Made by a program: the position numbers and the translations under genes. A DNA stretch of 64,000 nt from Mesostigma viride (Eukaryota; Streptophyta; Mesostigmatophyceae; Mesostigmatales; Mesostigmataceae): the NCBI GenBank assembly GCA_009746045.1, contig RPFO01002176.1, positions 1-64,000 on the forward strand, read 5' to 3'. Below, piece by piece: positions 1-64,000 of this stretch. Under the pieces are notes generated by a model. The model worked only from the letters and a program-made list of their open reading frames with translations, searched no databases and had not been told where the DNA came from. How positions within the stretch are numbered: the first letter of the stretch is position 1; every line of letters begins with the position of its first letter.

Positions 1-1560
1 AGAGAGATTCTTTCTTTTCTTTTCTTTCTTTCTTGCTGCCTTCTTGCCTCCCTCCCTGCTCCTCCTCCCCCTCCCTCCCCTCCCCTCCCTCCCTCCCCTC
101 CTCCTCCCTCCATCCACTCCCTACCACTCACACTGTCATCCTACTCCTCCTCGTTCTTCCTTATGGTGATGCCTCTACGGCTCTCCGCGTTCTACGTTCA
201 GATTCCTCGACATCCGCTCTCAATAGAGCCGCTCCTACCGACGCGCCGGTCGTCTTGACCCTCTATTAGCAATGCAGCACCTAAATCAGGCCGTATAAGA
301 ACTCACCCGATTCAAGTCCATGCCTTCCCTTATACTCTTGCTTCCCTTGCCACGTCCGCGTCCGCTACGCGCCATCCTCCTCCCTCCCTCCCTCCCTCCC
401 CCCTCCCTCCTCCTCCCTCCCTCCTACCCTCCCTCTTCCTCTTCCTCTCCCTTCCTCCCTTCCTCCCTCCCTCCCTCCCTCCTCCCTCGTTCCTCCCTCC
501 CTCCTCCCCCCCTCCCCCCTCCCCCTCCCTCCCTCCCTCCTCCCTCCCTCTCCTCCTCCTCCTCCTCCTCCCTCCCCTCCTCCTCCCTCCCTCCCTCCCT
601 CCTCCCTCCTCCCTCTCCCTCCCTCCTCCCTCCTCCCTCCTCCTCCCCTCCCTCCCTCCCTCCCTCTCCCCCTCTCCCTCCCCCCTCTCCCTCCCTCCTC
701 CTCCCTCCCTTCCTCCTCCCCTCCCTCCCTCCCTCTCCTCCCCCTCTCCCTCCCTCCCTCCCTCCCTCCCTCTCCTCCCTCCCTCCTCTCCTCCCTCCCT
801 CCCCTCCTCCCTCCCCCCTCCCTCCCTCCTCCCTCCTCCTCCCTCCCTCCCTCCCTCCCCCTCCTCTCCCTCCCTCCTCCCTCCCTCCCTCCTCCCTCCT
901 CCTCCCTCCCTCCTCCCTCCCTCCTCCTCCTCCTCTCCCTCCTTCCCTCCCCCTCCCTCCCTCCTCCTCCCTCCTCCCTCTCCTCCCTCCCTCCTCCCTC
1001 CCTCCCTCCCTCCTCCCTCCCTCCCTCCCTCCTCCCTCCCCTCCCTCCCCCTCCTCCCTCCCTCCCTCCCTCCCTCCTCTCCTCTCCCTCCTCCCTCCCC
1101 TCCCTCCTCTCCTCCCTCCCTCCCTCCCTCCCTCCCCTCCCTCCCTCCCTCCTCCCTCCCTCCTCCCTCCCCTCCCTCCTCCCTCCCTCCCTCCCTCCCT
1201 CCCTCCCTCCCTCCCTCCTCCTCCCTCCTCCTCTCCCTCCTCTCCCTCCCTCCCTCCCTCCCTCTCCCTCCCTCCTCCCTCCCTCCCTCCCCTCCCTCCC
1301 TCCTCCCTCCTCCCCCCTTCCTCCCGTCCCTCCTCCCTTCCCTCCCCTTCCCTCCTCCCTCCTCCTCCTCCCTCCCTCCTCCTCCCTCCCTCCTCCTCCT
1401 CCCTCCTCCCTCCCCCTCCCTCCCTCCCCCCCCTCCCTCCCTCCCTCCCTCCTCCTCCCTCCCTCCCCCTCCTCCCTCCCTCTCCTCCTCCTCCCCCTCC
1501 CTCCCTCCCTCCCCTCCTCCCTCCCTCCCCCTCCTCCCTTATTACTCCATTCAGTCATTC
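1..1560. repeat. Polypyrimidine (CCT/CCCT)n low-complexity array
   Basis: Almost pure C/T on the + strand, built from irregular CCT, CCCT and CCTC units. The run is densest from about 370 to 1540 and is interrupted by roughly 200 bases of ordinary sequence (about 160-360). Long open frames on both strands here encode only Pro/Ser/Leu or Gly/Arg/Glu repeats and are composition artefacts. It lies upstream of the first recognisable TTC4 exon, so it is either an early TTC4 intron or the 5' flank. Exact length is likely unreliable in an assembly. Confidence 0.9.
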
Positions 1561-2095
1561 ATTCACCGCGCGCATGTTCCCTGCTCAAGCGTCTGGAATA
1601 GGTTTATAGCGAAATAGCTGTAGCGCTGCTGCTAGCACGTCGGATGAAGCCACAATGCCTTTTGATTGACGGTTGCAGTCTAGGCACAAATGATGGAGGA
1701 ACCTTTCCGCTGTTGAACTGATAGTTAATGATTGGTGCTTTCCAAAGGATTAATGGCACTTGTATGCCTGCGCGTGGCCTACCGCTTTTGGCCTACCCGT
1801 TGTGGGCCTTCCTTTTGGGCCTACCGTTGTGGCCTTCCCTTTTTGGCCTACCGCTTTGGCCTACCGCTTTTGGCTACGCATTCCCCTCAGAGCGCTGGCC
1901 AGCCAGTGAAGCAATACCATGAATTATGCATGCCAGGTGGCTTAGACCCGTGCAGGCTGATGGATGGGGTGGCAACCATCGTGACTCCGTGTAGCTGTGC
2001 CTCTTTTTGTTCCGGCGGGGCGGGTTGTCCATGATGTACTCGCTCATCTGTGATTTGCATGCTCAATTGATGGTTTACGTGCCGGGTGGCGGCAG
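1561..2095. other. Non-coding stretch with a small GGCCTACC minisatellite
   Basis: No exon was recognised. Around 1775-1880 the motif GGCCTACCGCTTTT and variants repeats about seven times. The stretch ends in a good 3' splice site (GGCGGCAG at 2088-2095) leading into the first TTC4 exon. The exons that should encode the TTC4 N-terminus and first TPR helices were not found here. Confidence 0.6.
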
Positions 2096-2159
2096 GGAAC
2101 TTTGGCAAGGCGTTCAACGATGCGCAGCAGCGATCGCTCTTAACCCGGGCAACATCAAG
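2096..2159 (+). other. TTC4: TTC4 exon with a one-base frame disruption
   Basis: The first half reads GNFGKAFNDAQQ in one frame and the second half AIALNPGNIK in another. The two are adjacent parts of the same TPR helix pair in TTC4 proteins. One base appears to be missing in the CAGCAGCGATCG stretch near 2128-2140. Donor GT is at 2160. This is either a sequencing or assembly indel or a real lesion that would inactivate this copy. The remaining exons are intact, which favours an error. Confidence 0.7.
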
Positions 2160-5100
2160 GTATGGACCCTCCTTCGGCAGCAATGTCTAGGGCCAAGCCG
2201 CTAGATTAGAACTGGTGGACAGGCTGATAGGCGGAACGGGTAGGATAGACTGGAGCTGGATGGACACGCTGATGGGCGGGAACGGGTAGGATAGAGTCAA
2301 ATACTTCTCTATCACATCACCAGGGTCAGTGCTCCATGTCTCCCAGCGGGCATGTGTTTCGATTTGGATTATAATAGTTTCTATTCTCCTGTTGCATCGC
2401 TGAGGTTAATTTTTCATCATCTTCTGGGTAACTCTGTTCCTCTTTGTTGATTGAGCAATGAGCATGTAACCGCCACTGAGTCTCTTTGTGGTTTGCTCTC
2501 ACGCCAGGCCCTACTTTCCCCTACTTGCCGCAGAGGCGTGCACCCAGTACCTTGGTCGCTCCTTGTGTTGAACCTGAAGCTCCATCGGATGGTTTCTCTT
2601 AATCCCAGCCCTACTTCCGGAAAGGCATGCGTCCAGTACTGTGTTGGTCCCTTTGTCACCCTGCCTGCCGCATGGGGTGGCACTGTTTGTTGGATGAACC
2701 GCGCGTTGCTGTTTTTTTTTTGGGTTCGTGTTCATCCCAGGCCTACTTGCGCGCCGCAAACGTGTGCGCCCAGTACTGTGTTGGTTCTTGTGTCAAACCG
2801 CAGCGTGCTGTGTTGCACCGCAGGGTTTTCCTATGGTTTACCCCCATCATGGCGAGTGTGCGTCCCCGGTGTTCCCCCTTCCTAGGCCTACTTGCGCGGC
2901 GCCAAGGCTCATAGTTACACTTGGAGAGCATCCCTAGCACTGATGGGGCTTGTCTGCATCCATGCTGACGCGTACTCCCTTGCCAGGCCTACTTCCGCGC
3001 CGCCAAGGCCTGCGTCCAGCTGAACAAGTACGAGGAGGCCGCCAAGATGTGCACTGCCGCGCTCGAACGTGAGTGGACAGGCTGCCACGTGGCACTGCCT
3101 TGTTGTTAATGCCACATGCCTGCTTGAGTAGGATGACGAGCAGTGCTTGATACCTGCAGTGCTCATTGGCTCCACTGGATGGGAACCACACTATTGAAAT
3201 GCTATTCACTTGCTATTCAAACACCAATTTCATACTTATCAAATGCTCATCAGAGACTACTCAAACAAGATCCTGACCAACATGGACAGATTGATAGAGG
3301 TGGGAAGGGGCAAGGAGCAAGGAGCAAGGGTTTTCTGTCTTTGGGTTTGTTGTGTTTGGGGCATGAGGGCGAGGGCAAATTCGGAGGGTGACTGGGGGAG
3401 GGTTGACCGGTTCGCCGGTTCCAGGAAAGAGGTTAGCCAATGTCGACTTGCTGGCGTCGTCTCTCGTGTCCTGGCATGCTGGCATTTTCTCTGTTATATT
3501 GTGGCATGCTGGCGTCTAATATTATGGCATGCTCATGTGGGTGTCCTACTCCCACACGATGGTTCCCCAGCTGCCGTACCCCTACGGCCTGTGTGACATT
3601 TCTGTCTGGTTGTCGTACCCGTACAGAGTGTTTCCGTGAGTGCCCTACCCCCTCACGACGTTTTTCTGAAAGTTCCCCACCTCTACACGTGTTTATCTGC
3701 GGCTGCTCTACCCTTGCGGGATGTCTTTGTCGGTGCCTCGCGCTGTCGTCCGCAGGAGACCCTAGCAATGCCGAGATGCAGTCGCTCAAGGCCAAGGCGG
3801 CTGCGCATCATGAGGAGGCTGCGAGAGGTATCGTGAAAATTTTATACGATACACAGATTCAAACACAGGACCTCTAGCACCGAGGTATCGTGTTTAGACT
3901 GGGGGGTCGTGAAAGTCATGGGTTAAGGGAGGGGGATTGTGTAAGAGATATGAAGTAATGGGTATGGGGCCGTACTTGAGAGTTAAGGGGGTGGTAAAAG
4001 GTTGGGTTAGATGAAGGGGGTTGAGTAAGAGATATGAATGACTGGATATTGGGCCGCACTTGAGAGTTGAGGGGTCTCGCAAAAGGTGTCGCGTTCGCGT
4101 GCCATATCATCCTGGACTGGTCATTACCGCTACTTGGAATGCATCCACTATCAGCAGTAATCATGTGTGAGATATGCCACCTAAGGGACCTGCAGTGGCG
4201 TCACGCAAGGGGCCTCACAGCTGCTCTTATAACTACAACATTACAACTCGACAGTCTTTGTAATTCGTCATGTATCTCATTGGAATTGAAAGGTCTTTTG
4301 GCTGCTTTGATGATAAAGCATTGTCTCAAGAATCGGCTGATTGGGCCGGATTGCCTGTCATGAAGGTGGCGGTGCCGTAAAGGACCGCACCTTACATTCT
4401 CATTTTATGCAAGAATCGGCTGATTGGGCCGGATTGCCTGTCATGAAGGTGGCGGTGCCGTAAAGGACCGCACCTTACATTCTCATTTTCATAAAATGAG
4501 AATGTAAGGTGCGGTCCTTTACGGCACCGCCACCTTCATGACAGGCAATCCGGCCCAATCAGCCGATTCTTGAGATAATGCTTTATCATCAAAGCAACCA
4601 AAAGACCTTTCAATTCCAATGAGATACATGACGAATTACAAAGACTGTCGAGTTGTAATGTTGTAGTTATAAGAGCAGCTGTGAGGCCCCTTGGGTGACG
4701 CCACTGCAGGCCCTTTGTGGCGGCAGTGCGCGTGTGTTCCCGACCTAGTTCCTACTGGCACGCATGCCAACGACGACCAGGGTTGCCCGAAGGCCCTGTC
4801 CCTTGTCTCGTTCTCAGTCTTACACACGACATTCTTAACAAAACCAATACATTGCCGTATCCGTCAGTCCATCCTCATGGCAACTGACTGCATGCAACCA
4901 CTCACGGGGGCTGCTCCGGGCTGCTCGAACTATTTCACCCCATGAAGACAACAAACCAGTTGTGAGGGAGAGAAACGGACGAACAACGACCACCATGGTT
5001 CGTTGCTCATCCTTCCATACTGCTCAAAGCTCAAGCCTGGCGGCTGGCGCCACTAGCGCCACTCTTGACATCAGCCAATCATAACATTGTCTAATTTCCG

Positions 5101-8100
5101 ACAAGCTAACCTTCAAGCTTTAACTGTGAAACGAACACAAATATACAAGGGCAAATCTATCGGCCATGCCAGGCACCGCCTGGGGCTTCCGTGCATTTGT
5201 GTCTCGTGTCCCACGTTGACATCCTGAAATTGCATAGCTGCTTGCCAGCTTGCTGTGTACCAGCATTCGGCAAACTGCCCTTGTGACGAATGTCAGTGAA
5301 ATTCAGGTCCGCCCAAAAGTTCCGTCATCAAATTCAGCGGACTTGGCGCGTAAGTACAACTGAGATCCGCGGCGTCAGTACCGGGCCGCGGTATAGCAAC
5401 CCGCACAAGGCTGCAGATGTCAGAATTACGCCAAAATCTGAATTGCGGACGTGATAAATCACGGACGCGGCAAAGGTGTGGGTTATATTAAAGGGGCTGA
5501 GTAAGAGATATGAATTACTGGATATGGGGCCATTAGTGGTATGGGCATTTTAGAGTGGCGTGGGGTTTCAAGAGGTATGGCTTACTGGAAGGAGGACGTG
5601 AGATGTATGGTTTCCTGAGATGCCGTGAGATGTGTGGACTTTTTTTAGGGGGCCATCGGACTTACTACTATAACTTTACCTAGATTTCTTGAAAATTCAG
5701 GGGGCTTAGTTCTTGATTCGTTGCAGCATCCTTAAATCGCAGGTCTCGAAACCCGCTGCCGCTCGCTGGATTTGGTTGCTGCTGATGCGGCACCAAGTTC
5801 ATGGTGCCTGCATTGGCAGCATGTTCGCCTGCATGCGCGCACACCATTGCATGCATTATTTAATTACTATTATTAACTATGGGTGGATGTCGGGAGCAAG
5901 CCGTTTGGGGCTTTGCGACAAAACCGCGCGGGCTATGCCACACGTGATCAAGGCGGCGAACACATCAACGGTCCTGTTCAGGGAAGAGTACGTTGCCCGT
6001 CTGTCAAGAGCCCTTGTCTGCCTGTGCCGAAGGCCTGCACCAGGATGCAGAGAGAGTCCTCTGTGGCCTACCCACTTGAGGCAGTGAGAGAAGCTAGGGC
6101 GCCCTCCCTCCCTCTCGTTGTGTATAGGGGGTTGAAGGTTCCTTTATAGGTACCCATGTGAAGCAGTCTACGTGCTTTCACTTTAATTTGAGGCCTTGTG
6201 TCACCCTTGTTCTTGGCTTCTGACATTGTCTCGCTCCACTGCATTTGTCATGTCTGTAACCTACCTTTTGTATGCCTTCATATGTAACCGTGCTCGACTT
6301 GCTTGTATTTGTTGCCTCTGTTCCTTGAAGCCGCCACGGTGAAGCGGGAGCGGGAGGCGCGGGTACTGACAAAATACACGGTGAGTTGATGAGCTGGGAA
6401 AGTGGAAACCGCCGAAGGTGTTACAGCCAATGATGTCGAAAGTTGTGGAGCAAAAAACTGTCAAACTCCATGAATGCACGTGTCAGCACGCCAGGTCGTA
6501 CCATGGCCTCTCTTGTGCAGATGCAGGTGTCAGCATTCGCTGTTACCCTTGTGCTCGTAAACGCCTCGCAGCTCTCAAATCTTTTCTGCCCGCCGTGTCG
6601 ACGTGCTCCCCACGACTTCCTCCTACCTGTATGGAAAGAAGCGCCCAACCCCACACCCCAACCCCACCCCACCCACCCACCCACCCACCCACCCACCCAC
6701 CACCCACCCACCCACCCACCCACCCACCCACCCACCACCCACCCACCCACCCACCACCCACCCACCCACCCACCCACCCACCCACCTACTTTGCACTATG
6801 TAACTTTGCAGAACATTGTGGTTGCGCTGGCCAGCCGAGGCGTGCGCATGGGCCCTGCCCTCTACAAGGACCGGAGCGGGGGCAAGGAGGTGTCGGTGGA
6901 TGAGGAGGGCAAGGTACTGTGCTGGTTGTATTGTGGTGTACTAGTATACCAGTAGAGACTAGTGGAGTAGTACTAGTGCTAGTGTGATGAATGTATGTGA
7001 CTAGTGTGACATTTGTGTATGACTAGTGTAGTGTATGTATGTGGACCAGTCACCAGGGTGACGTAATGGTAATGTGTGACTAGTATATCTTCAAGGAGGT
7101 GCTGGTGGACGAGCAGGAGAAGATGCGGCACTGTGACCATCGGTCAACTGGGGCCATTTACCCAAATCGTCAGGGTTATCAAAAAGTGTTAACGAAGCTA
7201 GAATGTTAAGCAAACAATACCGCTATGGCAGCTAGTGCTGGGTTTCTTGCCGCCCTTGCTCGCTTAGCTTCTTCCTGTCTCGCGCCCAGTGTATCCTTAA
7301 ATATGTTCGCACTTAGCCACATGTGCCACATGTGCCACATGTGCTTGTAGTGCCACATGTGCTTGGCGGCAAAATGACACTAATAAAAACGGCGCTAATA
7401 AAAACGGCACTAAATGAAACGGCAATAATAAAAACGGCGCTATTCAAAACACTGGCTCCCATTGTGTTGCTGCTCTCACACATGTAATCTCCCGTTCTCG
7501 AAATACAAGGAGCACTGCGAAGGTCTCCGCGACGTCCCACAAACGCACGATCCACAATGCCGTGCTTTGCAAGCCCTTGCTAGTGTCCCGCGACCTCCCA
7601 TTGTATGCACAAGGCGCAGGGTGTTATAATGCAAAGCGTATGCGTGTTTCAGTCAGCCCCTAATTAATCTATGGTGCGATGCGTGTTTCAGTTAGCCCCT
7701 AATTAATCTATGGTGCGATGCGTGTTTCAGTTAGCCCCTAATTAATCTATGGTGCGATGCGTGTTTCAGTTAGCCCCTAATTAATCTATGGTGCGATGAG
7801 TGTCTCAGTCAGCCCCTCGTTATTCTAATAAATCATTTTAGGAGAGGCTGAGGCACGGCTCCTGCTTCTACGGCGTGGGGTGTGAAAAAGTTGTTTGACG
7901 TGCGTGGCTTATGCTGGTCACCGTTACCTTATGCTGGTCACCGTTACCTTATACTGGTTACCGTTACCTTATGCTGGTTACCGTTACCTTATGCTGGTTA
8001 CCGTTACCTTATACTGGTTACCGTTACCTTATACTGGTTACCGTTACCTTATACTGGTTACCGTTACCTTATACTGGTCACCGTTACCCCCTTGGTTGAA

Positions 8101-11100
8101 ACCAATGCCTTTACAGATGGGCGGCTGTAGTTGCATGCAGAGGCACAAGGCGCGGTTGCTGCAGCTCTGCTTTGGCACAGACGGAATCACGTTTTCCTGT
8201 GCGGTTCATCGCCACTTGCTTTTTGAATGGTGTTTTGCGTGCTCATCCCGCGGTGGCATGCCTTCGGCATGAAGGAGAATGGGGGTCTCTGCCCTTTTAA
8301 TTAATTAATCCCGCGGTGGCACGCACGCGGATGTCTCGCAGGTGCACTGGCCAGTGCTGCTCATCTACGGCGAGGTCATGGTTTCCGACCTGATCGAGGA
8401 TTTTGAAGAGGACGCACAAGTGGGCGCCTGCCTGGATCAGATATCCTCTTTGACACGCGCTTCGAGTCGGTCCCTGGGTCACTTGCGCTTTCTGGCATGC
8501 ACTCTTTTTTGTTTTTCCCTTTAGTTTTTTGTTTTCTTGTCCCTTTAACTAGAAGCTGCACCAAATATCCCTCTTATCCCTAAGACGTGCCACGTAACTC
8601 ATTGCTTCCAGTGCTCCCTAGTTCCTACGACGTGCCACATAACTCATCGCTTCCAGTGCTCCCTCGTTCATTCCTGGGTCAGATGCATCTACACCACGCT
8701 TCATATTACCCCTTTGGACTCTTGAGTCCTGGGCCAGACTTGCATTTGCACATGTGGGCTGCTTATTCCCCATCATCCCATTCACCTAATGCGGCTGCTC
8801 TGTGAAACCATGGCATCGCATTTGTAAAAATGTGAGCGTACTGACCCACCTCTCTTTTGAAGGGATCGTGGTCACTTAACCACATCTTCTGGGTATAGGT
8901 CCTGCTTGGTAGAGATGTTCCTTGATTAAAACATGGCTATGCTGCCAACGTGACTCAATAATGTGTTTTTGTTGTAATTGTATTGTTACCAACGTGTCAG
9001 ACAAAAGCTCCGAGAGATTAGTTCCACGGTTGTGCTGCCAACATGTTGTTACCAGCACATGGCTCCGTGCCGCTGGCCACTATGCCTTAAACCGGAGACC
9101 AGGAGCATCCCTACCCCCTAAACCCTTGACAGTATACTCCCTGTAGACCAGGATACTATAATGCCAGTGACCACCCTTCCACGCGCTTGCGTGGTTGGGT
9201 TGTTGGTTGGGTTCCATCTGTACAGCTGGCGTTATTGGTGATTGGATCCAAGTTTTGTACTCGGCTCTGTTGGCCCGAGTCTCCCTGCTGCGCTTTCTGC
9301 CGAATATCTCCTGCAGGTTGCATTTCCTTGACTCTCTCTTTTCCTGGTGGCCCCCCAAACCTCTATTGTGGTAAACTCCTCCGCTGTCTTCCCACACTTT
9401 TTTCCACACTTTTTCCCCACACTTTTGGGCTTGTGGCGGCCCGCTCATGCGGCCCCACACTTTACTCCACACTTTACTCCACCCATCCCAACGCCAATAA
9501 GGCTGATGGTGCCTCCTCAACATCCACCCCGACTGCTTGAACCCCGATCGGGGTGAACCGCATCCCCCCCAAACCGGGACACCGGAACGGCCCCCTACCA
9601 TACATGTCACCTATGCACTGGCTGTGGGACGCCCGCCGATTGGTTGTGTTCGTCTCTTGTATTTTTTTTCTTCTTGTATTTGTTTGCCTCTTGTACTTGT
9701 TTTCCCCTTGTATTTGTTTTTGTCTTGTATTTGTTTTCCTCTTGTATTTGTTTTCCTCTTGTACTTGTTTTTGTCTTGTATTTGTTTTCCTCTTGTACTT
9801 GTTTTTGTCTTGTATTTGTTTTTGTCTTGTACTTGTTTTTGTCTTGTATTCGTTTCACTCTTGTATTTGTTTCGCTCTTGTATTTGTTTTTGTCGTGCAT
9901 TCGCTTGCCTCCTGTGCATGCTTCTCTCGGGGTTTTGCCCCAGCACATGTTTGGAGAAGATTCTCCTCAGCTACCGTGGGACCGGGAGGGGGCCTACACG
10001 CGGGATCGCGTCGAGCTCTACTGCTGGGTGAGTCCAAGAATAGCACCCACCTGACACCTGGGTGAGCGCAGAGTCGCATGTGCTCTACAGCTGGGTGGTG
10101 CAAGAACAGCAAGCACTTGGCACTACTGGGTGAGCGCAGAGAACGGGAGCAAGCACGCATGAGGCGGACTGGTGGGTGAGTGCCGCAGAGTAGTGTGCTT
10201 AAACATGGTTTAAAGCCACTCCCACGTATACTACACATTCGGATTCCAGTCCATCATGCGATGGGAACAATTAAGGTGCAAGGGGTCTTACCGTCTAGCC
10301 GTCGGTACTCCGCATCTTCACGGATAATTCAATTTCACGGAGCCCACGCTGGAGACAGTGGAGCAGTCGTTACACCATACATGCGGGTCGGAACTTAGTG
10401 CTCTACAGCTGGGCGAGTGCAGATTTGCTCACACGTTGGCATGTATGGCTGAGTCATCGTTCCATCGCAGGCCACCGCGTCTCTGTAGATATCCCTGCCT
10501 GATGAACGTTGGTTGCCTGGGTGAGTGCAGAGTGGCGCATACCTTGGTACTGATGGGTGAGTGCAGACTCAAGAATCAAGGGCGTGCTAAGCTGTACGGG
10601 TGGGCGAGTGCAGAGTCGCGTGAGTGCACGTCTGGGCTGTGGTGGACGGTGGTGGGTGAGTCCAGAGTTGTGTGCGCTTTTAAGACGTGCTGCTGGGTGA
10701 GTCCACAGTAGCACGCAGTTTGATAAGTTTTTTTCCCAAGTGTATTCCGCTGCTTGAGTCGCCATCAGCCATTTCATACGGGCCCGCATCTTTACCCCGC
10801 AACTGTGCACCCCGTAACTGTGCACACGCCATCCCACATGATCCCGTCACACATACACACACATGCATAAACACACTCACCCACCCACCCACCCGCCCGC
10901 CCGCCCGCCGCCCGCCCGCCGCCCCCGCCCGCCCGCCCGCCCGCCCGCCCGCCCGCCGCCCGCCCACTGTCCCACACAACGCGCAGAAACACGAGTGTGT
11001 GCCCCTGGCTCCCAAGGACCTGCTCAAGAGCTACGTGCAGCCCAGTTTGAGCCTGGCGCCCGATGTACTGGCATCTGCCCAGGCCAGCATGCAGGGCCAG

Positions 11101-12412
11101 CTGGATGCGGCCCTGGGCACAGCCAAGGCCAGTCACCGTGAGGGCACGGATGGCAGCAACAGCCACAGCTACAACAGCAACAGCAGTGGAGGGGGAGGGG
11201 TGGGAGGAGGCAACGAGAGGCGCCCCGTGGATTGGCTCAGGGTGCCCGAGGAGGCCACCCTGGGGGAGCTCCTGGCATCGGATCCCGGCCTGGTGATACC
11301 TGGTATACCAGGTGAGGCGGTCAGCGGTGCTTGATTTCTCAGGCTTGTTGTATAGAACCTAAAAGGATTGCTGGGGTTCTGGTTTTCAAGTTGAGGGAAA
11401 GGAGAGATGGGGGATCTGTTTTTTTTGGGGGGGGGGGGAGCTTTGAACTCTGGATATTTCAGCTTTTATCTTTCTTCTTCTTTTTCCGGGTCGGGGGGGG
11501 GGGGGGGGGGATCGGGGGGCGGGGGGTCTTCCGGCCTAATTTCCTAGCTGATGGCACGCTGTTGATGCGGGATGGGTGTCAGAATTCCTGGAATGAGAAA
11601 TAGCTCTTGGTATGCGTGCGAACAGGGGTCCTTTGTGCAGTTTGCTCTGTGCGCTGCCTGATTTGTTTCCATACACATGCATTACACGGATGTGGTGTTC
11701 AGGGACATCTAGTTTCCGATGTTGAGGCGAGCAAGTGGATGGAAGGGGCTTTAAGCGCTGGTTGGTGCTGATGAGAGAGATTCAATAACACTCATTAATA
11801 CTTACCTCATTGTATACTCCCTATAATGGAATTGATCCACTCATAGAGCCGTGGAGAGAATCCAAGCTTTATTTTTTGCATTTGCACAGGTTCACCTACA
11901 TTCTACTCCTGTTGGTACACTCACAGAAGCTGTGGAGCGGTCCAAGCCTTGGTGTTATTGCGTGTGGCGCATGTGTGATCCAACGGCTGTCTTCAGTTTG
12001 ATATGGCATGTTAGAACTGTGTGTGAGAAACCTTTCTTGTTCGTGGTGTCGAGTCCACTTGCTTGACCTTGGTTCTTATAATATGGATACAGAAAGGGCC
12101 CCATTGCCATGGAGCCTGCATGCGTGGCCCAAGTGCTAGTTTTTGGACCGCTTGCCTTGAGATTATTTTATGTTGCAATACATGTGCCTTGGCATGTAGA
12201 TGCAGTTTTTGTGCCTGGGGCTCTGGTATCCAGCATGCTGGGTGTGCTGCATTGAAAAGGGAATTGTCGCTGATTATAATCTCACGACTCTGTGTGCTGT
12301 TGTCGCTATGCCCTGTCCAACGCTGCCGTGCCTTTGCCCAGTATTCTTTGTTGTGGCCAAGGGGACGGCCTTCCGGGAAACGTTCCTCGCTGGCAAGTGG
12401 GCACCCCCTTGA
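2096..12412 (+). CDS. TTC4: TTC4/Cns1-type TPR co-chaperone of Hsp90, 3' part (9 exons visible)
   Basis: Exons by homology, splice sites and phase: 2096-2159, 2987-3068, 3756-3827, 6331-6380, 6812-6913, 8342-8440, 9947-10027, 10987-11311, 12342-12412 (stop TGA). The first three exons give TPR helices (GNFGKAFNDAQ, then NPGNIK, AYFRAAKACVQLNKYEEAA, RDPSNAEMQSLKAKA). The last exons give the TTC4 C-terminal domain: WPVLLIY, SDLIEDFEED, MFGED, RVPEEATLGELL and finally PVFFVVAKGTAFRETFLAGK. TTC4/Cns1 proteins bind Hsp90/Hsp70 through the TPRs and support client folding in cytosol and nucleus (family knowledge). Phases agree across all introns. Odd points: the first exon needs a one-base correction, one intron looks AT-AC, a Ser/Asn/Gly-rich insert lies at about 11150-11215, and several introns carry copies of exon edges. 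The N-terminal exons are missing from the window. Confidence 0.88.
2430..2986 (+). repeat. Tandem copies of the TTC4 exon start and its 3' splice site
   Basis: The real exon start (AG at 2985-2986, then GCCTACTTCCGCGCCGCC) has four diverged copies upstream at about 2501-2575, 2601-2660, 2731-2795 and 2876-2912. Each begins with a CCAG or CTAG acceptor-like end followed by a version of GCCTACTT..GC..CAGTAC. Spacing is about 100-145 bases, so the last 560 bases of the intron are a degenerate tandem array whose unit spans the intron-exon boundary. Confidence 0.8.
3440..3755 (+). repeat. Degenerate ~30-bp intronic repeats
   Basis: In the TTC4 intron 3069-3755, GGCATGCTGGC motifs (about 3470-3530) are followed by five to six degenerate units of the form GT(G/C)CCTACCCC..ACG..GTGTTTCTG up to the acceptor at 3754-3755. 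There is no coding signal. Confidence 0.55.
3880..4075 (+). repeat. Two ~98-bp intronic repeats, with a third partial copy at 5465-5545
   Basis: The unit contains GTAAGAGATATGAA..ACTGGATATGGGGCC..ACTTGAGAGTT. Copies start near 3938 and 4030, and a related piece recurs at about 5465-5545. At 3881-3893 the string GAGGTATCGTG repeats the donor of the preceding exon (3821-3835). Between 4722 and 5460 I see no gene and no clear repeat. Confidence 0.6.
4176..4721. repeat. Foldback element: long near-perfect inverted repeat
   Basis: The left arm (about 4176-4408) is the reverse complement of the right arm (about 4491-4721), both starting from GCCAC..AAGGG..CTGCAGTGGCG. The inner ~80 bases of the left arm (from CAAGAATCGGCTGATTGGGC) occur a second time at 4410-4489. 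The centre is a palindrome (ATTTTCATAAAAT). It lies in a TTC4 intron, so the pre-mRNA would form a hairpin of roughly 230 bp. There is no ORF inside. It may be a foldback or MITE-type element. No clear target-site duplication was seen. Confidence 0.85.
6035..6186 (+). mobile_element. Dispersed retroelement 3' fragment (family A)
   Basis: Shares long matches with 28470-28620 (+) and with 13478-13620 (reverse strand): CTCTGTGGCC, GAAGCTAGGGCGCCCTCCCTCC, GGTTGAAGGTTCCTTTA, then a tail of the ACGTGCTT..TTAATT type. The AT-rich tail and 5' truncation fit the 3' end of a non-LTR element or SINE. It is inserted in a TTC4 intron. Confidence 0.7.
6657..6787. repeat. (CCCA)n microsatellite
   Basis: About 130 bases of CCCA units, with occasional CCA, immediately before the 3' splice site of the TTC4 exon at 6812. 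Translations of this run are artefacts. Confidence 0.95.
7091..7130 (+). repeat. Diverged copy of the end of TTC4 exon 6812-6913 inside the next intron
   Basis: The exon end reads GGKEVSVDEEGK in translation. The intronic copy reads FKEVLVDEQEKM in its own frame, with matching nucleotides along about 40 bases (AAGGAGGTG..GGTGGA..GAG.AG). It looks like an old duplicate of the exon edge. Confidence 0.65.
7320..7445. repeat. Short intronic repeats
   Basis: GCCACATGT(G) repeats about five times (7318-7365), followed by five units of the type AACGGC(G/A)CTAATAAA (7370-7445). Intronic, no coding signal. Confidence 0.75.
7640..7815. repeat. 39-bp minisatellite, about 4.5 copies
   Basis: The unit contains GCGATGCGTGTTTCAGTTAG followed by CCCCTAATTAATCTATGGT. 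Copies are nearly identical, so the array is recent. It lies in a TTC4 intron. Confidence 0.92.
7905..8095. repeat. 20-bp minisatellite, about 9 copies
   Basis: The unit is CTTATGCTGGTCACCGTTAC with T/C variants. Intronic. Because 20 is not divisible by three, all + frames through it are open and encode the same 20-residue cycle. This is not a gene. Confidence 0.93.
8245..8321 (+). mobile_element. Very short non-LTR retroelement insertion with 14-bp target-site duplication
   Basis: ATCCCGCGGTGGCA occurs at 8245-8258 and again at 8308-8321. Between them lie 49 bases (GGCATGAAGGAGAATGGGGG..) matching the family-B LINE tail seen near 23320 and 36580, ending in a TTAATTAATTA tract. A duplicated target and AT-rich tail are what target-primed reverse transcription of a heavily 5'-truncated element leaves. 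Confidence 0.8.
8450..9640 (+). other. Intronic stretch without a recognised feature
   Basis: Apart from a short duplicated phrase (CGTGCCAC(G/A)TAACTCAT near 8586 and 8632), I see nothing identifiable between the donor and the 17-bp array. Short open frames look non-coding. Confidence 0.5.
9655..9900. repeat. ~17-bp minisatellite (CTTGTATTTGTTTTCCT type)
   Basis: About 14 copies of CTTGTA(T/C)TTGTTTT(CC/TG)T lie in the distal part of the AT-AC intron. All frames are open across it on both strands, with no gene character. Confidence 0.9.
10028..10715 (+). repeat. About ten copies of the TTC4 exon end plus 5' splice site
   Basis: The real exon ends CTCTACTGCTGG, followed by gtgagtccaagaatag. 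Downstream in the intron, related strings occur near 10055, 10081 (CTCTACAGCTGGGTGG), 10119, 10165, 10398 (CTCTACAGCTGGGCGAGTG), 10510, 10546, 10590, 10646 and 10688. Most carry GGGTGAGT or GGGTGAGC followed by GCAGAG. The intron is thus a dispersed array of donor-site copies, several of which look usable. Confidence 0.8.
10870..10975. repeat. (CCCA)n/(CCCG)n tract
   Basis: Tetranucleotide CCCA then CCCG units stand just before the acceptor AG at 10985-10986 of the TTC4 exon beginning KHECVPLAPKDLL. Confidence 0.93.
11312..12341 (+). other. Last TTC4 intron with poly-G runs
   Basis: Donor GTGAGG after IPGIP and acceptor CCCAG before the final exon. Phases join as codon GTA, giving IPGIPVFFVVAKG. 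Runs of 10 to 16 G occur at about 11430-11440 and 11495-11525 (possible G-quadruplex on the sense strand). Otherwise nothing is recognised. Confidence 0.7.
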
Positions 12413-12756
12413 GATCCCAATTGGCTGGCTTGCATTTATTTCGGATTGGGAGTAGCTTGCAAGCTGTAAAGAAGACTTTCAAAGGAAATGGAGCATTTCC
12501 AGTACTTCCATTATATTCGATCATTGAAGGAAGTGATTATTTGGCTCTCTAGGTGCCAATCCAGCACATGTGCATCACTTCGATCTGTTTCCAGTTCTAG
12601 GAGAATTTTTAGACTGCAGAGTAGGCATGTGCACCAATCTCCGTGGGGAGCCGGGCATTCTAGTCCGGCAAAACAAAGTTAGCATGTATAACAGAGCATA
12701 CTGCATGTAGCAAGAACTGGTGCCCACGCCAGTGCAGGCCTGTATCACATCCATCC
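12413..12756. other. TTC4 3' flank
   Basis: Downstream of the stop codon. I see no gene, no clear polyadenylation hexamer and no repeat before the tetranucleotide arrays begin. Confidence 0.5.
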
Positions 12757-13451
12757 ATCCACGCGTCCGTCCGTCCGTCCGTCCGTCCGTCCGTCCGTCC
12801 GTCCGTCCGTCCGTCCGTCCGTCCTTCCGTCCGTCCGTCCGTCCGTCCGTCCGTCCGTCCGTCCGCCCGCCCGCCCGCCCGCCCGCCGCCGCCCGCCCGC
12901 CCGCCCGCCGCCCGCCCGCCCGCCGCCCGCCCGCCCGCCCGCCCGCCCGCCCGCCGCCCGCCCGCCGCCGCCGCCCGCCCGCCGCCCGCCCGCCGCCCGC
13001 CCCCGCCCGCCCGCCCCCGTCCGTCCGTCCGTCCCGTCCCCCGTCCGCCCGCCCGCCCACCCGCCGCCCGCCGCCCGCCCGCCCGCCCGCCCGCCCGCCC
13101 GCCCGCCCGCCGCCCGCCCGCCCGCCCGCCCGCCCGCCCGCCGCGCCCGCCCGCCCGCCGCCGCCCGCCCGCCCGCCGCCCGCCCGCCGCCCGCCCGCCG
13201 CCCGCCCGCCCGCCCGCCCGCCCGCCCGCCCGCCCGCCCGCCGCCGCCCCCCCGCCGTCCCCCCAGCCCTCCCTCCCTCCCTCCCTCCCTCCTCCCCCCT
13301 CCCTCCTCCCTCCCTCCTCCCTCCCTCCCTCCCTCCCTCCCTCCCTCCCTCCCTCCCTCCCTCCCTCCCTCCCTCCCTCCTCCCTCCCTCCCTCCCTCCC
13401 TCCCTCCCTCCCTCCCTCCCTCCCTCCCTCCCTCCCTCCCTCCCTCCTTCC
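12757..13451. repeat. Compound tetranucleotide array (CCGT)n-(CCCG)n-(CCCT)n
   Basis: (CCGT)n at about 12766-12864, irregular (CCCG)n to 13260, then (CCCT)n to 13451. The three blocks differ by one base in the unit, suggesting stepwise conversion and expansion of one array. A long Pro/Arg/Ser open frame here is an artefact. Confidence 0.95.
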
Positions 13452-13474
13452 TTTGTTAATTAATTAATAGACTG

Positions 13475-13760
13475 TTTCACACGGGTGCATGCAATACAGA
13501 GTAAAGGAACCTTTAACCCCTATACATAATGAGAAAGAGGGAGGGCGCCCTAGCTTCTTTCACTGCCATATGTAAACTGGTGCAGGCCACAGAGCGCTCT
13601 CTCCACAGCAGGGTGCATGCCGGGGTGCGCAACACTGTGGGAGCAATAAAACCATGCAGTACCATAGAAGCAGGCTGACGCATAGCTTATAAGGTGAGAT
13701 GGGCTCAGGATGTTGGCTAAAAGCGCAAGCAAACGGCCACAGTGAGCCATGGCGGGATCG
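13475..13760 (-). mobile_element. Family-A retroelement fragment, reverse orientation
   Basis: Reverse complement of the family copy at 28360-28620: AAAGGAACCTT, GAGGGAGGGCGCCCTAGCTTC, CCACAGAGCGCTCTCTCCAC, GCAATA..CCATG, GCATAGCTTATAAGGTGAG. It is preceded by a TTAATTAATTAAT tract (13455-13468), which is its tail. From 13760 to 14108 I see no identifiable feature. Confidence 0.75.
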
Positions 13761-14108
13761 AGTGCCATCATATACATTCATTAAGAATGATAAATTAAGG
13801 TGGTGAGATTGGCATGCAACATAAGGAAAACCCCGAAAAGAAGAAGAACCCTGAAGTAATAGCAATCTGACATGGACATATCCAAGGATCACGCCAGCTG
13901 CACAAGGTACAACTAACTACAGCACAAAACTACGACACGCAGCCACATCGCTGCCGGCCCACCATGCAGGCCTGGGAGGGATCTAGACCGCATGGGTCGC
14001 GACAAAGTCGGCCCGGGTGCGGCGGAATACCATCATATACATGCCGATCTAAACAGCTAGAGCTAAGCTAGTGACTATGCGCTAAGCTAATATGCTTGAT
14101 GCCTAGAC

Positions 14109-14564
14109 GTGCTATTATACCTTAGCTGTCCCATTCCCATTCCCGACGGAGATTCGGCTGGCGAACATCATCTATGCAGACGACACCACCCTCTTCGAGA
14201 GCGCACTGAGCACGTGCAGACGTGGCTTGACTGCCTGGCCATAGAGGCCCGTGCAGTGGGGCTTGAGGTCAGCAAGAAGACAGAGGCTTTGGCGATTGGG
14301 CTCACTCAGCCACCGCCCGCCCTCTATCTCCTTGACGGCTCTCGAGTCCTGTATCGGGACCGTGTCAAGTTGCTGGGCAGCCTCCTCCCCAGCTGCGAGG
14401 CCGATGTGGACCACCGTATCTCCCTCGCCTGGCACGCTTTACGCCAATACCGGGCCCTGTGGCGCAAGCCCTTGGGCAAGATAGAGAAACAGGACCTGTT
14501 TAAGGTCCTGGTACTGGAGGGCGGGGACCTGATCAACCACAAGATGAAGACCGTTGGGGGATGA
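14109..14564 (+). pseudogene. LINE reverse transcriptase fragment fused to an ORF1 end
   Basis: Translation gives the post-YADD part of a non-LTR reverse transcriptase (HVQTWLDCLAIEARAVGLEV, LGSLLPSCEADVDHRIS, ALWRKPLGKIEKQDLFKVLV), nearly the same as the copies at 30780-31010 and 26290-26350. It then jumps at about 14515 to GGDLINHKMK, the C-terminus of the ORF1 protein encoded at 36891-37400, and stops. It is a rearranged, dead copy. Confidence 0.85.
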
Positions 14565-14652
14565 TGCAGACGATATTTGTTTGAACTTTTGTGTAATTAT
14601 TTTCCTAATGAGATTAGCATAGTACTCCGTGGCATTAATTAATTAATTAGAA
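14562..14652 (+). repeat. Dispersed retroelement tail shared with 38182-38260
   Basis: GATGCAGACGATATTTG..TAATGAGATTAGCATAGTACTCCGTGGCA followed by TTAATTAATTAATTAG. The same sequence stands in reverse complement at 38182-38260. It is a candidate 3' end of a LINE or SINE family with a (TTAA)n tail. Confidence 0.75.
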
Positions 14653-14867
14653 ACATAACTCCGTTGGGAGTACATGTAGCACATATCCCTGAGAAGGGGC
14701 ATATGGCTTTTAATACATTCTGGGCTACTTCCTGCAAGGGTGGGAATGTAAGCAACACTTGTAGCTCTAGGTGCACCAAGGCACCTGCACCCTCATGATC
14801 TTCACACTATGCCCAGCTAAGGGGCATGCCTCTGCGCATGACACGCAAGTACTTACTTACTTACTTA

Positions 14868-15235
14868 CTTTTAACCACAAGATGTGGACGCCCCCAGCGG
14901 GCTAGAATAGCAATAGCCCTAGCTTGTATCCATTGGTAGTCACTGCCGCTCTGGCAGCCATGCTTAGAATGTTTGCCTAGCTGTGCCACCATACCTAGTC
15001 ACGTGCACCGCTAACGCACGGTACACAACCAGCCATATAGCCTTAGCTTAATTAGTCCTCGCCACAGCCATGCTACGTCGTGGCTATCAAGGAGACAACC
15101 AGCGCAGGCCAGAAATCGGGAGAATCCGGACCATGGTAGCTCGAGCCTGCCGTTATCTTGTCCGCATCATGCTACGTCCTGGCTATGATCAGATTGACTA
15201 ACTAGCTACCTTTTCAGCATGGTTTTCCATTTGCG
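14868..15235 (+). mobile_element. ORF1-LINE 3' UTR fragment (family B)
   Basis: AACCACAAGATGTGGACGCC and the next ~170 bases match, in opposite orientation, the segment following the ORF1 stop codon at 36770-36930 (CTAGCTTGTA, CTGTGCCA.C, GCACGGTACACAACCAGCC). A (TTAC)n run stands at 14848-14872. Its right part (15084-15165) forms an inverted repeat with 23118-23197. The Copia element is inserted at its end. Confidence 0.7.
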
Positions 15236-15240
15236 GGTAT

Positions 15241-15713
15241 AGTTAGTCTCCATGCTTTGCTGTAGACTAAGTCTCAAAGGCATTGTGAATACAACGTATG
15301 AATAAGCCTTGTAAACCTACGTTGGTATGTGAATATAAATACCACGTGGGCTATACAGATAGGAATGCTAGTCGAGTCGCATACGTTTCCCTAGATAGGT
15401 ACTTTGGGTACTGAGGTACGTGACAGATGTCAGTACCCAGTATACGTAGTGTCCTGTCATTGGACGGTACTAGAGTATCCTAGATAGGGACCGTACTGCA
15501 GCGTGCATTGATTTGTGATCGCACGATGCAGTGACTAGACTGCTACCTGTCATCGTGTGGCCTCGGGCCAACGGTCTGCACCCAACGGTCACTGGCGGCG
15601 CAGCCGGTGAGAGGAACGTTGATAAAGGGTAAACCTATTTTCTAATGAACCAAGCAATTCATTGCTCCAAGCCTTCAGTGTTCTCAAGCAATATATCCCA
15701 CCGCATTCTAACT
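15241..15713 (+). repeat. 5' LTR of the Copia-type element
   Basis: Starts AGTTAGTCTCC and ends GCATTCTAACT, a 6-base terminal inverted repeat AGTTAG/CTAACT. It does not have the usual TG..CA ends. A TATAAATA-like box (GAATATAAATACC near 15332) is a promoter candidate. The second copy is 22409-22881. Confidence 0.95.
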
Positions 15714-15731
15714 TGAATTTTATTTGCTACC

Positions 15732-18526
15732 ATGGCTATCACGAACAAGAATGTCGCTAAGAAGCTTACCTACAACGAGGATGATGATGGGCAGGATCGG
15801 CGGATGCCCAGAGACAACAACAAGAAGCCGGCTGGCGATGCGGCCATTTCCAAGAAAAAGAAAAAGAACAAAAAGACTCACAATGGTTGCCAGGACGAGG
15901 GGACGGCGGCTGCAAAGCCGACCGACCTACCCCCCTCCCCTGCGAGGCCGGAGGCCGAGACGGCTCCCCCCGGGGAGACCGGCTTACCCTCGACTCCGGC
16001 GGCCGCCCCAGCCGCAACCACGGCTGGCGCGGCCATGGCTGCGGAGACCTCGGTGGTAAACCCCACTGAGGCTCCACAGTCCGGCCCCACGTTGCCATCT
16101 CTTCGGGAGCGTATGCCCCGTCAGACGGCCTCGGTGGCACCGGACGGGACGATTACCTTTCGTCCCGCCACATCAAACCTTAATGTCCCTTTCGCCCAGG
16201 GACATAACCACATTGAGCTAACGTTTGGGCGACCCTCTGCGTCCCTTCTTCGCAAGAAGAAGGACATGGAGAGTATTAAACTCGCACGGGTGGTGCGAAA
16301 ACCTGTGGAACCCATCGCCGGACAACCAATGTCCGACGATGAGGTATCCGACACTGCCAGTCTCCCCGATGGGGAGACTGAGATCAATCTTACCCCAGCG
16401 CTCCTGGCGGTCGAGCAGGCCGCGCTGGTGGCAAATGAAGAACGCCGAGAGCGGCAGCGGGACCGAGAGGTCCGCCGAGAGGCGGCTTTTCGGCTCGCCG
16501 CTAAGCGGCAAGAATATGAAGAGGAAGCCGCCCGTCGCCTGGCTACCCACCAGGCGATGGCGGACGCGTACCGCGAGGCCACCCAGCGGTTACGTGACCT
16601 CTTAAAAAATGCTGACTATCCCATGCACTATGCGGACAGTCAAGACCTGGCCGAGCTTGCTCGGTCAGCACACTTTAAAACCATGTCCTCCATCACCCAA
16701 GCCAGGGTCACGGAGGCCATCTTGGCCAAACATGGGGTGGTAGCTGAAGAAGCCCCCCCGCTGGAAACCACCAGCAAGAAACCCTCTCCCCCCCAACCCC
16801 TGCAGTACAAGGAGGGACTGCTGGCCCTGGGCGCGAGGAAGGGCAAAGAGGCGGACTGTCCAGTCCGGCCTGCTATGATCATGGGAGAACCACTCCCTGA
16901 CATACCCGAGGATGAGGCTGCTTTCAGGCAGCCCTCCGGGAGCATGAGGTACGCAAGGAGATGAAGCGTCTCATGCGGGAGGAGGCCAGGAGGAGAGCAG
17001 AGGCAGACACCCCTGCCCGCCCCTCCACCGATGGGGCTGGACCCAGTGGGGTTACCCGGACACCCCCGGGCTCCCCCAGGGCCACCATGACCCCCCCTCC
17101 CCCTCCCCCACCACCCCAGGTTCGCCCTGTGGGTTGGGGCCCCCTCCCAAACCAGGGGGGGTGGCCAGGACCCCAGGAGGCCCTGGGGGGAGGTGCAGAG
17201 GTGCCACAGGCACCCAACAGGCCTGCTGAGGCCCCCCCAAGGAGCGGGGATGTCCTGGAACAGCTCGCCATTCTCCAGGCCCAGCTGGCCTCGTTGCAAG
17301 ATCAGCAGTTAACAGCTAACCAGCTGCAAACTGTCGAGGGCCTGCGCGCCCTGATGTCGCGGTATGAGCGGGGGACCATCAACCTGGACCCCACCCGCCT
17401 GCAACAAGCAACCGACAGCTTCTTGAGGGCCAACCCCCCTCTCACAGGTGTGTTTAACCCTCATAAAAAGGAATCCAAAATCAATATTGCTGGCTTGCCT
17501 GAGGGTCACACTGTTGAACAAGCTAAGCAATTTGTTTTTGCTTTGGAGTATGGGATGGAAGGTCTTAACCTTAGACATCAGTTTAAGGCTCTCAGGGCCT
17601 CCTCCACATTCCATCAATCATCTCCTGCAATCAGAGCATTGATTCAAACCTATCAGGAACGTACCCTGACACCTGAAGCAGCCATTGAACAGTGGCCTAC
17701 CTTTATCACTGATCTGAAACAGCTAGTGCTTACCAATAACCACATGGAAGCAGTAGAACGTTTCAACTGGCTTGCTGCATATAAGGTGAACAAGAATAAC
17801 CTCTCTGGGGATGCAAAAACATACAGGGTAATGATTGAGAAAGACCTTGAGCTTCTCAAGCTCCAACCAAGGTATCTCATCCACACCTGGCTAACAAAAG
17901 CTAATTTGCAACCTTCTGTCCTGGCTACCCTGCTTACAGGCCTCAAGTCCCTCTGGGACAACTTCAGAGCTGCCATGCTCTATATCGAGGAGGCAGTGGA
18001 CCCCCTGGGTACTGGCAACAACCAGGCCCAGGACCCCAAGGTCCAGGGTGTCCAAGGCCACAAACGCAAGGGGCAGGCCAGCCAGGGGGGGCACCCAAGA
18101 CCCACAAGTCCTCCCACCAAGGGGGCAGTGGCTCTCAGGGGCGTGGCAACACGTGGCACCGTGTGCCCCTGCATGGCAACCCCAACAACAACAACAACAA
18201 CAACAACAACAGGTCCCAGCAGGGCAACAATAACAACAGGTCCCAACAGGGCCAAAACAACAACAACAACAGGTCCCAGCAGGGCCAGAACCGGTCCCAG
18301 CAGGGAAACAACAACAACAACAACACAACAACAACCAGCCTGGCAACCCTGGGGGGTCCATAAGGTGCCTGAGGTGCTTCCAACGAGGGCACGCACGGCA
18401 CAACTGCCCCAACAACGACTCCCTGGCCAACGGGGTGGATCTCTGCCCGGGCTGCTGGCACGCACGTCATCCCCTGGGGCCTCCAGGCAGCCGTTGCAAC
18501 AGGCCTCGCTACCCAAATCAATGTGA
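15732..18526 (+). CDS. Copia-element gag polyprotein (frame broken near 16920)
   Basis: Two overlapping open frames, 15732-16964 and 16961-18526, look like one protein split by a one-base indel beside a TTT run at about 16920. In the alternative reading EHEVRKEMKRLMREEARR continues the helix across the break. The first part is Lys/Pro/Ala-rich with a long charged helix (16430-16600). The second has a Pro-rich linker, then a gag-like helical core (QAKQFVFALEYGMEGLNLRH, LLTGLKSLWDNFRAAMLYIEEA) and an Asn/Gln/Thr-rich tract from (CAA)n at 18180-18350. Gag would form the virus-like particle of the element. No close family was recognised beyond this. Confidence 0.75.
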
Positions 18527-19877
18527 GTTCACTCACCTTATGTACTCTGAGGATGATGATCTCATTACCATTGGGGATGGCAACCAGGGCATAATTGATT
18601 TTGAGGCAGCAACCTTACTGTCCTCCCAACACCCTGTTCTGGAACCTTACATAAAAGCACTAACCCCTACTGTTGACAACTCCATAGATATCAAGGAGCT
18701 TGCTCATCAGCTGCACCTAGCCATGGGTCATGAAACAGTGGCTGAGGAACTGGCCAGACGGCTGGGGGGTAGTAGCATGGGAAAACAACTCAGGAATGCA
18801 GTAAAACTGGCTAGACAACACTGTCAAGAATGTCAGTTCAATAGCCCCAAACCTCAAAAATGGCATACTGCAACTCCTTCCACCAATAGGGGCATGATAG
18901 TGGGGGATGTGATGCACATCAACAAAGATGTCCAACCCTACCTGATCCTAAAAGACTCATGGTCCAGGTTCACAGTAATGGAACCCCTACCTGGCATGTC
19001 TGCAGGGCAGCTACGTGTTGCACTCATGATTGCTTTACCCAGATTCTACCCAGTTGACAGAATTTTGCTTGATCAACAATTTTCTTGTCTGACTGACCTG
19101 GAAGGGTGTGAAGCAATAGAGATTGCTGGGCTGGAAGATCATGAGGGTCAGGGGGTCATTGAAAGAACCATCAGATCTGTCAAAACCCTACTAGCCAAAA
19201 ATCCTTCCAAGGATGCTACTTCAGGGGTCTATTGTGACAGGGCACTCTGGTGTCATGAAATGTGCACAACCCTAAACATGAGACCTGTCTTGCATGCCAC
19301 GTGGGGTGAAGTAATCCCAGCAGGCCTGCAGGCAGGTGTATATCCCCCAGAGGTGATAGCACTGTACAACACTGCACGTGCACAAACCTCAGCAAAACTG
19401 GCAGAAAAAGATAAAACCCATTCCAGGCCAGTATTCCAAAAAGGTGATCAAGTTCTCTATTACAAGGAAAACAGCTTTGGTAAGGTTGGAACTTGGCTAG
19501 GTCCAGTTACCATCCGTGGATTTACCAAAAACAGCAAGACCGTGGAGGTCAAGCACAATATCAATGGGAAGCGTCACAGGGTGAGCTGTCATAGAATTAA
19601 GAAGTATTATTCTCCCATGGCAGACGTGCCTGGGGAAGAGTCTTTAAGCATGGACTCACTACTTCTATCTGGCAACTCCAGCATGCCCAGCAGTAGCTCT
19701 GAGCCACCAATTACTGCTGTTGACAGCACCACAGCACCCTCTGTGAACCCTTCCACCCTCAGTGAAGCCAGGCCCACTTCACAACCTGGGGATTGCTTAA
19801 CCAGGCACGAGGTAGCTGGGTTGGAAGCATTAGCTCAGCCCCAAGGCACCAAATTGTCTGCCAACCTCCCGCTCTGA
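18234..19877 (+). CDS. Copia-element CCHC zinc knuckle and integrase
   Basis: This frame is +1 relative to gag. It has a CX2CX4HX4C knuckle (CLRCFQRGHARHNC, 18366-18407), then the integrase zinc-binding HH-CC (HQLHLAMGH..CQEC, about 18708-18833) and the catalytic core with D in GDVMHI (about 18905), D in LLDQQF (about 19069) and E in GVIERTIRS (about 19159). A C-terminal segment GDQVLYY..WLGPVTIRGF resembles the GPY/F-type module. The frame ends at TGA 19877. Either a +1 shift in the CAA/AAC repeats joins it to gag or the frame break is an indel. Confidence 0.85.
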   Translation, partial: QQVPTGPKQQQQQVPAGPEPVPAGKQQQQQHNNNQPGNPGGSIRCLRCFQRGHARHNCPNNDSLANGVDLCPGCWHARHPLGPPGSRCNRPRYPNQCEFTHLMYSEDDDLITIGDGNQGIIDFEAATLLSSQHPVLEPYIKALTPTVDNSIDIKELAHQLHLAMGHETVAEELARRLGGSSMGKQLRNAVKLARQHCQECQFNSPKPQKWHTATPSTNRGMIVGDVMHINKDVQPYLILKDSWSRFTVMEPLPGMSAGQLRVALMIALPRFYPVDRILLDQQFSCLTDLEGCEAIEIAGLEDHEGQGVIERTIRSVKTLLAKNPSKDATSGVYCDRALWCHEMCTTLNMRPVLHATWGEVIPAGLQAGVYPPEVIALYNTARAQTSAKLAEKDKTHSRPVFQKGDQVLYYKENSFGKVGTWLGPVTIRGFTKNSKTVEVKHNINGKRHRVSCHRIKKYYSPMADVPGEESLSMDSLLLSGNSSMPSSSSEPPITAVDSTTAPSVNPSTLSEARPTSQPGDCLTRHEVAGLEALAQPQGTKLSANLPL

Positions 19878-20660
19878 GGTCAAATTGGCAGTCGCCTTGC
19901 AAGCATTACACAGGTCACATAAGCAACAAGCTGCTGTGGCCGCAGGGTTGGCAAAAGTCTCAGCTGTGTGCACTAGTCAGGACCCCTGGACCCTGGCAAT
20001 AGACACTCAGGCACAGGTCAGTGTGATCAGTGCACAAGCCATCCCTGGTCTTGAGATTGCACCTTCATTTTGGGCACGGGTGCAGGATTTCTCAGGCCAA
20101 AGCTCACTGGATGTAGTGGGACAAGTGATGCTCCCTATACTTGGTATTCAGACACCCTTCCAGGTGGTGGAGGGGTACTCTGGTAACACCTTGTTGGGGG
20201 AACCTTTTGTATCCTATCCTGGGGTGCTTATCTCAGCTAATGAGCTCAGTGTCACAGGGGTGGGTGCAGTTCCTCTGGACCACTTTAAAATCCCTCTCTC
20301 CAGTATTGTCCCTGGTATGGATGCTGTCATCAAGGCAGTCAACACTCAGTATGCACCAGGGGAGATCCCTGATCTGGACAAGTTAGTGCACAGCCAGTTC
20401 CTCCATCCCTCAGCCTTTGGGCTGGGTAAGTGGGACATAGCCATGCACTCACCCCACCAAATCTCCCACGTCATACAAGAATGCAAAACACAAAAAGGGT
20501 TTACCAAGTGGCTGATGGCCATTGTCCACCAAGCCAGGCAGGAATGGGTCCTGCCCAACCCCAAAAACCCTCAATACAAACCGCCTGTCACCCCTTCATG
20601 GGACGTGCCAGAGGGAGCCAAAAAGCTCAGATTAAAATTTGTTCTCAAACAAAAACCACA
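19840..20660 (+). CDS. Copia-element aspartic protease, placed after integrase
   Basis: The frame is +1 relative to integrase. It contains the retropepsin signature AIDTQAQVSVIS (about 19996-20031, Q in place of the usual G in DTGA) and the second hallmark NTLLGEPFV (about 20185-20211). It continues without a stop into the N-terminal part of the reverse-transcriptase region (QARQEWVLPNPKNP). No DTGA-like motif lies between the zinc knuckle and integrase, where Ty1/Copia elements normally keep protease. Confidence 0.75.
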
Positions 20661-22034
20661 AAAAGTGGGCTCCCCAATCTTCCATGCCAGACCATGTGTC
20701 ACAGAATTAAAGGGGACTCCACACTGCCAAAAGGGGAAACATACACACCTGGGCTGCAACAAACCTCACTCAGGATCATGCTCTCCCTATTCCTCCACAA
20801 CCTCAATGCAGGCCAAGACTATGTCTGCAAAGCCACTGATATTAAAAGGGCCTTCCTCAGGGGGGACCCAGAAAAGGCTGAATCTGTGTGGAAAGGGAAG
20901 GTGTACGTGGTAGACACCCCAGCTGTGTGGAAACCTTATATTGATGAGCCCCACCTTATCATCAACATTGGGGTGGAAGGGCTTGTCAGTGCCCCAAAAA
21001 TTTTCAGAGACTCAGCAGAGGAAGTATTCAAAAAGCTCAAGGCCACGTATGATGACCTGGACCCATGCTTTTTTGTTGTACCCACCCCCTCTGGACTGCT
21101 GTTCTTTGTGTGGCATGGAGATGACCAACTCATTTGTGGGCCTAGAGCTGAGGTGGAAACCTTTATTCAGCAGGTCCAGGAATCATATGAGATTGGCAAA
21201 CAGGTGGAATTGAGCACAACCCCCATCCAGTTCTGTGGCATCATGTTGCAGCTGCACAGGCAGCCAGATCATGGGTCTGCTCTCTCTCCCTCCTGCAGAA
21301 TATATCAAGATTGTCTAGATCTGCTGCACACACTGCCTCCCCTTACACATGTGTGCCACTGTTCAGGGCAAACTGGGGTGGTGGTCAGCCATCTGTGGGG
21401 CTCCCTTAGCTGTCATCAGCAGGGTCACCCATGATGTTCTAGTCAAATCAAATGCAGTCACATCAGGAAGTTGTCATGACTGCCCCCCCTCATCCTCCAT
21501 GGCCTGAATCTGATGGAAGACATCCACATCCAGTGTCATGGACAGCTCCATGGAGAGCAGAACAATCAATCAGATGGGGGCACGGGAATCAGGGCTGTTT
21601 TTTCTCACCAACAGGTCAGATTACATGTCCCTCACTTCCTGGTACAGCAGGCTACACCGCAGAAAACCTGGCAGCAGCAACTCAGCTGAATGTCGTGCTG
21701 TGGTGTCTGCTGCATTGCATGCTCGTTCCCTGCAGCACATGCTCACCTGGCTACAAACCCAGGCAGGCAGCACATGCAATGTCATCTCACATCTCTATAC
21801 TGACAGCCAATCTGTGATCAGTTTTCTAACCAAGAAATCTGTCTCTGCTGCTGTCCACACTGACTGGATTGGGTGATCCTCAAACAGGAGGCCACCTATT
21901 TTTCCAGCTGGACTCATGTGGATGATGAGGACAACCCAGCAGACGCTCTCACGAAGCTGCGGGATGCTGCTGGCCAACAGTACCAGCTCCTCTTTCAGAA
22001 CATGAACCCCTATGATATCAGAGTCAGTGTTTGA
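20600..22034 (+). CDS. Copia-element reverse transcriptase and RNase H (frames broken)
   Basis: Copia-type RT motifs: KATDIKRAFLRGDPEK (about 20830-20875) and the catalytic WHGDDQLICG (about 21112-21141, DD retained). RNase H: SAECRAVVSAALHARSLQHM (about 21682-21740), YTDSQSVISFL (about 21797-21829), and after a frame break at TTGGGTG (21870) the terminal THVDDEDNPADALTKLR, ending at TGA 22034. Further breaks occur near CAAAAACCACAAAAAG (20654) and around 21300-21540. Several coincide with homopolymers, so assembly error is as likely as decay. Confidence 0.8.
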
Positions 22035-22408
22035 ATAAATGACTGGCCATAGCACAGTACACAACCACCACACCCCCTTACCACAGCGATAGCTGCTGGG
22101 CGCCATAAAATTCAACACATTCGTTGTGGGGTGTGAGTGCTGGCTAGGTCAGATTTGTATCCATTTGCAGCTTGAGGACACAAGCTTTGTATCCATTTAC
22201 TTAATGTGTGCTTCAGTAACTGGCCAAACCAGCCAGCTGTGTACACCTTATTTAATGTGCAATATAACACCTGGCCAGAACAGCCAGCTGTAACCAACCT
22301 GGCTCAACCAGCCATGTCTCTTTTGTACCCCTAATCAACTTAAAAACAATAACAATAATGTTGGGGGTGCAGACCTGCATTAAGAAATAAATAATAAAAC
22401 AATACTGG

Positions 22409-22881
22409 AGTTAGTCTCCATGCTTTGCTGTAGACTAAGTCTCAAAGGCATTGTGAATACAACGTATGAATAAGCCTTGTAAACCTACGTTGGTATGTGA
22501 ATATAAATACCACGTGGGCTATGCAGATAGGAATGCTAGTCGAGTCGCATACGTTTCCCTAGATAGGTACTTTGGGTACTGAGGTACGTGACAGATGTCA
22601 GTACCCAGTATACGTAGTGTCCTGTCATTGGACGGTACTAGAGTATCCTAGATAGGGACCGTACTGCAGCGTGCATTGATTTGTGATCGCACGATGCAGT
22701 GACTAGACTGCTACCTGTCATCGTGTGGCCTCGGGCCAACGGTCTGCACCCAACGGTCACTGGCGGCGCAGCCGGTGAGAGGAACGTTGATAAAGGGTAA
22801 ACCTATTTTCTAATGAACCAAGCAATTCATTGCTCCAAGCCTTCAGTGTTCTCAAGCAATATATCCCACCGCATTCTAACT
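22409..22881 (+). repeat. 3' LTR of the Copia-type element
   Basis: The 473-bp copy of 15241-15713. It is preceded by TTGGGGGTGCAG (22360-22371), a plausible purine-rich priming region about 40 bases upstream. The target copy GGTAT follows at 22882. Confidence 0.95.
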
Positions 22882-22886
22882 GGTAT

Positions 22887-23200
22887 TTCCTCGTAAATGG
22901 TGGGAGAGCGATCGATCGCAGCAATGGTGCTCACCACTAGACACTCCCGGCCAGTTAGGCTCGAAACACACGCCCTGACTGATCAAGCATGCTGTTTCCG
23001 GCCCCACCATCTACGGGTCATCTAGTCGCTCTACACGTAAGCCAGCCATAATTTCAATGCACAAGGATGCACATTTCCATCACCATTCATCTTCATCATC
23101 CTGAACGACTCGAACACGCGGACAAGATAACGGCAGGCTCGAGCTACCATGGTCCGGATTCTCCCGATTTCTGGCCTGCGCTGGTTGTCTCCTTGAGATT
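22887..23200. other. Flank of the Copia insertion with an 80-bp inverted-repeat arm
   Basis: 23118-23197 is the reverse complement of 15084-15165, so the Copia element sits between two inverted copies about 8 kb apart. The arm ends in GGTTGTCTCCTTGA, a motif also found at 24155, 44441, 44515 (variant, inverted) and 63570 (inverted). No coding signal. Confidence 0.7.
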
Positions 23201-23650
23201 ACTCGCCCACGCTCCTTCTTATGCCATGCTCACGTGGGTCTTATTGCACCCACAGATTGCCGGAATCATCGTTAGCGTGTCCGTTTAGCTAGCGCGCCCG
23301 AATGCAGCTGTGGCATGCCTTAGTCATGAAGGAGACTGGTGGTCTCTGCCATGTTTAGATAGATGTTGTAGTTAGTGATGCTGTTAGATAGATGTTGTAG
23401 GTCGATGATGTAGATAGATTAGACCGGCAGGACTGTTTGCACCCACCCATCCATCCATCCATCGGGGTTAATGCTCCGTGATTCCCCAACGGGAGCACGA
23501 GTCTAATTAATTAATTAGTTAATTAATGAAGGAGACTGGGGGTCTCTGCCCTTTCTCCTGTTGTGCACACTCAGGGGTTAAAAGCACTTCGGTGCTCCGT
23601 GACTCCCCAACGGGAGCACGAGTTTAATCAATCAATCAATTAATTAAGTC
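23200..23650 (+). mobile_element. Two successive LINE 3' ends (family B) with (TTAA)n tails
   Basis: ATGCCATGCTCACGTGGGTC..GCAGCTGTGGCATGCC..AAGGAGACTGG..GTCTCTGCC matches 36570-36690 in opposite orientation. Two tails follow: GGGGTTAATGCTCCGTGATTCC to TTAATTAATTAG (23464-23528), and GGGGTTAAAAGCACTTCGGTGC to ATTAATTAAG (23572-23648). Confidence 0.75.
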
Positions 23651-24180
23651 CTGGTCCTTCCTGCTCTTACGTACCGCGGGGCCGAGACGTGGACCCTCAC
23701 AGCTGACCTATCCAGAAAGCTGGACGGCGCGGTCACCAACATGCTGCGATCCATCTTCCGTGTAGGATACGCTGCTCATGTTCGCAATGAGGACCTGTAC
23801 CTCGGCATGCCATATATATAGCGGAGCCTGCAGCTAGTTATAGGGCACTCAGCTCGCACCAACCAGGTAGATACCTCAAGTGGCCCCCCCGCGGGACTGC
23901 GCCCAGCTCAGCGCCTATATAGCTGGCCGGCACCTCCTTACGTGCCGGCCGGGCCCCGCGATGCTCGACGCCGCAAGGCCCGCACCTTCAAAGAACAGCT
24001 AGTAGAGGATATGGGAGGCCTAGGCCTCTCCGTGATTTGGAACAAGATGATGGACAAGGCCAAGTGGGCCCAGGTAGTAGAGGACAACGACCCCCCCCCC
24101 CTCCCCCGTCGGGAAGCGCCCGCATGTGCAAACATACGGGAAGCCTGCGCACGCTGGTTGTCTCCTTGATACGGGAAGCA
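23650..24180 (+). pseudogene. LINE reverse transcriptase C-terminal tail
   Basis: Translation gives TYRGAETWTLTADLSRKLDG, VTNMLRSIFRVGYAAHVRNE and later ARTFKEQLVEDMGGLGLSVI, WNKMMDKAKWAQVVEDN, with a stop at the ATATATAG near 23820. The same tail occurs at 25792-26350 and, more diverged, at 37516-38177. It is a 5'-truncated, decayed copy. Confidence 0.85.
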
Positions 24181-24184
24181 CGCC

Positions 24185-24962
24185 AGACAGGTCCCCTAGG
24201 GTAGAGAGCTTAGACTATAGTTGGCTTTTTTTTTTTAGACGTTGTAGATAGATGTTGTAGATAGATGTTGTAGATAGATGTTGTAGATAGATTAGACCGG
24301 TAGAACTGTTTGCATCCATCCATCCATCCATCCATCCATCCATCCATCCATCCATCCATCCATCCATCCATCCATCCATCCATCCATCCATCCATCCATC
24401 CATCCATCCATCCATCCATCCATCCATCCATCCATCCATCCATCCATCCATCCATCCATCCATCCATCCATCCATCCATCCATCCATCCATCCATCCATC
24501 CATCCATCCATCCATCCATCCATCCATCCATCCATCCATCCATCCATCCATCCATCCATCCATCCATCCATCCATCCATGCATCCATCCATCCATGATTC
24601 CATCCATCCATCCATCCATCCATCCATCCATCCATCCATCCATCCATCCATCCATCCATCCATCCATCCATCCATCCATCCATCCATCCATCCATCCATC
24701 CATCCATCCATCCATCCATCCATCCATCCATCCATCCATCCATCCATCCATCCATCCATCCATCCATCCATCCATCCATCCATCCATCCATCCATCCATC
24801 CATCCATCCATCCATCCATCCATCCATCCATCCATCCATCCATCCATCCATCCATCCATCCATCCATCCATCCATCCATCCATCCATCCATCCATCCATC
24901 CATCGGGGTTAATGCTCCGTGACTCACCAACGGGAGCACGAGTCTAATTAATTAATTAATTA
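24185..24962 (+). repeat. LINE 3' UTR with a massively expanded (CATC)n tract
   Basis: GTTGTAGATAGAT repeats (24240-24290) and AGATTAGACCGGTAGAACTG lead into about 147 CATC units (24313-24904; interruptions near 24578 and 24594). GGGGTTAATGCTCCGTGACTC, a GAGCACGAGTCT end and a (TTAA)n tail close it. The same 3' UTR has only about five CATC units at 23445-23464 and about three at 25664-25678. Long Met-Asp-Gly-Trp or His-Pro-Ser-Ile frames are artefacts. Confidence 0.93.
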
Positions 24963-24999
24963 TTTCCCATGGCCCCCATCTATACACAACTATAGCTTG

Positions 25000-25260
25000 C
25001 TCTATCCCGGGGGAGCCCGGGGGTGCTTCCACAGTTCGTTGTTGAGATTAAGGTTCCCGCCCCGCCAGTACACTTGGGGCTTCTCGGGGCTGGACTAGCT
25101 TGTGCATGGTGGATGAAGTCGGGCCGGACTGGTCGCGGCGTTGCTGCGCTTCTGGGCTGGTGTTAGGTCGTCGTCAAGCGACGTACCAAGGGGTGCGCGC
25201 TAGCTTCTTGCGGCGAGAGGAACCGATCACAGTTGTCAGGAATAGTTGTAGCTTGCGGGC
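25000..25260 (-). pseudogene. Decayed LINE ORF1 C-terminal copy
   Basis: Read on the minus strand, EKPQVYWRGGNLNLNNELWK (25020-25075) matches the ORF1 end at 28130-28190. Upstream, in broken frames, SRRKKLARTPW and AQQRRDQSGP match SRRKKLVDTSW and QQQQRRDQWP of that copy. Frameshifts and stops are present. Confidence 0.75.
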
Positions 25261-25370
25261 CTATATAGGGCATGGCATGCACACACTAGATAAAGAACAT
25301 GAGTAGGATTGTTTGTAACTAGATAGAATATATAGACCGGAAGGATTGCACAAGTAAGTACTTGCGTGCC

Positions 25371-25436
25371 ATTAATTAATTAATTAATTAATTAATTAAT
25401 TAATTAATTAATTAATTAATTAATTAATTAATTAAT
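25371..25436. repeat. (TTAA)n microsatellite
   Basis: About 16 units, longer than the 3-4 units in the other LINE tails in this window. Next to it GACACGTGACTGCGTCACGTG (25438-25458) is a palindromic piece of the family-A tail, inverted. Confidence 0.9.
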
Positions 25437-25597
25437 AGACACGTGACTGCGTCACGTGAGCATAAGTCCTCAGTGGGAGGGGAACATGGGATGGAATGGA
25501 TGGTATAAGCTATCTAGGTCCTAGTTACAGGGGTGTGGGCACCGCGGCCCGAATCGCTATGAATGCCATACTTGGTCACACGCGGAGCCCCCACAGG

Positions 25598-26400
25598 CTT
25601 AATTAATTAATTAATTAATTAGACTCGTGCTCCCGTTGGGGAGTCACGGAGCATTAACCCCGATGGATGGATGGATGGGTGCAAACATTCCTACCGGTCT
25701 AATCTATCTACGTTGGCTACATACTACATCTATCTAACAGCATTCTAACTACAACATCTATCTAGGCAGCCGCACGCTGCCCTAGGGGGAGCTATCTGGC
25801 GTGCCTCCCGCGGGATTGCACACGCGGGCGCTTCCCCACTGGGGGGGGCTCGTTGTCCTCTATGACCTGGGCCCACTTGGCCTTGTCCATCATCTTCTTC
25901 CAAATCACGGAGAGGCCTAGGCCTCCCATGTCCTCTACTAGCTGTTCTTTGAAGGTGCGGGCCTTGCGGCGTCTAACATCACTGGGCCCAGCCCACGTCA
26001 GGAGGTGCCGGCCAGGCTGGGCTGGTCGCAGTCGACTGCGGGGGGGCCACGTGAGGTGTCTAGTACCTGGTTGGTGCGAGCTAGGTGCCCTACTAGCTGC
26101 AGGCGGCGTTGCTGCTGGTGATATAGGGCATGCCCTGGTACAGGTCCTCATTGCGGACATGAGCAGCATAGCCTACTCTGAAAATGGAACGCAGCATGCT
26201 GGTGACCGCGCCGTCCAGCTTGCGGGCCAGGTCGGCGGTGAGGGACCACGTCTCGGCGCCATATGTGAGAACAGGAAGGACGAGGACCTTGAACAGGTCC
26301 TGTTTCTCGATCTTGCCCAGGGGCTTGCGCCACAGGGCCCGGTACTGCATGGCGTAAAGCGTGCCAGGCGAGGGATCGATCCGGCCGGCCGAGCCCCGCC
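25598..26400 (-). pseudogene. 5'-truncated LINE copy: reverse transcriptase tail, 3' UTR and (TTAA)n end
   Basis: On the minus strand from 26350: ALWRKPLGKIEKQDLFKVLV, LPVLTYGAETWSLTADLARK, LRSIFRVGYAAHVRNEDLYQ and, in a shifted frame, KTFKEQLVEDMGGLGLSVIW. The 3' UTR with GATAGATGTTGTAG units, CATC repeats and the GGGGTTAATGCTCC..GAGCACGAG end reaches 25598, followed by TTAA repeats (25600-25621). Frameshifts make it non-functional. Confidence 0.85.
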
Positions 26401-27725
26401 AAAAACGACCATCTTACTCCGTCACCAAATTGGCGCGAGATCCCGAAAATCTGGTGGGCGGGAAGGTGACGACGAGGCAAAAAGTCACGCAGCACCCATG
26501 GCGGCCGTGAAAATCCTAGCGACCGTCCTGAGAACACATTACGGACAGCGAATTGATTTTGAGCCTTCATAACTCATCTACTTCACGTAGATATTTTTTT
26601 ATCCTAAAGAAATCGGTCCATTTTTTCAGGAAAACAGAAAAAGGGCGGGCATTTTCGCGAGGTCGGGTCAGGTCCGCTGCATTTTGCAGTGGACCCCCAA
26701 AAAGTCACACCGGAAACTTATCGAAAACGGCGACAGTGTAGTTCAAGGTAAGCCGCTCGCACGATTCTATGACTAATTCAAAAAATTTTGACCGAAAAAC
26801 TTTTTGTTAAAACGACTGCCATTGTAAATGCCTCGTTGCCGCAGCAGTTGGAACTGCCGGGAGGGTGCGGGCGGGGCTGATCATGGCAACGCACGTAAAA
26901 ATATGCCACTCCCTCGTTTCTTTCATTTTTGTCATCCCATTTGCGCAGGGCGCTTCAACAACTTCTAGAGCGAAGCCCAGCCTGATTTTTTGCTGGCTCT
27001 GTAGTGTAGACCTGCGCTCATCACTGAATATCGCCTGCGATCGTTGCGAAATGAAGCATGAATACGCATTGCGCTGGTTGAGTCGACGCTGTACAGTGGA
27101 ACCTGCTTTTTCGGCATCCGGATCCAAGGTAGGGTGAAGCCAGCCCCGTTCCCCTTCCAGATTTTCTGCCTGTCTCTTTCCCCGAGGCTCGTGAAAGCGC
27201 CTCGTTCATGTTACGCCGGACGCCTCGTCAAGCATCGCTGCTCGAGAGGGAGACGTAAGCCATGGCCAGCCTCCCCAAACAGCGTGATGTGCGCCTGTTC
27301 ATTCTTCCAAGTGTAATTCATGGCGTAGGAAGCTGAGCCTGAAGGCAACAAACAGAAGGTACATGTCCTGTATTCAACAGTCAGCACATATAGGTGTGTT
27401 GATGTGCAACCCTGGAGCTTATCCAGCTTTCACAGGCCATACAACACGCTGCTGGGGCTCCACTTTAGCGGACCTGTTGGTAAGTATTTCAACCTCTTTC
27501 CTTGGCCAGATTATAATGCACCATGTTTATCAATGATGGGCGGCGTGTTCTGATCTGGGGCTGGGAGGCACGAAGAAACCAGGGGGGAGCCCAGGTATGT
27601 GAAGTGCGCAGATGTTGTTGCTGCCTTGGGAAACCCAGGATTCATTGCCCTTGTTACATTCAGATATGTTGAAGCAGGCTGAGAATTAAGTACTATACAT
27701 GGAAGGGGGCTGATTTGTCTTTGAT
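26401..27725. other. Unassigned retroelement-cluster sequence
   Basis: I recognise no gene. It may be the 5' UTR or 5' part of the LINE whose ORF1 piece follows at 27726, because it runs into that open frame without a visible boundary, but no homology supports this. The open frames of about 100 codons show no family motif. Confidence 0.4.
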
Positions 27726-28620
27726 ATGGTTGCTGCCATCACCACCAAGCTCCAGGAGCTGGAAGACACGCGCCGCGAGGCCGCTGACCGCGACCGTCGC
27801 CGCTGCCGGGTCATCCTCAGGCGCTTCGACATGCTGCCGGAGGAGACCCCAGACTCTCTTCTCGACGAGCTGAAGAAACAGCTCTTGGCGCGCATGCAGC
27901 TGCCAGGTGCGATACTGCAGGGCGCCTACCGCCTGCCCCATCCACGGGCCAAGGCTGGGCCCCCTCCAGTGGTCCTCACCTTCAGCGACATCACAGCCCG
28001 AGTTCGGTTCCTCTCTCGCCGCAAGAAGCTGGTGGACACCTCCTGGTCGCTTGACGACGACCTGACGCCAGCCCAGCAGCAGCAACGCCGCGATCAGTGG
28101 CCCGACTACATCCGCCACAAGACCAACCCCGAGAAGCCCCAAGTGTACTGGCGGGGCGGGGACCTCTACGTCAACAAGAAACTGTGGAAGCCCCCCCGGG
28201 CTTCCCCGGGATAGAGCACTCCAGCTAGTTGTCTAGATGGGGGCAATCGATGATGGGATAGCTTAGGCATTACAGCACTTGAAACGATATTAGCGCACAG
28301 CGTTATAGTACCTTCAATTAGCTCTGGCACCTTGTGGCCATCAGCTTGCGCCTTAATTAGCCGACGTCTTGAGCCCACCTCACATTTGTAGCATAAGCTA
28401 TGCGTCAGCCTACCTATGGTATTGCACTGGTTGTATTGCACCCACAGTGTTGCGCCCCGGCACCATGCCGTGGAGAGAGCGCTCTGTGGCCTGCCCACCT
28501 GCGGCAGTGAGAGAAGCTAGGGCGCCCTCCCTCCTTCTCACTGTGTATATAGGGTTGAAGGTTCCTTTACTCTGTATTGGCACCCACGTGACGCAGTCAC
28601 GTGCTTATTAATTAATTAAT
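27726..28620 (+). mobile_element. LINE ORF1 C-terminal half plus family-A 3' end
   Basis: An intact 162-codon frame (27726-28214) encodes an L1-like ORF1 RNA-binding region: a coiled start (TTKLQELEDTRREAADRDRR), RCRVILRRFDMLPEE, VVLTFSDITARVRFLSRRKK, DDDLTPAQQQQRRDQW and the C-terminal signature VYWRGGDLYVNKKLW. ORF1 proteins coat LINE RNA and act as nucleic-acid chaperones (family knowledge). The stop is followed by about 400 bases ending in TTAATTAATTAAT (28605-28620), the family-A tail also found at 6035 and 13475. No reverse transcriptase lies between ORF1 and the tail, so this is an ORF1-only (HAL1-like) or rearranged copy. Confidence 0.75.
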
Positions 28621-30560
28621 GGTTGCTGCCTATGATGATGAATATTGTTGCGGGCACAACAGAGTGCACAATGGGCTTACAGCATTGCGTAAGAGGCATG
28701 AATCTCACCAGGACACCTTCTACGGGCTCACAACAACATCACAATAACGATTACCAAAGTGCTTGCTGCCACACCACTGCCACATCACTCCCCACCACCC
28801 CAACACACCTACCACTGTTACGCCGTTGTTAGCAGTGCCACGATTGCATAGCAATACCAACATTCCTGTCGTTAGCATGGAGGACCACCAGGTGCATCGT
28901 GTGCGCATACCCATGTGACAGATATTATAGACTCCCACCAGGAGCAACGTCCACCACCATGAGTCTCGCCTGTTGGTGTAACTGCTGGCAGTGTCCCTAC
29001 AACTCAGTATGGAATCTGCCATTTACGATAACGCCAGGCCCTGCACCATTGCTGCCACAATCTGCCATATTGACTTCGCCCATCGCAGCCTTGATCGTGA
29101 TTGCAGCCACAAGTTCCTGCCGGCCCTCTTCATCTCTTCTATCGTAGCACCAGAAACTGGGGCCACATTTAGCAGCATCGGCAGCTGACATAGCTGGCAC
29201 CTGGCACAACAGATAATGCCAGTAGTATCAAAGAAGGCACCCTACTGCTCACCATTGCTATCAATCACTGGCATGATCAATCTGTCACTACCACTTGCCA
29301 GCACCACAGAATATCATGACCTGGTGTGTTGCCACGGAAATCTGAATGGAGAGCTTTCACCACAAGCCCACCCCAATGAGTTGGTTTGCACACTACACCA
29401 CTGTTGGCTGTACCGTGCCACCTGCCACATAAATTTCCCTTCCATCATGCAGCAGTAGCAACATAACCTCAAGGCTAGACCATAACGTCTATCTGCATAA
29501 CGATAGCCTTCATGATCGCTGCCTCGTGCCACTGGCCATACTACTGCCATCTGCATTACTTTCTACCACATGTGCCACTCTCTTCTGCATCACTAGATCC
29601 CACTACTGCTGCCTGACCTGCCTGCTGCCAGCACCTTCGCTGGCATCTGCTCATGGCATGCCCATGGCCACATCCTCCATCTGCCGTGCATAGCCCATGC
29701 TTCACTAGGATTGGTAGTCCAGGGTGCACGATGAACAACACATAAAAAAATGCCCATGCACCTTTAGAAGATTGTTTGGCATGCGAGCTAGCTGGCTAGT
29801 TAATGTGCTAGAGATGTTAGATAGCAACTGCAAGCAAATGTAGTGTGCAGCCATGTTTGCTTCGAACCACTATTTGACTTGCCAACTAGTTGCTCTCTCT
29901 CAACACGCCCCACCATTGGAATGTTGGTAGTTAATACTATTGATGTATCAAAGAGACAACTGTTCATGTATTTCCATGATGAAGTGCATGCCACATGTAT
30001 GGGTGGAGATAACCAAGTTGGAGTTCAACCTTACCTCAGCTCGTACTGTTATGGGGTATGAACTTGTAAGGAAATATTATATGATGTTGGCTGCTGTCAC
30101 GTGTCACTGTGACACATCGTCATCTGTGGTGTGACTGAGGTAATACTTGGCAATCATGTTCAGCATGCTCTATTTAAATTGCATTAAAAATTTCAGCTCT
30201 GTCTGAACTCATTTGCGCTACCTGTGGTGCATTATACATCCAAATTTTGCGCGAGAGTGACGCGTGACAGCAGAATCATGTAACTAGTTGGTGTTCAATC
30301 AAGGTGCAACTTTGCAGCCAGCCTGCAGATGTTGCAAGTAAAGTGTTTGCTTACTTCCAGCTTAATCTGAGCTCATTTGCACTGTTGGGTGCATTTAATG
30401 ATCCATAAAATGCTCCAAATGACCGTATTTGTGACGGTTGACAGCATAATTTCTGGCCATCCCATCTCTACTTCGGGTGCAACTTAGTACTTGAGCTGCA
30501 TATGTTATATTTAATGTGTCTGCCCATTTCCAGGTCAAAACGACATTAATTGTGTTGTTT
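28621..30560. other. Non-coding stretch with TGCCAC-rich and degenerate ~170-bp repeats
   Basis: 28740-29740 is rich in CTGCCAC/CACCA(C/T) motifs without a fixed period. From about 30180 to 30680, units of roughly 170 bp recur loosely, each with CTTCCAG or TTTCCAG, CTCATTTGC(A/G)CT and GTGCAACTT. Short open frames have no recognisable motif. Confidence 0.5.
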
Positions 30561-30778
30561 GTGGAATTAATTATGAATAAAACTGGCAAATTTGGCGTTT
30601 TTTATGCTTTTGGACGTCACCATTCTGTGAGCACCAAGTGGCCAACCAAGGTGTGACTTGGCACAGTAAATCTGGGTACCATGGAGAAGCCAGCCACCAA
30701 GTTTGACCATCATCCGAATATTAGTGCAGCTAGGAGGAGTAAGATGGGTGTTTTTTGGCACTTTCAGACCGTTGTTCG

Positions 30779-32780
30779 AGATGCGATGGTCCACATCAAC
30801 CTCGCAGCTAGGGAGCAGGCTGCCCAGCAGCTTAACGCGGTCCCGATACAGGACTCGAGAGCCGTCTAGGAGATAGAGGGGCGGCGCTGAGGTGGTGAGC
30901 CCAACCGCCAGGGCCTCTGTCTTCTTGCTGACCTCAAGCCCCACTGCACGGGCCTCGAGAGCCAGGCAGTCAATTAGCCATGTCTGCACGTGCTCAGTGT
31001 CCTCGAAGAGGGTGGTGTCGTCTGCGTAAATGATGTCTGCTAGCCGAATCTCCGTGTCCGCACCGCCATGCCAGAATTTGTTAGCAACCTGCACTCCTGG
31101 TTCCCTGCCCACGATGCGGGCAAATCGCTTGCGCGCCTGAATCATTACGTATTCGACAACAATAATGAACAGGTAGGGCGACAGCACGCAGCCCTGCCAC
31201 ACACCCTTCTGTAAAGGGCATGGGGGCGTGGTCCCGTAAGAAGTGCGCACCGAAGTGGTGGACCCTTCATACAGGTTGCGGATGACAGCAATCAGGGGGC
31301 GGGGGATCCGGAACAACTCGAGGATGTCCCAAAGCGCAGGCCAGAAAACCGAATCGAAGGCTTTGATGAAGTCCACCAGCACAAGGTGCAAAGGGGACTC
31401 ACCAGGCTGAAGGCGTTGCAGTTCCTCCACCAGTCGGCGAGTAGCGAAGAGCGCCTGTACTGTGTTGCGACCTGAACGGAAGCCGTGCTGAGTCTCGCTG
31501 AGGTGACCGTCCAGGGCCGTGCGCAGGCGGTTCAGGATGAGCCGCATAAGAAGCTTGAGGGGGGCACTTTGAATGCACACCCCTCTGTAGTTGCCGGGGT
31601 CGGCAGGCGACCCCTTGTTCTTGTACAGCATCGTGCGAAAACTGTGTTGCCAGGCCGCTGGAGGTGGTTGCGACGACAGCAGAAGGCGGTTGCAGATGTC
31701 CCGGAAGAGCAGCATAACACCTGTGTCCTCGAATTCGGCTGCAAGTTTTACAACTGCGGCCGGAATCTCGTCAGAGCCGGTGGCTGCGTCATAACGCAGG
31801 CGCTGGACCGCCTCCGTGACCTCGCGAGAGGTGAAAGGAGGCATGTCAGACGGGTCGCCAAGTGGGCCGACCAGCGGGGGGACTAGGTAGTCCGCCGCTG
31901 ACCTAGGCGGCGGGGCAGGGGGCCCAGCGGGGCCGGCCAGGGCGGCCGGGCGGGCGGCGGCGGCTGGGAGCAGGGGTGGGGGCGGCGCAGCTGTCCCCAC
32001 GACCTCGGCCGTGGCCGTGGCCCAGGTACGAAGCCGCTTGGCTGGGGCGCCGGGGACGTCGTGGCGGTGGGGCCGGCCGAGGCCGTCCGGGTGCCCGAGG
32101 CGCTTGTACCAGAACCAGGCCCCCTTGCCGTCGTGCTTCTGCTGGCAGCTGCGCAGGTCCTTGACCAGCTGCTGAGCATCTGCCTTCTCAGCCTGCTCGT
32201 AGGCGGCCCTCAGAGCTGCTTGCAGCCCAGGTTTGGCGATCGGATCTGTTGCGGCGGAGCATCTGCCTGGCGGCGACCACTGTCGGTGCGTGACGGTGGA
32301 CAGCAAGCTGCCGGCGCGGAGGCAAGGTGGGAAGGGTGCGGGCCGCCAGGCGATACTTGGCGCGACACCACGGAGGATCACTGAAATATCCCCCGGCGGC
32401 GGAATGGCGTGTAACTGCTGTCGGCTGCCCCCGGCGTCGAATACGGCCAGGAAATCATCCCTGTGCGACATAGCGGCCTGCTCTGCTGCTGACATCTTGT
32501 CGGCATCCTTCAGCACAATCCGGAGCACTTTCAGATCTGGCTGAGGTGCCAGCTGTCGCGACGGTTTCACCCCAGGAAACCGCAATCTGATGCGAGTGAG
32601 CACGAGACGATGATCAGATTCCACCGTGCTGACAGAATCTTGCAGGACGCGAGCATCGCCAACTGAGGCGGCGCTGAGCCCGACGTACGCAGACATGATC
32701 AAGGCACACCACCCGATCCGACGGCCCAAAAAAGGTGGCCAGCTGCTCAGCGGGGCGTGCGAAAGAAGCATTGCATGCAA
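30779..32780 (-). CDS. LINE reverse transcriptase with end of endonuclease
   Basis: One long open frame. It begins in the end of the endonuclease (DSVSTVESDHRLVLTRIRLR, the catalytic SDH), followed by a Pro/Ala-rich linker with an Arg-rich patch. RT motifs follow: LYKNKGSPADPGNYRGVCI, GFRSGRNTVQALFATRRLVE, LVLVDFIKAFDSVF, PLQKGVWQGCVLSPYLF and the catalytic YADDTTLFED (about 31018-31030). RT copies element RNA at the nicked target. After the point matching 14420 in another copy, the frame continues about 60 codons into foreign sequence. Confidence 0.88.
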
Positions 32781-33390
32781 CCATGCAGCGCAGATTCTGC
32801 CAGCAGATTCGCAAATAAAGGCGTGTTACCGTTGGCTGTCGTGTTGGTTGGGGAATACTGAGCTCCCCCAGTACGTGCCATGCAACTGGCAGCGTGGCGT
32901 TGGCGTTGAGCAGCATAATAACCAGGAAGTGCCGAGCTGGGATGTTGGCCTCCTCCTCCTTGAGGGCGTCGAAGAAGGCCTCACGTTCCGCCTGAGCTCG
33001 ACCCGCATGTGGTGCATATCCCACGATAACGGTTAGCGTGTGGTGTGAATGGCCCTCAGTGGCTGAAAAAGTGGCCACTAGCACACGCGGGGACCGCAGC
33101 ACGATGGACTGGAGCTGCTCTGATGCTGCCGGCGAGCACAAGAGGCCCACACCACCTTGGCCCGGCGCGTCGCCGCCACCATGTAGTGGAACCGCCAGCC
33201 TCATGCCCGCAGGTCGTCGACCAGCAGACCGTTGACCGCGTGCTGAGGGTCAACGGTGCGTCGGTGCTCCTGGACTCCAAGAACAGCGATCTTGTTGTCG
33301 GCGCACAGGGCGATCAGCTCGTCGACGCGTTGGCGTGCTGCAGGGTGCCGCCGCTCGTAGAAGGATCTGCAGGGAGGGTGCGCACGTTAA
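32614..33390 (-). pseudogene. LINE APE-type endonuclease, frame-broken
   Basis: Minus-strand pieces in different frames: RVDELIALCADNKIAVLGVQ then EHRRT (about 33225-33330), LTVIVGYAPHAGRAQAEREA (about 32960-33030), LVIMLLNANATLPV and LDHVCVRRAQ, each matching segments of exonuclease-endonuclease-phosphatase domains. The enzyme nicks target DNA for target-primed reverse transcription. At least two frameshifts are needed to join the parts. Confidence 0.75.
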
Positions 33391-35093
33391 CCCCTAAATG
33401 GTCTGGCTGCCGATTTTCCGCCTAAAACTGAGTTACAGCCGACACGTCGGCCCCTTCTCGGGGGACCAAATGCCGCGAAAACTATTGAGAATTAGGAAAA
33501 GTTTAGCTGAGAAGATCGAAAGTTTATAATTTTCCTCACAGCATGGTACTAGGGTTTGCATACTTCTGACAAAGTTATAGAGGTGTTCTGGCCGGTCAAA
33601 GTACAAGGGGTCAGGGTACTTTTTCACGTACAACGTGCATTCCGGAAAACGACGACCTGGCCATGGCGGCTTGCGCCCACGCATGGCATTTACGTTTTCG
33701 TTCGAATTTTCTGACCAAACTTAGGAAATTGATTTTATACGTCCTAAAGATCACACAGGCCAATTTTTGGACCGCGGGAATGCCATTTGATAGGTGTCGG
33801 CAGCGTTCTTGCTGGAAAAAACTGCGATCAGGCCGGACGATAGAAACGTTGACAGCAATACCTTTCCGGCGTATTTTAAAGGATATATTGGTTTCTTTGT
33901 ACTTTTTATGATACATAGTAGTCGTAAACGTGCAAGGGTGGCCAGAAATCGCCGAATCCAGCGACCATGCTGCACAACTTTGGTGTGCCGAAATGCGCCA
34001 TTTTGCGGCCACCGCCTGGGCCAAGGTAACGCCATCCATGCCTGGTAAAGCTTCAGCATCGTTTTCCTATCGATGTTTGACGTTTATATATACGTTCTAG
34101 CTTGTGTAGCACATTCTTTTTGCATTATTCATGCTCTTTCTTGACCCTGGCCTGGCCCCTTTCTAAAACACCCTTCTTAGATGCTTCCCTCAGTCAGTTG
34201 ACCTGCCACAGTGTGATGGTGATAAGTTTTAGATGCTGTATGGGTTTGAATACCTCCATATATGTTTGTTATACATTTCCCACACACATATTGCATGAGT
34301 GTGAGGCAGTTGGCTGGTCTCTGTGGCATCATCAAGCATGTAACCGGTGAGTAGAAGCTTCCCATTGTCAGCATGTGCCACCAGGTGTGCTGGCCATCAC
34401 CTGGCAAGCTATAGCAGCTTAGGCCTAGTTTATCCTTGCTAGGGCAAGCTGAAATAGGCTTAAAATCACTAGTTTGTTGGTGGCTGCCTCCTAGAATGCA
34501 TGCCTTACGTAGGGTATCCGTACCACGTTACCTACGTGCATGGACAAGGTGGCACCTGCACATAGGTGCCATGTAAGGGCAGTGTGATGATGCAGTTATG
34601 TTTCCCCATCATTGTGGAAGGGAAATGTATTGTGTGGCATGGTTGGGGGCCATATTAGTAGGTATTAGTAGGTAGTATGCCCACTCCTACCCCCTTGGTT
34701 GCTTTTTACCAACGGTACCCCTATGGGCTGTACTGGGTGTAACTGCTGGCATACCCACCCAAATGATGACCCCAATGGCTCAAACTGTTCAGCAACTAAT
34801 TGTTTATCATCCCTGAAGTGGTAGGTGCCTAGCTCTTACAACATAATTCAAAATGCACATTCTACCAAAAATGAAAACGCTCGTCTTGACCCCCCTGACT
34901 TTGACGGCAGTTATACATGGCCTACCCTGCATATATGTAAGGTTGTGATATACCAACCCGAAGGGCAACTCATGGACATGCTTGGCCCCCAAGGACAGCC
35001 ATTGGATATGGGTGGGTTGGATGGCATCTGGTTTGCAAAATTGTGAAGTTACAGCCGATGCATCGGCAGTATTTCTGCCCATTTAGGGGTTAA
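33387..35093. mobile_element. piggyBac-like non-autonomous DNA transposon, TTAA target
   Basis: The element spans 33391-35089 (1699 bp). It starts CCCCTAAATGG and ends with the exact inverse CCATTTAGGGG, with TTAA on both sides (33387-33390 and 35090-35093). Just inside each end stands GTTACAGCCGA followed by a small palindrome (CCGACACGTCGG left, CCGATGCATCGG right), in the same orientation. TTAA duplication and CCC-starting ends are piggyBac hallmarks. No transposase homology was seen in its short frames, so it would depend on an enzyme in trans. It interrupts the LINE endonuclease between FN and VRTL. Confidence 0.85.
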
Positions 35094-35639
35094 AACTTGC
35101 AATACCAAGAATGGGCCGTTGCCCTATTAGCGGCCGGGGGGGTGGGGGTGGGGGTGGGGGTGGAGAAGGGTAGTGCTGGAGGTGGGGGTGGGGGTGGGGG
35201 GGGGGGGGAGGGTGGCGATTGGGGTTAATGCTTGTCAACGCATGGAGGCTTTCTTTCAGGACGGATATGCGTCGTCTCCGTCCTGGCTGGGGTCGCCGGC
35301 GTGTCGACTGGGCCTCATCCCGCTCAAGGCGGGCTAGGAGGCGTGTGAGGCTGGTAAATTGGCGGGAAGGTTGACCGTGGGGTGCCTGGCGACCTTGCAT
35401 CCTGATCATGCTCGCACGGTGCGACATGAGGATGGAAAGGGGCTTGTTTATAAAGGCTGTGCCCAAAGCCTATTGTACCGCGAGGCCGCGAGGGTGTGCC
35501 CTTACCGGGCGGCATCCATACGCGGGACGTGCGTAGACGATGATGACGCAGCTGGGGCGGGCCTGGTACGGCCCGACTTGTGCCGCTTGTTAGGAGCCTG
35601 CGCCTCCGTGCGCTGGCCGTTGATGAAATTATAGCACGG

Positions 35640-36439
35640 GGGTGTCGTGGACGAGGCGGACGTAGACCTTCTGGCCGTCGTGCCTGGCCTTGATCGCCAC
35701 GTCGCTGCCCAGCAGACCATTCTTGATGACTAGCTGGGCCGGTGAGAGGATCGAGGTCGTCGAGGCTCGGCGCGTTTCTCCCGCCTAGGAGCTTGCGGGC
35801 CTGGAGGACCTTCACCTTGCTGGCCACATTCGCAAAGGTCACCCGGATGGGGCCAGGCTGGCCCGCCATCCAGGCTGCCGACTCAATGCGGATGCGTTCG
35901 TTGCCCAGATTAATTCAGCCGGCCCACGATGCAAGGCTGTGGTACAGGCGTTGCGCTAGCATCAGGTCCGTTTCTGGCTGCTGCGCGACCTGGAAATACC
36001 GGACCACTATACTGCGTGAGCGCAGGTCCTCCTCGATAGCAGTCTTGTGGGCTGCAGCCCCCCTGCGTGCGGCATCCTCCATCAGGTTGGCAATGTCCGT
36101 CTGTTTGACCATGTTAGCGTAGCTGGTGGCCGGTGCGGGGGCGGCTGGTTGGGGCGGGCTGGTCAGGGCGGCCTTGACCTCGGCAATGCTGGAGTGGAGC
36201 TCCGCAGTGTCTTTGCTGATAGCGGTGGACAAGGCGCCGAGTTGGGCAGCCATGTCTGCGACTTTCTTATTGAGCTTGTGCAGGTCTGCTGCTTCCGGGG
36301 AAGCATCGGGGGTGTTGGCGGTGCCGTGCTCGGCGTCCTCGAAAGCGGCAAAGAGTGCCCGGAGGCAAGGGGCCTGCGCGTGACTCAAGAAAACAGAGAG
36401 TCGAAGCTGTGGCTCGTCCAATTCGTCGAGCTCGTTCAC
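35640..36439 (-). CDS. LINE ORF1 protein (one frame break)
   Basis: The minus-strand frame 36439-35915 has an acidic start, a predicted coiled coil (LHKLNKKVADMAAQLGALS..AELHSSIAEVKAAL) and a helical SYANMVKQTDIANLMEDAAR segment. After a break near 35910-35870 it continues as QPGPIRVTFANVASKVKVLQ, ARKLLGGRNAPSLDDLD and, in another frame, DGQKVYVRLVHDTPVL to a stop at about 35630. This is the usual ORF1 order of coiled coil, RRM-like region and C-terminal domain. Confidence 0.7.
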
Positions 36440-36472
36440 TGGAATGGTCCCGCCAGACCCGTAAGGAAAATA

Positions 36473-37515
36473 TTAATTAATTAATTAAACTCGTGCTCCC
36501 GTTGGGGACGGTCACGGAGCACCGAAGTGCTTTTAATCCCTGTGTGTGCACTACAGGAGAAAGGGCAGAGACCCCCAGTCTCCTTCATGCCAAAGGCATG
36601 CCACAGCTGCAATCGGGCGCGGCTAGCTAAAAGGACAGGCTAACGATCCGGCAAACTGTGGGTGCAATAAGACCCATGTGAGCATATCATAGCAAGGAGC
36701 GTGGGCAAGTAATCTGAACATAGCCAGGGCGTAGCATGGCTGTACTAGGACTAGGCTAAGGCTATGGCTGGTTGTGTACCGTGCGTTGGCGGCACGTGAC
36801 TAGGTGTGTTGGCACAGCTAGGCAACATTCTAGGCATGGCTGCCTTAGCGGCAGTGACGCCAATGGTTACAAGCTAGGGCTATTGCTACTCTAGCCCGCT
36901 GGGGGCGTCCACATCTTGTGGTTGATCATCAGGTCCCCGCCCCTCCAGTACACCTTGGGCTTCTGGGAAGGAAGCCCCTCCAGTACACCTTGGCAAGGAA
37001 AATATATCTCCTTGCCGGTGTCGTGCAGGTGGCGCAGGGTAGCCTTTGCCTGCTCGGCGGTAAGCGAAAAGAACCGCTGCTCGTCGACAACCTGGCCAGG
37101 CAGGAAGTCCGCTGGGTCAAACTCAGCGTCAGCGATGGCGTCGTCGTTGTCGTCGTCAAGGGGGTCGTTCTCACGGGAATCCTCGCTGGAAAAAGGAGCC
37201 GCAGGCGGAGGGATCTGGCTGTCCATCTCGTCGAGGGGGCCGGTGCAATGCCGCTTAGACGAAACGTTAATGGCGGCATCAGCAGACGATGGCTGGGTCG
37301 CAATGGTGTCCACCGCGTCGACTAGTTGCGTGATGGTGTGAGGCGCTGAATCCCCCCCATCGGCGGGGGAGTGGGAAGCGGCTGAAGGTGATTCCGCCAT
37401 GGCTACTTTCCGGAAAATACGATCCCTGCCTGCGCTGCGTTTTTTGATATTGCGCTAAATCTTGGGCGATGGCGGCTGAAAATTATATCATCGTGTTCGT
37501 CATCAAAAGACGCTT
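36473..37515 (-). mobile_element. ORF1-only LINE-like element (family B), apparently intact
   Basis: An intact minus-strand frame 37400-36891 (169 codons) starts MAESPSAASHSPADGGDSAP, has an acidic region (ENDPLDDDNDDAIADAEFD) and ends with the ORF1 signature KVYWRGGDLMINHKMWTPPAG. About 400 bases of 3' UTR lead to the GAGCACGAG end and TTAATTAATTAATT tail at 36473-36488. No endonuclease or reverse transcriptase is present, and the N-terminus differs from the LINE next to it. It resembles HAL1-type half-LINEs that move using another element's enzymes. The 5' end is not defined precisely. Confidence 0.7.
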
Positions 37516-38177
37516 CTACTGCAATTTACCCGACCAAATTTCATGCCCGGATGTAAAAGTTATGAGCATTCTCGGCATCCATAGCTCGCCACACCGTGAG
37601 TAGCGTAGTTTCCACAGTAAACCCACAGGCTTGGGGGTGGTCTCCTTCATTACTACTTGCCATCTATCCTTGCGCGCCATCTGCCTCCATATTACAGACA
37701 AACCAGGAGGCTGCCCGGGGGTGAGCCCGTCACGTCTAGTGTAGCACATGTCCATGCCGAGTCTATCACGAAATGTCCACGGGTGGCGGCCCTGCCGCGC
37801 GCGGCCGGGGGCACGCCAGGTTAGGACATATCGCCCAGGCTGGGCGGGCTTGGTGCCAGCTAGTCTATCTGAGGTATCTACCTGATCTGTGCGGGCCAGG
37901 TGCCCAGCTAGGCCCAGGCGCCTGTGCCTAATAATGTGGGAAACATAGGGCAAATCAGCGTACAAATCCTCATTACTATAATGTGCAAACCAAAGGGGAT
38001 GTTAAGGGCCTGGCGCTGCATCTTGGTGACGGCGCCGTCGAGTCGTTGCTCCAGCTCCTGCGTCAGTGCCCACGTCTCGGCGCCGTAGGTCAAGATCGTC
38101 AGAATGACGACCTTGAAGAGGTCACGCTTGACGATCCGGGGTAGGGCGGGGTTGCTCCACCAGTTGCGCATGGGCAT
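37516..38177 (-). pseudogene. LINE reverse transcriptase tail, diverged family member
   Basis: On the minus strand: NWWSNPALPRIVKRDLFKVV, ILTYGAETWALTQELEQRLD, ALNIPFGLH and, in a second frame, GHLARTDQVDTSDRLAGTKP, TFRDRLGMDMCYTRRDG, LSVIWRQMARKDRWQVVMKE. It aligns with the tails at 23650-24180 and 25792-26350 but is a distinct subfamily. A frame break lies near 37930. The adjoining 38182-38260 is the reverse complement of 14562-14650. Confidence 0.8.
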
Positions 38178-38260
38178 GCCACGGAGTACTATGCTAATCT
38201 CATTAGAAAATTAAAATTAAGTTACAAATATCGTCTGCATCATGCCCCAACCATATTATA

Positions 38261-38926
<666 letters not shown>

Positions 38927-41900
38927 TTAACTGGCCGTGCCTGCCAGACTGCGTGAGGGTGAGTGCACCTGGATCATCCAATCACTCGTGCTGAACAGCA
39001 CCGACTTGGACGCAGCCACAGCCCGCACAATCGTGTTGGGCACCTTAATGCTTGACGTCACCTTCCAGGCCAGCCGGCCGCTCTCGCTGTCCCTCTCGCG
39101 CTGCCAGAGTATCACCGACCCGTCATCCCCCCCCGTGATGACATACTCCCCGACTGTGGCCAGCGCCATGACGTCCTTTGTGTGGCCCTGGAACGACGCC
39201 ATGCACTGCCACGAGCCCGCGACGCACCGCCACTCCTTGGTCGTCAGATCCTTGGACGACGAGAAGAGCGAGCCAACAGTGGGCGAGTATGCGAGCGCAT
39301 TCACGGGTCCCGTGTGGCCCTGCAGCACGCCAACGCAGTCCCACTTGTGCTTCTTGTCGGCCGACTTGGCCCACACACGGACCGTGTTGTCGTACGCGCC
39401 GCTGTACAGCGTGAGCGTGGGACCGTCCAGCGCGAGCGCAGTGACCATGTCCTTGTGCTCCTTGAGCGAGACGCCAAACTTCCATACGCCCTTAGACGAC
39501 TTGTACCACGTCTTGATCGACTTGTCCGCGCTGCCGCTGAAGAGGAACTCGCCGTCCCCCACGAGGGCCATGACGCCGCCCTTGTGCTCCTTGAGTGTGC
39601 CCACGCATTTGAAGCTCGTGCCACCCGGGGCCTCCTCCCACATCTTGATCGTCTTGTCCATGGAGCCCGTGAACACCACCTCGCCCACCGCGACGATGGA
39701 CGTGATCGGCTGCGCGTGGCCCTCGAGCGGCTGGCCCACGGGCTCCCACGCGGCACTCGACGACGCCTTGTGGAACACGCGCAGCAGCGTGTCCTGCCCG
39801 CCACTGAACAATAGACTCTTGCCCTCCACCAGACACAACGACGAGACCGTGCCCCGGTGGCCCTGCAACCGGCCGTCGGACTTCCACTCGATTGCAGGAA
39901 CCTTGCGTGCGGCCTCCCCCCCTGCCCCGCCGGCACCATCCCCCGGCCTCGGGACCACCCCACCTGCTGACGGGGCGACGGACCTCGCCGGCGCGGCGGA
40001 GGAGGCATTCCGCTCAGCCTCCTTGAGCAGGTTCTCTTCCTCGAGGCGCGCGCGCTCGAGCTCGCGCTCCAGCCGCGCGTTCTCCTCGCGCATCTCCTTC
40101 TCGCGGCGCAGTTGCTCCGCCCTATCGTGCTCGAGCCGCTCGCGCCGCGCCTTGATGTTCTCCTTCTTCTCCTCAATGCTCAGGTGCTCCTCGTTACGCG
40201 CGCCGCCGCCGTCAGCGCCGCCCGACGGGAAGCTTGGCTTTCGTTGGTGCACGGGCGCGGCCGCTAGCACCGCCTCCGCCGCACGGCGTTGCGAGGAAGA
40301 CCCACCGCCGGCATCTGCCCCCGGCCGAGGGGGCGCAGCCCCCGCGACCGCCGGTGCCCCGGGCCTCGCGGTCCCCGCCTTGTTGAAGCTCGAGTTGCGG
40401 GGCGGGCCTTCGCCCCGCGGGCCCTCCAAGGCCTCCTGCGCCTCCAGGTTCTCGATCAGCGTGTTGAGCGCGTTCACGATGTCCGAGAAGGGCGGCCGGT
40501 CCTCCGGCTGCCGCGCCCAGCAGGGCTCCATGAGCTGGCGGTACTCCTTGGGCGTGTGGTCGGGGACGATGCCGGGCGGCTCACCCTTGATGACCGCCTT
40601 GACAATGTCGTGGACTTGCTTCCCGCGGAAGGGGGCGCGCCGCGCCGCAAGCTCGTAGAGGACCATCCCGTACGAGTAGACCTCGGAGCGGCGCGTGTAC
40701 GGCTTGCCCTCCCAGACCTCGGGGGGCGTCCAGTTGGGCGTCCCGCAGACGCCCCCCCCCATCTCCTGGAGGGTCATCGCGGTCTCGGCCTTAGTCACGG
40801 TGAGCCCAAAGTCAGACAGCTTCACGGACATGGTCACGGACCCCTTGCCCTGGCAGCGGAAGCAGAGCATGTTGAGTGACTTGATGTCGCGGTGGAGCAT
40901 GCGGCGCGCGTGCAGAAACTGGAGCCCGACAGCCATGTCGCGCGCGATGCTGGCGCGCTGGAGCCAGGACAGCTCAATCGACTTGTCCTTGAGCACCGAG
41001 TGCAGACTGCCCAGCTCCGCGAGCTCCTGCACCATGCACAGCCGGGGGGGGGCCACGCAAGCGCCGTACAGGCGGACCACATTCGGGTGGTGCAGCCGCA
41101 TGTGGCTGCTGACCTCGCGTCGGAACTCCTCGACGACCTCCGGGGGAGGGTTTGCGTTGGGCAGGAGGAGCTCTTTCAGAGCCACGTGGATGTGGCCCGA
41201 TGACCAAAAGGCCTTGTGGACCTCGCCCGACCCGCCTTTCCCGATGATCTCCGTCTTGACGATCTCCTTCTCGATGTCGATGCGCCACGAGTCGTCGATG
41301 ATGATGTCATTGGTGATCGGCACGCCGGGCGCGGGCGCGATCCCGCCCTCGAGGAAACCGATGATCTTGTCAATGTACTCGGCAGGGACGTCCTCCTTGG
41401 CGCTGCGCAGGCGCTGTGTCTCCGTCTTCAGGTCGTCGACTTCCTCTTGGAGCACGCCCGCCGCGTCCAGCTCGAGCTTGGCGATCAGCTTCGCGCGCAG
41501 GCTGGACAGGGAGATGTAGTCCGCCCCGGTATGGCTTGACAGCGCGGCGTGGATCTCGGTCGCCAGCGCGTGCTCCGCCTCGTCTGGCGTGAACTTGGCG
41601 GACTTGAACTGGGCGCGGATGACCGCCACCTGGTCGATCATGTCCTCCGACATCTCCAGCTTGTCCAGCGGGAGCTTGTCCAGGCAATTCCCGATTGCCA
41701 GCGTCACGTCCCGCAACCGGTCCGTGATCTTGTCGCCGTACAGGAGCAGCCGGACCTTGCCCGCATTGCAGCACACGCGCATGACTTGTAGCGCATTGGT
41801 CACGGCCATCCAGAGGAGCTCCATAGGGTTACGAATCTCCTTCTGTTCAGACAAGTTGGGGGAATCATATAGCTCCACAATGAGGGGCTGTAGGTACTGA

Positions 41901-42052
41901 ATGCGCGCGGCCAGCATGCGGCAATGCCCCTTGTGCATCCGGACCCGGCGCGTTCGCTCCGCGATCTCAGCCGTCGTCTTCTTGAGCAGCTTGGCTATCT
42001 CAAACACGCTGAGCGTGGCCGGGTTGATGGCCGCCTCCTGGCCGTTGTCCAT
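38927..42052 (-). CDS. TKL-type protein kinase with MLKL-like N-terminal helices and C-terminal WD40 propeller
   Basis: A single uninterrupted frame of 1041 residues. Residues 1-230 are helical and resemble the four-helix NTD shared by MLKL-like and plant MCA/kinase proteins (inference). Kinase, about 262-535: Gly loop GKGGSGEV (271-278), Lys293 in VALKE, HRDIKSLN (387-394), DFG (414-416), PPEVWEG in the APE position (443-449), CW..QPEDRPPF at 511-522. All catalytic residues are present. A Pro/Ala/Ser linker and a charged coiled coil (623-682) precede seven WD40 repeats from about 722 to 1030, with units such as GHRGTVSSL and GSADKSIKTW. It is probably a cytoplasmic signalling kinase scaffolded by its propeller; substrate unknown. 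It has no introns, unlike its neighbours. The ATG at 42052 is the first in frame upstream of the helical domain. Confidence 0.93.
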   Translation of the reverse strand: MDNGQEAAINPATLSVFEIAKLLKKTTAEIAERTRRVRMHKGHCRMLAARIQYLQPLIVELYDSPNLSEQKEIRNPMELLWMAVTNALQVMRVCCNAGKVRLLLYGDKITDRLRDVTLAIGNCLDKLPLDKLEMSEDMIDQVAVIRAQFKSAKFTPDEAEHALATEIHAALSSHTGADYISLSSLRAKLIAKLELDAAGVLQEEVDDLKTETQRLRSAKEDVPAEYIDKIIGFLEGGIAPAPGVPITNDIIIDDSWRIDIEKEIVKTEIIGKGGSGEVHKAFWSSGHIHVALKELLLPNANPPPEVVEEFRREVSSHMRLHHPNVVRLYGACVAPPRLCMVQELAELGSLHSVLKDKSIELSWLQRASIARDMAVGLQFLHARRMLHRDIKSLNMLCFRCQGKGSVTMSVKLSDFGLTVTKAETAMTLQEMGGGVCGTPNWTPPEVWEGKPYTRRSEVYSYGMVLYELAARRAPFRGKQVHDIVKAVIKGEPPGIVPDHTPKEYRQLMEPCWARQPEDRPPFSDIVNALNTLIENLEAQEALEGPRGEGPPRNSSFNKAGTARPGAPAVAGAAPPRPGADAGGGSSSQRRAAEAVLAAAPVHQRKPSFPSGGADGGGARNEEHLSIEEKKENIKARRERLEHDRAEQLRREKEMREENARLERELERARLEEENLLKEAERNASSAAPARSVAPSAGGVVPRPGDGAGGAGGEAARKVPAIEWKSDGRLQGHRGTVSSLCLVEGKSLLFSGGQDTLLRVFHKASSSAAWEPVGQPLEGHAQPITSIVAVGEVVFTGSMDKTIKMWEEAPGGTSFKCVGTLKEHKGGVMALVGDGEFLFSGSADKSIKTWYKSSKGVWKFGVSLKEHKDMVTALALDGPTLTLYSGAYDNTVRVWAKSADKKHKWDCVGVLQGHTGPVNALAYSPTVGSLFSSSKDLTTKEWRCVAGSWQCMASFQGHTKDVMALATVGEYVITGGDDGSVILWQRERDSESGRLAWKVTSSIKVPNTIVRAVAASKSVLFSTSDWMIQVHSPSRSLAGTAS

Positions 42053-42325
42053 GGCTGATCACTACCAAAATTAATTACAAGCAGCGAAGAGAAATAGCCT
42101 CGCACTCACGTATTCCAAGGCGGTAGTAAGAAGTTTCCTATCCGCCCCGCCCAACCGAACAGGTCACATCGCATAGGCGCCATAAGCAGTCGGAAGTAAG
42201 GCTCCCTGTTAACGAAAGCATCCCATGACAGTCACGGATGTCATCTACTACTCATAGGAGGACATGCATGAATATCATATCCCGCTCGCCCTCACGAACG
42301 CCCGTCAGCACAAAACACACCCCAT

Positions 42326-42679
42326 TACAGTCATTCCCGCGTTAAGTTATGATTCTTAAGATTACGTTCCCGCGTTAAGTTACGACGCCGAGATTTTGGC
42401 GGCGTATACCCATACATACCTCACCGCCCAGTGGCCACTCGCAAAATATCTGGCCTGAAAAATGGACTTCGATCATGCTTCGATGCAGAAGCTAGATTAG
42501 ATCGGGCTTGACGCTAGATGTCGATTGCCGTATAGAAAGTCCGTTCAGAGGAGGAGGGGAGGGGCTGCTAGCCTAATTCTACCGCTAAGGTTACGTACCC
42601 ACGCTAAGTTGAGTTCCCGCTTTAAGTTACTAAGTCGAGATTTTGGTGGCGATCATAACTTAACGCGGGAATGACTGTA
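42326..42679. mobile_element. Tc1/mariner-type MITE with TA target duplication
   Basis: A 350-bp element (42328-42677) whose first 26 bases, CAGTCATTCCCGCGTTAAGT onward, are perfectly inverted at its end, flanked by TA on both sides. CAGT ends and TA duplication are typical of Tc1/mariner/pogo elements. The core CCCGCGTTAAGTTA repeats again inside each end, and CGAGATTTTGG(C/T)GGCG occurs near both ends in the same orientation. No coding capacity. Confidence 0.88.
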
Positions 42680-42932
42680 CCTGACCATTGGAACTTGGGA
42701 CATGTTCTAAAAGATGGGCCCATGGCCCATGCATGCGGTGTCCAGTGTCCACTGTCCTGTCCAGCGTCTTCTAAGCGCATAGCCCCACCCTACGGTCGCA
42801 ACTCCCAAGCCCTGCTTCCAGCCAGTCGGGATCCGTGGACATGAGAGTACCGTACGCTAGCCGGCTGGATTCGACATAGTCAACGAGTAGCGGGCGCGGG
42901 GAGCCGCCGGAGGCGGGACTTCGCTGCCGCGA

Positions 42933-43033
42933 TTCTGAGTTCTGACTCATTTCCCCTCTCACCTCTTTGGTCCATAATTGGCTAATAAAATATACCCATT
43001 TCCCCGAAAAAAAAAAAAATTCTGAGTTCTGAC
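42933..43033 (+). mobile_element. Retroposed 3' transcript end with poly(A) and 14-bp TSD
   Basis: TTCTGAGTTCTGAC stands at 42933-42946 and again at 43020-43033. Between them lie 73 bases ending in 13 A's, with AATAAA 17-22 bases before the A run (GGCTAATAAAATATACCC). This is the structure of a 5'-truncated processed pseudogene inserted by target-primed reverse transcription. The source gene is unknown. It shows AATAAA-type polyadenylation in this genome. Confidence 0.85.
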
Positions 43034-43794
43034 CGGTTGGGAAAAGAGTACGGAGTGCTTCCTTGTTGTTTATGAACCAGTCCCGAATCTTGTCCGTTGA
43101 CCTCCGCAGGAATTAAGTGTAACTATACAGCGCCCGGCTATGGCCATGGGCCACTGGTCAGTGGCCAGTGACTGAGTCGCCTGTGACTGGACTCGCCGCT
43201 TGTCGCAACGTCCAGTGTCCTTCTTACATTACTTAACGCTTTTTCATGCTTGTCGCCCATAGGCCATAGCCAAATTGTACAGTGGTTTCCCAACTGTGTA
43301 CATTGCCCAATTGTCATAGTAAATTATCATTACTAGGTAACGCGCTCCATCATAACGTCCAAGGTGGTTCATCAGAACATCCGACTGTCACAGTCACTCT
43401 GCCAAGTTAAGCATGGACACCGTATAAAGCTAAGCTGCATTGACCATGGTCAATCAGGCAGGCATATTGGGCTTCAATGGCGATGGAAGCTAACATGTAA
43501 GGTCTTTTCGATTACGCCGTCCCGTACCGTCAATTGGTAGTGTGATGGCTCCTATGAACTAGTCTTCCGAACGCAGCAGAGCGAATGAGTGCACGGGTGC
43601 CATGGGTGCTCATAGTGCAACATTGCCCTTGCCGGTGGCTCTCAACCTGTGATCAGGGTTTACGACAGAGTATAGAGGATTAAACACTCAGACATCTTTT
43701 CGTTGTTGACAACGAGCAAGTGCTCAGCAATTCAGCACATTTAGAAGCTCCCGTTTAGCTTGAGTAGTTTTCGTCGTCTAATAATCCACGCTCC

Positions 43795-46328
43795 ATGGCT
43801 TCCATAGTCCATCCAAAGGGCGCTGCCGGCCTTCGAGCCCGTCGCCTGGGCTCTCTAAAGGAAGTTCGGAGGTTGAACCCCAGCCGGGTCTATGCGGCTC
43901 TCTTGCACCCAGCCGGTGTCCCTTGCCCGAGCACTCCACCGGCGGGCAAGAATGCAAAACTGCCATCCTCATCGACGCATGTACAGGCCCTCGAACGGAG
44001 GTGGCTCTTCCCCGGGCCGGCGGCACATAAGCCACGCCGGCGGGCGTCCTCCCCGTCGTTCACCAGCGCGGCGCAGTCCATGTCTCGTGAGGCAGACAAG
44101 GGCGACCAGGAGGTCTTCTTCCACGCCAGCCAGGATTTTTCATTCGAAGAGCTCGCCCGGCTGCACTCTCGGCGGCTGCAGGCCCTGGGCGAGCCGGACA
44201 GCACAGCGGCGGCCTCCCAGGCGGACCGGCTGACCCGGGAGGCGCAGGGGCAGCTCTGGGAGGAGTTCCACGGCAAGCACCAGCGCGGGCGCCAGTATCA
44301 CGAGCGGCGGTACCTGCTGCGTGAGTTCCCGTTGCTGGCTACTTGCGGCAGCACCCTGGAGATCGGCTGCGGCACGGGTAGCAGCGTCCTGCCCATCCTG
44401 CGGGGAAATCCGGGCGCCATGGTGGGCATATGACATACTGGTTGTCTCCTTGATATGATATACGTGCATACGATACACCTGGGCATATACGTCGGCATAA
44501 CGTACACGTGGGTGTATCAATGAGACAACAAGCGCCGCAATATCGCTACTGCTGGCGCCACGCAGCCACATTGGTGTTATGCCTGGGGTGTCTTGCCGTT
44601 GGCCGCGTACCTTGTACCATGGCTGTCATACGTGGGCAGATACGTTGGCGTTATACCAGTCGCACAACTCAAGGTATTGAATTGGCGGTGTTATTAATTA
44701 ATAGGTATAGTATTGTTGGTGTTATGCACGACGCGAAATTCAAGTGGTATCGTATTGTTGGTGTAATAGGAACGCATGCGTGGCATGATTGCCATGATGG
44801 CATAGCCATGTCGGTCATACCATTGGTCAGCACACTGCTTTTGGGTTTGCTGATGTTTTGCCTAGGCTAGGTTAGGCTGAAGTAGCCTCAGAGAACTCCC
44901 CTTCCGCCCCTCACCCCCCCCCGCCACACACATTTCTGCTTCACAAGTTGCTCGTCTCTCAATGACATCATTTCTTTTTCAACAATCTCCTCTACCCTTG
45001 TGGCCGCTGCAAACCCCCTTTTAGACCCCCCTATGCCAACCCCCTCTACCCCCCCCCCCCTTTTCTCTCACCTTCTCTCGTATTGCCTCTGCAACCCTGC
45101 ATGCGCACGCCAGGTGTACGCGTGTGACCTCAGCAGCAAGGCCATCGAGCACACGGCCGCGGCGGTGGCGGCGTCCGGAATAACCGGCGCCACGGAACGC
45201 TTGCACCTCACCGTGGCAGACCCGTGCGTGCTTGCGACCATGACCCCAGCCGTGACCACTGACATCCGTCACGCAACAGCAACCCCGGCGCCCACGGGCA
45301 CCCCTCACGCGACAGCGGCCCCAGCGACCCCAGCTGAAGATGTCGCCCTTGCGTCGCCCGCTGGCAGCCGCCATGGGGACCCAGGCCCATCCCTTGATAC
45401 CAGTTCCCGTCACGAGGATGCAGCATCTGCGAGCGCGGCCCCTTGTCGTGATGACAGTTCGGCAGGTCCCACGGTTCTCGACACAGGTTTCATCCGTACC
45501 CACTCCCAGTCCTTTGTAGTCAGGAAATATGACCATAAACTTGGTTGTAGGCCCAAACTGAGGGAGGACGTCCACCCAGCCAACCCGCCCCACGCAGGGC
45601 TGATTTATCCTGTGGGGGAGCTGACGGGCCAGGCGGGCTGGTGGTCGGATTCCGGTTCTTTAGCGAACGGATCTAAGGGAGCCTACACCTTTGTTGACGG
45701 ATCTGAGGGCTATCATGGCCTGTTTGAGCTCACCAAAGGCCGACAGGTCGACGCGGTCCTGCTTGTGTTTACCCTTTCGTCGATTCTTCCCCCGCTGGTG
45801 CCCGCGTTACTGCGCGGCATACGCGACGTGCTCGTGCCAGGTACCGGGCGGCTGCTCGTGCGCGACTACGGCCCCTATGACATGCGCATGCTCGGCTTGA
45901 TGGCACGGCAAGGCAGCTGGGTGGGTGACGGGGCTGGCTCACGCGCTCGTCGGACCGCAGCAGGGGGGCATGCGGTAGAAGGGCAGGATATGACGAGCAT
46001 GCATGACCACTGCCCGGCGGGGGGGGCGGATGATTTAGCTAGGTTGGATGGAGCACGTTCTGCGAGGGAGACTCGTCTCGGGGGCACTTACGGTGATCTT
46101 GCGGGCCAGCATGGCAGTGATAGCACTTTGCCGGGCCGCCGAAACAGTTTCTTGCGCGGCAATGGCATCGTGCAGACATACTATTTCAGGGAGGAGCTCA
46201 TGCAGCTGTGCGCGGATGCCGGGTTTAGCACCGATCGCTGCGAGTACGGGATGGTACGGCTGCGCAACCGGCGCACGCAGGAGCAGATGGACCGCGTGTT
46301 CCTGCGGGGGGAGTTCGCGCCGGCCTGA
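43795..46328 (+). CDS. METTL2/6/8-type tRNA(m3C32) methyltransferase, two exons
   Basis: Exons 43795-44421 and 45114-46328; the intron has GTGGGC..GCCAG ends and phase 0, giving 613 residues. N-terminal helices (FEELARLHSRRLQAL) and WEEFHGKHQRGRQYHERRYL precede SAM motif I LEIGCGTGSS (about 188-197). The exon junction gives VYACDLSSKAIEHT, matching YACDFSPRAIEYV of METTL6. Then come VDAVLLVFTLSSILPP (about 421), VRDYGPYDMRMLG (about 457-469), TYYFREELMQLCADAGF (about 564) and VFLRGEF at the end. Family members methylate C32 of tRNA anticodon loops to 3-methylcytidine using SAM. At 613 residues it is about twice METTL6 because of two low-complexity inserts (about 240-415 and 475-555). The N-terminal ~90 residues are basic and could be a targeting peptide, though this is only a guess. 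Confidence 0.88.
44441..44529. repeat. Small inverted-repeat element in the methyltransferase intron
   Basis: GTTGTCTCCTTGATA at 44441-44455 and its near inverse TATCAATGAGACAAC at 44515-44529 enclose 59 bases with CATA(C/T)ACG repeats. The same 15-mer occurs at 15084 (inverted), 24157 and 63570 (inverted), so it may be the end of a tiny MITE family. The rest of the intron (44530-45113) shows nothing identifiable. Confidence 0.6.
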
Positions 46329-46763
46329 CGGTCTGACACGCACCATCTGGCGTTCTGTGGGCATTGTACAGGATTATTAGTCACTTTATTAACACCGAGA
46401 ATGAAATAACATACAGAGTTGAGGATTGAATCACAAATTCACTGTCACAAGTGTGACCTCGCTCTATCCAATTAATTAATTGGATAGAATTAACCATACC
46501 CGTTGTGTCGACCAGTACGAACGCGCGCGCGTTTATGTGTGAAACCGTGCATGAGTAGCAGGCAGGTACAGAACAAGAATTGCAAGTGAGGCTCCTGTGC
46601 TTTATTAAGATCAATGGGGAACAAGTGAGAGATGTGCCAAGCTGTTCTTAACACACTGGGCAGGCCTAATTAGCCAGGATGGCTGGGCCTGCGCTTTGAC
46701 CAGTTGTCTCATGGATCAATCAGCCATGCAACAGGGGATGAAGCCCATGACAGTTCTGCCACA
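46329..46763. other. Convergent 3' regions of the methyltransferase and COG5 genes
   Basis: On the minus strand AATAAA occurs near 46600 (TTAATAAAGCACAGG), about 160 bases after the COG5 stop and a good polyadenylation candidate, and again near 46386. No clear AATAAA is seen on the + strand after the methyltransferase stop. A TTAATTAATTGG tract lies at 46470. Confidence 0.6.

Positions 46764-64000
<17,237 letters not shown>

Follow-up and report, generated by a model that had tools for sequence, protein, structure and literature searches.

Local copies of exon-intron junctions in the adjoining introns of Mesostigma viride genes

Introduction

Do the introns of Mesostigma viride carry copies of the exon edges and splice sites that bound them, and if so, does the copying favor these junctions or treat them like any other part of the intron? 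Introns of this alga average 1142 bp, and repeats fill 30.1% of intron space; in its available part, the genome paper does not relate these repeats to exon boundaries (PMC6947507). The question was raised by two unrelated genes, TTC4 and COG5, whose introns, according to an original prediction, are seeded with duplicates spanning their own junctions. We evaluated the junctions of both genes, extended the analysis to further genes and contigs, and compared junctions with intron interiors.

Results

Gene models and other features of the window

The window, that is, the whole stretch of DNA analysed, comprises bases 1-64000 of contig C147. TTC4 (2087..11311, + strand) was modelled from reading frames and splice motifs as eight exons, 2087-2159, 2987-3068, 3756-3827, 6331-6380, 6812-6913, 8342-8419, 9944-10027, and 10987-11311, the 5' limit of exon 1 being assumed. 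The model matched the solved TTC4 chain 6hfo, and the TTC4 Wheel domain was detected with a score under the Pfam cut-off. For COG5 (46761..64000, - strand), the window contains 14 exons; the first, 64000-63883, extends past the window end, and the last is 46928-46761. From exon 2 onward, the model forms one open frame whose 699 aa are identical to database protein P0001, which is listed as encoded by the window. Pfam searches found the COG5_N and COG5_C domains, and the nearest relative of the protein is labelled Chlat1 (Chlorokybus; 46%). The two models provided 20 introns and 40 junctions for the window test.

Near position 2128, the window sequence breaks the reading frame of TTC4 exon 1, whereas the overlapping contig C1942 (L001), with one base more, keeps it open. 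Single-base indels between the window and this contig are common (69 differing columns in ~2.2 kb); single-base errors exist. Elsewhere in the window, a long mobile-element-like stretch at ~15220-22900, which we take to be a Copia-like retrotransposon, has flanks at ~15220-15700 and 22400-22880 that are near-identical by eye. A 1041-aa single-frame gene at 38927-42052 (- strand), intronless in this span, lies amid intron-rich genes and appears by eye to encode a kinase with WD40-like repeats.

Junction copies in the window

Each junction was represented by a 40-mer of 20 exon and 20 intron nucleotides, which was aligned to its own intron after microsatellites of period 7 or less had been masked. 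The controls were the 19 other introns, 100 shuffles, and the reversed intron. The matches were specific to the adjoining intron: it scored above all 19 others at 18 of the 40 junctions (~2 expected), and at 14 of the 40 the match exceeded the 19 introns and the 100 shuffles. At a score of at least 26, copies were found for 9/20 donors and 5/20 acceptors, as compared to 0/40 junctions in the reversed intron.

The predicted copies were real at most of the boundaries named. Specifically, 13 of 17 exceeded both the 19 introns and the 100 shuffles: 2987, 3827, and 10027 in TTC4, and 48022, 51578, 53977, 54934, 60530, 63883, 49580, 60668, 58769, and 58707 in COG5. At donor 3827 the support was weak (shuffle p = 0.037). 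Acceptor 61767 may be added, as it scored above all other introns with a shuffle p of 0.0003, one of the 100 shuffles in the first shuffle set having scored higher. For donor 6913, the exon edge is copied at 7092..7117 (+ strand; score 32 versus 23 in the best other intron), but the copy ends before the GT and the junction 40-mer was not distinguished from shuffles (p = 0.23). Acceptor 55677 was marginal (p = 0.02), and no copy was substantiated at donor 50332 (p = 0.29), whose exon edge scored 23 versus 24 for the best other intron. Donor 61637, absent from the earlier list, has two strong copies within 61461..61573 (- strand; tandem unit 78).

In TTC4 (+ strand), acceptor 2987 is represented by three diverged copies at 2605-2636, 2737-2773, and 2876-2908. 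These persist in contig C1942, which contains the fourth of the four copies claimed. Donor 10027 has six copies at a score of at least 22, rather than ten: 10082-10135, 10168-10181, 10378-10421, 10548-10565, 10650-10664, and 10690-10717.

The copies in COG5 (- strand) range from arrays to single remnants. Donor 48022 is followed by three copies at 47979-47965, 47958-47926, and 47855-47829, with a tandem unit of ~43, and donor 53977 lies in a tandem array of unit 41 that crosses the junction (within 53797..53987), with an additional exon-edge copy at 53825-53797. Three copies were found for donor 51578 (51526-51492, 51404-51364, and 51280-51245, the last without the GT), two for donor 60530 (60484-60448 and 60116-60080), three for acceptor 60668 (60774-60734, 60882-60846, and 60975-60935), and three for acceptor 61767 (61929-61911, 62063-62021, and 63628-63606). 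Acceptor 49580 has an exact copy over 43 nt at 49718-49676, 107 nt from its source, and a weaker one at 49755-49740; donor 63883 has an exact 27-nt copy at 63763..63789, 112 nt away. Exon-edge copies that have lost the GT follow donors 54934 (54831..54853) and 58707 (58578..58602), and a junction copy that has lost the AG precedes acceptor 58769 (58864..58918).

Junction copies in other genes

The next 200 kb of the contig were scanned with a basic gene predictor for which the window served as training sequence; an additional 50 kb yielded no gene that entered the counts. From C147:64001-314000, only BADH (betaine aldehyde dehydrogenase) and ATAD3 were used, the other predictions having unclear exon ends or being mobile-element-like. 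The BADH model was checked against plant structures, which guided the moving of two acceptors by hand before the junction test. The ATAD3 model was checked against proteins P0017 and P0018; its shared exons are identical to the protein labelled Mesvir1. Guided by P0017, it was corrected by hand before counting: one false exon was dropped, one donor moved, and one missed exon added. Together with one intron from a window gene that we take to be methyltransferase-like (METTL-like), these models gave a second set of 33 introns. The part of the METTL-like gene after its intron had no Pfam match.

In the second set, 16 of 66 junctions scored higher in their own intron than in all 32 others (2 expected). 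At a score of at least 26, copies were found for 10/33 donors and 4/33 acceptors; the reverse complement gave none and the reversed intron 1/66.

A third set consisted of nine clean introns from four CCT/cpn60 genes located on four further contigs, exon continuity being judged partly against human CCT sequence. Here, 4 of 18 junctions scored higher in their own intron than in all 61 others (~0.3 expected), with copies at a score of at least 26 for 3/9 donors and 0/9 acceptors. The counts omit the last BADH junction; the L032 intron 1742-2161, whose acceptor is unclear; L031 donor 1824; the outer predicted exons of L031, L032, L034, and L035; L028 and L033, which lack a clean intron; and L030, a second copy of the L029 gene. 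At L032 2278, the exon was given an arbitrary start of 2200, its last 20-60 nt alone being relevant to the test.

For the pooled 62 introns, 7564 comparisons across introns were made, and their 99.5th percentile served as the cut-off. Copies in the own intron were detected for 23/62 donors and 11/62 acceptors (~0.31 of each expected). When the scoring or the length of the junction query was varied, these numbers were 20-23/62 and 7-14/62, respectively, again with ~0.31 of each expected. By gene, the donors, acceptors, and introns numbered 6/4/19 in ATAD3, 4/2/13 in BADH, 4/0/9 in CCT, 8/4/13 in COG5, 0/0/1 in the METTL-like gene, and 1/1/7 in TTC4. The pattern recurred in unrelated genes, namely BADH, ATAD3, and the four CCT/cpn60 genes, each of the latter on a contig of its own. 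As the own-intron matches occur in three gene sets, the copying is specific to the adjoining intron and extends beyond the two original genes. Chance similarity was rejected: other introns, shuffles, and reversed and reverse-complemented introns failed to reproduce the matches.

Local duplication across introns

A direct copy within 600 nt was found for 25.4% of 2434 intron 40-mers and an inverted copy for 1.6%, a strong bias that fits tandem slippage. The direct-copy rate per gene was 18-26% outside COG5 and 42% in COG5, the latter raised partly by one satellite-filled intron. Among 6933 40-mers of other non-exon sequence, 8.3% had a direct copy, a contrast with introns that may in part reflect the age of the non-intron sequence, which is transposon-rich by eye and may be younger. 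For predicted exons, repeat-like and mobile-element-like predictions included, the rate was 10.8% of 1599 40-mers.

Tandem arrays with units of 31, 41, 43, and 78 lie across or at junctions. The exact 27- and 43-nt copies, 112 and 107 nt from their sources, are not head-to-tail; thus, not every event was a simple tandem duplication. Outside the satellite-filled intron, 96 exact repeats of at least 16 nt were found, with a spacing of up to 1.3 times their length in 27 cases, 1.3-3 times in 23, and >3 times in 46. The median distance of junction copies was 126 nt for donors and 202 nt for acceptors. Intron 3 of TTC4 contains two tandem copies of an 83-bp unit (4327-4620), followed directly, by eye, by an inverted one.

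The exon-derived part of the copies measures 7-49 nt at donors and 5-40 nt at acceptors. The copies therefore begin 5-49 nt within the exon, at varying depth, and do not show the start at the exon boundary that had been proposed; this stronger proposal finds only partial support. Exon 40-mers centred 40 nt inside the exon had no match at score 26 in their own intron (0/49 donors, 0/47 acceptors), and exon 40-mers from -40 inward to -140 likewise had none in the adjoining intron. This absence of exon interiors makes long or scattered copying unlikely and fits short contiguous units.

Donors and acceptors

The local direct-copy rate of interior 40-mers from the same introns predicts 12.0 copied junctions of 62. 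Acceptors, at 9/62, were not above this value. Donors were: 22/62 were copied (P = 0.0005 at the preset cut-off, score 26; P = 0.004-0.02 at three other cut-offs). Copying above the interior rate was thus seen at donors and not at acceptors, and the contention that ordinary intronic satellites would not repeatedly take in a junction finds no support in its original form, since interiors are copied too. Taken separately, the window gave P = 0.053 for the donor excess (9 versus 5.6 of 20 expected) and the second set P = 0.039; 3/9 CCT/cpn60 donors were copied, though their interior rate predicts 0.55.

Donors also exceeded acceptors (Fisher P = 0.012; 0.008-0.17 over four settings, 0.17 being obtained with 60-mers). 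Across 53 introns, the donor copy profile fell from 0.36 at the junction to 0.17 at +20 and stood at ~0.25 deeper in the intron. The exon half of each query is conserved, which should aid detection on both sides alike; conservation alone thus fails to explain why donors exceed acceptors. We consider the donor excess suggestive rather than settled.

Fate of the copied splice sites

Many decoy splice sites have been left, as had been predicted. Among the 53 introns, the GT is kept in 24/29 donor copies versus 21.9 under neutral decay, and the AG in 11/18 acceptor copies versus 12.5. Retention near the neutral expectation does not suggest active removal or preservation of decoys, and selective loss of the decoy GT or AG was rejected on these grounds. 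Of the 24 intact donor decoys, 13 equal or surpass the real donor in score, and in 12 the added length is divisible by three, regardless of stops. Identity to the source is 236/263 in the 9-nt donor motif of the donor copies versus 297/359 deeper in the exon. A comparable rise at the exon edge of acceptor copies (43/47) indicates that selective keeping of donor motifs is weak and possibly an alignment effect. Most copies have diverged, 35/47 being <90% identical to their source.

Contigs C1641 (L029) and C887 (L030) carry the same CCT gene, and their 2993 aligned bases contain 36 mismatches. In one of them, a donor decoy reaches a score of 33; the other lacks it and has, by eye, a short tandem repeat at that place, a difference that we read as ongoing turnover. 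Further on, the spacing between matched exons of L029 and L030 differs by ~3 kb, and the two are therefore alleles or a recent duplicate.

Near position 209447 of C147 (- strand), the Mesvir1 ATAD3 protein (P0017) departs from the conserved frame at a donor, and its next two residues correspond to what the start of the intron would encode, a pattern that resembles intron retention. This donor has a possible decoy copy of score 29; one shuffle reached 31.

Discussion

The data favor, with moderate confidence, a process in which introns lengthen largely by short local direct duplication that is mostly indifferent to exon ends. Units of tens of bases would be duplicated in the same orientation, by tandem slippage or unequal duplication. 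A unit that overlapped the exon by some tens of bases would leave an extra exon edge and splice site within a longer intron. Provided that the outermost donor or acceptor was still chosen, the protein would be unchanged and the event nearly neutral, so that copies could persist and decay into decoys, whereas duplications entirely inside exons would alter the protein and be purged. We infer slippage as the mutation, the neutrality of its products, and the use of the outermost sites in RNA; this use is suggested by the conserved protein sequence and reading frame. The donor excess over interiors and acceptors (22 versus 12.0 expected from interiors) is evidence against indifference, as a purely indifferent process does not predict it. 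It may reflect stronger removal of acceptor decoys or a hotspot at donors. Our best guess, at present a conjecture, is that selection acts more strongly against acceptor decoys, which lie upstream and are transcribed ahead of the real site.

The donor data could instead mean that duplication is directed to 5' splice sites, through a hotspot tied to transcription or splicing, such as an RNA:DNA hybrid over G-rich donors. The excess over interiors at the preset cut-off (P = 0.0005), the donor profile, highest at the junction (0.36) and lower at +20 (0.17), and the CCT donors (3/9 versus 0.55) all point this way. We nevertheless hold such a hotspot to be rather unlikely, as is the form in which transcription- or splicing-coupled copying carries the exon end and donor into the intron start. 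The excess has a P of 0.004-0.02 at other thresholds and 0.053 and 0.039 in the window and second set taken separately, copy starts vary from 5 to 49 nt into the exon, the conserved exon half of the donor helps detection, and the comparison with acceptors weakens with 60-mers (P = 0.17). If the hotspot were true, introns would grow from their 5' ends and carry graded series of donors of nearly equal strength, and the cell would constantly have to select the first of them. The exact 27- and 43-nt copies, each ~110 nt from its source with unrelated sequence between, and the median distances of 126 and 202 nt, would also suit templated insertion during break repair by polymerase-theta-like end joining in place of tandem slippage. 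Templated insertion by end joining uses either orientation and any nearby source. The rarity of inverted copies (1.6% versus 25.4% direct) and the absence from introns of exon interiors beyond ~50 nt make this route improbable.

The strength of many donor decoys raises the prospect that the copies are kept for function, either for U1 binding along long introns or as regulated alternative donors: 13/24 intact decoys match or outscore the real donor, 12/24 add a multiple of three, and the 9-nt motif is better preserved (236/263) than sequence deeper in the exon (297/359). This appears distinctly improbable given a GT retention (24/29) close to the neutral 21.9, the similar rise in acceptor copies (43/47), which may be an alignment effect, and the decoy lost between two contigs. 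Very little probability attaches to the copies being remnants of intron birth by tandem duplication of an exon piece containing AGGT. Such gain is documented in other organisms (PMC4974935, PMC3443670, and PMC2891723). Among the 20 window introns, donor-acceptor likeness within the same intron (mean 12.7, highest 22) was similar to that between different introns (12.1, highest 25). As the donor and acceptor of one intron are not alike in these introns, gain from duplicated exon pieces was rejected. Assembly or polishing error that multiplied junctions is equally far-fetched: single-base indels are indeed common between overlapping contigs (69 columns in ~2.2 kb), but 35/47 copies are <90% identical to their source, the TTC4 acceptor copies are repeated in contig C1942, and own-intron specificity was found in genes on five contigs.

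Short local direct duplication, our preferred reading, has relatives among known processes. The potato RdRp gene contains a tandem duplicate that crosses an existing intron-exon boundary, as well as an 83-bp duplication inside an intron that left the gene structure unchanged (PMC4974935), and intron gain by tandem duplication has been reviewed (PMC3443670) and described in Drosophila (PMC2891723). The tandem duplication in the potato and Drosophila cases involves a splice site or AGGT, as it does here, but it creates a new intron or exon, whereas here existing introns lengthen with apparently unchanged coding sequence; in addition, this alga, unlike those cases, has many junctions with decayed multi-copy decoys. 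Intronic minisatellites share with the present copies their direct arrays, with units here of 31-78 nt. They differ in that the present unit takes in the exon edge together with the splice site, and in that numerous copies are single, decayed, or non-adjacent. Introner elements place the same element in the introns of many genes; here, at most 0.5% of the 7564 cross-intron comparisons exceed the cut-off. Going by its title, a study by Zhuo et al. in 2007, listed among the references of PMC2586383, reportedly concerns human introns that arose from tandem arrays and are alternatively spliced. Among the matches listed in a search that reached a minority of subscription papers, none described the lengthening of existing introns by repeated copying of their own junctions.

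The finding provides a measured, repeatable route for the lengthening of existing introns, as against the birth of new ones. It also places dozens of duplicated splice sites, of graded ages and distances, in one genome, which constitutes a natural test of splice-site choice. With RNA reads, this test would reveal whether position, strength, or transcription order decides between near-identical donors, and how strongly selection acts against decoy acceptors as compared to decoy donors.
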